A DNA stretch of 64,000 nt from Jaminaea rosea (lineage: Eukaryota > Basidiomycota > Exobasidiomycetes > Microstromatales): NCBI RefSeq assembly GCF_003144245.1, contig NW_020289989.1, positions 310,001 to 374,000 on the forward strand, in the 5' to 3' direction. Shown here one piece after another: positions 1 through 64,000 of this stretch. Position 1 is the first letter of the stretch. Every line of letters starts with the position of its first letter. The position numbers and the translations under genes are program-made. A model generated the notes under the pieces. It saw only the letters and a program-made list of their open reading frames with translations. It did not search any database and had not been told where the DNA came from.

Positions 1-1278
1 ACCCTCGTCTGATCGTCACACCGAGCTCAGGGGAAAAGCCGGACAAAACGAACAAGTATCTGGCCGAAGACAATACGAAAAGCGGCATGGCAGAGATGGA
101 TCAGAAGGGCGTCTTTACCCTGAGCAAAACCCAGCTGGACGAGCACATCAGCCGCAAAGGAGGTTTAGCAGACCACTTCGACCATCCCCTGCTGGTCATC
201 CGTTCGCGGCTGATGCTCTTGCACTACGATTACGCAGAACTCAAGATCGATCACGCGCAGGCGGAAAGTATGATGTACTACTACAGCGAAATAGAGGCTG
301 ATTATCGTTGCGCTCGTTGTGGCAAGCACATCGATGACGATGATGAGTCTTGCGACGAGGAAGAACATCAGAAGAATCATTGCAACTGCCCAGCTCCATC
401 AAGAAGCGACCAAAACAATGTTGAGCCTATCGACCATTTCAGCTCAACCAAAATTTCGGACGTTTTCAACACCAGCGATTTCATTCTCAGTCAGGCTACC
501 AATCTAGTCAATGCCTCGTTCGCTAGCATCCTCCATCGTCCTCTATGGGATCAGCAGACCCTTCAGCAGCTTCGATACCTGTCACTAGGACCCACGCCGC
601 CTGGGTGGGAGGACGAACTACGCTGGGATCATGTGCACCTCCCCTGCCTCGAGCAGTTGCGCATCGCTTTCTCCTTCATTGACGAAATCTCGCTCGGAAG
701 CTCGTGGATCCCTTTGGCCCGCTGCCCCAGCTTCGCAGACTCCAGTGGGATTGTGCCCTCCCGCCTTCGTACCGATATCAGTCCGTAGGGTGAGACTACC
801 TTGCGTTTTGAAGCTTTGTGTGATGATGGACTGACACCAGAGCATCGTCGATTTCTTTCCTTGAAGAGACCATGGCGGATTTGCTCGTCGCATGATTTTG
901 CCGACCATCAATACCTTGCAAGGAAGAACAGCCAACACAAGGGAGCAGGGGGAGGAAGTCCTTCAGCCATCGTCTATCAGCAACCTGCCAGCCAAGGTCA
1001 GACCGCGCTCCATTGAAGTTCGTCTGCACCCCAACGTGATTAGCGATTTGCTCGCGATGGCCCCTACTGCAGAGATTCGAGCTGCGTGGCAACGTGGGCT
1101 GAGCATGCCCGATGCACCCCATCGCCTCCGGCTAGTTAAAAGTCGCGCTGTGGGAGATAGCAACGAAAGTAGCTGGCTTCATCCTGATCAAGATTTGCAG
1201 GTACATTTCCAGGAAAGCGAGCATTGGTGGGAGGAGCGAGCGAGTGGAGCGAGCAAGCTGGAAGTAGAAGAGGCGTAG
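1..1278 (+). pseudogene. F-box-like array copy A1, 5' end outside window
   Basis: This is the 3' part of the first array copy. The window opens inside its HYPRL motif, and the frame is open from position 3. The D-H-FDHPLL box, a C-A-R-C-G motif (near 310) and a leucine-rich stretch with L-S-L-G-P follow. The expected ending L-P-Q-L-R-R-L-Q-W-D is present but in another frame from about 700-716, so one small indel appears to break the copy. A phase-2 intron fits at 790-866 (GTGAGA donor). The last exon then reads in frame through the tail domain (I-E-V-R-L-H-P, A-A-W-Q-R-G, PHRLRL, W-W-E-E-R) to a stop at 1278. The function is inferred from the family: a candidate SCF substrate adaptor. The indel could be a sequencing error. 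Confidence 0.7.
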
Positions 1279-1937
1279 TCGAATGTGTGGGAGGGCATCT
1301 TTTCCTGACTGGACGCAACAGCTAATCCGGGCGTTGAAAAGCTTCGACGTGAGGATGAACTCAATCTCATTACGTCGCGCTAAGGCTGAGAGTCAGTGAT
1401 GCTTGTCTACAGTAGCTGATCTCAAGAGGTGAAAGAAACGACAAACCATTCCACGAGACTCCGACCGCCTTGCTCTCTCTCCTGACTCTTCGGTACCTCA
1501 GTAGGAGATCAAGACGATGGAGGAAAGCGGCATGGGGTCGTAGAAGCAGGCGGGATGGTACTGCACGAGGAGATGAGAATACATGGGGCAGCACACGAGC
1601 TGAGAAAAGGACAATGCAGAGGGATCAGGTTGACAATGCTATCTGGAAGCAGGAGCGTCGCACTATCTAGGCATCGAGTGAAACAACCTAGTGCATAGCC
1701 AGACCTGTGAATCAAAGACATCGTCTCGGTTCTTGCTAAAGCGAGAGAGGGAGGCCAGCGCTGCCGCGATGTTTCCTTCTGACTGCATCCCATCGAGCTG
1801 CTCCTGGAGGAGAATGAGGCACCAATCAACAGATTCTTGCCGCCTTGGACAGAAAGCGATGATGGAGTGCAGCGCTGCAGAAGCCACTCTTGTTACGAGA
1901 AGGGCGACTTCCTGCCCGCAACCCCCGCTGGCCACTC
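1279..1937. other. Intergenic, no gene seen
   Basis: This 0.66-kb stretch lies between the tail of A1 and the shared upstream element of A2. I see no conserved family motif or other convincing reading frame in it. Confidence 0.5.
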
Positions 1938-1956
1938 CGCACTTCCGTGCCGTGTC
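1938..1956 (+). promoter_or_regulatory. Shared upstream element of A2
   Basis: The sequence is CGCACTTCCGTGCCGTGTC, about 164 nt before the ATG of A2. GCAC-TTCC-GTGC is an inverted repeat. Near-identical copies precede most other array members, so a regulatory role is inferred. Confidence 0.6.
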
Positions 1957-2103
1957 ACTCGCCCGCGACGAGGCGAGTTGAGCGCGTCGAAGCCAAACTT
2001 CCTTCCTTCTCTCTTCCCGCTTCATACATCTCCCGATGATCTCATCGTTCTGACCATCGTGCGCCGATCCTGCTCCTGACCTTCCTCTTCCAAGGTGACG
2101 GTC

Positions 2104-4581
2104 ATGCCGAAGTATGAGCCCAGCCGCGGAGGTGAAATAAGTGGCGGCGGGTACGCAGCAGAGCATTGCCACGATGAGCTCGGATGGGATGATGCTCCCG
2201 ATGCAGATCCATGGCTCGGCAGCCCGCTCACTGCTAGTCATTCTGGCCATGCGAAGTCTACCCCATCTCTTGTCAACTTCTGGACTCTACCACACGAACT
2301 TCGCACCGCCATCTTCTCCCTAGCTGCAGATCTGACCTCATACCAGCCCGACGTCGCTACTCTTGCCAGCCTCAGCTGCGTCTCTTCTTCATTCCACACG
2401 GAGTTCAATCCGCTCCTCTACAAGCAGGTTCAGCTCACACGACCATCAAAGCTTGGCGCATTCTATCGCGGTCTTACTCCCCGCAACGGCAAGCTCGTCA
2501 GAAGCCTACACCTTGGCCCGATCGAGGTGCTTTCAGGCTCGTGGTGGCCGCTTGACGAAGACGAGCATCCCAACCTCAAGAAGCCTCTGCTTTGGATCAA
2601 GACCTCTCTCAACGGAGAAGACGAGCCTGACTTGCACCTTCCTCGCTGGTGTCGTCCAGAGAGGGACTTCAATTGGCAGCTCAGCGCGAGAGATTGTCAA
2701 ACCAAAGCCGTTCATGGAGCGCTGCAAACTGCGTTGAGAGAGATCGACATTGATCCGTACGAGACGTTCGCAGATCGACGAGGGGCGGACATCGGAATAG
2801 TGAGTGCGGGGAAAGGCCTCTTGATCAGCTGCGCCATCCCCCTAACTACTGTTGATCACGTCCCTTTCCCCGCAATCCTGCTGCAGAATGAATGGACACT
2901 ACGCCTCTTCCGCCTCCAAGCCTGCCTGGACCTCTACTTGGTAGAGATGGCACGCCTCGAGGATGAGCGAGGCTATGCAATTCAAGACTGGCAAGTCTCC
3001 AGCAGGCCAACCCATCATCGTCACTTTCCTTATCGATGCCGCACTGGCAGCTGCGAGCACTATCCTCGTGTTCACATATCGACACGAGACCTGGCAATGA
3101 AGAAGGCAAAGGGAGAGGGCAGCAGCCAGAAGCAAAAGAGGAAGAAGGGAGTGAGGCAGACAGTGAGCGATGGAGAGTGGGACAGAGACGAAGAGTCGCC
3201 GCCTTCAGCCGCTCGCGACGACAAGAAGGGACCAGCAGTCGCTAGTGGCACCGCTTTGACAGACATGGCTAAGCCCGTCATGCCCCGCACACGGGAAAAG
3301 GACAATGGGCTAGTCTTCAGCCTGGCTCACCTTGATCAGCATCTCGCCAAGGGCAGACAAACCGACCACTTCGATCACCCGTTGCTCATTGCCCGTACTC
3401 CTCTCAAGTTCCTCGCGCTCGACGATGCTGGGCGTGTCAAGGTCGATCATGATGGCTCTGAGAGACACGACTACTATAGCGACGAAGGGGGCATCTGTCC
3501 GCATTGCGGGGACATTGGCTGTCCAGAGGCGCCGTATCTCATTCCGCTAGGTGAAAGCAGCTCCCAATAGGAGGAAGCGAGTGGCTCTGCCCCGCGCTCT
3601 TCACCGACGCGCGAAAAGGGCGCTAGAGGCAAGGGCATGGAAGACTATCTTAAGCTGAATGGCGTGCTGGACATCTCGCGTTCAGTGCTTGCGCTCACGC
3701 CTGGTATCGTCAACCTCTCATGCACAGGGTACTTACATCGCTCCATCTGGTCAGAAGGGCTTCCCTACCACAACTCACTACGCTGCCTCTCTGTGGGGCC
3801 TATGACTCACTTTCAGGAGGACTCGTTGGACGAACTCGCATATGCCGATATGCCCCGTCTCGAGCGACTGCGACTTTGTGGCGAACGGCTCACCGTTTGC
3901 ACGGCGAGCGCCATCGCTGGTCTTCCTCCTGACTACAAAGAGCTCAATCCCCTGCCACACCTGAGAGAAGTGCAGTGGGATACAGGCAATGAAACCGATG
4001 GGGATGAGATGTGAGTAGCAATGGGAACACCGCAGATCAGTGCAGCCTTGAAGCTTGACGAGTCAAGCCTTTTCGATCCGATTCACTGCTACAGGAGGCA
4101 TTTGCGGATCCTCGACAAGCTGCAGGGTAGCGGCAGCAGATCACGTGCCAGGCGCATCATTAAGAGAGTCAGTGGGATGAAGGCCGGCCAAGGAGGGCCT
4201 TTTGACGCCCGTGCGACTTCGGGGAAGCGCGACTCGCGTTTAATCCACGTTCGCCTACACCCGTCCGTTGTCAAAGGATTCCTCGAGGATGCCGCTTCTC
4301 CCACTATCCAAATGGCATGGCAGCAGGGGCTTCCTGTCAGAAACGGGCACAACCGCTTGCTACTCACTGAGAGTCGCGCTTTGGGCAAAGGGCGCGATGC
4401 ATGCGATTGTAGCTGGCGCGACCCTCACGAAGACGTTGACGTGCACATGCAAGGCAGTGTGCAGTTCTGGCGAGAGGCGGCGAGATGGTGGGATACTGTG
4501 AAGGCTCAGGTTGAGGACGAGGAGCAAGGAGAGGCAATGGTGGCAGATGAGGAGGTCCTTTGGGATGAAGAGGCAGACTGA
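2104..4581 (+). pseudogene. F-box-like array copy A2 with one in-frame TAG
   Basis: The start is the ATG at 2104 (or 2095). The TRSKHRLS head is not recognisable here. An F-box-like segment (F-W-T-L-P-H-E-L-R, then L-S-C-V-S-S-S-F-H) is followed by S-L-H-L-G-P. Intron 1 is 2800-2886 (GTGAGT...CAG, phase 0), and exon 2 opens N-E-W-T-L-R-L-F. Then come C-x4-C-x-HYPRV, a long charged linker, D-H-FDHPLL and C-P-H-C-G. A TAG at 3568-3570 interrupts the frame. The same frame continues without another stop through the leucine-rich region and L-R-E-V-Q-W-D to the phase-2 donor at 4011 (GTGAGT). Exon 3 starts at 4068 or 4095 and ends with the tail domain at 4581. An intron at about 3551-3623 (GTGAAA...CTAG) would remove the stop but has a weak donor. 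The copy is therefore either a very young pseudogene or unusually spliced. Confidence 0.7.
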
Positions 4582-4757
4582 GGCAAGGCGAGACAAGAGG
4601 CGGGTCCAATTGATACGCTTTGAGGTCTGACCGTGTCCGCCGTGCTGTGCTCGGTCCTCATGCTTGGTGGTGAAGAGACGATCGTTCTACAAGACGATCT
4701 GAGTCAGCTGGAAACGCTTTCAGCTTGTTCTCCCCGTAGCTCTCGCTCATGAGCAGA

Positions 4758-4780
4758 CCGCCACTTCCGTGCCGTGTCCG
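4758..4780 (+). promoter_or_regulatory. Shared upstream element of relic rA
   Basis: The core CCACTTCCGTGCCGTGTCC lies about 126 nt before the relic's ATG. It survives although the gene behind it has lost its middle. Confidence 0.55.
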
Positions 4781-4887
4781 TCCGTTCATCTCATTCAAGT
4801 GGACTCGCTCGTCCTTCAGCTTGCATCTTTCTCTCTTCCTTTCCTCGCCGTCATCTCTGCTGCGCCTTCTCCTCTTTGCATCCCACC

Positions 4888-5115
4888 ATGATCACCCGCT
4901 CGAAGCATCGGCTCAGCGGCACCGAAGCAAGCGCGACGGCTGAGCGCGCCTCGAAGCAGGTCAAGAGCAATGCCACCGCTCCAGAATCAATACTTCGTAC
5001 GCTTTCGACTGGCAGACGGAGAAGGCAGAAGTCACGGCTTATTATGCGGACAGTGCCAGGTGGTGGGAAGAGAAGGCGGTAGAGATTGACAGCACTGGTG
5101 GGAAAGGGCAGTAGG
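4888..5115 (+). pseudogene. Relic rA: family head joined directly to family tail
   Basis: The ATG at 4888 opens M-I-T-R-S-K-H-R-L-S, the standard array N-terminus, followed by about 20 residues including a K-Q-V-K basic patch. Near 5000 the sequence changes, in another frame, to the very end of the family tail: Y-Y-A-D-S-A-R-W-W-E-E-K-A, with a stop at about 5113. Everything between (F-box, FDHPL core, repeats, most of the tail domain, roughly 2 kb) is missing. It is an internal-deletion relic with its upstream element still in place. Confidence 0.75.
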
Positions 5116-5350
5116 CGGGACGAATCAATCTCTGGCCAGAGGAGCGCGTCAATTAGGCAGAGAAGGGAGCTGAGGGGCCGCTGAGCCGCATGATCAGTAT
5201 GCTACACAGGAGAGCGAAGTACAGTACTTGGCTGTTCAGCTATGGTCATCCTCTAAAGAGGGAAGATTCACCATCTAGCAATACCTGACGCGATGAACGA
5301 GCTCGACTGCTGCGTGAGCTGCTGCATGAGGGCGTCGAGATATTGGCGGC

Positions 5351-5372
5351 GCGGCACTTCCGTGCCGCGTCG
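5351..5372 (+). promoter_or_regulatory. Shared upstream element of A3 (perfect dyad)
   Basis: GCGGCACTTCCGTGCCGC is a perfect 7-bp inverted repeat around TTCC, about 169 nt before the A3 start. It is the most symmetrical copy of the element and suggests a dimeric binding site. Confidence 0.6.
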
Positions 5373-5523
5373 TCCTGCCGCTCTCTCCATCTCGAGGAGG
5401 AGTGGCGCTCCTCTCTTCTGCTTCTTCCCACTCAATCATCTCTCTTGCCCTCCTCTGCCATCACAGCCACAGCTGCCCCGCCAACCCCTCCCCCCCCCTT
5501 CCCCCCTCTCTGGCCGCCTAGAG

Positions 5524-7922
5524 ATGACCAAACGCGGCAAGCGCCGGCTCAGCAGGGGCAGCCATGCTCCAGGAGAGTGCTGCACCAAGCATCCCAAAAG
5601 CATTGCTAATCTCCTCTGCCCCGATCTCGACGGCTATAAATTCGCCCTCCCCTCCCTCTCCTACTTCTGGATCCTGCCCGAGGAGCTCCGTACCTACATT
5701 TTGAGCCTGGCATGCGCCGCTTCTTGTTCCAGCTCACTTCAGCGCCTTTGTCTTTACCTGGACTTGCAGACCACGGCAAACCTCTCTGCAGTATGCAGAG
5801 ACTTCCAGGCTGTATTCAAGCCTCTACTGTTCGGCAACATCCGCCTCGATCGACCCAGTAGTCTTGAGCGCTTCGTAGTCGCCTTGCAGAGCGCTCCGCA
5901 AAATGGTGAGCTTGTCCACTCCTTGCACATGGGCCCTGTACAAAATCTTCCGTGCCAGTGGTGGCCAGTCGACGATTTCTGTTTCGCAGACGTCTTCACG
6001 CTCGACGAAAAGGAGCCGCTCCTGAAAACCTCATTGACGCAGAAGGACGAAGCCGCACGTTTACCTCGATGGTGTAAGCCGGAGAGAGAATGGGATTGGC
6101 ATCTAGAGGCCCCCGACTGCGAGCAGAGGGCCGTACACGACGCTGTAGCTGCGGCGACGGAGCAGATCGACGTTTATCTCTACGACTGGTCTCTTGACAA
6201 CGGTTGTGAGGTCTCGATGAATATCGTGAGTACAAAGAAGCGTGTGGCGCAGCTCGGGAGGTGGTGGCTTACCCAGATCGAATGAACCTTCTTCTGAAGA
6301 AAGAATGGACCATCAGGGTATTTCAGGTACAGGCGGCTCTGGATCTGTATCTCATGGAGATGAAACACATCGAAGATGCGCGTGGCTATGCAGTAGAATC
6401 TTGGAAAGTCGAAACTCCTCAGACTGGAAATATTCCCGCGCAATGCCTGAAGGGCAAGTGTGGTCACTACCCACGATTGCTGATCGCAGGCAGCAGAAGG
6501 GACCGCCAGACGAAGAAGGAGCAAGCGGCATCAGGTCTGAATACCGCTCTCGACAGCAGGAAGGGAGACATGGGCGTCCGCATCAAAAGCAGCCAATTCA
6601 GCAACAAGAAGACGCGAAAGGAATTCTTCACCATCACACCTTCGCAACTCAACAGCCACCTTGCTAGACCTGGCGCGGCCAGTGACAATTTTCACAACCC
6701 CCTCATCATTGCGCGCTCAGAGCTCCATCTACTTACGGTCGACGCCCCAAGCCGAGTCGTTGTCGACTGGACGTGCCACGAGGAGTGCTATAGCGACATA
6801 GAGGACGACGACGACTGCGATTGCGCCCAATGTGGGGGCGAAGAGAAGCTCTACAACAAGTGGCCACATGGACGCTTCGATACCAAGAAGTGCATCACGC
6901 TGTCGGCGGCTTCGACAGCGAGCTTTTGTGAGCACGGGCTCGACAAGACCACCATCAACGGCATATTGAAACTCGCGCAGTCGGTATTGGACGCAGTACC
7001 CAGCCTCGCCAATTTGTCCCTAACAAGCTTCTTGCATCGCTCATTGTGGGACCTCCAACAACCACGTTTATCCTCGCTGCGATTTTTTAGCCTGGGACCC
7101 CTTGCTGATTCAGACGACGACTGGCTTGACTATATCCTTTCGACAACGCACACGGTCCTTCCTCAAGTCGAGTATTTGCGGCTTTGCGCAGTAGATGCCG
7201 GTGAGACTATGGCGTGGAGCATCGCAGGGCAGCTAGGGGGGCTTTTGCCTAGGCTGAGAGAAGCGCATTGGGAGTTGGACGAGCCTCATAATGATGATCA
7301 GTGAGTCTCTTCTTCGCAGTCGGGACGCAACGCATTTGCACCTGCAAGGCTGATCACTTCAGCCTTCTCGCCGACAAGATCCATCCAGACACTTCGGATC
7401 ATCAACGCCCTCGCTGGCCGTACGAGACCGCGTAGCGCAGACAAGCGCGATGTCCTGAGCGATTCTGTGCGGAACACGACTTCAACGTCGGCTGACCACA
7501 AGGACAACATTGACACTGCCCCCTCGTCACGCTCAATCGAGCTGCATCTCGATGCTGACCACCTTACCGCCATTCTCGCGAAGCTCCTCGACGAATCCCC
7601 TGAGGCCCATGCCGCTTTCTCCACAGGGACCCTTTTGGGGGACTCACTGCACAGGATAAAGCTGCTCAGGAGCAAGGTAGCTGGCCCACACTGGTGGGAT
7701 CACGGTGACTGGCTTGTGGAGGACGGGTCACAAACCCATTACAAGCAAAGCGTACAATGGTGGGAAGATAGAGCCATGGAGGTGGCGCTTGAGGAGAGCC
7801 GAAAGACGGAGGAGGGGGGAAAGAAGGAGACGCTTGGGGAGGGAAAGATTGAAGGAAACAATCGCACAGCGGCAGGTGACGAACAGACGCAACGTGAGGC
7901 GAAGTGGGAGAACCAAATCTGA
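5524..7922 (+). CDS. F-box-like array protein A3 (intact, 758 aa)
   Basis: This is the intact clade A copy. The exons are 5524-6225, 6300-7300 and 7349-7922. They join in frame (phase 0, then phase 2) to 759 codons including the stop. The head is M-T-K-R-G-K-R-R-L-S. The F-box-like domain covers about residues 48-115 (F-W-I-L-P-E-E-L-R-T-Y-I-L, then L-S-A-V-C-R-D-F). After intron 1 come K-E-W-T-I-R-V-F, C-L-K-G-K-C-G-HYPRL (about 280) and D-N-FHNPLI, a variant of the otherwise strict FDHPL box. Next are C-A-Q-C-G (about 408), leucine-rich repeats (about 460-560), and the exon 3 tail domain with P-x-L-H-R-I-K-L and Q-W-W-E-D-R. The F-box family recruits substrates to SCF ubiquitin ligases, so that role is inferred; the substrate is unknown. 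Intron 2 is only 48 nt. Confidence 0.75.
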
Positions 7923-8093
7923 AGCACCCGTCTCTTAGGCCCAGCTGATGAGCAGACATTTTTGAACAACGAACAATACTCTTTGACCTTTGTGAACCAG
8001 GATGAAGCTGAGAGGCGGCGGCTCCCGCTACCTATCGCTACGTAGCTAGCTTTGCCGACGGTGGTTCCATGCAGCAGAGCGAGCTCAATGAAA

Positions 8094-8111
8094 TCTATCT
8101 CCGTGCCGCAT
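8094..8111 (+). promoter_or_regulatory. Shared upstream element of A4 (weakened)
   Basis: ATCTCCGTGCCGCATT retains CCGTGCCGC but has lost the CACT half. It lies about 160 nt before the A4 start. Confidence 0.4.
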
Positions 8112-8259
8112 TGTTTCTTCGTGCGCTGAGCGAGCGTCGCGCCTTCTTTCCCTCCTCCTTCCTCTCCAATTTCCCTTTCACGCTTCATCAGCCTGACCCA
8201 GGCCCATCTCGTGCCGTTAGCTTGGATCAACCTACGCTTGGCGCTGCCCTCAGCCCAGC

Positions 8260-8995
8260 ATGATGACCCGCTCCAAGCATCGGCTCAGCTGTTCCAGCTT
8301 CAACGCGAACGACGACAGCGAAGAGTCTCATCGGCTTGATCGCGTGGTCGAGATTGCAAGGAGCGACAGTGCCGTTGACAATTTACCTCAGGCTCATCTG
8401 CACCACTTCTGGCTCCTGCCTCAGGAGCTGCGCCATCTCATCCTCAGCCTCGCTGCCGGGATCAGCGCGTACAACCACGATACAACCGTCCTCTTCTCAC
8501 TATCCCTCGTCTCTCGCGACTTTCACAAGCAATTCGATGACCTCTTGTACAAGCAGATCAGAATCAGCCGGCCAAACGTACTGCCAGCTCTGTACAACTG
8601 CCTATTCCTGCAGCCCACCAATGGCAAGCTGATCAAGAGCTTACATCTGGGACCGATCGAGCCACTCAGCGATACATGGTGGCCGCTGGACGGAAAAGCG
8701 CATCCTGCATGTCTCCGACCTCTTCTCTGGATCAAGACTTCCTTGGATGGGACCAATAGGAGATTGCCGCTTCCGAAATGGTGTACACCAGAGCAAGACT
8801 TCAGCTGGATGCTGTCAGCGACTGATTGCCAGACAAGGGCCGTTGCGGACGCGCTCTTCGCTGCAACGGGGTACCGGTAAACAGAGGCAAGCGTGGAGGT
8901 CCAATGAGCGAGAGGAAAGAGAGTGGTTTTTACGAGATGTCGCAAGTACGGAAGCTGAAGATGGTGAGAGGGTCCCAGGAGGCTGAGCCGCTAGC
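8260..8995 (+). pseudogene. F-box-like array copy A4, truncated after exon 1
   Basis: The start M-M-T-R-S-K-H-R-L-S is typical. The F-box-like domain (F-W-L-L-P-Q-E-L-R-H-L-I-L, L-S-L-V-S-R-D-F-H), S-L-H-L-G-P, W-W-P-L-D and D-C-Q-T-R-A-V are all well kept. The frame ends at 8880, exactly where the other copies approach intron 1. Shortly after, in another frame, a fragment E-E-R-E-W-F-L-R-D-V-A (about 8907-8945) resembles the end of the family tail. If so, A4 lost its middle and most of the tail domain, as relic rA did. A secreted or nuclear role cannot be judged from this fragment. The 206-residue F-box-only product could still be made. Confidence 0.65.
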
Positions 8996-8999
8996 GGCT

Positions 9000-9014
9000 C
9001 GTCACTTCACATCC
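9000..9014 (+). promoter_or_regulatory. Shared upstream element of B1 (degenerate)
   Basis: CGTCACTTCACATCC keeps CACTTC but not the GTGCC half. It lies about 150 nt before the B1 start, at the usual place. Confidence 0.35.
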
Positions 9015-9153
9015 ACTCCCGTCTTGCCCGCTCCGCTTCTCGCGAGCGAGATGGGCGACCGAGCTCGCGCACTTTCTTTCCGTCCTTTATCTCCGAATCC
9101 ATCAAAGCCCTCATTCCTTTGTCCGAGCGCCACGACGGTTGAGAGCGCTCAAG

Positions 9154-10341
9154 ATGTTCACGAGGTCAAAGCATGGGCTGAGCTCTGCCAACAGCGAAGA
9201 CAGACAACAACCCAAGCGGGCAAGGGTCGAAACGCAAAGCACAGCACCCTTCTCCCTCCTTTGTAGTCTGCCCGAGGAGCTCAGGTCATTCATGCTAAAG
9301 CTCGCCTGTCGTTTGCCTCACTCACCTTCGTCTCAAGCAGCATCGAGCACTTCTTCATCCCCATCAATTACCAAGGCGATTTCCAAGTTTATGACCACGA
9401 CGAGTCGTACTACCGCTTCTTCTGCGAAGGATGCGGCAAGTACCACGTCGCGCCAGCCACAGACTTGGACTACGGCCTGGAGGACGACATGGCCTGGTCG
9501 TCTGGCTTGACAGAGTCTGGGTGTCCCGATGCAACCACCCTTCCTGGCTTGCTTGCTTTGTGCCGCGGAGTACTGCTGGCGATGCCCCACATGACCAACC
9601 TCCCACTCACAGGCAGTATGATCCGCCCCCTCAAGCGGAATTCTCCACCCCTCCAGGCCCTGCGCTTCCTCTCATTGGGCCCTTGGACAGAGGCGCCAGA
9701 AGACCAGCCTACGTTCGCTTCCACCCGTTTCTCCAGCCTTCAAAAGCTGCGCGTCTGTGGCGAGGGCTCGGAAGGATGGCCATTGCATAACATTGTCGCG
9801 CAAGAAGGAAGGCTTCTGCCGCAGCTACGGGAAATGCAGTGGGACTCGGGGCGACGTTTCTTCATGGACCGGTGAGAAGCTCGCCTTGAACGTTCCTCTC
9901 GACCGCGCGACAGAAAGACAAAGTCTAATGTCATTGCACCTTTTCTCACGCTCAATCGGTCCTCGTAGCTTCAAAAGCTTCATCGACGCGCTCAAAGGTA
10001 GAGCGCAGCTCAGCTCTAGCGCGTCATTCTCCTCCCCTTCCGCTCAGCAAATGCAAACGCAGCAGCAGCAGCAGCAGCAGTCCTCTTCATCTTCCTGTCT
10101 CTTTCACTTTCGCATCTCCGCCAAGTCTCTCGAGCTGATTTGTCGTGAAGCGCCCAGCGCCGAGGCTCGCTCCGCGTGGCTCCAGGGGATTCCATACAAC
10201 AACGAGCCTTATCGAATTCTACTTGTCGAGAGTAAAGCGGGCGGAACCCGTCTCGGTCGCGCAGAGGGAACAGTTCAAGGCTTTGACATACTCTACGAAG
10301 AGACTCAGCGCTGGTGGAGAGCGTGTGCTGAGGAGGCGTGA
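9154..10341 (+). pseudogene. F-box-like array copy B1, middle deleted
   Basis: The ATG at 9154 opens M-F-T-R-S-K-H-G-L-S, then the basic patch K-R-A-R and the F-box core L-P-E-E-L-R-S-F-M-L-K-L-A-C. After about 9345 the sequence jumps, in another frame, to the region after the FDHPL box: Y-D-H-D-E-S-Y-Y-R-F-F-C-E-G-C-G-K-Y-H. The clade B leucine-rich block follows (L-P-G-L-L-A-L-C-R, L-P-L-T-G, R-P-L-K). A phase-2 intron fits at 9872-9968. The last exon holds a run of seven CAG codons (poly-Gln) and the tail domain, stopping at 10341. About 900 nt of the usual gene is missing. It is either a pseudogene or a short derivative whose two parts would need an unseen splice. Confidence 0.65.
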
Positions 10342-10842
10342 ATGAGGCGGGGAAGGTCGAGGAAGAAGAGGGGCGCGAGAGTAGCAACAAAACCCCAGAG
10401 TCGAGCAAAGGTGCGAGGAAACGGTCGCGGACAGGTCTGTCCAACGGCAAGCAGCCGCACTTGTTTGTCCTCATGCTATCGTGTCAATCTCATCCAAAAT
10501 CGGCTGCCAGCTATGATCGTCGAGCAGCTGCTTGCCAGGGTAGGCCGAAACGCGCAGCTTGGTCAAAGACGAGGCGCAATCTTTCCTCTCGCCTGAGACC
10601 GCGGTGTGAGGAGGCCGTCCTCGACTCAAGCGCGGAGAGGGTGCGCATTGGGGTTGACTCAGTACAGGGATGCCCTGCGAATGAGGGGGTCTCCGACTTC
10701 ATTAACAGAACAGAAGAAACATGCATCTGAGGATGAAAAGCAGAAAAGACGATCTGGCTCGCACGCGAGTCGCGTGTCGTAGCTCCCGACCAGCCACTAT
10801 ATCGCGCTCAATCAATCGTTGAAGGGCCGCCGCCCCGCGTCG
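10342..10842. other. Intergenic, no gene seen
   Basis: This stretch lies between the tail of B1 and the upstream element of relic rB. Open frames occur on both strands, but none shows a family motif or other recognisable domain. Confidence 0.45.
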
Positions 10843-10861
10843 CGCCCTTCCGTGCCATAAG
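10843..10861 (+). promoter_or_regulatory. Shared upstream element of relic rB
   Basis: CGCCCTTCCGTGCCATAAG lies about 160 nt before the relic's former start codon. The CTTCCGTGCC core is intact. Confidence 0.5.
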
Positions 10862-11005
10862 CGAGGGCGGACCAAAATGCCTCTCCCGCTTCTTTCCTTC
10901 ATGCCTTCTCGTGACATCTGCTCTGCCTCAGCGACCAATCGAATGAACATTGAGCTTTCAACATCCTGCTCGTCAGCGCCGCTACGGCTGACCGGTTTGC
11001 ATGCC

Positions 11006-11100
11006 GCGATCACACGATCCAGGCATCGGACTCAGCCTCAGTCTCGCGCCTGACTTTGGGAGCGTGGTCGGACGCGCAGCCAAGCAGGCGAAGGTATCTA
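11006..11100 (+). pseudogene. Relic rB: family head without ATG
   Basis: The codons GCG-ATC-ACA-CGA-TCC-AGG-CAT-CGG correspond to M-I-T-R-S-K-H-R with the ATG replaced by GCG. About 70 nt later A-A-K-Q-A-K matches the basic patch of copy B2. The homology then stops. The tail exon of the oppositely oriented copy B2 begins 250 nt further on. It is a head-only remnant at an orientation switch. Confidence 0.6.
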
Positions 11101-11348
11101 GGGACGATGAATTACGACCACCGAAGGGCAGGCAGATGGAAATGATCTGCTCATTGATACGATGAAACTCTAGTCAAATGCGCTCTCCTTGCTTTCTCCG
11201 GCTGCAGACGTCTGTGGTCTGAAAGAGCCGTGTGCGTTGCCGATGATGGTGAGCGCCATCGCAAGCCTTGGATCCTTGCTGCCACTGAAGCGAGACCTCT
11301 TTCTACCTCCGTCCATGTGCCTCCGTGGTTCTCGCCCAAGCTTCCGCC

Positions 11349-13539
11349 TCAGATCACGACTTCATCCCCAGGCTGGCCATGGTCCTGCTTTGTGATTCTG
11401 CTGTATTCAAGCGCACGAGCCTTCCACCACGCTTCGTCCTCGCGATGATGGGCTTTGATGTCTTCTTGGGTGAAGTAAGACCACGTAGACGTGTATGCAG
11501 CCCGACTCTCAGCAATGCATACCCGGTGAGGCGCATCGCCTACGGCCAGCCCCTTCGTCCATGCAGAGCGCATCTCCGACGTGCTCGCTTGCTCAAGCAC
11601 CTTTTCTCGAAGCTCCCGGCCAAGACGAAGTTCGATGTAGCGAGGTTGAATAAATGCCAGGCCTTCAGGCTTGTAGGGAGTGGAGAGGGTGTTCTCGCCA
11701 ATTCTGTGAGGTCTGCTGGCGATACGTCCCTGTAGTATATCGATGGTGTTCAGGAAGTTCCATGAATATGACCTGAAAAAGGGCCCAGCTTGTGAGTCAA
11801 CTCTCTGATCTTGTTCCCTACGAGGTGAAGCGGGTGACCAATGCGCTGTCTACCTACCTGTCGAGCGATCGTTCGCGTGCTGTGTCCCACTGAAACTCTT
11901 GCAGGAGCGGAAAATCGCTCTGCTGCCCTGCAACGCTCTTCATAAGGGCATCACCGACGTCGATGGCGGATATGCGCAGCTTTTCAAGTCTGGGCATACA
12001 GCTCGCCAGCACATTGCGCACGTGTCTGGAGTCTGCATGGTGGGGTCCAAGACAAAGGGAGCGCAGCGAAGTAAGCGTAGAAGGATTGTGCTTTAGTGGA
12101 CGATCCAGATACCCTGTGAATGACAAGTTTGTCACTCGGGGCGTCGCAACAAGGACTGCGCGGCAAAGAGCGAGAAGGCCTGGAAAGACAGCAGGATCAG
12201 GCGAGCTGCCTCCATCGCTTGTCGTCCTCAAGCCCGATAGCGCACGACGCTTGCATTTTGAAGGGCATTCACCGTAGTTCTGGCTCAGACCGTACCCGCC
12301 CTGGATGCCATAGTCCCAGTCGTCGGGCTCAGTCCAGTGATAGTCGTCGCATCGGCGACAGTAGTGGCTGATGTCGCTGTCGCCGTAGAGCTTGTCAAAG
12401 CAATTGGCTCCGTAGTCGACGAAGATGGCGTTGTCGTCATTGATTCCAAGCTTGCAGAGGCCTGTGCGGGCATAGAAGAGGGGATGATCGAAGTGATCAC
12501 CACGCTCACCCTTGCGGCGAAGAGGCCGATCCAGCTGTGCCATATGGAGTCGGAAGATACCAGTATTGATGGAATCGAGCGCGGATTGCATCGTGGGCTG
12601 CTCGTCTGGGCCCTCTTTTGCTTTCTTTGACCCTGTTTTTGCTGGGAAGACACGAGGATAGTGGCCGCAAATTCCCTCGCGACATTCAGAAGGGCATTCG
12701 TCTTGCACGGCTTCGCTTCGCCAATCAGGAACCTCGTACCTCTTGATCCTTTCAATCTGCGCCATCTCTAGGAGGTAGAGATTGAGAGCTTCTTGCAGCA
12801 TGTAGAATGCGAATCGTCCAGACCGAAATTTTGATGTGGTTCTTCTTGCTGTCTCTAAATCGTCGATCCGGGTTCACATTGATCGCCTTTATTGCATCCT
12901 GAAGCGCTTGAGCAACGCTGCGGGCTCTACAATCTTGAGCTCGTGATGTCTCTTTCACGAATGCTTCCTCTGGTGGACACCAGGTTGGCAAGAGAGCTTC
13001 GTCACAGAGCGACGTCTTGACAGCGTACTTAGGGCGCCCGGACCATGAGTGATCGTATGTCAAGGGCCATGAGGTCTCTGTCTCCAATTGGTCGTGTGGA
13101 CCGATGTGTAGATTTTGCACGAGCTGACCATACGCGGGACGCAGCGTAAGCGATTGATGAAAGGCAACTAGCTGTGTTGGGCGGTGCAGCTTGACGCTGG
13201 CGTATAGAAGTGGGCTGAAATGGCTGTGGAAGCTGCGGATGACGAGTACGAGACGACGGACTATGGTCAGGTCGAGGCTGATCGTCGAGTCGTTGCTGCG
13301 CCTTGATGAGGAGGATGGATAGTGATTCACGCCCAATGCGAAGGTGAGATCATCATGGTCCTTTTGAGGGCGAGCAGAGGAAGGCGGTGAGTGACAGACG
13401 AGATTGAAGATGCGCTCCTGAGCTCTGTTGATAGGTGCCAGAAGCTTGCCGGGCCGACAGCTCTCTTTGCTTGCTTGGCGGCGTGCTGCTCGCTATCAGC
13501 AGAGGGAAGGCTGAGCCGATGCTTGGACCTCGTGATCAT
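11349..13539 (-). pseudogene. F-box-like array copy B2, inverted, two frameshifts
   Basis: This is the only array member on the minus strand. It starts at 13539 with M-I-T-R-S-K-H-R-L-S, followed by A-A-K-Q-A-K-R and F-W-H-L-S-T-E-L. One frameshift lies in the F-box near 13430, and the next frame resumes R-I-F-N-L-V-C. A second, one extra base near 12806, falls inside the T-I-R-I-L-x-L-Q-E-A-L helix. The rest is well kept: R-E-G-I-C-G-HYPRV, D-H-FDHPLF, C-R-R-C-D-D-Y-H, W-D-Y-G, and L-S-F-T-G. A phase-2 intron at 11857-11773 precedes the tail exon (Y-I-E-L-R-L-G, S-A-W-T-K-G, P-H-R-V). The phase-0 intron seen in clades A, C and D is absent. Two independent breaks make a functional product unlikely. 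Confidence 0.75.
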
Positions 13540-13660
13540 GATCGATAGGGGACGACGAATGGCGGCGGCGTACAGAGAAGTGGCCTACGTGCTACGACTG
13601 AGCGTGGCACTGGGTGGAGATGCAGGAAAAGTTAGAAACATAAGAGTGAAAGTCGCGTTC

Positions 13661-13676
13661 AGGCACGGAAGTGGCG
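13661..13676 (-). promoter_or_regulatory. Shared upstream element of B2 (minus strand)
   Basis: On the minus strand it reads CGCCACTTCCGTGCCT, about 132 nt before the B2 start. Its orientation follows the gene, which supports a directional promoter element. Confidence 0.6.
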
Positions 13677-13684
13677 AATGGTGA

Positions 13685-14186
13685 GCCTGCACTCGAGAGG
13701 CTGGCTCGGTCGCCTCTGCCGTACATCTTTCATTCCCTGCCGCTTCTTTCTTCCGCTGACATCTTACGCACGCCAAATGAAACTTCGCATCTCACTGCTT
13801 TTCAAATGCAAACCTCTCTGCAACGGCACTTCCTCAACCTCACTCTGCTACGCAAGCCCCTCTGCTTGCTACTTTCCGGCTACGTGCTCCAGTCAGCGTA
13901 AGCCTCCAGAGAAGCCATGATTTGAGCTTACGAGGCTTACCAGCGAGTGAAAAGCGGGGTCCCGAAATCAGGACGCAAAAGTAGCTGGCGCCGAACAATA
14001 GCATTGCGCTAGGATGCAAAAGCACTTTGTGGGCTTAGTGAGACCAGGCAGACTACTCCCGCTTGCTCAGTGTAGTGTTGGAGCACGATTATGCCGAGAC
14101 AGATATCCGAGATGATGCTTGCAGCTTTGACGACAATGCCGCTTCGCTTTGCTCCTCTGTGGAACTGCCAAATCATCTCTCTTGTC
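13685..14186. other. Divergent intergenic region B2/B3
   Basis: This is the spacer between the divergent copies B2 and B3. It contains a further GGCACTTCCTC near 13825 that belongs to neither gene at the usual distance and may be a leftover promoter. No gene is seen. Confidence 0.4.
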
Positions 14187-14201
14187 CACCACTTCCCTTC
14201 C
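14187..14201 (+). promoter_or_regulatory. Shared upstream element of B3
   Basis: CACCACTTCCCTTCC keeps the CCACTTCC half. It lies about 230 nt before the ATG, further away than in most copies. Confidence 0.4.
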
Positions 14202-14418
14202 TCACGGCGAACTGGAATAGCTCGCCCTGCCTCGTCAATTGCCGGCGGCTCGTGCTGCAGCTCGTTCAGACTCCGCCGCCTCCACGTCTCGAGCGATCTC
14301 GGACTGAAGTTGACTTTCCTTCCTTCCGATCAATCTCTCACTCTATTCTCGCCTCACTCGGCGAATGTGGCATCATCCTTCGACGACTGCGGCGGTGTGA
14401 AGCTCTGCTTTATCCGCG

Positions 14419-16612
14419 ATGCCCACTGGTAGTAAACACTCACTCAGCCTCGATGATTCGAACAGGCCCATCAAGCATGCCAAGAGCGGAGAGGGGTCTG
14501 CGCTCGCCGGCTTTTGGCACCTACCCGAGGAGCTTCGATCTTCCATCCTCGACTTAGCGTGCCGGGCTCTCCCGTTTGCCCCTTCCTCTTACCCTTCCCG
14601 TGGGATTGTGGAGGACCTGCAATCGCCTTCGTCCTCATCATGGAGAAGTCGGCACGAAAGAATCAGCCTCGATGTTCTCACAACGTCTCGCCTCGCCTTG
14701 GTCTGTCGCAACTTTCACACGAACTTCAACCCATTGTTATACGCCCATGTGAAGCTATATCGCCCTACCGAGCTCGTCAGCTTTTATCAGTCGGTGAAAC
14801 TCCGCCCGTCAAATGGTCAATTAGTGCGCAGCCTACACATCGGACCACACGGGGAGGTACCCCGCAGCAGCTACTGGCCGCTACAGTTTGGATACCTCAA
14901 TGCGGAGGATAAGAAATGGTACAGAGAGCAAATCAACGCCGTTAGGACGTCACTCATCGATAGACAGCTTCTTCCTTCATGGTGTCCGCCTGGAAGAGCC
15001 TTTACTACCCGCGTTGAAAGGGCTCAGGACTGCCGCGCTCGCTGCGTTGCTCGCGCCCTCACCACGACCCTCGAAGCGGTCGGACTGGACATCGACAAGC
15101 ATTTTTTTTACCCCACCCCCACCAGGCCGCAGATGGACGTCGCAGAACGATGTGTACGAGTGTACCAGCTGGAGGAAGCTCTCAATCTGTACCTCATCGA
15201 GATGGCGCGAGTGGACAGGATGAAAGGTTACGAGATGGAAGAAAGTCACCAGAAGAGCACAGCAGTCGACTCGCCTGTCACATGTAGCGACTCAGAGTGT
15301 CGACACTATCCACGTCTTGTCGTCACCGAGTCGGAGCAGAGGGAAGTCGCAAGCAGCGAGGAAAAGAGGGGTCCAGAAAGCGCGACCAAAGACAGCGACG
15401 GCGAGAATGATGACGAGGAGGTCAAACCTCTCATCCTCACCCTCGCCCAGCTAGACCGACCACTCCGTCGCAGAGGAGAGAGCGGCGATCACTTCGACCA
15501 CCCCGTTTTCTATGCGCGTACCGGGCTCATGCGGCTGGCCATAGACGAATTCGGCGCCGTCTACGTTGATCACGGCAGCGAGCGTTTTGCTGAAATGTAC
15601 GGGGGAGAAGAGATAGGGGAACCTTGTGCTGATGAGAATTGCCCAATGCTTCACGACACGGAGCCCGACGATTGGGATTATGGCATTCCGAGCAACGAAG
15701 TAACCTTCATGCACGGTGTGCAGAAGCCTCCGCCTTTATCGGGCTTGAAGGCTGCGAGCAACGAGCCAGACCCTGCGATATTCCCTGGCCTTCTCGCAAT
15801 CTGCCGAAATGTCCTCATGGCGACATCTCAGCTCGTCAATCTGTCGCTCACTGGATTTCTTGCTCGGCCGCTCTACTCCAACGCGCCGCCACTCACAACG
15901 CTGCGATTCCTTTGCATCGGACCCAGTTCAGCCTCCTATCGCGACATGCCAGACCTCGCCTCCAACAGCGTGCCCAATCTCGAAAAACTGCGCCTATGTG
16001 GGATGCGTATGGAGTACTACATGGAACGGAGAATTGCAGGACATTTGGGAGCTTTCCTTCGGCTGCGTGAATTCCATTGCGACTCTGGCATAACTTATGC
16101 GGATCATGAGTGCGTAGAGCCTCCCATAGCGGCGGGCTCCTAGGCGAATGGTTGACTCCTCTCAAGCTGACAGCCCTGCGTGTTTCCATTCTCACAGCCT
16201 GATCTACTCTCACGTCCTCAAGATGGTCGACGTGCTGCAGGGACGCCTCACGCATCTGGGAGCGGGAAGTGATGAGGAGGAGGCGACTGCAAGCGCGGAG
16301 AGGTTGAGTGATGCAGAGCCCACTTCTACGGCTCAAGACCCAACCACAGTCACGCAGCGCTACATTGAGCTGCGTCTTGGGAGAAGGATGCTGGACAGGC
16401 TGCTCACGTCTGCGCACACGCCGGAGATCCGCGCTGCGTGGCGAACAGGCTCAGAGGTCAGCGATGCGCCTCATCGCCTGCGATTGAGGAAGAGTCGTGC
16501 CGCTCGCCGAGGCTGGGAATCTCATGAAAAGTCGCAAGCTCATCAGCGCGACAGCGATACTTGGTGGGACGATCGTGCCTTAGAGTGTGAGGTGGAGGCC
16601 CACAAGAGTTGA
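14419..16612 (+). CDS. F-box-like array protein B3, exon-3 splice donor damaged
   Basis: The ATG at 14419 opens M-P-T-G-S-K-H-S-L-S, a drifted head. One open frame runs to 16143 (574 codons) with no phase-0 intron. It holds the F-box (F-W-H-L-P-E-E-L-R-S-S-I-L), S-L-H-I-G-P, V-R-V-Y-Q-L-E-E-A-L-N-L-Y-L, C-S-D-S-E-C-R-HYPRL, D-H-FDHPVF and a C-x4-C variant (C-A-D-E-N-C). W-D-Y-G and leucine-rich repeats ending L-R-E-F-H-C-D-S-G complete it. At the conserved phase-2 splice point the paralogs read CA|GTGAGT, but here it is CA-TGAGTG, so one G is missing. The acceptor at 16196-16197 and the tail exon to 16612 are intact and in the expected phase. The protein either stops at 16143 without its tail domain or uses a nearby donor such as GTAGAG at 16114. 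Confidence 0.7.
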
Positions 16613-16714
16613 GGCAGATAGACGGCGGTGTTGAAAGCCCTCTGAGTAAGGGCGGCAGAGGGTGAGCCGCTCGCTGACGGGCCGACGGCTCGGGAGTCGA
16701 CGCGCTCGACGGTC

Positions 16715-16732
16715 CGCGCCACTTCCGCCTGG
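16715..16732 (+). promoter_or_regulatory. Shared upstream element of B4
   Basis: CGCGCCACTTCCGCCTGG lies about 141 nt before the B4 start. The GCCACTTCCG core is intact. Confidence 0.55.
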
Positions 16733-16859
16733 GCAAGACGTCGCTCTTTCTTTGTCACCACTCTTTGCATTTCGTTCCTTCCTCTGCAACACACTCCCAC
16801 ACCTCGTGTGCCACGTCTCAGCACTTTGCTGCCTTCCTCACCCGCACTGGGTCGCATCG

Positions 16860-19199
16860 ATGATTAACAAGCATCGACGCAGGAGCAGCTCGCCCGTCCT
16901 AGTGGCGCGTAGCATCAAGCAAGCAAAGGGCGACACAAACTCAGCTACCAGGTTCTGGCATCTGCCAGAGGAGCTGAGGTCTTCCATCCTCCAGTTGGCA
17001 TGCAGCGCTCCTTCTCCGTCCTCTTCTCCGTACCACCAGCACAGCGCGGCTGCCTCCACGCCATCTCGGCCAACGAATCTTCCGTCTGCAGCATCGCACA
17101 CAAGCTGGCACACCAATCTCGAGGTCGGCACCGTGGCCAAACTTGCGCTCGTGTCTAAGCACTTCAACGCATCTTTGACTCCTCTCCTCTACACGCACGT
17201 CAAGCTCGACACTCCTAGTCTGCTCTTTGGCTTCTATGCAGCGTTGAGACTGCGTCCTGACCGCGGCGAGCTGGTGAAAAGCCTGCATATAGGCCCACGC
17301 GGCAAGATGGACGAAACGTATTGGCCGCTTCCCTTCACGTGGGTGGACGAGGAGACGGAAGAGGAGCTCGATGATGACGTCCTGACGATCGCGACATCGC
17401 TGCCGCAGCGTCTTCTTCCGGAATGCTGTTTTCCGGGCCGTGCATTCCCTTGCGATCTCAGGAAGATTCGTGATTGCCAGACTTGCTCAGTGGCTCGGGC
17501 GCTTCAGGCCGCTATCGAGGCTATCAATGTCGACAGAGATAGGCATTTCTGCGACTTGCAAGGCACAGCCTTAGACATCGCCGAGTGGACCATTCGAATC
17601 TTCCAGCTGCAAGAAGCACTCGACCTTTACCTCATCGAAATGAAACGACTGGACGAGACGAGAGGGTACAAGCTACGCTATTGGGATTTTGAGTCGCCTA
17701 AGCCCAGGCTGCCGTCAAAGTGTCGCGCTGGCGTTTGTGGTCATTACCCTCGCCTCGAGGTCGAAAAGCAGCCGATCAAGACTACACCGGCTCCTGTTAA
17801 GTCGAAGAAGCCCAAGAGTTGCGAAGAGGAAGACCAGATGAGGAGCGAAGCTTGGAACACAGGCCATCACACGGAGATGCCGACTCTGCCTCCCATCGAG
17901 ACGGCGACGACCATCAGCAAGGACGGCGTCTTGGACCTCACCCTCGTACAACTCGATCGTCCTTTGAGGAGATCCGGAGATATTGGGGACCACTTCGATC
18001 ATCCTCTTTTCTACGCTCGTGCGGGCATGAAAAAGCTCGCTATGAACGACGATCAACCTGGCGTCATCTCGGACCATGACAGCAGTTACTATGAGGAGTT
18101 TTACCCTGAGTCGATCTTCTATGAGTACTTCTGCAGGATCTGTCGAGACTACCATGAGTACGAGCCGCCGGAGCAGGCGGAATGAGACTATGGTAACTCA
18201 GGCATTGAGCAGGACCGTAATGTACTGCCTGGGCCGTCAGGGCTGGCGCTGGCTAGCGATGGAAGCAAGGTACCCAACCCGGCCGTTTTCCCAGGACTGC
18301 TCGCTGCCTGTCGTGCTGTCCTCGAAAGGACGCCGCAAATTTCCACGTTATCCCTTACAGGGTTTCTTGCACGCCCCATCAAGCGGAATAGCCCCCTTCT
18401 AGGAGCTCTACGCTGCCTCTCCCTCGGACCCCTGACACCTTCTTACAGCGATGTAGTATCAGATCTGTCCTGCGAAGCCATGCCAAGACTGGAACGTCTG
18501 CGCATTTGCGATGGATTCGTGGAGCGCGGTGCAGCCCACCGCATTGCCGGACTGCGCGGTGAGCTGTTGGACTTGCGAGAAGTTGAATGGGACACAGGCT
18601 CTAGTCATTGGACAGGGGAGTGAGCATCTTCGTCTACCAGCGCTCTGCAGTTTGTTGCTGATATAGTCCCTACACTTCTCTTGGTCTGCGTGCACCACTT
18701 GCATCTCAGACTTTTAGACGTCATTTGCGCTCTACAGGGTACCGTGCCGAGAGACCCGATGAGACCACTAACCCAAGTCTCTGCCGTCGCTGACGCTCGG
18801 TGGCTCACAGATAAAGCAAAGCTCATAGCTCCTCGCCAGATAGAAGTTCGACTGGCGCCATCAATGCGGGACGAGGTGCTCGAGAAGAGCATTCGACCAG
18901 ATTTGCGTGCAGCTTGGACGCAAGGTCTGCCCTTGAGCGGTACACTTCACCGCCTTCGCTTGTCGGAGAGTCGAGCGTGGAGGCAGGATTACTATCCTAC
19001 TCAGCCTGTTGAAAACGAGAGGGCTCATTTTCAGCAGACCGACGAGTGGTGGAGGGACTGCGCTTTGTACTGCGCTGCTCGACTGGTGGAGGAAGTGAAA
19101 GAAGAGCACGAGGAGGGTGGGGAGGGTGGGCCTCTGATGGTGGCGGCCAACAACGTGTTGCAGAAGAGGAGACAAAGGCGGAGTAAGCAGAGCCAGTAA
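16860..19199 (+). pseudogene. F-box-like array copy B4 with one TGA at a conserved Trp
   Basis: The start is the ATG at 16860 (M-I-N-K-H-R-R-R). The F-box (F-W-H-L-P-E-E-L-R-S-S-I-L), S-L-H-I-G-P, D-I-A-E-W-T-I-R-I-F, R-A-G-V-C-G-HYPRL, D-H-FDHPLF and C-R-I-C-R-D-Y-H are all present. At 18183-18185 a TGA stands where B2 and B3 have the Trp of W-D-Y-G, a TGG-to-TGA change. The same frame then runs on unbroken through the leucine-rich repeats to a phase-2 donor at 18620. The tail exon is 18710-19199. The two exons total 750 codons with only this one internal stop. There is no phase-0 intron, as in B2 and B3. It is a very young pseudogene, or a truncated protein of about 441 residues is made. 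Confidence 0.75.
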
Positions 19200-20114
19200 G
19201 GAGAAGCCTTAGCGATTGATGCGAAGGCGAAGGCGCCACTCTTCTGTCGCTCATAACTCGTTGATTGCCTCGCTCCCCTGTTCCCACGACTGACTCACGG
19301 ACCTATCTAGCGTCTTCACGCTGCCGCACTCCAAGAAAGAGGAGAGTGTTGAGCTTTGGTTCGGCTAGACTAGCTTGCGCTCAGACCCCTTCTTTGCCCC
19401 TATCTGGTCTCTTGAGCTCGAGTCTGTATCTCCTTCAGCTTCCTCCCTTTTGAATCATCACTTTGAATTGACGTGCTTCACATTACAGAGAGGTCCTTAC
19501 CGCAGGGCCCCACGAGCAGTACCTCCACTCACTGCCACGCCGCTGCCTCTGCTTCTTCGCCGTGACTGCTCACTCCTTCCCCACACGGTCCTCACAATGT
19601 TCTGCTCATACGGTGCCCAATCGAAGGGGTGCAGGTCGCCAAAGGACAGAAGTGCAGCAGCGCGTGGGCCCGTGAGGCATGTCATCCCAATTTCCGACCG
19701 CGCTTCCTTGCTCGATCGCTCGGTTGCTCGCATGACTTCCTTCCTTCCCTCAATCCTTGCCTGGTGTGGTGGGTTAGGGCATCAGGCAAGCAAAGGTTGT
19801 CAGGGCTGCGCCGCATGCGCATTGTGCTTTCGAGCCGCCTTCTCTTCAAATCTTGACTTGACGTCGTTCATTGTCCTTTACTCAGATTGAGTCGAGTCGC
19901 AGAGCAGGCGGAGCCTAAAAGAGATGACGAAGGAGTAAGAGTGGCAGGTCGCAAGTCATATGCCAGCTACAGTACAAGCGGGCCGTACCGCCGTTTCCGG
20001 CTGCAACGCGCGAGCGGAGCGAGGGCCCTCAAGTGGGATGAAGCGAACAACTTCCTTTACCTCCTACCGTACCCGCCTCTCCCTTTCCCGGAGCCTCAGC
20101 CTTATCACACCGTC
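19200..20114. other. Intergenic, no gene seen
   Basis: A 0.9-kb gap at the boundary between clade B and clade C copies. A weak match to the shared element (CCGTTTCCGG, 19991-20000) sits before relic rC1. No domain is recognisable. Confidence 0.4.
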
Positions 20115-20440
20115 ATGGCAAAGACTGAGGGGCGCAGCGTTGACGATGCTGAGACTGAGCATAACGGCGCTCAAGCGAGAAAGAGGGCAAAGGCAGGTGC
20201 CGCCAGCCCAACCTCATCGAACTCTTCGACGTCGTGACCTTCTTCACTTCGGCCTTTTCATGGTCTCCCGTCAGAGCTTCAGATGCGAATCATCGAGCTG
20301 GCATGCAGAGAACCGCACACGGAAACGCACCCCAACCTGTGCCCTTTCGCCACTCCTGGGCCCTCAACCTGAATGCAACCACAGCACTTGCCCTTGCCCT
20401 CGCGGAGAAGCAGTTCTACCTACGCTTGACTCCTTAGGAG
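20115..20440 (+). pseudogene. Relic rC1: clade C head fragment
   Basis: The ATG at 20115 opens M-A-K-T-E-G-R, a relative of the C1 start M-N-K-T-K-R, with a K-R-A-K basic patch. Then H-G-L-P-S-E-L-Q-M-R-I-I-E-L-A-C matches the C1 F-box, and after a frame change T-A-L-A-L-A-L-A-E-K-Q-F-Y matches the L-S-L-V-S-R-x-F segment. The homology ends near 20440. It is a broken head with at least two frame changes and no detectable middle or tail. Confidence 0.65.
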
Positions 20441-20595
20441 CGCGTGTCCTCATTCATGTTGCACACTCGCTCGCCCAATCTTGTCTGTCGGATGTTCAAT
20501 CCAACCTCGTGAGCTTGACGAACAGGGTGATGATTCTGCTGGATACATTGAGTTGATCTCTGTCCGCCTCGCCTTGTCTTGCGAATCCACAGCGT

Positions 20596-20612
20596 GAGCC
20601 ACTTCCGCTCAC
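20596..20612 (+). promoter_or_regulatory. Shared upstream element of C1
   Basis: GAGCCACTTCCGCTCAC lies about 120 nt before the C1 start. Confidence 0.5.
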
Positions 20613-20719
20613 ACGCGGCGCGAGATCGACTTGAGCCGGAATGGATGCGCAGCTTCACCTTCTTTCTCTCATCTCCACAAGCTGTTCGACCATCAACGCT
20701 TTTCAGCAGAGCTGCCGCC

Positions 20720-22853
20720 ATGAACAAAACCAAGCGCAGTGAGGCTACCGAGGGTGAGAACAGCAAGTCGCAGAAGAAGACAAAGCGAGATGCGCCGTCG
20801 TCACTTTCCCTCGCCGGCTTCGCGGATCTTCCTCACGAGCTTCAAGTGACCATCATCAACTATGCCTGTGAGACGCCTTCGTCCGACGACATGTTCTACC
20901 GCGCAACCTGCAATGAGCCGTTGCTCGACATCCAGACTACTCTGTCCCTGAGCTTAGTCTCACGGGAGCTTCATCCCCACGTAACCGTGCTTCTCTATCG
21001 GAGGATTCGAATCGTTCGACCTACAACTCTTGCACTCCTAGCCGCCACCTTGACTTCTCGCCCGGCCCTCGGCAGGGTGATACGGAGCTTACATGTCGGG
21101 CCAGATGATGAGTTGCCAGAGGAATGGCATCCGATTGAAGAGATAAGTTTCGAGGACCCCGACTCGTGGGGATCATGGGAAGGCGACTCGCCCCCACCTC
21201 CTGAAACCCGCTTTAGCCATTCTCTGGTCGATCACGAAACCTCGAAGCAGCCTAAGGACTGCTCGTGGTCATACACCCTGGATACGGCTCGTGGTTCCTG
21301 TCAAGATCAAGCTGTGCATAGTATTCTCGGCGTCGCTCAGGAAGTGATCGATGTCAACTTGATGAGGGAGGGATATGCGATGTCAGGGGAGCTGCTTCAT
21401 CCTGTGAGTACCAGCGCTCAGTCCTACTGTACCATCGCTGGCTGCTCACGCTCCTCTTTGCTTTTTCCATCGACCGCAAAGGACGAGTGGACCCTTCGCA
21501 TCTTCGAAGCTCAGGCAGTGCTCGATCTTTACCTCCTAGAGCTCCGTCGACTTCAGGACCTCGGCCAGCCAACATCATCCACCAAGACCGGCAAAGGAGT
21601 CGAGTGTGGCCACTACCCACGTCTGATCCTGAATGGCTACGACGACGCCTCTACCAGTAGATCCAAGATCACTCGGAGAACCTTTGTCCTTCATCGATCG
21701 CAGCTCCTCCGCCACCTTTCGCGTCACAAAAGCTACACAGACAGATTCGATCACCCTCTCCTATTCGCCCGCTCTTCCTGCGGTATGTTCGTCCTTGCCG
21801 GCCCTGGACGAGCGGGAGAGGACAGCGACTCCCTGGGCCAGTACGACCCGTATGAGCTCCGGGACATCGACTTTTCCCTTCTTGAAGAGGACGCCGAAGA
21901 CTATGCGGACCAATTCTCACCCGACCGACTGCCAGCCACTACTCCTGCCCTTGATGATGGTCTTGACCCCGCTCTCAACAGCACCGCCACCCTGGGCTCC
22001 CTGCTTTCTCTCACTCGCTTCGTGCTCGTCGCAACGCCGAGGCTGCGCAACCTGTCACTCACAGGCTTCCTAGAGCGGGCAGTGACGGGCCTCCGCACCG
22101 GCGCCGAGCTCAAAGACCTTCGTTCCCTTTCCATCGGCCCACCACCTCCTTTCTGGCATGCTCCAATGACACTTGATAGAGGTTGCCTCTTGACGGTCGA
22201 GAACTTGAGGATCTGTGGAGTTATGCTTTTAGAAGAGGAAGTGGACGCAATTGAGAATGGACTTCCCTTGCTCAGGCGGATGCAGTGGAGTATGGCTGGG
22301 AAGTTTGATCAAAAGCATTCGATCAGGTGAGAGAGAGACAAAGTGACGGCTGAGCATGGCGGCGTGTCCTGCAGCACTGACAGGCTTCCACCTCGTGCTC
22401 TCGATGCTCTTTAGCCTGACTGATACGATCAATCGGCTTCTCAATCGCCGCAGCAAAGAGGTCCAGGATTCTGCGAACCCTGACAGGGCTGTCGTAGGCT
22501 CCGAATCCGCAGAAGAACAGCATACAGGCAGTTCAAGCAGCGCAGTAGTCGATAGCAGCTCATCGCCCATGAGCAGCATGAGCCGGGACGATGACGCGTT
22601 ACCTCTCATCGAGATCAGGCTACATCGTCGCGATCTCGAATCGGTACTCAACACGGCGCCAACGTCCGATATGCGTACTGCCTGGACTGAGGGTAGACCA
22701 CTGTCCGATGCCTCTCGTCGCCTGAAGCTTGTGCGTGGAAAAGCGGCAGGAAAGGGTACCAGCTTCAGAGGGTTGGGATTCACGACTGGCGCATGGAAGG
22801 CATTGTACGAGGAGGGGAGAGAGTGGTGGGAAGACGAGGCGAAGCCGACGTGA
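20720..22853 (+). CDS. F-box-like array protein C1 (intact, 655 aa)
   Basis: The exons are 20720-21403, 21482-22326 and 22415-22853; they join phase 0 then phase 2 into 656 codons including the stop. A lysine-rich head (residues 1-25) precedes the F-box-like domain (about 34-105: F-A-D-L-P-H-E-L-Q-V-T-I-I, L-S-L-V-S-R-E-L-H). S-R-P-A-L-G-R and S-L-H-V-G-P follow. Exon 2 opens D-E-W-T-L-R-I-F-E-A-Q and holds C-G-HYPRL (the first Cys of C-x4-C is missing), D-R-FDHPLLFAR, and an acidic stretch replacing the C-x2-C motif. Leucine-rich repeats with L-S-L-T-G-F-L-E-R-A complete exon 2. The tail exon carries I-E-I-R-L-H-R, T-A-W-T-E-G, L-K-L and E-W-W-E-D-E-A. Its closest relative is the next gene, C2. 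An SCF adaptor role is inferred. Confidence 0.78.
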
Positions 22854-23167
22854 AAAGCGGGTCGACGAAGCAAGACAATTCTTGGCATTGGGACTGAGCA
22901 GCAGCTGCGGCGTCGTGTCGGGGCAAGACTGAAGATTAGGGCAGAAAGAAGAGCAGGGCAGGAGAGCCCGCGAGCTGTGCTTCAGCAGTGGTGTTACAGT
23001 ATCGGCCCGTCTTTTGTCGCTACCGGCCCGCTGGGTCACTCATTCATGTCTTGTTGACTTGAGAGTCGGAATGATGAGAGAACGGGCTCTCTGGCTGTTT
23101 ATCTTGCACGCTGCGTGTTTCTCCCGTAGCTCCCACCCACATAGCTCCCACCCCAACACACAGGCCG
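22854..23167. other. Intergenic, no gene seen
   Basis: The spacer between C1 and the upstream element of C2; nothing recognisable. Confidence 0.45.
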
Positions 23168-23186
23168 TCCGCCACTTCCGTCCGCT
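23168..23186 (+). promoter_or_regulatory. Shared upstream element of C2
   Basis: TCCGCCACTTCCGTCCGCTG lies about 166 nt before the C2 start. Confidence 0.55.
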
Positions 23187-23337
23187 GCGATTCTCGACTT
23201 GACGCGCATCGGCTGCACCGCAGCTTGTGTTCCTTTCCTCCTTACCACTCGCATGCACTTTTTGCTCTGGCGTGTTGTTCTCCTCGTCGTCTTAATCACA
23301 ACTCATCGTAACGGCAACGCCCCCGCTCTCTCGCAGC

Positions 23338-25469
23338 ATGCGCCCCAAGAAGCAGCGCAGACGGGCTGAGGGGCAGCACGACGATGACACACGCAGCGGC
23401 AGGGCGAGCAAGCTTGCCAGACGAGAGAGTGAGAATCTCAGAGGCTCCCTAGCGATCTTTGTACGCCTCCCGCAGGAGATTCAGATCCACATCATCATTT
23501 TGGCATGCAGGCTTCCTTCACACGTAAAGGGCAGACAAGAGCAAATTGGATTCCGCCCCCTCGACCTCGACATGGCAACTACACGCTCTCTTGCGTTGGT
23601 ATCTCGTAAATTGTACCCACGCGTGGTTGGCATACTGTATCAACACGTCCGTCTTAGCAGGCCAAGCGCGCTCGCTTCTTTCGCATCAGCATTGACTTCT
23701 CGACCAGCGCTGGGTCGCCTAGTCCGGAGCTTGCACGTCGGACCTGACGGGGAATTGTCGAGACGCTGGCATCCGCTCAAGGAAGTCGAGTGGCCCCATG
23801 ATCCCGAAAGACCCTGGTTGAATGGACTGCCTCCTTGCTACTATATCGCACACTCTGAGGATCTGCCTCGTCTGCCCAGCGCATGTGAGAAGATATGGAG
23901 ATGGTGCTTGGATCCGGATGTGGAAGAGGAAGATTGCCAATCTCGGGCAGTCTCACAGGCCCTCAGGGTGTTGCAGGAAGCGCTTGACGTTGACTTGCAA
24001 CGTCAGGGCGAGACCTTGTCGGGGGAAATTGTTGACCCAGTGAGCGTCATAGGCGTGTCATTCAGCGGCGTGGTGCTCTGGTTGACGCTGCATCTTCCTT
24101 TCACCCGTTTAGCCCGAATGGACGACGCGCGTATTCGAGGCCCAGGCGGGTTTGGACCTCTATCTGATGGAGATCGGCCGTCTCGAGAGCATGGCCGACG
24201 CAAAGCCGACCCTGAAGAAGTGCAACGCCGTAGAATGCCTCCACTATCCTCCTCTGCGATTGGACGGCGTCGCTCAGAATCCCAAGCCATACCTGTACGA
24301 CGAGGATCAAGCATTCGTAATCCGCTACTCGCAGCTTCTTCAGCACCTCGCAAGACCGGGTGCCTTGACTGATCGCTTTGACCATCCTTACCTGTGGTCA
24401 CGCTCTGGGGTCGAAATGTTCGTACTCGATGGCCCTAGTAGGGCAGGAGGTGACGTCGCTGATCAAGACGATGGCTTTGACCCCCATGACATTCGCGATT
24501 TTCCCTTCGACATCGTCGAGTATGAGTCTGAGGACTTCGCGGATCTGTTCACCCTCCAAGGCGTTGACGGACGCGGTCCGGATGCTCTCCGCGCAGACTT
24601 TGATCTCGCCCTTGATCCGGCAATTGGCAGGACGCAAACACTTGGCTCAATCCTCAACTTGGCACGCATCGTGCTCTGCTGCACCGCAAGGTTACAAAAT
24701 CTTTCCCTGACGGGCTTTCTTGAGCGCGCACTCTGCGGAGAGCGCTTCTGTACGGAGCTCAAGGATCTACGCTCGCTCAGCCTTGGTCCTCCTCCACCCT
24801 ACTGGTACGCGCCAATGACTCTTGCCGGCCCTGTGATAAGTCGAGTCGAGAACCTACGGATCTGTGGAGTCATGCTGCGAGAAAAGGAAGCGAAGTCGAT
24901 AGCAGGAGATTTTCCCTTTTTGACCAAGATGGAGTGGAGCATGGCAGGCCGTTTTGACGAGAAGCACTCGATCAGGTGCGTCGGAGACCGGATGAGTTGC
25001 GAATGAGAGCGCTGAAACTGACTAGCCATCGTCATTTATGTTCTCCAGCCTCAGCGATACCATTGACTGTTTGCTGAAACGTCGCAAGAGCGAAGCGATG
25101 ACTGCAATTGGTGCAGACTCCGTTAGCAAAGCAGCCCAGCAAGAGAATCAAGCAGTCAGCAGCGCAGAGTCGGCAGATAGCGCCTGCGAAGGTTCGCGCC
25201 CCTCAGCCCTTATTGAGGTCAAGTTGCACCCTGATGACGTGGAGGAGCTCTTGCGTCAAGCGCCCGACCCCGACGTTCGCACAGCCTGGCTGGAAGGCCA
25301 GCCCTTGGCCGATGCGCCGCGTCGTCTGCGGCTGATCAAGGGAGCTGCGGCACAGCAGAGAACCTACGGACGTGGTTGGGGATGGACAAGCGAAGCATGG
25401 TGTGCCTTATATGAGGAGGGAAAAGATTGGTGGGAGGAGGAGGCTCGCTTGACGAAGTGGGTCACCTGA
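23338..25469 (+). CDS. F-box-like array protein C2 (intact, 661 aa)
   Basis: The exons are 23338-24039, 24113-24975 and 25049-25469. The introns are 73 nt each (donors GTGAGC and GTGCGT), phases 0 and 2, giving 662 codons including the stop. A very basic head (M-R-P-K-K-Q-R-R-R) precedes the F-box-like domain at about 40-110 (F-V-R-L-P-Q-E-I-Q-I, L-A-L-V-S-R-K-L-Y). S-R-P-A-L-G-R and S-L-H-V-G-P follow, close to C1. Exon 2 opens P-E-W-T-T-R-V-F-E-A-Q and contains V-E-C-L-H-Y-P, D-R-FDHPYL, an acidic stretch, and L-S-L-T-G-F-L-E-R-A. Exon 3 is the tail domain with I-E-V-K-L-H-P, T-A-W-L-E-G, P-R-R-L-R-L and W-W-E-E-E-A. It is the cleanest copy of the array and a good reference for the family. 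Confidence 0.8.
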
Positions 25470-25940
25470 GCCGCAGAGGGGAATGGGGCTGAAACGGGAG
25501 GTAGAACTCAACCAGACGGTGTCTTACCGTAGAAGGCGGCGAGGAAATGGGCAAGTTTCTGTGCGTGCTTGCCTTGTGTGCAGCGACAGAACCCCGGCAA
25601 CCTTTCAGCTTGCAAGGCAGAAGAGAGAAGAGCTATCAGTGACAAGCGCAGTGAGAAAGACATAAATGCATGTAGCCTTGGTCGCAGAGCGATGATTCTG
25701 TGTGAGAAGGGTACCCTCTCAAGATGCGGCGGGCAGTTGGGCAATCAGCCCCGTCCCCCTCCCGAAGGGACTTGAAGTCACGGTGGCAGAAGCCGAGGCC
25801 CAAAAGGAGCGTCGAGCCAGGCTTCGGTAGTGCCAAAAATGTAGCGTGGACCTTCCTGCCGAAGGCCCTCTATTTGAGTCACCTTGCCTTGATACCGACT
25901 CAGACGCCTCGAGCACAGCTACCGACCGTATGCGTCGGAG
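25470..25940. other. Intergenic, no gene seen
   Basis: This stretch lies between C2 and the solo tail relic. It may hold the degraded body of the gene that owned the tail, but I find no head or core motif in it. Confidence 0.4.
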
Positions 25941-26198
25941 AAGCCGCTCAATTTCGAAATTGCGCTCCATCGAGATGACTTGACAGCAATGCTGGACAGC
26001 GCTCCCTCAAAAGAGATACAATTGGCTTGGCAGCGGGGCAAGGAGCTACCAAATGTTCCTCACCGCTTGAGACTCGTGCATAGTCATGCGTCTACCAAGG
26101 CGAATCGCTCAAAGAGGATTTGGGGCGGTACGAGCGATGCCTGGGTGGCATTGTATGACGAGGGAAAGGAGTGGTGGGAACATGAAGCGCTGGGCTAG
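25941..26198 (+). pseudogene. Relic rC2: solo tail domain of clade C
   Basis: An open stretch reads F-E-I-A-L-H-R-D-D-L-T-A-M-L-D-S-A-P, then L-A-W-Q-R-G-K, PHRLRL, A-W-V-A-L-Y-D-E-G-K-E-W-W-E, with a stop at 26198. This is the whole exon 3 tail domain, closest to C2. No F-box, FDHPL box or repeats precede it, and no copy of the shared upstream element is near. The domain itself is unbroken, so it is either a recent partial duplication or a kept free-standing domain; there is an ATG at 25989. Confidence 0.7.
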
Positions 26199-26748
26199 CT
26201 ATTTTGGAATGTGCCCGTCTTTTGAATCAAGCTGGGCCATGATCGTTTACCTAGAGCAAGACCGATGTCAGAAAGAGCAACCTCTGAATCCAGCTCGACC
26301 GCCTCGGACTATTCTGCGCCGCTTCACTCGCTTCGTTCAACATGCATGAACCGGCGGCTTGAGGTTTGATGTGGCGTCGAGATCAGATCAATACGGCCAA
26401 GTCAAACCAAGCAGAGCAGGGATTGAAGCAGTGAGCGATATGAAATACAGTAGATGACGGAAAGGAGAGATGGCGGCAAGAGAATGCGCTGAAGCTGGTC
26501 ACGCGCACGATCGTCACGCGCACGATGGGACTGCGCTGAGCATAGAAGAGCGAGTGAGCCCAAGTGCGGGTTGCGGTGAACAGGACCGTCCAGCTTCAGC
26601 ATGTCCGCTCTGTCTCTGCAGAAACTTTGAAATACATCAAGCTAAAGCGCTCATTGAGGACGAACGGCTCGATGCGATGCTCGAACCTCTCAGCTGTGAG
26701 GGGTCCGAGCGGCCGCTTGATGGCTTCATCACGTCGCGCCGAGCGGGC
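26199..26748. other. Intergenic with a short tandem repeat
   Basis: No gene is seen. Near 26496-26526 the unit GTCACGCGCACGAT occurs twice in tandem. Confidence 0.45.
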
Positions 26749-26765
26749 CGCTCCACTTCCGCCCC
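26749..26765 (+). promoter_or_regulatory. Shared upstream element of D1
   Basis: GCTCCACTTCCGCCCC lies about 232 nt before the D1 start. Confidence 0.5.
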
Positions 26766-26984
26766 TTCTTCGAGGAAAGCGGCTTGAGCTTCTTGACTTC
26801 CTTCCATCTTTGGTATCCTTCCTTATAGACTAGGCGCCTCATACCTTCCAACTACGGGCAACTAGACTGCGCTTCGCAAAGGGGAGGCGCGGTCTCACGC
26901 CGTCCTTGCCAGAATCCTTGGCTACTCAACGTACCATACTCCAGCCTCCGCTTTGGTGCGTGCATCACGCAGCCGCCCGTCACA

Positions 26985-28596
26985 ATGAGCTCAGCACACA
27001 CTTCACCATGGGATCGAAAGCTGACTAGCCTAAGCGGCTTTGAAACGCTTCCTTCTGAGCTCAAGACGTACATTACTCAGCTTGCCTGCCGTCTTCCACC
27101 AATCCGCTGTCGAGCGCGTCGAGATGCCTCACCGACAACAGTTGACAAGAGCACAGCGCTGAGCTTGGCTCTTGTCTCTTGCGACTTCTACAACATTGTG
27201 ATTGTGGAGCTCTACAAGCACATTCGTATCACCCGCCCTAGTGCACTTCAGATGCTTGTCACCACCTTCACCACACGCGCAGCTTTGGGCAAGCTGGTGC
27301 AAAGCTTATTCGTAGGCGTCGAACAGCACATCGACGAGGATTGGTGGCCTCTTCGAATCGTCACTTCGCCTGCATTGCAAGGACAAAAACAATGCCGTAC
27401 CGTCTTCAGAGTATCATTGGGCCACCAAGACTCCATTCGGCCATCGTGGTGCTGTCCCAGCCATGACTTCGATCTCAATGAAGAGCTCAATGAAGAGCTT
27501 GACAACAAGGATTTCGTCGCAAGTCCCATGCGCGCTGTCAGCGCTGCCATCAAAGCTGCTGCTCAAGGGATAGGAGTCAGTCTTTTAGAAGCAGAGGCTG
27601 ATTCTACTGGAAATGAAATCGGCAGCGTAGGTTCTTGGCAGCCATGCTTTGTCGGTACAGTAACATGATTGTAGACGCTGATCATTGGACGTTCTCCCCG
27701 CTTCCCACTGTCCAGGATGCTTGGCATATTCAAGTACTGGAGACTTGTGCAGCCATCGAGCTCTTTTTGATGCGCATGCGACAATGCGAGGACGAGCAAA
27801 GGAATGCAAAGCACGATGTTGACTACCCTGTGCTTGTCATCACCAAGCCTCCGATGCCGAAGCATTCTGTCAACCGTAGTCATCGCTCTTTCAAGGTCTC
27901 ACACGGCGAGATTACGGAGAGGCTAGCCGCTCCAAAGACCAAGTACGATCGTTTCGATCATCCCCTTCTCTTTGCCCGTGTAGGCGTCCCTTGGGCTGCT
28001 CGAGGACCAGATGGCCAATTACACTCTGGGGATGGAGACGAAGACGCTATAGTAGTTGCCGAAGGGGAAAACCTCGCCGACGTCTTTTCACCTCGTGATA
28101 GATACGAGTCACCTTCTTCGGATGAGCCTCTCGTAGCCATCAATAGCGCATCCCTTTCTCTGGATCTACCCAGCTTTGCGACGATAGGCGGTATCCTCTC
28201 GCTCGTTCGGTCTCTTCTTGGCTTCACACCTTCACTACGGACGCTCTCTCTGACGGAGTTCCTCGAGCTTGCTGTCTGCGGAACACAGTCGCCGCCAGCG
28301 CTGGACAGGCTGCAATCTCGTACCCTCTGATCGAGGTCTGTCTACATCGCGACAACGTCGCCGCAATTCTCAAAGCAGCGCCTTCACAACGCATTCGAGA
28401 GGCATTGAGTGAGGGTGGCTCTCTACCAAACACGTCCCGCCGCCTCAAAATGATAGAGCACTCGAACTCTGCGACAGAAAGTGGCTACTCGACATGGGCC
28501 GCCATCAGCAAGCGTCGTGATAGTGAAGAGGGGAATTGGAGTTGGTGGGAGAACAGCGCACTTACGTACGGGACCGAGTCTATGCGGCTGTACTGA
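26985..28596 (+). pseudogene. F-box-like array copy D1, repeats and tail intron deleted
   Basis: Exon 1 is 26985-27626 with F-E-T-L-P-S-E-L-K, L-A-L-V-S-C-D-F-Y and D-W-W-P-L. Intron 1 is 27627-27715 (GTAGGT donor, phase 0). Exon 2 opens D-A-W-H-I-Q-V-L-E and holds D-R-FDHPLLFAR and L-S-L-T-E-F-L-E. The C-x4-C-x-H motif is replaced by V-D-Y-P-V-L. Near 28310 the leucine-rich segment breaks off and, in a new frame, the tail domain starts at once (P-L-I-E-V-C-L-H-R, E-A-L-S-E-G, S-W-W-E-N-S), ending at 28596. The last repeats and intron 2 are gone. Exon 2 as read ends at 28330, so a product of about 419 residues without the tail domain is possible. Confidence 0.65.
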
Positions 28597-28785
28597 GGCG
28601 GGCAGGGCCGAGCTGACCAGCGGTTGGCAAAATTGGGCGGATGGCGTCCAGTATCGTAGGTGAGCGAGAAAGGGCTCACAGCATGTAACAAATGAGAACA
28701 GTAGTTGGACAACGAAAAGTCGCGTGAGAGCCCAACGTCCCTTCTTCGCCCGCTCGCCGCCCCTCACTCAGATACCGTGCATAGC

Positions 28786-28807
28786 CCCTACTTCCGTGCC
28801 TTTGTCA
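28786..28807 (+). promoter_or_regulatory. Shared upstream element of D2
   Basis: CCCTACTTCCGTGCCTTTG lies about 106 nt before the D2 start. Confidence 0.55.
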
Positions 28808-28895
28808 AGCGGCTTTCCTCCTTCCTCTCCTTTTCATTGAGATCTCAACTTGCCCTTCTTCTCTCTGCTTCGCCAAGGGAACGCAGCGCCAGCTC

Positions 28896-30878
28896 ATGAT
28901 GGAGGCTGCTTCGCTGCCTCTGAGGGCCGGTCTCACCTTCTTCAACCTGCCTAGCGAGCTGCGCAATAACATCTTGCACCTGGCTTGTGAGGCGCCTCTT
29001 CTCCCCTGCAAACATCATCCGCCCCATCGAAACCTCTGCATGAGAACGATCAAGGCCCTTTCTCAAGTATCACGACATTTCTACCCTCTTCTAGTGCCGA
29101 AGCTCTACAAGCATATCCGCATCGTACGGCCCTCCGCCCTTTGCTCTCTTCAGGCAACACTGTCTGCTCATCCTGCTCTAGGCTCGTTCGTAAAGAGCCT
29201 TCACCTTGGACCGGAAGATGCTCTACCTGTTGGCAGCTGGTGGCCTCTGAAGCTCATCGACGGACGCTTGCACCTCACGGCGTCATACTCCAGCAAGTCT
29301 GAGCGATCCTCTAGCTGCATGTCTGAAGAAACTCAGTGCAACCTTCGGTTGGCCCTCGACAACAAGGACGTCGACAATGCGAGTGCCTTCCATCGAGCGG
29401 CGTCTGCTGCCATTGAGCGGGCGAGCCAGTCACTCAATGTCGATCTTTTTTGTCAAGGAAAGATGTGGAAAGGGGAAGATCTTGACATGGTGAGCTGATT
29501 AGGATACAAACGATCCCTTCAGACCCACTCATTTCTGTCTGCCCTGGCAGGATGCGTGGCATACTGTATACGGGTGTGGGAGACGCAAGCGGCAGTTGAA
29601 CTCTACTTGAAGGCGATGCAGCAGCAAAAAGACCCAGCCGACCGTATGACAACAGGTCGCGAAGTGCTGACCGATGCTACAGACTACCCCTCTTTGGCTA
29701 TCGCCTCTTCGGCACTGGCCGACTCACCCGAACATGTCTACCAACTGACCCTTGGCCAGATTCGCTCCTGGATGACGAGAGTTGGTAGTCACCTTGATCG
29801 ATTTGATCACCCAGTCCTCTTCGCTCGCTCGGGACTGCCATGGACTGCAGCAGCCTTTGACGTTAAGCACTCGGGATTGTCTAGTGGCCTCGACGATGCG
29901 GGACAGGCTTTTACCTTCGTGGATGCTGCGTCGCGCCAACTAGGCGGCATCCCGCCTTTTGCCCCCAGCTTGCAAGACCCTATGAGCATCGGGCTACCCA
30001 ACATAGCTACTACCGGTGGCCTTCTGGCTCTTGCCCGCTCAGCAGTGTCTTTCATGCCTCGCATCAGCACGCTGTCGCTGAGTGGCTTTCTCACGGACCT
30101 GACCGACGGCAGTCCCTCTGCTCTTCAAGTCTCCACGCTCAAAAGATTGAGCTCTGGTCCTCCCTCAGAAATCTGCCCAGTCACCGAGTACGTATTTTGG
30201 AAGAACAAGACTATCGAACGGGTCAAGAAGATGCGCATTTGCCAGCACATTTTCAATCGCTTCGATGCCAGCTTCTTCTCAGGCCACCGTGGAATCATGC
30301 CTGATCTAAAAGAGTTGCAATGGACGCTGCTCCGACCTTATCCGTATGAAGCAGATGATGAGGACTTTAAGTGAGCATGCCCCGGCAGAAGCTGCGTGCT
30401 CAACCTCACCGTCTCGCTGACCAAGGTGTCCCACCGAAGTATCGCCCGAGTCGCTGCACAGGCCGTTGGACTCAGTGATGAGCTCTATGAGCGGCTATGC
30501 GACTTTGCCGAAGAGCATCCAGGCGAGGAGCCAACGCCCAAGGAGTGGTCCACCGAGGGCAAAAGCTCGGAAGGCCGTTCGCCTCAATTCAATGGACGAC
30601 GTGGCCCAACATTCATCGACCTCCGTCTGAGCGACAATGACCGGCAAAAGGTCATTGATGACGCGCCTTCTGATGCCATGCGTCACGCCTGGCGTACCGG
30701 CGAGCTCTCACCTCATTTGCCTTGCAGGCTCAAGGTGTCTACCAGTCCAGCTGCTGATGGCCGCGCCTTCTCACCTCCTGAGGGGTCCTTGATGACACAA
30801 GAGTTGTATGAGGAGGCGTGGGAGTGGTGGGACCAAGCTGTGCTGGAGAGCGACGCGGAAAAGGATTCCATTCTGTGA
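28896..30878 (+). pseudogene. F-box-like array copy D2 with a frame change at exon 2
   Basis: The ATG at 28896 leads directly into the F-box-like domain (F-F-N-L-P-S-E-L-R-N-N-I-L), so the basic head is lost. S-L-H-L-G-P and W-W-P-L-K follow. The phase-0 donor is at 29490 (GTGAGC) and the acceptor CAG ends at 29550. Exon 2 starts D-A-W-H as in D1, but the remainder (V-W-E-T-Q-A-A-V-E-L-Y-L) is in a different frame, a net shift of two bases near 29563-29580. The later part has D-R-FDHPVLFAR, L-S-L-S-G-F-L and L-K-E-L-Q-W-T. A phase-2 intron fits at 30371-30475 before the tail exon (F-I-D-L-R-L-S, H-A-W-R-T-G, L-P-C-R-L-K-V, E-W-W-D-Q-A). Both C-x4-C and C-x2-C are absent. Confidence 0.65.
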
Positions 30879-31046
30879 GAAGGGAATCAGGATGGTGATG
30901 TCAGAGAATGAGGAGGATCGGAAGGCGATGGAAAGTCATTACTTTGCCAGCCATCATTTTGCGAGCCGTCACTCTCGAAACTCATTCATCTGCTTGCGTC
31001 CGCTCGCCCACCCGCCCGCTCGCTTCCTTTAGACTACTCTAGTGCT

Positions 31047-31062
31047 TGCCTACTTCCATCCC
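31047..31062 (+). promoter_or_regulatory. Shared upstream element of D3 (drifted)
   Basis: GCCTACTTCCATCCC lies about 106 nt before the D3 start. It keeps (C/T)ACTTCC but has A for the following G. Confidence 0.4.
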
Positions 31063-31156
31063 TTGCTTCGCAACAAAGGCCGAACTACTTGCCTTCCATC
31101 ATCTCTTCTCTTTTCGTTTTCTTCGAGTCCTGCAGCTCTCGCGGTACTCCTCTGCA

Positions 31157-33242
31157 ATGACAGGGGGCGAGCACGAGCTGTACAAAACGAAGGCTGTCGG
31201 CGCCAACGACGGCAAGATCGAAGGCGCCGCCGCAGGAGACCGATCGCAGCACAATCTCAATGCGGTGAATGTTCAGCCCGTCCGCAGCCTCTCGGGCTTT
31301 TGGCTTCTTCCCCGCGAATTGCGAAGTCACATCCTCACACTCGCCTGCACGACCACTCGCCGTCCTCATCAAAGCACCAAAGGCCGCTCGACCGACTGCA
31401 CAGAGACCATCTGTCGTCTTGCTCTCGCCTCTCGCCACTTTTACGCGATGATGGTCCCACTTCTTTGGCAGCATATCCGCATCACAAGGCCTTCAGAACT
31501 CAAGATCTTGCAAGCTGCCGTAGCCAACCGTCCCTCTTTGGGCCAGCTTGTCCGGAGCTTGCATATTGGAGCGGATAATGAATTGCCCGGCGATTGGTGG
31601 CCAATCACTGTGCGAACGACCGATGAAGGCCTTCAGGTCAGACGTCTGAGGTGTCAATTGATCCTTCCTGACGATCAGCGGCAAAGGCCTTGGTACGTCT
31701 ACGTAAGCGATTTCTATATTGAATCGACCGGCGCCGGAGTCTCGGGAGCCATCTCCAATGCTATTCAAGCTGCGTTCTATGACCTCGACGTCGATCCGCA
31801 AATTGAAGGGCGCAACCACTCTGAAAGGCCCTATTGGATCGGTGTGTACAGGCAGACACACTGACCTGATTTATAAATCGCTTCCGCTCACAAAAATTGT
31901 TCCTCTTCATGTGGCAGGATGAATGGCACGCGCGTATATTCGAGGCTCAATCGGCTTGTGAGCTGTACCTGCTAGAGGTAGGACGGCTGGAGCAGAAAGA
32001 TCCCAAGACCAACCCGAACGACATTTCACATCCTCGACTCCTCATCGTCTCCAAGTTGCCTGCGTCGTCTGACGACCATCGAGACGTTACCGACCACAAT
32101 GTCTTCATCTTGCATCGGTCACAGCTCCTCGAACGAATCGCCAGACATTCAAAAACCGATCGCTTTGATCATCCTTTGCTGTTCATCCGCTCGGGAGTAA
32201 TGTGGACTGCTGTCGACCGTAACGGAGAAGAGCATGAAGGCGGTTCTGGTGACTTGGATGACTTTGAGACCGAAAGGATTAAAGACGTCTTCTCTACTGA
32301 TATACACACTCGCGGGTACGACAGCGACGACGATGATGACGACGCCTACACAAACAATCTCTGCAATCCGATCGAGCACGCACTACCCAGCACAGCGACC
32401 GTAGGTGGTATCCTCGGTCTCACTCGGTCCATTATCGCAATTGCGCCATTCATCGAGAACCTGTCCCTCACTGTTCCTCGATCGCGCTGTCTGCGGCCTG
32501 CGCTCCCCGCCCCCTCTCGAGATGCTCAAAGCTCTCACCCTGGGACCTCCCTGTGATATGTCGAGGGATTGCCTCCATTTTCAGCACCCCGCCCTGGAAT
32601 CGATCGAGAGATTGCGTTTGTGCGAGTATATCCTCGTCGATGCTGAGGTGGCCAACATCGCCGGTCATGGCCGTAGCTTGACCAGTCTCGAGCATTTTCA
32701 GTGGAGCGATGTCACCCTACTTTCCAGCTCAGACAGGTACGTCACGGCCCATCACAATTTCTGGCGAATCGTTGTCATTGAGAGCTGCTGCTGACTTCCC
32801 AGACTTGATTGCATCCAGCAATCGTCTCAACCATTGCATCCATCGACTTGTAGGCTTGGACGATCCTGCGAAAGCGACGCCCAGAGACCAAGAGCAGCCA
32901 GATCGCAAGAGAAGGCGCAATTGTCACGAGAATGACGACCGGGAAGTCTCGCCTCAGCGATGGTTGCCAGGATTTGAGGGTCGGCTGAAGCTCGTTGAAG
33001 CTTGCCTACACCCAGACGATGTACAATTTGTCTTGGACTATGCCCCCACCGTCGAGCATGGCACGGCTTGGCTGGCAGGCACACCGGGGACGAAGGGCGA
33101 TACATGCTTTCACCTATCTGCTCAGCAGCCTCCGCCTATAGATCCTGTGCTACGATGCCCGATCATATCGACGCAGCACGCGCTGTTCGAAGAGGGCAGG
33201 GAGTGGTGGGAGCGGTACATGAAACTGACGAGATTGCGCTGA
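31157..33242 (+). pseudogene. F-box-like array copy D3 with one frameshift
   Basis: Exon 1 is 31157-31843: F-W-L-L-P-R-E-L-R-S-H-I-L, L-A-L-A-S-R-H-F-Y, S-L-H-I-G and D-W-W-P-I. Intron 1 is 31844-31917 (GTGTAC, phase 0). Exon 2 opens D-E-W-H-A-R-I-F-E-A-Q and holds S-H-P-R-L-L-I and D-R-FDHPLLFIR. An acidic Asp run (about 32320-32343) is followed by L-S-L-T. At about 32475 two bases appear to be missing inside L-S-L-T-G-F-L-D-R-A-V. The repeats continue in the shifted frame to a phase-2 donor at 32737 (GTACGT). The tail exon is 32819-33242 (L-V-E-A-C-L-H-P, T-A-W-L-A-G, E-W-W-E-R). It is the last array copy on this side. Confidence 0.68.
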
Positions 33243-33612
33243 TGCCCTGGGAGAGAGACGAAAAGCGGCAGGCTGTGGTCATCACAGAGCAGGAACACGA
33301 TTGATGCAGGCTGTGTAGCAACACGTATCTCTGAGATTGGCGATGGAGCAGAGATCGGCAGCAAGTAGAGCATAGATAGGAGGAGCGTCTACGAATGGAG
33401 ATCGGAGTACGGCACGGTCGCGACTTGGTTGTTGGTGCCGTCGTTCTTGAATGCATGGCGATATGGACGACTCTTTCTGATGAAAGCTGTTATCGAGGAA
33501 GACGAGAGTCATCGGCAATTGCCGTGTCTGCGGCAGAGGCGGAAGGGGGAAGGGCGTCAGCAATGTGGAGACATTGGTACCGAGCCCGCCTCACTCACCT
33601 TCGCACTCTTGC
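33243..33612. other. Intergenic, right edge of the array
   Basis: The spacer between the last array copy and the secreted-protein gene. No gene or family motif is seen. Confidence 0.45.
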
Positions 33613-34227
33613 CTACATCATTCCAGGCTCAGCAGCACGCCCATCAAGCGACTCGTACTCGTAGCCATCACCACGAGAGTGGACATTGCTGCTGTGAGGA
33701 GGGTTGCCGCTGTTGTTGACGGTCTTGGCCGCGTTCTGGGCCTTGGAAGAGATGCCAGGCTGGCCGCCAGAGGGAGCCTTGCCCTTGTAGCCGTGGCTTG
33801 CCCACCAGTCCCAGCTGTTCTGGCCACCTCCGGCACTCCAGGAGGGCGAAGGGTAAGGGGAAGGCGGGTAGTTAGGGTGCCAGCCGCCCCAGTTGCCGCC
33901 GTTGTTCCAGTTACCACCGTTGTTCCAGTTACCGCCGTTGTTCCAGCCGCCGCCCGTGTAAGGGGGAGGGTTCCAGCATCCCCAGCCTACGCACCCAGCA
34001 TTCCCTCCGTCCCCGATTCCCACGCCCACGCCTACGCCCACGCCCAGATTATGATCATGCTTCGTCGCTCCCAAGTCGTGGTCATTAGTGCGGGTGTAGA
34101 CGTCGTCCGTGGCGACGCGAGCCTCCTGCTCGGCGTTGGTCGGAGCGGCCGTGGTGAGCATGAGGTTGGTGAAGAGGGCGAAAAGGCTGAGCAAGCCAAA
34201 GGCGAATGGCATGTTGGTAGCACGCAT
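33613..34227 (-). CDS. Small secreted Gly/Asn-repeat protein (204 aa)
   Basis: The frame from 34227 begins M-R-A-T-N-M-P-F; a second Met five residues on is an equally good start. Residues about 7-28 form a hydrophobic signal peptide with a likely cleavage after T-T-A-A. The mature part is low-complexity: a (V-G) run, two W-G-C/N-A-G-C segments with two Cys, then four units of G-G-N-W-N-N or G-G-N-W-G-G, then a Pro/Ser/Trp-rich stretch. Secretion is inferred. It could be a cell-wall or surface protein, or an effector candidate; no family is recognised. There is no intron in the coding part. Confidence 0.65.
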   Translation of the reverse strand: MRATNMPFAFGLLSLFALFTNLMLTTAAPTNAEQEARVATDDVYTRTNDHDLGATKHDHNLGVGVGVGVGIGDGGNAGCVGWGCWNPPPYTGGGWNNGGNWNNGGNWNNGGNWGGWHPNYPPSPYPSPSWSAGGGQNSWDWWASHGYKGKAPSGGQPGISSKAQNAAKTVNNSGNPPHSSNVHSRGDGYEYESLDGRAAEPGMM

Positions 34228-35038
34228 GCTGTGTGAGCAAAGGGGAGGAGCAGCGCAGTCAGCGGGGGTGGGGAAGGAGCAGTAGACGCGGTGTGATGCT
34301 CACTCGTTGTTGGAGTGTAGGTGGGGAGTTAGGCGTGAGGAGAGGGGTGAGGCGTTGGGCGAAGAAGAGGTGGGGGAACGCGCTGCTTTTGTACCTTCAT
34401 CACCGGCTCCTCGTCGACGACGTCCCATGCTGGACGAGCGACTTGCGACTTCACCGTGACGCTGAGGCGACGGTCCCTAGAGCAACGTCGCTTGTGACCC
34501 GGTTTGAGAGCTCGCGCTCTTTCCCGTTCTGGACGTTCATCACCACCAGAGAAGCATCTGTCGTCGTCTCTACCCCGAAGCCTCGACCGTTCGGAGGACA
34601 GCCCCAGGTACGGACTTGCGGCGCAGACGAGGGTGAGTGGAACACACGCCTATGGTGAAGGCAGCAATTCGGTAGCACCTTTGAGCCTTCGCCGAGCTGT
34701 GCCTTCTACTTGGACATCACATTCGAGATGATCAACTTGTACCAGATGTGAGCATAGGCGGATGAATGCTTCGTTGATGAGCGCCTCCGCACTTTGGCTT
34801 TCTCGCCGTCGCTTCATCTCCGTGCCGCTTTCGATCACCCGCTTGCTTCGATACGCGGCGCTGCGAGCCGCAAAGACGAGGCACGAGATGAAGTTGGTGC
34901 TCAGCGCAGAGCGGCCCGCTCTTACCCTTCTCCCGAGACATCGACGCATCGCAGGCTGAATGTTCGCCGACTGTGCCGGAAGAAATTCAATTACGGCAGC
35001 ATGACTACGCTCGAACCTGCCTTGGCCGCGTGCCTGTC
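34228..35038. other. Intergenic, no gene seen
   Basis: This stretch lies between the start of the secreted-protein gene and the 3' end of the ATR-type gene. The plus strand near 34822-34850 reads CTCCGTGCCGC and then ATCACCCGCT, echoing the array's upstream element and start. The match is too short to call. Confidence 0.4.
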
Positions 35039-38000
35039 TCACAGCCAAGAAGCCCAACCCACGTAGACGCGCGCCAGATTGCTACTCGATGTCGCCTCCC
35101 TGATGAGCAGATCAACAAGATTCGGCGTCGACTGAGGCAGACTCCAGCTTCCTGGCCCACCAGTCATTTGAGCAGCAGCGGCTGCAGCTGGATTGATACC
35201 GGCAGGGCGGTGACAGCCATCGAGCTTGCGTCCTACAGGGTCAAGCGCTTGTCGAGCCGCCAAGACGCGGGGGTCGAGCCGGCCACCGCCTGCTGAAGTT
35301 GAGGCAGCTGCTTGTTGAGGAGCTTTGCGTGACGTCGTGTGATGACCACCGCCCCCTTGCGACGCTCCGCCGCCCCACTCGACGAGAGGGTCGTGCACCA
35401 TGGCTTCGAGCACGCTGGTGAGCGAGTCCTTGTTGCTACGGAGGATCCCCTGCGAGGAGCGCGTGAGCAGAGAGGAGTTAGCGCCTTGACCTCCAGGGCA
35501 CGACTGTGGCGCCAAGCAGGCTCACCATCGTGATCTCAGCGGCTCGCCTGAATACGCCCTCGTACCCGCATACGCCCATTGCATCAACAAGATTCTGCGT
35601 GAGGCGGAATGGTACCGTCTCTGGGATCTCAAATGTCGCTCCCTTTTCGAAGAGACAATTAAGGTCGACGTGAACTGTATCGCCCGACATGGAATCCTGT
35701 GTGCAAAAGAGAAGAGTCAACTTGGCCCCCGTCCACACTGCGCTCACGCGCACTCACGAATAAGATGTTCTCGCCGTGCCTGTCCCCCAGCCCCAACACC
35801 CAACCGACCATGCTCATCACAGCGCATGTCCTCGCAAATGCATGCCTTGCTTTGAGCCACGCCGCCGGCTCAGGGAAGGTCGAGACAAACCACTCGTGGA
35901 AGACTGGCGGATAGTTGCAGAGCACCTTGTCCTCGAAAATCTTCCCGCTATTTCGCCCTGCCTGCCTTGCCTCGTCCATGTTAACGCGCACCGTACCGTC
36001 GTAGAGTGGAATGCGCCTTGCGCCATACAGCTTGATGAGGATGTTGCGCAGTCCGACCGTGTTGGGCACCCACTCGATGAGCCCGCACTCCTCGTTGAGC
36101 TGAACAACGCCGTACGTGCGGACAAGAAGACGACGCTTACGAGAGTCTGAGCTGGCTTGAAGGAGCTTGTTGATCATGGCGTCAAACTCCATCAGGCGAG
36201 CATCTTTGCGCAAGTCGTCCTTTGGCTTGCACAGGAAAGCATACCGCCCGCCATCGCTGCCGTACGCGACAATCTTACGAGGCTTCTGCAGCGAGTTCAT
36301 GATCTCGATCTGCGAGTCCCAGCCATTGATGCGGGGCAGGTCGACGGGAAAGGGGAGATGATCCTGGCGCAGCTCATTGTCGGCTGGCAAGTTGACCGTC
36401 ATCGAGCTCTGCAGCGGGAGGATCAGATTGCAGCTGGCCAGGTCGGCCAGTCTGGGGAAGTCGCGCTGCATGTCAAAAGCCGTGCTATTTTTGGGCGCCG
36501 GATGATTGCAGAGGTTGAGCAGCTCACTGGCCAGACGCTGGGACGAGTCGATGGTGCGCGCATTGTCATTCGTTCTTGCCAGCTGGACAATGTCCAATGC
36601 ACGCTTCCTGCGCAGGTTGTCACTCGAGTGAAAGGCGGCAATGATGCCCCACATAGCCTGTGGCGTGTAGCTCTTGACGACGCCAGCAATGATGTGACGC
36701 AGAATCGCCCAGACGTAGTCGTTCTTGTGCGGAATGCGTGAGACGAGTTGTGGGAGGACAGCGAGCCATTGATACGGAGCCACCTTCCCCCGAGCTGTAT
36801 TGACGTTACTGTTGATGATCTCGAAGGCTTGCTGCGGGCGTCAGAAGAGAGAGAGGTCAGGAGGCAGGTCGTCTCGCTGTGTCTCACCGCGGTCACGCAC
36901 CATTCTCTCGTACCCCTCTGCTTGTCGGTCCATCTTGTTTGTCCCTCCTTTCGCCCCCATCTTGAGAAGCCAAGGGTCATCCCCAGAGTCGAGCCAGATG
37001 GTGAGGACGCGAGGAATGGTGCGGTAGAAGTACTTGGTGCCCGCATAGGCAGACTTGAGGAATTGGCGACAAACGTGAGCCTTCATCGTGAGCGAATTGC
37101 CCACCTCTTTCGCGTCGTAGAATCTGCCGAGATAGTAGTGCATCTTCTCGCTGTTCTTCTCAATCTCTGTGCACTTCTTGTAGCGCTCAATGATGTCGTT
37201 GTTGGCAAAGCGACCCGTCTCCTCGCAAAGACGCGCCCGCAGTAGGTGCGCATTGGCAAAGGCGCGTCGATCGAAAGTGGCCGCAGGCGAATTGGCATCC
37301 TCTGCGGTAAGGTCGATGACGCTTGCGTTGGACGCTTCGAAGGCAGGCTGCAGATTCTGGAGCGCATTGCTGAGCTCTTGTATGGCAGCATGGGGCTGAT
37401 CGCTGCTAGCGAGGAGCTTGGCCGTCTGTACGAATGCGAATGGAGCCCCGCTGACGCGAGCTTGGAGCACAGCACTGTATGCCGTCTGCGTGTGCTTGGC
37501 CTTGCGGGCGATCTTGCAAGTCGAGATCCAGGCATCCGCCACTGCACGGTCGTCTGCAGAGCGGCTGATGCTGAAAGCAGTACGCCGCACGCTGAGCAGG
37601 GGCTCGCGGATGCGGAAGGAGGGGAGTGTGGCGTCGAGGCGGGCTTGTAGGCGTGATTGCAGCTTGGACATACTTGCTTTGCTGCCAGATGCCGAGGCCT
37701 CGCGAATCATGCCGACCTCGGAAAGTATGTGCAGATGAAGGATGGACTCGTAGACTTGTGGGTAAGAGTTGCGACCGGCGGCGAGGATCGGCTTGCCAAG
37801 CTGGCGGAAGGCACTGCGCAAGACAGGCTCAAAGGCAGTGCTCTCCTCGCCGCTGCTCATCTCGAGCAGGACACGCGCCGTAGCCGCCTGTGGCGAGTCA
37901 TCTCCATCACGCGGCCTGCGATCCAGCAACTCCCTCGCCTCATCCCAGTCTCCCAGAATGCACGCACCCTCGATGGCAAACGGCGCCAGCATATCCTCCC

Positions 38001-41000
38001 ACTGCGGGTTGAGACTCAATGCCCCTCTGACATGCGTCCTCATCGTATCGTAATGGCCAAGGTTGCGGAGACATCGCACCAGCCCCACATGATTGGCCGC
38101 CTCCCCGGGATCTCCCTGAATCTGCACCTCCCAGCAACTCTGCGCTGATGTCCACCTCCCCGTGGTCTCGTGCTCGCGGATCTGGTGCTCCAGGCTAGGG
38201 GAAATGATACGCGTGGAGATTCCCTCCATCCCATCCGGCTCGTCGATATCTGCGTAGATCACGTGAAGCTGCTCGTAGTACGTCTGCAGGTCGCGGTCCT
38301 CTTTGCCTGCTTCGCGGAGCTCGCGGATGCGTAGCTCAAAGTTGAGGAGGGAGCGCGCGTAGGCGCGACATTGGAGGGAAGCGCGGGCCATGAGCTCTTG
38401 AGAGATGCTGTCCAGGACGGACTGGACATTTGCGTGGGCTTCATCGACTCCATTGCCTGCTGCGGCTTCGCGCCGCTGCTGACGAGTGGGCTGACGCGCT
38501 CGCTCTTGTCGCTTCAGGCGTAGCCACGCAGAAAGGTGATCCATGAGTGCAAAGACGGTCTGGGCACAGAGCAGGCGACGATCGCTTGAGTACTCCGTTG
38601 TGGGGTCCACCTGATCCGTGAGTACCGACACAAACTCCTCACGCAGCTCCTGACGTTGAGTGTCTGTGCCGGAAATGAGGTTGTGCAAGACGGCATGCGG
38701 GAGGATGTGTTGCGTGATGTCGAGGTCATGATGGCGCAGAAGCACACGAAAAATGCCAAAGATGCGCTGCGCGTCACCGCCTTTCGCGCCTTGCATGAGA
38801 TGATTCGCCCAGATCTCAATCCAGTCGCGATACGACGTCGAGTGAATGTAGAATGGTTTAGGATGCTCCGTCGGCGGGCCGTGCGTAATCGAGTACTTGG
38901 AGTTGAGCAGCGGCGCTACGGTCTCTACGACGGAAGCCGGCAACTCCTGCCAGCGCTGCCTGACCTTGACAGCGATAGCGCGTCCGGTCGGCTTCAGTAG
39001 CAGCGGTGTGAAGCCGCAGAAGGCGAGCAGCTCCTGAATAGCGTACGCAAGTGCTGCCTGATGCTTGGTGTCGGATGAAGCACGGAATGCGCTAACGAGG
39101 ATATCGCGTATCAGGTGCACGGCAAAGTCGATCGTCTCCTCTCGGTCCTCAAAGTTCTGTAGGAGCTTGTGCGGGCTGTCGTCGCTGGCCATGTCCAGTC
39201 GATCGGGGTCTACCGCTCCCAGCTTGCCTAGACACTCGAGGCAGAGGTCGCGCACCTCTACTTGCATCTCTTCCGAGCGACGCATCGTGTTCAGCAAGGC
39301 AGCGACGAGCTTGCCGATGATGGGCGCAAAGACGGAGCCTGAGGCCGCTTGCTGGATGAAAGCCTGCTGGTCCGCCAGGAAGCCGTGCAGCTCTCGCAGT
39401 GAGGTCAAGCTAATGCTCGTGTTCTCATCCGTGACGCGATCCAAGATCTGGCTGAGCTGTTTCTCTGGCGTCCAAGACTCGCGTGAAGAGCGAACCTTGC
39501 GGCACACCTCAGGCATCTCGTTGGCCAAGCCTGCGAGCGAGCACAGAAAGACGAGGGTCAGTACCACGATTCGCCAGCGACATTGCGCCTCGCGCACTTA
39601 CAATCGAGGTTAGGGATCTCCTCGATATGATCTCTCATCTCCCTCGCATTGTCCACCACGAGATACCTCAAAATCTCCTTGGCCACCTTCTTCTCTTGTC
39701 CCGTAAACTGCGTCCACACGCTCAACAGCGCAGCCGCTGTCTGACCGATGAAGCCTCCCGCCTCTTCGTACTTCAGCGTAGTCATGAACGTCTGCCAGCT
39801 CTGCAGCGTGGCCAAGCGTAGTTCGGGCACCTGCAGCGTACTGCTCAAGGTGGCCATGATCTGCGGTGCCACGAGGCTGATGTTCTGGCCTACGATGTCG
39901 ATGAAGACTCCAATGGAACGAGCTACCATGGCCTTGAAGCTGGGTGACTTCTTGCCATTCACAGACATGAGGTCATCGTTCAGCCACGCGAGGATGCCAA
40001 GGATCTCATCCTTGAGGAAGGCAGAAAGATCGCTGCCCAAGGCCTTTGGGCGGCGCGAGGCATCAGCGGGGGAGGAGTTCGAGGCGGAAGAGGGCGGCTG
40101 CGTCTTGAGCGTGTGCTCAATGTGACGCAGCCCTTCGATGGCAACCTTGCGTCGCTCCGGATCACCGAGTGTGGCAGTCAAGTGACCCAAGATCTCGCCA
40201 TTGTAGCTGCGATACAGCTGGCGTAAAGCAACGTCGTGGTCTGAGGCGCGCTTGATCGTGTCCAAGTAAGTGGCGATGTTGCGGTCGCGCTGATCGGGCT
40301 GAAGCAGAAGGTAATTTTTGAGAATGGCTGGCGCCTGCTCGAGGCAGAGCTTGGGTACTGTCGTGCCTAGCGCGCTGACCATGAGGTTAAGGGCCTTGAT
40401 GTTCTTCGACGCAATGATGACGGGAAGAGTGTACGCGATGGTGGCTTGTAGAAACTTGGCCTGATTCTGATTTGTGAGCTGGAGCACCTCGAGGAAAAGG
40501 CCCGGTGCAGACGTCATGCGCTCGACTATCGGCGGGCTGATGGCGGCAAAGTGCGGGGAGAGAAGTGCGTACGTGCTGCAGCGATGGTAGGCGGCCAGCC
40601 CGGTGATTTGCAGGTAGGCACACGATTGGAGGAGGACAGTGCCATTGAGTTCGAGCACGAGAGCGAGGAGAGCCTCGCGCTGTACCTCTTCAGCCTTGAG
40701 CTTTCCCAGGCCTCCGAGGCTGATGATCGTCGTCTCTCTAGTCTTGATGCGAGAGGTCGGCTCAAGACAGCGGCGATGCAGGGATAGAACAGCGCTGAGA
40801 CGCGCTCGCAACGGGCGGACAGCCTCGTCTCCGAGCTCAATGCGACAATGACGAGCCACGTAGGCGAACGCCAGACGTCCAGCAGCTAGACGTATCTCTC
40901 GAGCCTGATGAGGAAAGGTAGCCTGCAACGCAGCTTCGACAGCGCTGGTCATCTGCAGGAAGGTCTCGTCGTCCGAGTGCGCGACGGCGTGTCGGGCATA

Positions 41001-43271
41001 CTCAATAAGGCCGAGCTGACGGAACGCTTCGAACGAGGTGATAGAGCGCAACCATGTCACGAGCCGGGCCGCTTCCTCTTGCCTTGTCTTGCTCGCGGTC
41101 GACGGCTGCGTCTGAAGTTGATCTGCGCCATCCGAAACCTCGCAATAAAATTGCCTTGCGTAGCGGCGGTGGTGCATCGTACCAGCTCGTACACAGATGA
41201 GCTGGCCTGCCATCTCCATTGACTTCTCGCTCGTAGCCGTCGCAATGTCCTCGCCAGCCCATATATCCTGCTCATCGACGCCAGCGAGACTGCGGAATGT
41301 CTGGACATCGGGACAGCTCACCAGCGCCTCTTCGTCATCGACGTCTTGCTGGCCTTGGCCACGCTTGCGTTTTCCTTTGCTTCCGTGCTTGCGCTGTTGA
41401 TGTATGCCCTGCAACGTACTACGAGCGTCATTGAGTTCGTGCTGCGAGAGCCAGTCATGGCCGCCCTGTTCCTCGTCCAAAGCCGGCTCGCAATCCTTGG
41501 CCAAGAACGCTTCTATGTTCTCTCCTCCGCAGAGGATGCGCAAGAAGTCTCTCTCGTGCTGCGACGTCAGAGGTGCTGTCCCGCCTGCGTACGCCGGACT
41601 GTGACCGATGAGGATCAACGTAGCCTCAAATGCGCAGAGCTTGCGCGCAAGCAGGTCGTCTGTCTTTTTCTTATCTTCTGCGCTGAGCTGCGCCTCACTA
41701 CCGCCTTGCGCTTCACGATCGCCATCGAGAGCCGGCAGTGGCGAAGCCATCTCTGAGATCAGCGTAGGAGCGAGGTGGCGAATCTCGGTCCAGGCTTGCG
41801 AGTGAATAGCGCTAATGCCCGACGTTGAGCTTGGGCTGCGGCTCGCTCCAGGGTGAATAAGTCGAAGACGGAGCAGAGCCTTGCGTAGCGCCTGCCCAAG
41901 GGCGACTGACCAGTCCCCTTGAGCTCTCGTAGCGGCAGTCCCAAGGTATGCTCCCATTTCGGCGACCACCAGATCAACAACGCAAGGCAAGGGGACCATC
42001 TCCTCCAAGCCATGTCGACTCTCCAAGCAACGCGCCACCATCTCCAGCCTGATTGCCTGGATTTCCTCCCCGACCCCACGACAGGGAAGCTCAGCCGCTC
42101 TTCTGTACGCCGCATCCTTGCTCCACGTCTCCACGAGCAGCTTGCCCGCTGCGCTGCCCACATCAGCGAGAGTCTGCGGGAACTCGCGCGCGAGATCAAG
42201 GCAGATGTCGCATGCTGCTAGTATGTACGATTGGACCAGAGAGTGGAGTTCTGCCGGTGATTGAGAAGCCCAATCGCAGGAGTAAGGGGCGTGGTCCTCT
42301 GCCAGCCAGAGGCGGGCAATCCCATCACCGAAGGGCTTGCGCTTGGGTCGGGTAAGGAAGCCCTTCGAAGGGAGCTGAAAGTCTTCGAAGAAGGAGAGGA
42401 TGGGCCGTGATGAGGCGCCGGGCTCCTCTGCCTCGTCGTCCGAAGAAGGGAGCAAAGCGGCCCCGATGGAAGGTACCGCATCTTCGCTTCGACTGAGTGC
42501 ACGTAGAGCTACCTTGAGCGTCTCCCAGAGCATGGTTCGGACAGACTCGAGGTGATTCGTCTTGAGAAGTGAGGTCCGGAGCACCTTTTTGATTGCAGCG
42601 AGCATCTTTGTGCGAAGAGCAGATGCTTGGCGGCGAGCTGCCAGCGTAGCATCACTGTCCTGCTGATTGGAGTCGGAGATTGGCAAGATACCGCAACTAC
42701 GCAGTGTAAGAACGGATGCGGCCGCCAGTAGTCTTGGACAGATCCACAGGTCGAAAGTGGTGGAGGTGAGCTGCTGTCTCGAAGTCGAAGCGACAGGCAT
42801 TTTGCTGATGCCAGGTCGAGAAGCAAACACGTCGTCGAGCAGGTCTGGCCTGACCTCCATCATCTGCTCCAGCGTATCCAGCGCGTCATCCACCGTACAG
42901 CCATGTCGTACCACTTTCTCTGGCTGACCCTCCTCCCCGAGCCGGCTGAGAGGCACAACGAAGCAAAGGCAGAGGACGCGCAGCAGCAGGTGGGCGGTGC
43001 GCTCCGATGTATTCGTGGAGGTCGAGGCGGTGGACGAGGATGACGAGGATGCTACATTCTTTGCATGCGCTTCCGTAGTGGCGACGGTGGAGGAGCTACT
43101 CGGCCAGAGCACGTACTCATTGCTTCGCCCTTGGTCGCGAAGCGCCTTGGCCTTCGTTCGACGCTCGCGAGCATTGTCCGCAATGATGCGTCCAAAGGCT
43201 GCGCTGCCGCCTTCGTCGGCTGCTGCGGGCGCAGGCGGGCCTCTGTGCTGCTGCGAAGCGGTGACTGCCAT
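35039..43271 (-). CDS. ATR/Rad3/Mec1-type checkpoint kinase (2,651 aa)
   Basis: The exons are 43271-39602, 39530-36901, 36831-35758, 35696-35526 and 35449-35039. All four introns are 61-76 nt, and the joined frame is 2,652 codons including the stop. The N-terminal two thirds are helical repeats (UME/FAT region). The PI3K-like kinase domain starts near residue 2285, with V-A-Y-G-S-D-G, the ATP-binding Lys in F-L-C-K-P-K-D-D (about 2302), and N-E-E-C-G-L-I-E-W-V. The catalytic motif is G-L-G-D-R-H-G-E-N-I (about 2448-2457), and H-V-D-L-N-C-L-F holds the activation-loop Asp. ATR proteins usually have D-F-N here; this one has D-L-N. The C-terminus is a FATC domain ending Y-V-G-W-A-S-W-L. Such kinases sense ssDNA-RPA with an ATRIP partner in the nucleus and start the replication checkpoint. 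The identification rests on motifs and length. Confidence 0.9.
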
Positions 43272-44158
43272 GAGGTAGGCAGAGCGAGCGCAGCAGAGCG
43301 CGCACGGTCGTCCAGAAGGACGTGCTAGTGGTGGCGAGGATGAAAGTGTTGGACTGGAAGCTAAGCCTCACCTCGCTCACTCAGCTCTCTGTCCGCGCCT
43401 GCGTCTCACTCTCACTCCCGTCGCGTTGACCTGCATGTCCCCTCTTTCCGTCGCACATCAAACCACGTGGCTCTCATCCCCTCCCTCTCGCAGCTGCAGC
43501 GAAGAAAACCAGCTCGATGAGCGCCGCTCCTCCCTTCCCTTCTTTCCACATCGTCTCACCCCATCTCCCACCCCTTACACCCCGACTCTGACCCAGGCGA
43601 TCCCCCCTCCTCTGACCAACCTCAACCGCCACCTGCCTGCTCAACCTCTTTCGCCGCCCTGCTCCCCTCGGAGGGGGTGGTGGATCTTCCTGGGCTCGCG
43701 ACCGGCAATATGGTTGGGGGACAAATGGTCAGGGGAGGGGGAAAATGAGCTCTGGGTTGGAACCTGGGGTTTGGAGTGAAGGAGGCGTGAGGAACGAAGA
43801 TTGAGCTTCGGCCAAGAGAACTGGGCAGCAGGTTGTGAGGTCACGCAGACACCCGCGCCGGCATATCAGTTTTCCTGACATTCAACGGCGAGGAAGAGCA
43901 GTGCAGACACGATGCGACGGTTTGGAGTGCAATACTATCTTTGGTTGTCATAGTGAAGAGCAATGAAGCTATGTACAGCAGATGAGATGTGAATGAGAGA
44001 GCAGCGTCGCGTGCTGAGAAAAGAGCGTGTAGAGAGAAAGGCGGCTGGCTCGCTGGCTTGGAGCCACGCAGCGCTATTTACAGGTAGGGCATCAGGTGGG
44101 TGGTATCGGCGCTGTTCGTCTTTCTCGTCATCTCAAATCTATGCACTCGAGATCAGCT
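43272..44158. other. Intergenic, no gene seen
   Basis: The spacer between the ATR-type gene start and the 3' end of the calcium-pump gene. It includes a pyrimidine-rich stretch (about 43540-43670). No convincing coding frame is seen. Confidence 0.45.
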
Positions 44159-47100
44159 CTACGCCCCACCCATCAGCCCCTTGAACTTGTTCCGCAGACC
44201 CTGCCCCTTGCCTGCCTCCGCCTCCTTCTCCTTACCCGCCCCGGTGGCTCCACCCTCCTCATCGCGCAAGTTGGTGCCTCGCCTCATCAACTGCCACGAT
44301 GACAGGGACGGGTCCCCAGCAGCCGGGTCCGCCAGAGTGGCCTCAGGCGGGTTCTGCGGCCTCCAAGCTCCGGCCAGTCCAGCGATGGAGATACCCGGCA
44401 TGAGGATACCAAACTTCGCTGGGTGGACCGAGTGCGCGCCGTGGCCCTCTTCGCCATGACCGAGCGTCGTCTTGTGGGGGAGAGCAGCGCTAGGGTGACG
44501 AAGCAGAGCGAGGGCGTCACTCCATCCGTGGCTGAGCAGCGTGGCCCTCTTGCCTCGTCGAGAGTAGCCGCCCAGCTCGTCAGCGAGATCCATGAGGCCC
44601 GGCTCACTCCACTTCTGGCCCTTGAGCTTCTCGTGTGCCTCTTCGGCATCGGGCGCATCGTACGGCAGAGCAAGTGGGTCGCTGATGAGTCCCCAGCGGA
44701 TCGCAAAGCGCTCGATCGGCTCGGTGGGGATGAGCTTGATGAGGACGCCCAAAGGCCACGAGATGAAACCGGCGACGATGGCGACAGCCCAGTACTTGCC
44801 CTCCAGTCGCTCGACGCTGAAGGCCTTGCCGCCGACGAACATGATGAGGACCTGTGCGCCAACCTCGAAGGCGAGAATGGCGAGGAACCACGGGTTCTTG
44901 AAGAGGTCTTGGAAGATATTGAAGCGGCGGTCCAAGCGACGGGCGTTGACCTGGTTGAAGAGGGTGGCGAATACGAAGGTGTTGAACGTGAGGGCCTTGA
45001 TGGTCGTCTCTGCGGCAAATTTGCCGACCTCGTCTCCGGGAGCAGCCTCAATGCCGAAGATGTGAGCTCCGGCAAAGTACAGGACGAGGACGAGGGCGAC
45101 CTGGTAAGTGGCCTGGCCGAGGATCATCTTCCACATGTCGATTGAGATGAGGCTCGTGTTCGGGCGTTCGGGCTTCTGCTTGAGGAGCTCGTCCGAAGGC
45201 GGGTCGGTTGCAAGAGCCAGGGCGGCGAGGGAGTCCATAAGCACGTTGAGCCAGAGGAGCTGGACTGCAGTAAGAGCACCAGATTCGTCCTCGCTTGCGA
45301 CTGAGGTGACAAAGGTAATGATCACCGCGCCGACGTTGACTGCCAGCTGGAACTGAAGGAACTTGCGTACGGCATTGCGGACACATCGTCCCCAGAGCAG
45401 GGCAGTCACGATTGAGGAGAAGCGATCGTCCAAGAGAATGATATCGGAGGCCTCTTTGGCTACCTCAGTTCCGGCAACACCCATTGAGAAGCCCACATTG
45501 GCCGCCTTGAGCGCCGCAGCATCGTTGGTGCCGTCTCCGGTGACTGCCACAATCTCGCCCATGCTCTTGAGGGCTTCGACCAGCTTCTGCTTGTCCTGCG
45601 GCGAAGAGCGAGCCAGCACACGCAAGCGGGGGACGACCTCGCGAAGGTCGCTCTCATTGAGCGTACGGAAGACGGGGCCCTCCATGATGACGGGGTTCTG
45701 GGCCGGATCGTAGATGCCGCACTGGGCGGCGATGGAGCGGGCCGTCAGAGAGTTGTCGCCTGTGACCATAATGACTCGCAGCCCAGCGCGGTACGTCGCC
45801 TGCACAGCGTCAGCTACACCGTCGCGAAGAGGGTCCTCGATGGCTACAACGGAGAGAAGGGTCATGTCCTTGGCGATGGACTTGTAGTCCACCTCATTGG
45901 AGTCCTCACCGGCGTCGGACTTGACAAATGAGGCGTCCTTGGGCGGCCAAGAGGGGAAGTCACGGTAGGCGAGGCCGAGCGTGCGGAGCGTCTGGTTGGC
46001 GTAGAATGCAATGGTGCGAGTTAGGTTGGCGCGGTCGTCCTCCGTGATGGGTGCGGTGTTGACCTCGTTGCTCGCCTCACGCGGCATGTCGACAACCTCG
46101 GAGCAGAGAGCTGTAATGACTTCACTGGCACCCTTGACGAAGAATCGGTACCCCGAGCCATCGGTCTTCTTGACTACGACACCCATAGCCTTGCGCTCCG
46201 AGCTGAAGGGGAAGGACGTGACAACCTCGTTGGCCTTGCGGCGAACACGGTAGTCCTCCCATCCCAGATCCTTGGCAAGTGAGAGCAGGGCAGTCTCGGT
46301 CTTGGAGCCGACGAAGCCGCCGGTCGCGCCTGCCTTCTTGGCTGCAGCCTTTGCCTTGGGCGAGAACAGAGCCTTCAGCTTTGCCATCGGGGAGAGGGCG
46401 CTAAGCTTCTTCTTCTCTTCCTCATCTTCCGCAGCTTCCTCAAAGGCAGTCGAATTGACGGCAATACTGTCGTTGAAGAGTTCGCGCAGCGGACCGGCAA
46501 CGACGTCGCCGAGGCTGGATTGGTCAATGGCCCAGTCGGTGTTGCCCTCCGTCTCCTCCTTGGCGACTCGCCCCTGGTGGTTCTCCAGCTGACGCACAAA
46601 CTTGCAGTGGATACCAGCAGAGCCAGCCACGACGCTCATCTGGTTCTGAGTGAGTGTGCCCGTCTTGTCCGTGCAAATGACTGTAGCGGCGCCCATGGTC
46701 TCGCAAGAGCCGAGTAGGCGGACGAGCAAGTTCTGCTTGGCCATGCGGCGGGTGGCAAAGGCGAGAGCGAGAGTGACGGCGAGAGGGAGGCCCTCGGGGA
46801 TAGCAACGACGACGACCGTGACGGCCAAGATGAGCACTGAGATGAAGCGCTGGCCCTTGTCGTTTGCCGTACCAGGGAAGTCCTTGAGTTGAGCGAGGAA
46901 GCGAATGAACAAGACGATGAAGAGTAGTAGACCAGCCGCGGCGCCCAATTTGGCGATGATCTCCGCGAGGTGGTTGAGCTTCGACTGTAGCGGCGTGTCC
47001 TCTGCCTCAGAGTGCAAGGACATCATGAGCTTACCGTTGAAGGACATTGTACCGACTGAGGTAACGACGTACTCTCCCACACCCTCCTGTACTCGGGAGC

Positions 47101-48881
47101 CAGAGATGAGGAAAGGGTCGCGCTTCGATGGCTGCGTTCCGTTGGCCTCGGCGGCTTCAAGCTCGGCGAGGCAGTCGGCGTACGAGGCCTTCTTGATTAG
47201 ATCGGATTCGCCCGTAGCGCCAGACTCGTCGCACTTGACGTTGTGGCCGCGCAGGAATACTCCGTCTGCTGGGATAACCTCTCCGGGCTCGAGCTGGAGG
47301 ATGTCGCCGACTTGAACGTCGTGGACGGACATGAGACCGGGCTTGCCTTGGCGGATGACCTGGGGGCGGCGGACAAGCGGAGGCTGTGAGAGTGTGCTCG
47401 CTGCTTTGACCACCTCGCTCTGCTTACCTTGACATCGCGCTCCTCCTTTTGCGCATTCAGCCTTTGCAGCTGACGCTCCTTTCCATAGTCATTGACAGAC
47501 CCAACGGTAACGACGACGGTGACGGCGATGAGGATGGCAAGACCTTCCACCCAGTCAACATCGGGCGCCTCGCAGAGACCGTCTGGCGATGAGTTGCACG
47601 GCAGGAGCTCTGGCGGTGCGACAAAGTCGGTGTAGAAGCCTAGAATGAGGGAGACGATGGCTGCGATGATCAAAATGATGAGGACCTTGTCCTGCAGGGC
47701 GATCCACATGAGCAGGAGAAGGGATTTGGCTGTGCGAGGGTGGGCGATGAATGAAGTTAGTCACTGACATCCATTGTACGACCTCGGCGCACGCTCTGCT
47801 CACGCTTCTTCTGCGGCAGGACGTTGCGCCCAAAGACGCGCTCTCGGTCCTCGATGGTCGCCTCAACAGACGAAGGCTTCTTGGCCACCTTTGACCCCTG
47901 CTGATCCTCAACGTCAGTCAGCCTCTTGGGAGCCTCATCCCCGGGAGCAGCTTCTGCTGTCCTGATGGGCAGATCCAAGCCACGCTCTGCATCTGTCCCC
48001 AGCCCATCAATGAGCGCATCAATCCCGCCCATACCCCTCAGCTTGGCGACGGACTTGGGGTCCACGAGCTCGCCGAGCGTGTATGGCTTGAAGTGGAAAG
48101 GTCTCGGATCAACATTCTTCTGTCGCTCCTTCTCCTCCTCTACGGCCTTTGCTGCCGCGGCTGCGCGAGCTGAGCGTGTGTTGCCCGTGAAGATGGCCTT
48201 GAATCGCGACCAGTGGGAGCGCTTTTCTGCTTCCTTGTCCGCCTTGACGGCGATGGGCGCACGCTCTGCCTCGCCCTTGGGGTGGGAAGACGACTCCTTC
48301 TCTGTCGAAGAAGCGGCGCCCGCCGCTGAAGTCGACGCTTGCGGCTGTGGTTGCGAGTCTGGCTGGGTGGATGCGCTCGTCTCGCGTTGGTGTGATTGCT
48401 GCTGCTGCTGCTGCTGCTGCGGGTCGTTCTCTCGCAGCGCTCTGGTCGTATGCTGGGGGGAGGCAGGCCCGCTATGGTCTGAGTACGCCGACAAGGTAGG
48501 GCTGGCCGCACCACCACCGGGTGCGCTGCGCTCTTGCGACGTCGAGTCTGTCGACGTGGCCGCGGGCGCCGCTGCGTCTACTGACCCTGGTACTTGCAAC
48601 ATGCCTGCTGCTGATGCTAGGCTACTCTGGTTGCGTAGATGTTGTGGCGTGAAGACGGTTGGCTGAGACGGCTGTGATGAGGATGATGAAGAAGTTGGTA
48701 CAGTGGATTCCGACGCTGCTGCTGCGTTGGCGCCTAGTGTCCCAGCTTCTGCGCTGTTGGTGCTGCCGCCGCTCTCGTTGGTATCGGTGTTGTTGTTGGG
48801 AGTAACAATGGTAGGAAGGGAAGGAGCAGCTCGAGGTTGCTTGTCCTCCTCCTCGCCCCCATTGTTGCTACTTGAGGCCAT
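44159..48881 (-). CDS. PMC1-type P-type Ca2+-ATPase (1,526 aa)
   Basis: The exons are 48881-47804, 47729-47428 and 47359-44159. The introns are 74 and 68 nt, and the joined frame is 1,527 codons including the stop. Residues 1 to about 330 are Ser/Gln/Pro-rich and probably disordered, with a Gln run. The pump begins near L-V-D-P-K-S. Transmembrane helices, the actuator T-G-E-S-D, P-E-G-L-P (about 648-652) and the phosphorylation site D-K-T-G-T-L-T (Asp near 691) follow. K-G-A-S-E, G-D-G-T-N-D-A-A and C-terminal membrane helices complete it. The family pumps Ca2+ into the vacuole or out of the cell. The N-terminal extension is long for this family. The splice join L-P-Q-K-K-P-K-S-L-L restores the usual sequence before the first helix. 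Confidence 0.9.
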
Positions 48882-50451
48882 TGTCCTACTCTATCTTGCT
48901 GCCCTCCGGCGGGCGAACCGGTCCCGGTTCAAGGGCTGGCTGTGGTCGTGGTGTGGCGGCGGGCGATGAATCTGCTTCTCTGCCTTGGCAGACACAGCTT
49001 CGTCGCAGCTTACGATACGGCGGCGGAAAGATGGGGTCGAGTCTAGTCTAGTCGAATCGACAAAAGGGGAACGTGTAGTCGAGTGAGGGTGAGAAGACGG
49101 CGGCAAGCCAGCCCTGACGACGATGCGACGAGAGACGACGATGCCAAGCCAAATGCTTCAACACCGCCCATCAATTGCCCCGCCCGCCATCCGCCATCCG
49201 CTCTCGACCTCGACCTCGAATTGAGGTCCCCCCTGGCTGCTCCCGCCCCGCCCCGCCAGGCACTTGGTCACGGCACGCCCGCCGCAAATAGCAGCAGCCT
49301 TTGCGGACCCCTCACTCAATTCAACCCATCACCATCGACGCTCGAGAAGACGTCGGCTTTCCTCCTCCCCATTAGTAGACGCTTGGCTGCTACAGAGAGA
49401 GCGTCAAGCCAGCGTCAGACGACATCTCCGCCGTCCCCACCCCCCCTCTCTAGCTGCTTTGCTTGCTTGCTTGCCTGCTTGCTTCCTAACCCTGCGCTGC
49501 CTCAGTCGAGTCGCGACTCGGAGAAAAAGTCTTGGCGCAGCGCACGCATGACAGGCAGGTAGGCAGGCGCTCCTTGGCCGCCGCTTCGACTCGGTCGTCG
49601 TCGCTTGTTCACACAGCCACGACTTGCGAGCCAAGCTGAACTGAACCGTCATGACGCCGGGCTCCAAAGAGAAGCTCTGAGCAGGGAGGCGACGACGATC
49701 ACATGTCAGCGTGGTAGTCTTGTGCGACGCCATATTCGGCATCGAGGGTAGAGGGTAGCTAGCAGAGTGGGCTGTGCGTGCGACGCATCGCTGGCTGCGA
49801 CTTGGCGTCAAGACTCAAGACGTTGCACGGGTCGGCAGATGAGGATCATCTCCATGAATCGGCTCGGCAGACGGAGAAAAGATGCACCGCACTGCACCGA
49901 AGCTGGCTAGCAGCCACCGAAGCCGTTGCGAGGTGCGGTGTGTCAGGGGCAAGCGAATAATAGTAAGGGTCCGCTGTCACGCCCTCGCTACGATGAGCGT
50001 GACTGAATGGCTCCGAAGTGTAAGAAGCTGTGCTTGGTCGTGGGCGGTGGAGCCGTCGCCACCGCGGGTAGCAAGGATGGCACGACATGGGATCGAATGG
50101 AATGAGATGAATGACGGCGTCCCGATGCGTGAGGTGATCGTGATCACAATGCGAGCAACTGACTGCACCGCGAGGGCCAGGCTGCTCGTCGCTTCTCACA
50201 ATGTGAACACAGGCCGGAAGTCACTCTTCTCTTCTTGTCTCGGGTCTCTAGATAGATATATTGATCTCAACAGAAGGGTCGGAAGATGGAGTACATGCTA
50301 AGCTACGGCGCCGTGCTTTCGTTCGTTTGTATGCGCACCTAAGGAACGACACCACGTCGCGAGGTCTTGCCTCGTAGAGAAGTTTCGTACAAATACAGAT
50401 ATAGTTGTGAGCCGTCGTGGTCGACTCCTGGTCGCCATCGAGCGCCTCCAG
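48882..50451. other. Intergenic, no gene seen
   Basis: A 1.6-kb spacer upstream of the calcium pump and downstream of the protein kinase. It has a C-rich segment (49180-49260) and short TTGC-type runs (49459-49490). Likely promoter plus 3' region; no RNA gene was recognised. Confidence 0.4.
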
Positions 50452-53400
50452 TTAGGGGCCCTTTTCCCCCTCTGCATACTCATACACCTCCCTCTCCACC
50501 AACTCTAGCCTGCGCCTCACCTCCGCCACGCCCGGTCGCTTTCTCGGGTCAGGCAGGAGCATCTGCTCGAGCAGATCCAACGCGCTCTGCGGTAGCCTTC
50601 CTCCACCTGGGAGAAGGAGCGCAGGTGAACCATCAATATAAGGCGTATCGTCTGGCCCTTCTTCATCCTCTTCCTGTCCGTTCCCATCCTGCGACGGATC
50701 AGTCGTGGAGTCTACGTCCGACTCGCCATCGTCGCCCGGCGCTGTATGGCTCGTCGAGAGTGAGGAGGAAGACGCCGTGGAGTCGAGTGAAGGGGTGCGT
50801 GCGTGGCTCCTCCCATGGGGTATTTGCTGCTTGAAGAGACGCTGCTGCAGAGAGTGAGCCGCGAGCTCTGACCCGGCATTGATGTGTGCCGAAGGGAGAA
50901 GACGGTGGTTGGGGGAGGTGGGTGGCGATAGGAGGCTGTTTGCTTGGAAGGAGGTGGAAGGGTTCATGTCCGCCGAGGAGGCAGAGACCGTCTCCGGTCC
51001 TCCATACGAAGTGGTCCTCCTCAGCCACGCCGGACGCGCTGAAGATGCATCCGCGGTCATGTCCACCTCTCTAGGGTCTTGCTGCTTGTTCTTGTTCAGC
51101 GAAGAGGCACGGTGATGCTGGTTTCCCTCCTGATTCGTGGCAGCCTTGATCGCCTGCCCAGCCGCAGCAGCCGCCGCCGCGTTCACGTAGCGATGTCCCC
51201 TGCCACTTCCCTCGGGGACGGGGAGAACGCCAGCCTCATCCCCCGGGTGTAGGAGCGCTTCTACCGCTGCCATGCTGGGCTTCTGTCCCGCGATGGTCGT
51301 TACGCTGGATGCGAGGGAGGAGCGCTTGCTTCCATCTGCGCTCGTGCTCATGCTGTCCGTGCTTCCTTGTCTTCGCAGCGATGAGCGCCTAGCGGGGGGA
51401 GAGCCGCTGTCGAATGACGACCCATTAGCGCTGCCTCGCGGCCCAGCCTTGGTGGCTCGTTTGCTGCGCGTGCTCGACCTCCTGCTCGCACCAGTACCAC
51501 CTCCTCCATTACTGCTGGACGAAGAAGCCCACCCCTTCCCAATCGCAACGCGCGTCAAGCGATCATTCTCCTCTGTAGCGAAAAAGTGCTCCTTCCTATG
51601 CAGCATATCGACCGCACTCCTTGCGCGACTCATGGGCTCTACTCCAGTCGCCAAGCCGTACAGGACAGCTCCAAGGGAGAAAATATCCACTGGATAGGAG
51701 ACGACTGCCTTTTGCCCTCCACTCGAGCTACCCCCGCGTCGCGTAAGCTCTGGAGCACCGTAAGCCGGCGTGCCCAAGCCCAGCCCATCAGTCAGTGGCG
51801 CGCTTGCTGCGCTGGGAAAGAAGGCGGAGTTGAAGTCGCACAACTTCGTCCTCCCTTCGTCGTCGAGCAAGACGTTCTCCGGCTTGATGTCCGCGTGCAC
51901 ACATCCGCGAGAGTGGACGTACTCGATTGTCGCGCTAAGGTCCAGGGCGGTGCGCATCCAAAAGTCGAGGGTGATGGAGTTGGAGTGTCGGCGGGAATAG
52001 GCAGCGAGGGAGTGGGGGAGGAGCTCGAGCAGGATGAGGAGACGGGGTGGGTCGGTGCTGATGCTTGGCGGGATGCTGGCCGCTTCAGCTGCGGCCTGCT
52101 GCTGCTGCTGCTGCTGCTGCTCAGCGAGGGCGGAGGCCGATGAGGGGCAGTCGTCCTCGTCATCGCTGCGGTTGCTCCACTCGTCTATGCTGCTGCCGTC
52201 TTGCCCGCTGATGCGGACTTGAGGGGTTTGAGCGTGTCCGACGGGCTGAGAAGCCAGGCGCATGTGTTGTTGTGTCCTTCCGGCAGCGCCGCGTCCTTGC
52301 GCCTGCTGCTGAGCAGCGCTCGTCGACCTGCCATGCAGTGATACGGAGTTGGAGGGAGGACGGCCCAGCCCAAGGGTCGAAGAAGTGGAGGTGGTTGGGG
52401 CGGGCGTGGGCGCCATGACTTCGTCCCTAATATCGATGAGCGCCACGATCCCTGGATGTCTCCCGATTCTCCTCAACGCGAATCCTTCATCCAACCCCAG
52501 CAACTGGCTTTGCCGATCGGCGTGCAATCGCTTGATAGCACAGAGTTGCCATTCCCCTACCCTTCCGCCTGCCCCACCACGCTTTCTATACGCGCCCAAG
52601 TACACATTGCAATGTCTTCCCTCTCCTAGCAAGTTCTGCTTCGATGGCGTAAGGCGAAAGTCGATCTCCTTGCTCGCCCCGCGAATACGATCACGCTCAC
52701 GTTGCTGCTCTTCGGAGCTCAGCCTGCCCAACGAGGGCCGTTGCGTATCGCGGGAGAGGCTAGTCGACGTGTAGAGGGGGCGACTCTCGTCCCACGTAGA
52801 CGCGGACGTGGACGCGGAGGGGTGTTGCGGCAGGGGTGGTGTCGGTGGTGGCTGGCGACTCGAAGCAGACGCCAGCGTGGGCGAAGCGGTCACATCTGCG
52901 TTGGGCTGCCATGTTCCCCTCCATACTGCAAAACTCGGGCTGCTCGATGGCGTCTCGAAGAAGAGGCTGTTACGCGATTTTGGTCCCGTCGAAGGCGACG
53001 CGGGTGCGGGAGCAGAATCGAGGCTCGCGTGTGCGGCCATCATGGGCGGGAGGGCTGGTGGTGGCTTTGGAGGGGTGAGTACAGGGGAAGGATGCTCAAA
53101 GATGTCATTCTTTGACCTTTGCGAGCTGTGCCGTTGTTGTTGCTGCGTGGATGGAGAGTAGGATCCGCCCGTGCCGTTGCCGCTGGTGAAGATTGTCTTG
53201 GACGCCGAGGAGGAGAGCGGGGGAGTTGGCGGCCAGTCGGCGCGAGGAGGGACGGCAGTCGACGGCGGTCCGTCGAGGCTGGCTGCTTTGTTGCCACTCT
53301 CAGTGCCATTGCAGGTCGTCGCCTGCGTCTCGATGCGCCATAGGCCGCGCATTGGACGCTGTATGGGAGGCTGAGTCCAGAAGTCGCTCGACGGACGGGC

Positions 53401-53622
53401 GGGATGCTGAGGCTGGGGCGGGATCGCGGGTGCCGATGCTGCTGCGGGGTGAGTTGCTCCGCGAACCATTGTGAAGCCTGCTGATGAGGATGATGGCTGG
53501 TGATGATGGGGAAGAGGAGGCGGGAGAGTGACGACCATGAGAAGGCGCGTAGCGCGTGAGCGTTGGGCGTGGGACGTGCGAGGATGGGCGTGGGAGCGAG
53601 GTGAGATGGAGCTGCGTGTCAC
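50452..53622 (-). CDS. Protein kinase with DFN motif and large insertions (1,056 aa)
   Basis: A single exon. Residues 1 to about 320 are low-complexity Pro/Ser/Gln. The kinase fold starts with G-E-G-R-H-C-N-V-Y-L-G (333-343) and the Lys of A-I-K-R-L (364). A roughly 125-residue insertion with Gln runs (about 401-525) sits before the L-L-I-L-L-E-L-L strand. The catalytic loop is H-A-D-I-K-P-E-N (576-583, Ala for Arg of HRD). The metal motif is C-D-F-N (DFG to DFN, 596-598), and G-T-P-A-Y-G-A-P-E (617-625) is normal. A second long insertion (about 670-960) splits the C-lobe before a last helix, R-K-R-P-G-V. Most catalytic residues are present, so activity is plausible but the DFN is unusual. 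I cannot place it in a named subfamily. The start could be a later Met (29 or 52). Confidence 0.75.
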   Translation of the reverse strand: MTRSSISPRSHAHPRTSHAQRSRATRLLMVVTLPPPLPHHHQPSSSSAGFTMVRGATHPAAASAPAIPPQPQHPARPSSDFWTQPPIQRPMRGLWRIETQATTCNGTESGNKAASLDGPPSTAVPPRADWPPTPPLSSSASKTIFTSGNGTGGSYSPSTQQQQRHSSQRSKNDIFEHPSPVLTPPKPPPALPPMMAAHASLDSAPAPASPSTGPKSRNSLFFETPSSSPSFAVWRGTWQPNADVTASPTLASASSRQPPPTPPLPQHPSASTSASTWDESRPLYTSTSLSRDTQRPSLGRLSSEEQQRERDRIRGASKEIDFRLTPSKQNLLGEGRHCNVYLGAYRKRGGAGGRVGEWQLCAIKRLHADRQSQLLGLDEGFALRRIGRHPGIVALIDIRDEVMAPTPAPTTSTSSTLGLGRPPSNSVSLHGRSTSAAQQQAQGRGAAGRTQQHMRLASQPVGHAQTPQVRISGQDGSSIDEWSNRSDDEDDCPSSASALAEQQQQQQQQAAAEAASIPPSISTDPPRLLILLELLPHSLAAYSRRHSNSITLDFWMRTALDLSATIEYVHSRGCVHADIKPENVLLDDEGRTKLCDFNSAFFPSAASAPLTDGLGLGTPAYGAPELTRRGGSSSGGQKAVVSYPVDIFSLGAVLYGLATGVEPMSRARSAVDMLHRKEHFFATEENDRLTRVAIGKGWASSSSSNGGGGTGASRRSSTRSKRATKAGPRGSANGSSFDSGSPPARRSSLRRQGSTDSMSTSADGSKRSSLASSVTTIAGQKPSMAAVEALLHPGDEAGVLPVPEGSGRGHRYVNAAAAAAAGQAIKAATNQEGNQHHRASSLNKNKQQDPREVDMTADASSARPAWLRRTTSYGGPETVSASSADMNPSTSFQANSLLSPPTSPNHRLLPSAHINAGSELAAHSLQQRLFKQQIPHGRSHARTPSLDSTASSSSLSTSHTAPGDDGESDVDSTTDPSQDGNGQEEDEEGPDDTPYIDGSPALLLPGGGRLPQSALDLLEQMLLPDPRKRPGVAEVRRRLELVEREVYEYAEGEKGP

Positions 53623-54515
53623 CCTAAGCAGGCAAAGAGCCTGCTGCTACTGCTTCTGCTCCTCGCGGTCCTCTTGTTCGAACGAAGTCAAAGGTGATGG
53701 CAAGTGGTGAGAAGGAGGAATGTGGGCAGCTCTTTCCTTCTGTGGGCGTGACTGAGTGGAGCCTTGAAGCCCTGCGTGCGAGTCAATTGAACGGACGTGC
53801 AGGCCCGGCATCCAGTCAGCCAAGCCAGTGGGGGGGCGCAGCCAGTTCAAATCGGCGGCAGAGGGCAGCTGAGCGTAATCGGCACCAGAGCTGGGGCGGG
53901 AGAGAAAAAAGGCGCGTTCGTGCTGCCCATCTGCGTGCGTGAGGGGATGAAATGGCCTAAGGTGAGACGACGACACTGAGACGGGACGATCGATTGATGG
54001 CGAGTGAAGCGGCTTCGACCGTGGTGAGAGGGCAGAGCGAACATGGTGACGATCCCGTTTGAAGGTCGCTCGCAGCATCCGCGTGGCCGGCCGTGGCTAT
54101 GGCGGGGCGGCAGCACGGCTTAGAGCACTGCCAGCGGCGAGCATGGGCTGTGAATGGTGGTGAGTGAGCGGCAAGCTGCCTTCGTCTCGCGTTCGTCTCG
54201 CGTTTGTCGAGCGTGCATCAAGTCTCGAAAGGGTTCGTGTCGATGAGCATGCATGTCTTTCTGTGTTGGGCGGCACGCCGCAAGTCGAGTTCGAGAGACG
54301 CCCTTCTTCATGACCGTGCTATCTCGTCGCGCATCGTTGCACGCTTCCGCCAGTGATCAATGACATCAGTCAATTGGAGAGCCTTAGCATCACCACCATC
54401 ACCAGTCGATGGACCTGAACTAGCTCGTCATTGTGGCTTGCCTCGCTACGCTACGCTACGTTGCCCCGGTTTGCGTCACCCTCGTTGGCCCTTGTCGCTC
54501 TCCCTTTCTTGAAGA
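53623..54515. other. Intergenic, no gene seen
   Basis: The spacer between the start of the DFN-kinase gene and the left end of the transposon. No family motif or convincing frame is seen. Confidence 0.45.
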
Positions 54516-54586
54516 CCGGAGCAGTTTACAAAAGCCGAGTTCCAGCGCTGCGCGCGTGTCGAGCGCGCGATTTGGGACGTGAATCA
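54516..54586 (+). repeat. Left terminal inverted repeat of the transposon
   Basis: An outer block of 15 identical bases, an inner block of 13 (54551-54563) and GACGTGA match the right end in inverted order. The spacing differs because of an 11-13 nt length difference. Confidence 0.7.
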
Positions 54587-54728
54587 GACGGATGCGTCGC
54601 GTCGTCGCTCTCCTCCTTACCAACTAGTTACCATCCCATCGAAAAAAGACCAGTTACGATGGCTCGAGGAAGTCGTTGTGAGTACTTCGGTATTTGGTCC
54701 ACGTGGCCAGTTAAAGTGGGCGGATCGG

Positions 54729-56376
54729 ATGTTAATGCCATTAACTGCCAATCTACGCCCCGCCGCCGCTACCACCTGCGTCGACGTGGTAGCCTCGAGC
54801 TCCCCGCGTACCCCCGCAGGACGTCGTAACGCCCTGCAAAGAAGCCGCATGGTCTCTGGGGACCTAGAGAACACTGTGAGTCCAAAAACCAGCTCATTCC
54901 ATTCAGTAGAAGCTGAGTTATGATGGTGTACTTTTCTGCTCGTCACCACGCTCGTCAGCCGCCAGCCGGCCGTCGGACCACTACCGCCCTGAGAGCTGCG
55001 GCCTCTGCTCTTCCGCCCAGTCGTAAGTAGCCTACCTTTTTGGGCACTAGACCAGTGTCTTTTTGGGCTAATCAGCTAGCTTCCGATCCGAATTAGCACC
55101 TTCGTCCGCCCTCTCTCTAGCTATGGTGATGTCCATCTACTGCGGCCCTGTGCTAGACGCTACAGGGTCGGTGGTACGCCCCGAAAAGCTCGAAAGGAAC
55201 CGCTCTGGCACCATACGCTGGCAGTCCCGTGCGGGTTTTTCTGGTTTTAAAGAGAGAGTTGGCAGCCAAGCGTCGACCTTTGCCGACGCCGTCATCACCT
55301 ACCATGATCTCGACGTCAAGGTCGAGATACCTGGTTCTATCTATAATCAGCGAACTCCAGCCTCTCCTGCCACTGTGCAGGACTATGTCGAGATGGTTGA
55401 GGCCCTCCAAAGGCTTGCGGGGAGGCCTGGACGCATGCTGCTCAGTTGGACTCGACCTCCTTCTACTCAGCCAGCCGATACGGATGCGCCACGCTCTTCA
55501 GCCATAGCAGCCGCTACGCCCGGTTCGGGGCTCACTCAGATGGACGGACGGGACCCTACCACATCTCTCACAGATACGGCGGCCTTCCGAGTGGCGCAAC
55601 AGGCCATAGAAGAGCGCTGGAAGCGATGTGATTGCCAGGGGAGGGGCGAAAGAGACCGTCGATGCTACATTGCTGCTAACATGGTGCATTATCCAATTAC
55701 GCCGTCGGGGATGATGGAGTGGAAGAGCTGCATCGTCTACAACAGAGCTACAGTCGAATCTCCCCCCGTTTCCTTCTTCGATCGATCGCACGCAAGACCT
55801 CGAGGTCGCTACTCAGATACGGCTGCAGGGCAGGCGGTGATGGCTCGCAATGGCACACTTGCTGATCCAGCCAGGGCCTCCACGTCGTTTTCAGGCAGTT
55901 CGACAGCGTCTTCGAACGTAGACAGCCTGGCTGATTGGTACTCGGAGCCACCGACGCCCAGTCGGGTGCTCAACAACACCACCAATCGACCAGCCGTACG
56001 GATGTCTGGGCCCCTTATGACGATCTATCACTACAACCAGACCTTCCAGCCGGGTGGGGAGGACATGGTACCCATCCTATTCATGCGTGACGTGCTCTAC
56101 ATGCCCGCCTTGGCCAGGGTTATCGGAGGACAGGGGCGACAAACGGCTAGCGAGCTGGGGCTGACGCCTAGCCAGCTGGATGTCTGCGACGACTGGCTCC
56201 AGGGATGGTCTGAGCTGGCGCCTGACGACAAGGAGGACATTGGTAAGATGCGCAAGGACCTGGAGCACCTCTCGAGACTCACCGCTGCTGGCTTCCCCGG
56301 TAGAATCGACGTCTCCTCAGCATCAGCCGCAGACCCGGATCGGCCTCTCTCTCCCATCGCCTTGCAGTCACAGTGA
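54729..56376 (+). CDS. Transposon-borne accessory protein, unknown (488 aa)
   Basis: The exons 54729-54875, 54959-55022 and 55121-56376 join in frame into 489 codons including the stop. The donors are GTGAGT and GTAAGT, with CAG and TAG acceptors. The N-terminal 70 residues are Ala/Arg-rich. The globular part begins near M-V-M-S-I-Y-C-G-P-V. A Cys-containing patch C-D-C-Q-G-R-G-E-R-D-R-R-C is followed by an aromatic-rich stretch (N-M-V-H-Y-P-I-T-P). A Ser/Thr linker and a C-terminal helical part (I-L-F-M-R-D-V-L-Y) complete it. No transposase, helicase or nuclease motif is seen. It lies inside the element and converges on the transposase, so it is probably an accessory or cargo gene. Function unknown. 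The third exon alone (from 55123) is the certain part. Confidence 0.65.
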
Positions 56377-56445
56377 TTTGGCTGTCCAGTCTCTGTTCGT
56401 CTCCATTCTGTGTCGTTCTGTGTCCTTTTCTGTGCTCGAAATGAT

Positions 56446-57724
56446 TCATTGGAGAGTGGAAAAGCGAAAGTAGCCGTCCACATCCTTAGCTGTGATCTGA
56501 GAGACTGATTCGGCGATGAGAGACTCTATGGGTCCAATCCGCTCGAGCTTCTTCATGTGAGCCTTGATCTTGGAGAAGCACTTTTCGATAGGGTTGTAGT
56601 CTGGACTGTAAGGTGCAAGATACTCGAGTTTGAGACCTGGTCGAGTAAGAGGAAGGAGAGACGTCATGGTGGTGAGCAAAGGGAAGGGTGAGAAGGCGAT
56701 GAAGCGGTGAGATCTCAGTCCGCCTTCCAGCGAGAAATCCATCCACTCGCCGGTCCAACTCTGTGCTCATCCTATCTTGCTCGGATTTGATGTGGTGACT
56801 ACCAGAGGCGCTCCTGGACGCCTCAGCATTATCCGGTCGGCTCAATGTTACCACAGAGTTGGACCGGGAAGGCCGCGGCATGGTGGAGGGCCGCGGACGT
56901 CGCACCGGCTGTTCCGCATAGTCGCATCATGGTGCCATACCAGTATAGCACTCACCTGAGTCCAATATAAGCTTTTGCGTCTCCTCAAGCTTATGGATAC
57001 TAGCGTTGTCCATCACTATAACACTTCTGGGCTCTGGATAAGGCCGGCACTTAGGGATGAGCACCTCTTGGCACCATCGAAAGAAGTCTGCGCCATCCAT
57101 ATTACCCCCATCGATGATACCCGCAAAGAGTGGGACGTCTAGAGAGCATGCAGCAAGCAGTGAATACCTCTTCCCACGTCCGAATTCAGTCCTTACCCAT
57201 GTCCGATCGCCTCTGTGCCCCCAGGCCTTGCGTCTGATGCATACTCGGTAGTCAAAGGAGGACTCATCAATGAAGACCAATTGGCGAGGGTGGTAACGAC
57301 CGATTCTACGCCGGTAATCAGCACGCAAGGCGTCCGACTGCTTATGAGCAAAGGCGCTACTCTTCCTAGCAGTGATCCCCAGCCTCTTACGGGTCCTTGA
57401 GATAAGGGCGTCGTTCATTTTGGGGAAGCCCATGCTGACCATGTCGTCCGCTAGCTCCTCTGTGGTAACAAGGGGATCGTAGGCGATTATCGACGCTATG
57501 GCCAACACCGCCTCTTCCGAGAGGATACGAGGCCTCCCCAGCTTCCATCCCAGGCATTCTGGGGGCAGCTGATGGTCATGGGCGAGCCACGCTCGACGAT
57601 GCTTTTGCATCGTCTTAACATGGACATGGGCCGATTCGGCCACTTGCTCGATGGTAGCCTGGCCCCTGTCTACTAGCGTCAATGCAAGCGATATTGCATC
57701 ACGAGATAGCCCAGCGTGTGGCAT
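56446..57724 (-). CDS. DD34E transposase, DDE_3 type (319 aa)
   Basis: The exons are 57724-56956 and 56636-56446. The intron (56955-56637, 319 nt, GTGAGT...CAG, phase 1) is long for this window. The joined frame is 320 codons including the stop. An N-terminal helix-turn-helix (about 15-50) and a second DNA-binding segment (K-L-G-R-P-R-I-L to about 120) precede the catalytic core. The core has Asp in F-I-D-E-S-S (153), Asp in I-V-M-D-N-A-S (239), and Glu in P-D-Y-N-P-I-E (274). The spacing gives DD34E. The family cuts and pastes its element at TA targets. The intron falls between the second Asp and the Glu, so correct splicing is needed for activity. No defect is seen. Confidence 0.88.
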
Positions 57725-58002
57725 GATGATGATGAGAAGCTCGACCGCTGTTAACTAGTAGACTATCGAGATAACTACTGGTTGAGGTAGGCGGGATGGT
57801 AGCGGGAAGGGGTTGGCGGTGGTAGCGACGACGGGGTGCAGGCTGATCGGATCGGAATTTTTGACACCACAAGTGACTGCGGCACAGCCGGGGAGCCTAC
57901 AACACCAATTCGAGCGTCGATACGATAAGGGAAAGGGTGGTAAAGGTGGTAGTTACGAAAAGAAGCGTCAAAACACGTCGCGCAACAGTCACGTCAAATA
58001 AT

Positions 58003-58063
58003 CTCGACACGCGCGCCAACTTGGCGCGCGGCTCGAGAATCCGAGATGTGTAAACTGCTCCGG
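58003..58063 (-). repeat. Right terminal inverted repeat of the transposon
   Basis: It ends with the 15-base block matching the left end. It includes the inner 13-base block, and between them a near-perfect palindrome at 58011-58029 (GCGCGCCAA-C-TTGGCGCGC). Confidence 0.7.
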
Positions 58064-58064
58064 C

Positions 58065-58409
58065 GTGTGGAGTCCGCCGGCTCGACTGGAAGTCGGCGTT
58101 ACGTCCGCCCGTTGGAAACGCCACGCTGCGCTGCCGCTTGACCTGCCTCTCGCTCTCTCTCTCGCAACCTTCCACTCTTGCTCTCCACTAGACCATTCCC
58201 ACTCGTCGCCCACCCTGGCCTCGTTGACACCACTCCGAAGCATCGCCTCGTTGCGTACCACTTCGCTCCACCTCAACTTGTCGAAGCTGTCTTCCCAACC
58301 CATCGCTAGCACGACTGCAGCAAGCCGTCGTCTTTCTCAAGCTGCTTTGCACCTCTCATCGCCTGCGCATTCCTCCTCTGCATCCCTTCACACTTCTGCT
58401 CCTCGCAAT
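58065..58409 (+). other. In-frame presequence-like extension without ATG
   Basis: The region is in frame with glutathione reductase and free of stops. It contains segments such as L-R-S-I-A-S-L-R-T-T-S-L and S-R-R-L-S-Q-A-A-L, typical of mitochondrial targeting helices. No ATG occurs, so use would need a non-AUG start. It begins right after the transposon end. Confidence 0.5.
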
Positions 58410-59914
58410 ATGCCTCCCATCCAGAAGCCATCTGATCACTACGATCTCGTCGTCATCGGCGGAGGGTCAGGCGCAATGGGCATGAGTCGTCGTGCCGCCA
58501 GCTACGTGAGCGCGCGAATACAGACAGCGTTGCGGGCCGCGTGATCGCATGCTCACCTGTCTTCCCGCACGTACAGGGCACCAAAGTCGCAGTCATCGAA
58601 GAGGATGGCCGCCTGGGTGGTACTTGCGTCAATGTAGGCTGTGTGCCCAAGAAGCTCATGTGGCACGCAGCAGACGTGGCAGAGTCCCTTGACCATGCCT
58701 CCGACTACGGCTTCCCCGGCGTCAAGCGTCCGGCATTCGACTGGCGCACTTTCGCCAAGAAGCGTGACGACTACGTGAAAATGCTCAACGGCGTCTACGA
58801 CCGTAATTTGGCAAAGGACGGCGTCGACTACATCAGCGGGCGTGGCGCGCTGACTGGACCAAAGAGCGTCGAGGTGGCGATGCGCGATCAGGATGGCAAG
58901 TTCGAGGGAGAGAAGAAGACGATCACTGCAGACCACATTTGCATCGCTGTAGGTGGTCGCCCCGTCATCCCTTCAGACAAGGACGTCCCAGGCGCTTCCC
59001 TCGGGATTGACTCGGACGGCTTCTTCGCTCTCAAGGAGCAACCCAAGCGTGTGGCCGTAGTAGGCGCAGGTTACATTGCCGTCGAGTTGGCGGGCGTCTT
59101 CAATACGCTGGGAACGGAGACGCATCTCCTCATTCGTCATGACACTTTCCTCCGCTCCTTTGACCCCATCATCGCCGAGACGTTGCAGGAGCACATGGGC
59201 AAGACGGGGCTTAACGTGCATAAGCGCACCAACATCAAGAAGGTCGAGGGGCAAAAGGGTGGGCCACTCACCCTGCACTTGGACAGTGGCAAGACGCTCG
59301 AGGTCGACTGTCTCCTCTGGGCCGTGGGCAGGAGGCCGAACACCGACTACTTGGGCCTGGACAAGGCAGGCGTAAAGACGGAAGACAAGAGCGGCAACAT
59401 CGTTGTCGACGAGTACCAGCAAACCAACGTGCCCAACATCACCTGCATAGGTGACGTAGCAGGAAAGGCCCTACTCACGCCCGTCGCCATCGCTGCAGGT
59501 CGTCGTCTCTCCAACCGTCTCTACGGTCCAGAGGGTCTTCGCGGCAAGGACAAGCTCTCCTACGACGACATCCCCACTGTCGTCTTCTCCCACCCGACAT
59601 CCGGCACTGTAGGTCTCACCGAGCCCGAAGCCCGCGAAAAGTACGGCGACGACCAGATCAAGGTCTACCAATCCAAGTTCCGCGCCATGTACTTTGGCAT
59701 GGTAGGCGAGGATCACAAGGAGCCCACGGCGTACAAGTTGGTCTGCCAGGGCAAAGAAGAGAAGGTCGTGGGGGTGCACATTGTAGGAATGGGGAGTGAC
59801 GAGATCATGCAAGGGTTTGGTGTGGCCGTCAAGATGGGAGCGAGGAAGAAGGATCTCGACGATACCGTCGCTATTCACCCGACGAGTGCAGAGGAGCTTG
59901 TTACGATGCGTTGA
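58410..59914 (+). CDS. Glutathione reductase (477 aa)
   Basis: The exons 58410-58505 and 58577-59914 (71-nt intron, GTGAGC) join to 478 codons including the stop. The FAD-binding motif V-V-I-G-G-G-S-G straddles the start. The redox disulfide is in G-G-T-C-V-N-V-G-C (Cys 49 and 54). G-A-G-Y-I-A-V-E is the NADPH-domain nucleotide motif. C-I-G-D-V-A-G is the second FAD contact, and H-P-T-S-A-E-E (His 466) is the catalytic base region. The enzyme reduces glutathione disulfide with NADPH as a homodimer. The ATG at 58410 is the only in-frame ATG near the domain. The frame stays open upstream to at least 58065 and is rich in Arg, Ser, Leu and Ala with few acids, like a mitochondrial presequence. Confidence 0.92.
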
Positions 59915-60169
59915 GGAGCGTGCGCGGTGAGAAGATCACGCGGTTGTGAGGGATCGGATCGAGTGTAGACGAGGGGCGTGCGTGTGGACCGAGTAGCGCG
60001 ACTGTCTCAGGCAACTCTTGGCAATGGGGAATGCTGTAAAGGATTGGTCTCAAAAGGCGTCGAGACGAAATTCGAAGCTAGAAAGTACATGGAAAAGATG
60101 AGAGTGTCGTCGCGACGGGGCTGTACATGCATGCAATGGTGTGGTCTTCTCGTGATTGTTGCTGGGACA

Positions 60170-63100
60170 TTACGCTTCATCTAGGTCCATGCCCTCCTCC
60201 TCCTCGCCCTCCGTAGCGGTCATGAAATGCGAGTCCTGCGTTTGCTGGAAACTGCTGTCCCCCTCTTCAGTGTCTTGACTCTCCTCAAAGGTCTCATCAG
60301 CGAAGTGCCGAGCAAGCAAGGCGCTTCCATCTGCATCCTCCTCTTCCTCCTCCCACGTCGTGCTCAGTAGCAGTCCGCCTGCGCCGCCCCCGTGAGCAAC
60401 GTCATGCTCGTACTCGCCAGGGCTTTCGCACCCCAACCCTGCACCCTTTGCCGGGGTCATCTCCCTAGCCTCGGGATCAGGATCGGCCGCCAGCACCTCG
60501 GCGAGGAAATTGTCGTCCTCGTGCACCAGCGCGCCACGTACGGCCATGAGTGCGCTAAGCTTTGAGGCGCTCGTGCTGCGACGATTTCCCTCTCCCTGGG
60601 CTTCGCCCTCCTCCTCGTCCTCCTCCTCAAAGTCGGGCAATTGGTCTAGCTCCTCCCTCTTCAAACCCCTAGCCATCCGCTCCCTCACGGCCCCCATGAC
60701 CTCGTGGCCGCGCAGCATCTCTCCAACATCTGGACGCTCCTCGGGATTACTGCTCAGCATCCTCTTGATTGCTCGAACCATGCACACCGAAATGCCCTCG
60801 AAATCGACATCGCTGAGATCGTCCCTTCGAAGCTTCTGCCAAGGCTCGCCATTGTCCGGGAGGATGACATTGCCCACCGCTTCGACCATGATGAGGCCGA
60901 GGGAGAAGACGTCTGCTGCACGAGAGTAGTGACCGCGTGAGATGATCTCAGGTGCGAGGTACTCGCGATCGCCTTCGCGCTCCAGATTGATGCGGGTGGT
61001 TGGTTTGGCGGTAAGATTGTTGAGCGAAGTGAGCTCGCCGGCCTCGGTCTCGTTGGCATCCACGCCCGCCCCCTTGAGCACGTCCCGTGCCTCGCGAGGA
61101 GGCCAGCGACTCGCCAATCCAAAGTCACCGATCTTGAGCGTGCCCACGGCGGTAATGAATACGTTTGCCGGCTTGAGGTCGAGGTGCAGCACGCCGGACT
61201 CGTGAATGTGTGCTAAGCCTGCACTGAGCTCCACAAGAACCTTCCAGAGTCGAGGCTCGTCCAGATGTCCGACCAGGTAGCCATACCCCTCCAAGAACAA
61301 GGCGAGCGTTCCCAGCGGGCAGAGTTCGGCGGCAATGTAGAGGTGGGCGTCCTGCTCCCAAGCCTCGTGCAGTGAGATCACATTGGGGTGTGAGCCGAGA
61401 TGACGCAGGATGTCCACTTCCTCGAGGTGACGCAACCTGTCCCTCGGGCCTGTGAAGGGGCGCTTCATCCGCTTGATGGCGTATACTTGGCCTGAGGAGA
61501 CGGAGGAGGCTTTGACCGCCTCGCTGAACTCGCCAGAGCCGAGAATGCTCAGTTGGATATAATGGCGTTCGAAGTGGCCTAGAGGCGTGGTGGCGCTAGT
61601 GGGCGTGGCAGTGGAGGCGGAGCTCGGTTGGGTCTCGACATCACTGCTGCTCGCTGGAGTGCCTGCGCTGCTCTTGCTCTTCGACCCTCCCTGGCTGTAC
61701 CGCAGGGACGCTTTGCTTTGCCTCCTAGACGGTGGAGAAGGGGTGGTCACGAGGCGAGCAGCCTGGAACCACTTGATGTTGCTATGCCCGCCGTGATTGC
61801 CATTGGATCGCGTCGGCGTGCTGGGAATGGGCCAGAAGCCGCCCAAGGTGGGAGAGGCAGGGGTAGAAGACGACAGTGCAGCTGCCGCGGCTGCTGAGCC
61901 TGTGTCGGCGCTGGACAAGCCATCAATGAGGCCAAGCCCGCCACTGTTGCCGCTCCCGACGCCGAAGGAGGCTTTGCGTTGCAGGCCGAGCGCCGGCCGA
62001 GTGGGGTCGCGTGGGAAGCGAGTGCGCGCTGTGGGGATGATGCGCTGCTGCTGCTGTTGAGAGCCTTCGCTGTCCGACGTCGAGGGATCGTGCTGGCCGA
62101 GGCGAGAGCGGCGATGGTGATGAATGTTGTCGGACAAAGAACGGGCCGCCGCGGGGCGAGGGGCAAGGTGCGAGGCAGTGGAGCCATTCGTAGCCTTCTT
62201 GACAGCTGGCGATGGCACACCAGCCGTTGCTGCCGAGACAGGGGGCGCAGAGACGGTCGACACGGGCGCCGCATTGGTCTTGACTCGCCTCAGTGGCGCT
62301 CGAGAGAGTAGTACTGACGGTCGTGGCTTCGGTTGCTCGATCTCTGCCTCCTCTGCGTGCTCCTTGGGAAGCGTGCTGAATTGCGAGGTTGCAACGAGGC
62401 TTGGAGACCCGCCTGCTCCACCCATCATGTTGAGTGTAGGGCTGTCGCAGGCGCCGCCGAGAAGAGGCGACTCGCCTTCCGTGCCGATGGTGCTGGTGGT
62501 GCTCAGGGTCCTGCCCATAGGCTCAGCGGCCAGCATCGAGGGCTTAGCAGAGGCGGTGGGACGTAGGACTGATGGAGGAGGCTGAGGTGGACGGGGCTTT
62601 GACGACGTAGTTGCCGCACCCGCTCGAGCGCCACCACCGCCGCCGCCCATGAGGTGATGAGCGAGGCTGCCGGGCGCACCCACTCCTGCTCCAACGGGCT
62701 TCTTGACTGGCGTGTCAGGCATCGTGGACGTGGGACCTCCCAAGCTTGCTCGCCGTGCCGTAGCTGCTACGACGTCGCGTAATCCCATCGCTGCGGCCAT
62801 TGTGCCCGCAGGAAGAGAAGAGGTGGAAGTGTCCCCGACGCTGGTGTCGCCCGTCGAGACGTTCGCAGCGCCGGCGGTGACATTGCCCGCTCCCATGGAC
62901 ACATTGCCAAAGCTTGAGTCAGCACCAAAATTGGGCCTGGGGGGCACAGGTACTACGTCTCCCTCAGTTGGCGGTCCCCTCGCGCGCTTCGAGACCAGTC
63001 CCGTAGACATGAAAGCCGCCTGCAGGGGCTTGATGTGTTTGAAGTTCTGTGGTGTGAGGTAGGCTGGCGTCTCGACCCCTGCAGCCAGTCCCTCAGGCAC

Positions 63101-64000
63101 GCTCGTGGTACGCTGTTGATGCTGATACTGCAGCTGCTGTTCAGCGAGCTGCTCACGGACGTCGGGTGATGAAGCGCCACTGTCCGTGCCTCCAGGCGTC
63201 ATCGAGAAGCGCGTCTCGTTTGCGAGTGACGACTTTGTGATCGGTCCAAAGGGATTAGCCCCGCGCCTCACTTGCTTGGCAGGGGTGCTACTGCTGCCCA
63301 CCACGTTGCCGTTCAAGCTGTCCACTGACGTCGACTTGCGGTGCTGCGGTGCAAACGGCGAACGCGCTGGGTCGGGTAGGACGCCCTTTTCTGGCGTGTC
63401 ATCGAAGCCGAGTCGGTGAGAGAGGAGAAGCTCGCCCTTGCGGAAGGGAGTGGATGAGTCCTCCGACTGCGGAGCGAAGAAGCCCAAGCCAATGCCAGAG
63501 TCGTCGAACGAAGCATCTTCTGCGCCACCAAAACGTCCGCCGGCCTTGGTGTGGCGGGCGGCTGAGCCTGAGCGCTTACGGGCGTCATTGATGAATGGGC
63601 TAGGCGAGGTGCTAAAGCTGGACGAGGAGAGCTGATCTTCAACTGATGAGACGGCGCGTGTTCGTGCGCCGCGATCGCTGATGGTGACGCGACGTTTGGC
63701 CTTGTAGGGCGACGAAGAGGAAGAGGATGTCGACTTGGACGTCTTCATGGGTACGCTGCCGAGGATAGGCTGGGGAAAGCTGACGGTGGATGAGGTAGAA
63801 GGTGGTACAGCGTGACGCATCTTTGCGGGTGCGCCAGTAAGGGTGGGTGAGGTGTTGGGGCGTGGGAAGGAGTGTAGAGAAGGTGGAGCGGAATCTGGTG
63901 CATCTTCTTCGTCAGCTCCTTCTCCATCGTCGAGTGCTTGACGACGTCCGCTGGTAGCGCTGGCTGAAGATCGCCTGCCGAGGATAGGTCCGGGTTGGAG
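60170..64000 (-). CDS. wee1: Wee1-type kinase, N-terminus beyond the window
   Basis: From the ATG at 63820 the frame gives 1,216 codons, but it stays open upstream to the window end, so the true start probably lies outside. A long Ser/Pro-rich N-terminal region with many S/T-P sites precedes the kinase domain (about 61575-60690). The hallmarks are Wee1's: L-G-S-G-E-F-S-E, A-I-K-R-M-K-R-P-F-x-G-P-R-D-R, E-A-W-E-Q, H-L-D-L-K-P-A-N-V-F-I, D-F-G-L-A-S and G-D-R-E-Y-L-A-P-E. An acidic tail follows. Wee1 phosphorylates the inhibitory Tyr of Cdk1 in the nucleus and holds cells in G2. The gene converges on glutathione reductase with a 255-nt gap. Confidence 0.9.
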   Translation of the reverse strand, partial: LQPGPILGRRSSASATSGRRQALDDGEGADEEDAPDSAPPSLHSFPRPNTSPTLTGAPAKMRHAVPPSTSSTVSFPQPILGSVPMKTSKSTSSSSSSPYKAKRRVTISDRGARTRAVSSVEDQLSSSSFSTSPSPFINDARKRSGSAARHTKAGGRFGGAEDASFDDSGIGLGFFAPQSEDSSTPFRKGELLLSHRLGFDDTPEKGVLPDPARSPFAPQHRKSTSVDSLNGNVVGSSSTPAKQVRRGANPFGPITKSSLANETRFSMTPGGTDSGASSPDVREQLAEQQLQYQHQQRTTSVPEGLAAGVETPAYLTPQNFKHIKPLQAAFMSTGLVSKRARGPPTEGDVVPVPPRPNFGADSSFGNVSMGAGNVTAGAANVSTGDTSVGDTSTSSLPAGTMAAAMGLRDVVAATARRASLGGPTSTMPDTPVKKPVGAGVGAPGSLAHHLMGGGGGGARAGAATTSSKPRPPQPPPSVLRPTASAKPSMLAAEPMGRTLSTTSTIGTEGESPLLGGACDSPTLNMMGGAGGSPSLVATSQFSTLPKEHAEEAEIEQPKPRPSVLLSRAPLRRVKTNAAPVSTVSAPPVSAATAGVPSPAVKKATNGSTASHLAPRPAAARSLSDNIHHHRRSRLGQHDPSTSDSEGSQQQQQRIIPTARTRFPRDPTRPALGLQRKASFGVGSGNSGGLGLIDGLSSADTGSAAAAAALSSSTPASPTLGGFWPIPSTPTRSNGNHGGHSNIKWFQAARLVTTPSPPSRRQSKASLRYSQGGSKSKSSAGTPASSSDVETQPSSASTATPTSATTPLGHFERHYIQLSILGSGEFSEAVKASSVSSGQVYAIKRMKRPFTGPRDRLRHLEEVDILRHLGSHPNVISLHEAWEQDAHLYIAAELCPLGTLALFLEGYGYLVGHLDEPRLWKVLVELSAGLAHIHESGVLHLDLKPANVFITAVGTLKIGDFGLASRWPPREARDVLKGAGVDANETEAGELTSLNNLTAKPTTRINLEREGDREYLAPEIISRGHYSRAADVFSLGLIMVEAVGNVILPDNGEPWQKLRRDDLSDVDFEGISVCMVRAIKRMLSSNPEERPDVGEMLRGHEVMGAVRERMARGLKREELDQLPDFEEEDEEEGEAQGEGNRRSTSASKLSALMAVRGALVHEDDNFLAEVLAADPDPEAREMTPAKGAGLGCESPGEYEHDVAHGGGAGGLLLSTTWEEEEEDADGSALLARHFADETFEESQDTEEGDSSFQQTQDSHFMTATEGEEEEGMDLDEA

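Follow-up and report, generated by a model that had tools for sequence, protein, structure and literature searches.

Plants and nematodes are well known for large, fast-changing families of F-box genes, and the S-locus F-box (SLF) arrays of plants bring together about 15-20 divergent genes of this kind at a single locus. In four Caenorhabditis species, 43-74 % of the F-box genes are given as tandemly duplicated (PMC8665587). Counts of F-box domains range from 3 to 43 across a ten-column table row in another source, each column presumably being a species (PMC4469406), and the portion used of a third treats F-box proteins in mushroom development in general terms only (PMC8893723). No paper on an array of the kind described below was found for this group of fungi in the open-licence literature.

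The locus of Jaminaea rosea described here shares tandem duplication, intron change and gene loss with the Caenorhabditis F-box families (PMC8665587). The nematode families comprise 39 to 1426 genes per species on several chromosomes, with measurable selection, whereas here a single locus is involved, the copies of which are old and saturated with substitutions. Compared with the plant SLF genes, no linked ribonuclease or mating function was seen and the C-terminal fold differs. We consider it fairly probable that the locus arose by old tandem duplications of an F-box–leucine-rich-repeat (FBXL-type) gene, the products of which most likely serve SCF ubiquitin ligases as substrate receptors. The kind of protein is known, but its arrangement is unusual for a fungus.

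Extent and gene content of the array

The window analysed was the 64,000-base stretch C15:310001-374000, to which 20 kb on its left side were added. The family profile was threaded through the DNA with a spliced-alignment program allowing introns, frameshifts and stops. The tandem array of one gene family covers C15:293,427–343,242 (~50 kb, 0.3 % of the genome) and contains 18 gene-length loci (01-18), of which only locus 11 is on the minus strand, and two short relics, which were added by a six-frame profile search. The first-pass annotation had described 17 loci filling 33 kb from the first base of the window. One family in tandem was indeed found, but the window holds no more than 15 pieces: 12 gene-length loci, of which one is cut by the left edge and one is a mosaic of two partial copies, plus two short relics. 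The array does not start at window base 1: its left 16.6 kb, with six further loci and the initial 955 bases of locus 07, are outside. The array is flanked directly on its left by a HECT ubiquitin ligase gene and on its right by an ATR-type kinase gene.

When the genome (16.6 Mb, 21 contigs), fungal in its genes, introns and relatives, was searched with two array proteins, 39 and 34 matches were obtained, all between C15:293505 and 342707 with one exception on C7 (E 6.5e-4). With the starting profile, 16 loci scored 553-906 (loci 14 and 15, already part of it, were left out), and the final profile, into which all 18 loci had been taken, gave 1074-1819 for them. Scores with the final profile did not exceed 153 for 20 control chunks taken from outside the array, nor 129 when the 18 loci were read on the opposite strand, and chance is thereby excluded.

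Most of the genes have three exons, the first intron being in phase 0 and the last usually in phase 2. The first intron is located just 5' of the motif '..WTxRxFEAQAALDLYL' and is absent from the models of loci 10, 11, 12 and 13, of which 11, 12 and 13 form one clade. The last intron precedes the C-terminal exon; it is in phase 1 in the model of locus 07, and none was modelled in locus 16. Because the conserved introns interrupt the reading frames, the genes look broken, and these introns account for most of the apparent breaks. The view that most copies are dead was thus ruled out. After checking of start codons, tails and odd introns, nine of the 18 loci were found intact (02, 03, 04, 05, 06, 09, 12, 14 and 15), among them five of the six wholly left of the window and four of the 12 within it, in place of the three copies (A3, C1 and C2) previously regarded as intact. 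The first models alone gave 11 lesion-free loci, but 01 and 08 were downgraded to ambiguous since their extra introns cover stops, whereas the extra introns first modelled in 04, 06 and at the 5' side of 17 were unnecessary. The remaining seven loci (07, 10, 11, 13, 16, 17 and 18) are broken. Copies have thus died among live ones, as had been proposed, with seven broken, two ambiguous and two reduced to relics.

From left to right in the window, with all features on the plus strand except locus 11, locus 07 (1..1278) starts at C15:309046, is cut by the left edge and carries one frameshift near base 687. In locus 08 (2104..4581) an in-frame TAG at ~3568 is avoided only via an unusual 48-base 'intron' with a poor donor; similarly, a stop near the C-terminus of locus 01 is avoided only via an unusual intron. 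Locus 09 (5524..7922) is intact, with introns at 6226-6299 and 7301-7378. It is followed by locus 10 (8260..10341), identified in the six-frame search as two partial copies fused: a 5' part at 8269-8871 and a second start at 9163 joined to a later part, with a deletion. The inverted locus 11 (11349..13539, minus strand) has two frameshifts. Locus 12 (14419..16612), probably the A3 of the first-pass annotation, is intact, its last intron being at 16110-16197, and locus 13 (16860..19199) is broken by an in-frame TGA at 18183 in place of the W codon of loci 11 and 12. A short relic of the F-box end (20244..20327, E 8.4e-6) precedes the intact loci 14 (20720..22853, introns 21404-21481 and 22327-22414) and 15 (23338..25469, introns 24040-24112 and 24976-25048), which probably correspond to C1 and C2. 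The second relic is a single third exon (25932..26189, E 1.1e-22). Locus 16 (26985..28596) has a frameshift and is, like locus 10, broken by a deletion, the last part of exon 2 being lost. Finally, loci 17 (28893..30878) and 18 (31157..33242) carry one frameshift each, right behind the first intron and near 32473, respectively. The copies with a single lesion (07, 13, 17 and 18) probably broke late.

Predicted F-box and leucine-rich repeats

The Pfam cut-off for F-box-like domains was passed by one of 17 first exons (locus 05, 26.3 bits), and ten more matched below it; the first exon of locus 11 was left out owing to its frameshift. A genome search with PF00646 gave 11 matches, none of them within the array, and PF20150 (2EXR) matched four of the 17 first exons, with at best 18.2 bits against a cut-off of 24.8. 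The Pfam searches matched no leucine-rich-repeat family, and no Pfam family covers the part outside the F-box. To this extent the earlier statement that the rest of the protein could not be named stands, but the predicted fold is mostly a leucine-rich-repeat solenoid, as in FBXL proteins. The predicted folds match leucine-rich-repeat proteins, among which F-box–LRR proteins rank first, tied with others, so that the structural matches do not separate FBXL from other leucine-rich-repeat proteins. The alignments with 5jh5, 6wcq, 6o60, 9wsq and 1fqv extend back to model residues 95-104, as do those with F-box-less LRR chains, the ranges giving the first and last aligned residue only. The proposed F-box start is thus weakly supported by sequence and gains no separate support from structure. 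We infer both the F-box start and the repeat folds from models and weak profiles.

The family profile matches the repeats of KDM2B (E 0.002), and a large insert with the motif DxFDHPLLFARSG separates the early from the late repeats. Most of the protein outside the F-box is most likely a leucine-rich-repeat solenoid in the models, and the third exon probably belongs to it. A separate unknown C-terminal domain was considered and set aside, since this region is inside the repeat-aligned range of the full-length model (as judged from end points only) and has no Pfam match. The predicted order of an F-box followed by a repeat solenoid is that of the FBXL proteins KDM2B, SKP2, FBXL17 and FBXL2. The array proteins differ from these in having only ~10-20 % identity when structurally aligned, in the DxFDHPLLFARSG insert and in the lack of a Pfam repeat match.

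Descent, relatives and a shared upstream element

In a tree of the array genes alone (650 columns), the groups 01-02, 03-13 (support 99), 14-15 (100) and 16-18 (90) follow each other in DNA order, although some nodes within 03-13 have low support (49-70). The distance between genes in the tree is correlated with their order on the DNA (Mantel correlation 0.559), with none of 20,000 permutations giving as high a value. The nearest relative is the adjacent gene for 12 of the 18 loci, which three of 20,000 permutations reached, and is two to six steps away for 03, 08, 09, 10, 13 and 18. These results bear out the proposal that the succession of clades along the DNA stems from local duplication. 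Over 36 pairs of intact genes the amino acid identity is on average 0.29 and at most 0.49. No direct or inverted DNA repeat of at least 40 bases was found in window positions 1-33400, and with the closest pair only 49 % identical, recent expansion or gene conversion was rejected for the window part. The duplications are old, as follows from the divergence of the closest pair, the saturated synonymous sites and the lack of DNA repeats. The array, its order, its age and its decay are well supported.

Relatives were sought among 5.8 billion proteins, with ~8,000 candidates scored in each search. Among these candidates, 32 relatives were found with locus 14 and 51 with the profile, all but one without a species name. 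The search with a smut protein gave, among the matches listed, one match in each of eight named species (one of them partial), in addition to species-less ones. The smut relatives include PFL1_02366 of Pseudozyma flocculosa, SPSC_03152 of Sporisorium scitamineum and UTRI_02094_B of Ustilago trichophora. They have the same order of parts as the array proteins, including the C-terminal part that corresponds to exon 3 here, but differ in occurring as one match per named species among the matches listed in a clustered search and in being longer (~960-1040 amino acids), with long extra linkers. The complete smut proteins from named species are 56-72 % identical to that of P. flocculosa, among the matches listed. 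Five smut proteins had root-to-tip distances of 0.13-0.21, compared with 2.2-3.8 in the array genes; this rate contrast depends on the root, which was set on the smuts, whereas the distances within groups do not. Judging from these sequences, smuts seem to keep the gene as a single, slowly changing copy. The named relatives of this one family also suggest an affinity of the organism itself with the smuts (Ustilaginomycotina).

Five relatives that are probably on one 11,954-base contig fall within one seven-member clade (support 96), and in each of two more probable same-contig pairs included in the tree, the members are sisters (93 and 100). As probable neighbours cluster in this way, the relatives seem to carry gene clusters too. 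The species-less relatives are interleaved with the array genes, P0018 grouping with locus 16 (100), P0051 with 01/02 (100) and P0029/P0030 beside 03-13 (99), and in this larger tree loci 16-18 are no longer a separate group. If the interleaved relatives come from other species, the clades of the array seem to be older than the species splits. A distant F-box-like gene at C7:595172 was considered as the lost progenitor; its match is limited to the first 110 residues, and it is no clear orthologue.

A new observation is that the word CACTTCCG or a close variant is located 107–232 bases 5' of the start in all of the 11 right-hand copies (08–18) but locus 10, and in none of the seven left-hand ones. 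Exact copies in sense orientation precede loci 08 (1940..1947), 09 (5355..5362), 11 (13666..13673, minus strand), 13 (16720..16727), 14 (20600..20607), 15 (23173..23180) and 16 (26754..26761), and the variant TACTTCCG, with one mismatch, precedes locus 17 (28789..28796); in these eight loci the distance to the start codon is -107 to -231. A further exact copy (4762..4769) has no gene start close downstream and is possibly the remnant of a lost copy. All are on the plus strand except that of locus 11. The window contains eight copies of CACTTCCG against 2.48 expected, a number not reached in any of 100 shuffles; all eight are within the array and none at C15:344-374 kb. The word was chosen post hoc as the commonest one (seven of 18 upstream stretches, both strands), the best 8-mer in 50 shuffles occurring in five. 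With a weight matrix, ten of the 18 upstream stretches (08, 09 and 11-18) exceeded all 396 control windows, a result that is circular for the eight sites from which the matrix was built and independent of it for 12 and 18. The upstream stretches of locus 10 and of 01-07 did not exceed the controls, and no common word beyond chance was found upstream of 01-07.

The longer form CACTTCCGTGCC occurs exactly eight times in the genome, four of them inside the array. With at most one mismatch, this 12-base form was found 108 times genome-wide compared with 88 for the backwards-read control, which is little excess, and CCGCCACTTCCG five times compared with ten, two of the five being in the array. These genome-wide counts argue against a general role of the element. 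When the upstream stretches of 08, 09, 13, 14, 15 and 16 were compared with each other, there was little similarity beyond the element, and the best matches, 08-09 (E 0.001) and 13-16 (33 bases, E 3e-4), both include it. As the element spans three clades and is absent from 03-07, which share a clade with 08-13, its distribution reflects position more than descent.

Selection and possible function

In the 11 gene pairs listed, all from one genome, pS was 0.695-0.786 and pN/pS 0.47-0.81; with synonymous sites saturated, dN/dS cannot be used. When pairs were simulated neutrally down to the identity of loci 14 and 15, about nine stops arose per copy and not one of 200 pairs was stop-free, indicating that the intact frames were under selection through most of their history. 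This bears on the alternative that survives best, genomic drift, by which redundant SCF receptors would be gained and lost by chance without special pressure for diversity. We consider drift unlikely, even though seven of the 18 loci are broken, four by one lesion, and the broken copies 11, 13, 16, 17 and 18 still have the upstream element or its variant: intact frames of ~650 codons past synonymous saturation imply long purifying selection on many copies, and the element is retained where little else aligns.

A repertoire for non-self recognition or defence appears rather improbable. By analogy with the plant S-locus F-box genes, the copies would detect foreign or rival proteins (of a virus, a mobile element or a mating partner) and mark them for destruction, with turnover tracking the targets. 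The copy number, the deep divergence and the broken copies fit this idea, as do the clades that seem older than species splits (16 with P0018 and 01/02 with P0051, each at 100 %) and the high variability of inserts and loops, the most variable parts of the protein (2.4-3.0 bits). The predicted repeat strands, which form the usual substrate face of FBXL proteins, are nevertheless among the best conserved parts (1.1-1.9 bits), and no recent births were seen in window positions 1-33400, both of which also lend no support to the first-pass suggestion of a turnover typical of genes in conflict. Moreover, Pfam revealed no mating-type or toxin gene among the flanking frames scanned (ten and one on the left, three of the ten being without a match). 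It is very doubtful that the proteins are F-box-like or leucine-rich-repeat scaffolds with a structural or signalling role outside ubiquitylation, as weak F-box scores and structural matches that fail to single out FBXL proteins would permit, given that the helix 1 pattern L-P-x-E-L...I is nearly invariant across the array columns and that the genome has a Skp1 gene (one match).

A role of the FBXL-type array proteins as SCF substrate receptors is likely. In such a receptor, Skp1 would dock on the N-terminal F-box, and the target of ubiquitylation would be gripped by the repeat solenoid and its long variable inserts. The array probably arose by local multiplication, in this lineage, of one ancestral gene of the kind seemingly present as a single slow copy in smuts. 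The copies would then have diverged without homogenisation, some breaking or vanishing, and an upstream element, putatively a control element, would have persisted as a common feature of the right-hand part. The proteins may also have a role in recognition. In the most specific form of this idea, the array would be a single-locus repertoire of SCF receptors against non-self in a small-genome fungus, comparable to the S-locus F-box cluster of plants, with diverse alleles and copy number in the population and a right half co-regulated via CACTTCCG; we regard this as a speculative and improbable extension.

Of the 23 F-box-like matches over the cut-off in the genome only one, locus 05, is inside the array, and Pfam-based annotation would miss the array. 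A gene that is seemingly single and conserved in smuts is present here as 18 deeply diverged copies at one place. This compact locus lends itself to the question of whether recognition or drift maintains such repertoires.

Base composition and the right flank

G+C is 54-58% in the array (1-34000), compared with mostly 58-63% in the flank to its right (34001-64000). The small protein encoded at 33613-34299 (minus strand) is probably secreted, as judged by eye from its hydrophobic start and GGNWNN repeats; a Pfam scan of it was without match. Next lies an ATR/Mec1/Rad3-type kinase gene (35659-43367, minus strand) in three open frames with PI3/PI4 kinase, FAT and UME matches, and introns are probably to be expected in it. 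A piece of a DDE_3 transposase is found at 56927-57754 (minus strand, E 3.1e-13).

Upstream-element copies and a distant F-box-like gene

The short element shared upstream of most right-hand array copies also occurs with no gene start close downstream, as an exact copy at 4762-4769 and in its 12-base form with one mismatch at 10845-10856. These copies are possibly remnants of deleted array genes. On another contig, C7, a distant F-box-like gene (L077:1610-3088 = C7:595109-596587, plus strand) has the same residue pattern as the array family over the N-terminal 110 positions.

The left neighbour of the array

On its left the F-box array is directly adjoined by a HECT-type ubiquitin ligase gene (L069:562-3255 = C15:290562-293255, plus strand; PF00632, E 1.5e-35). 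Together with the array of putative F-box receptors, two kinds of ubiquitin-ligase gene would thus be adjacent.
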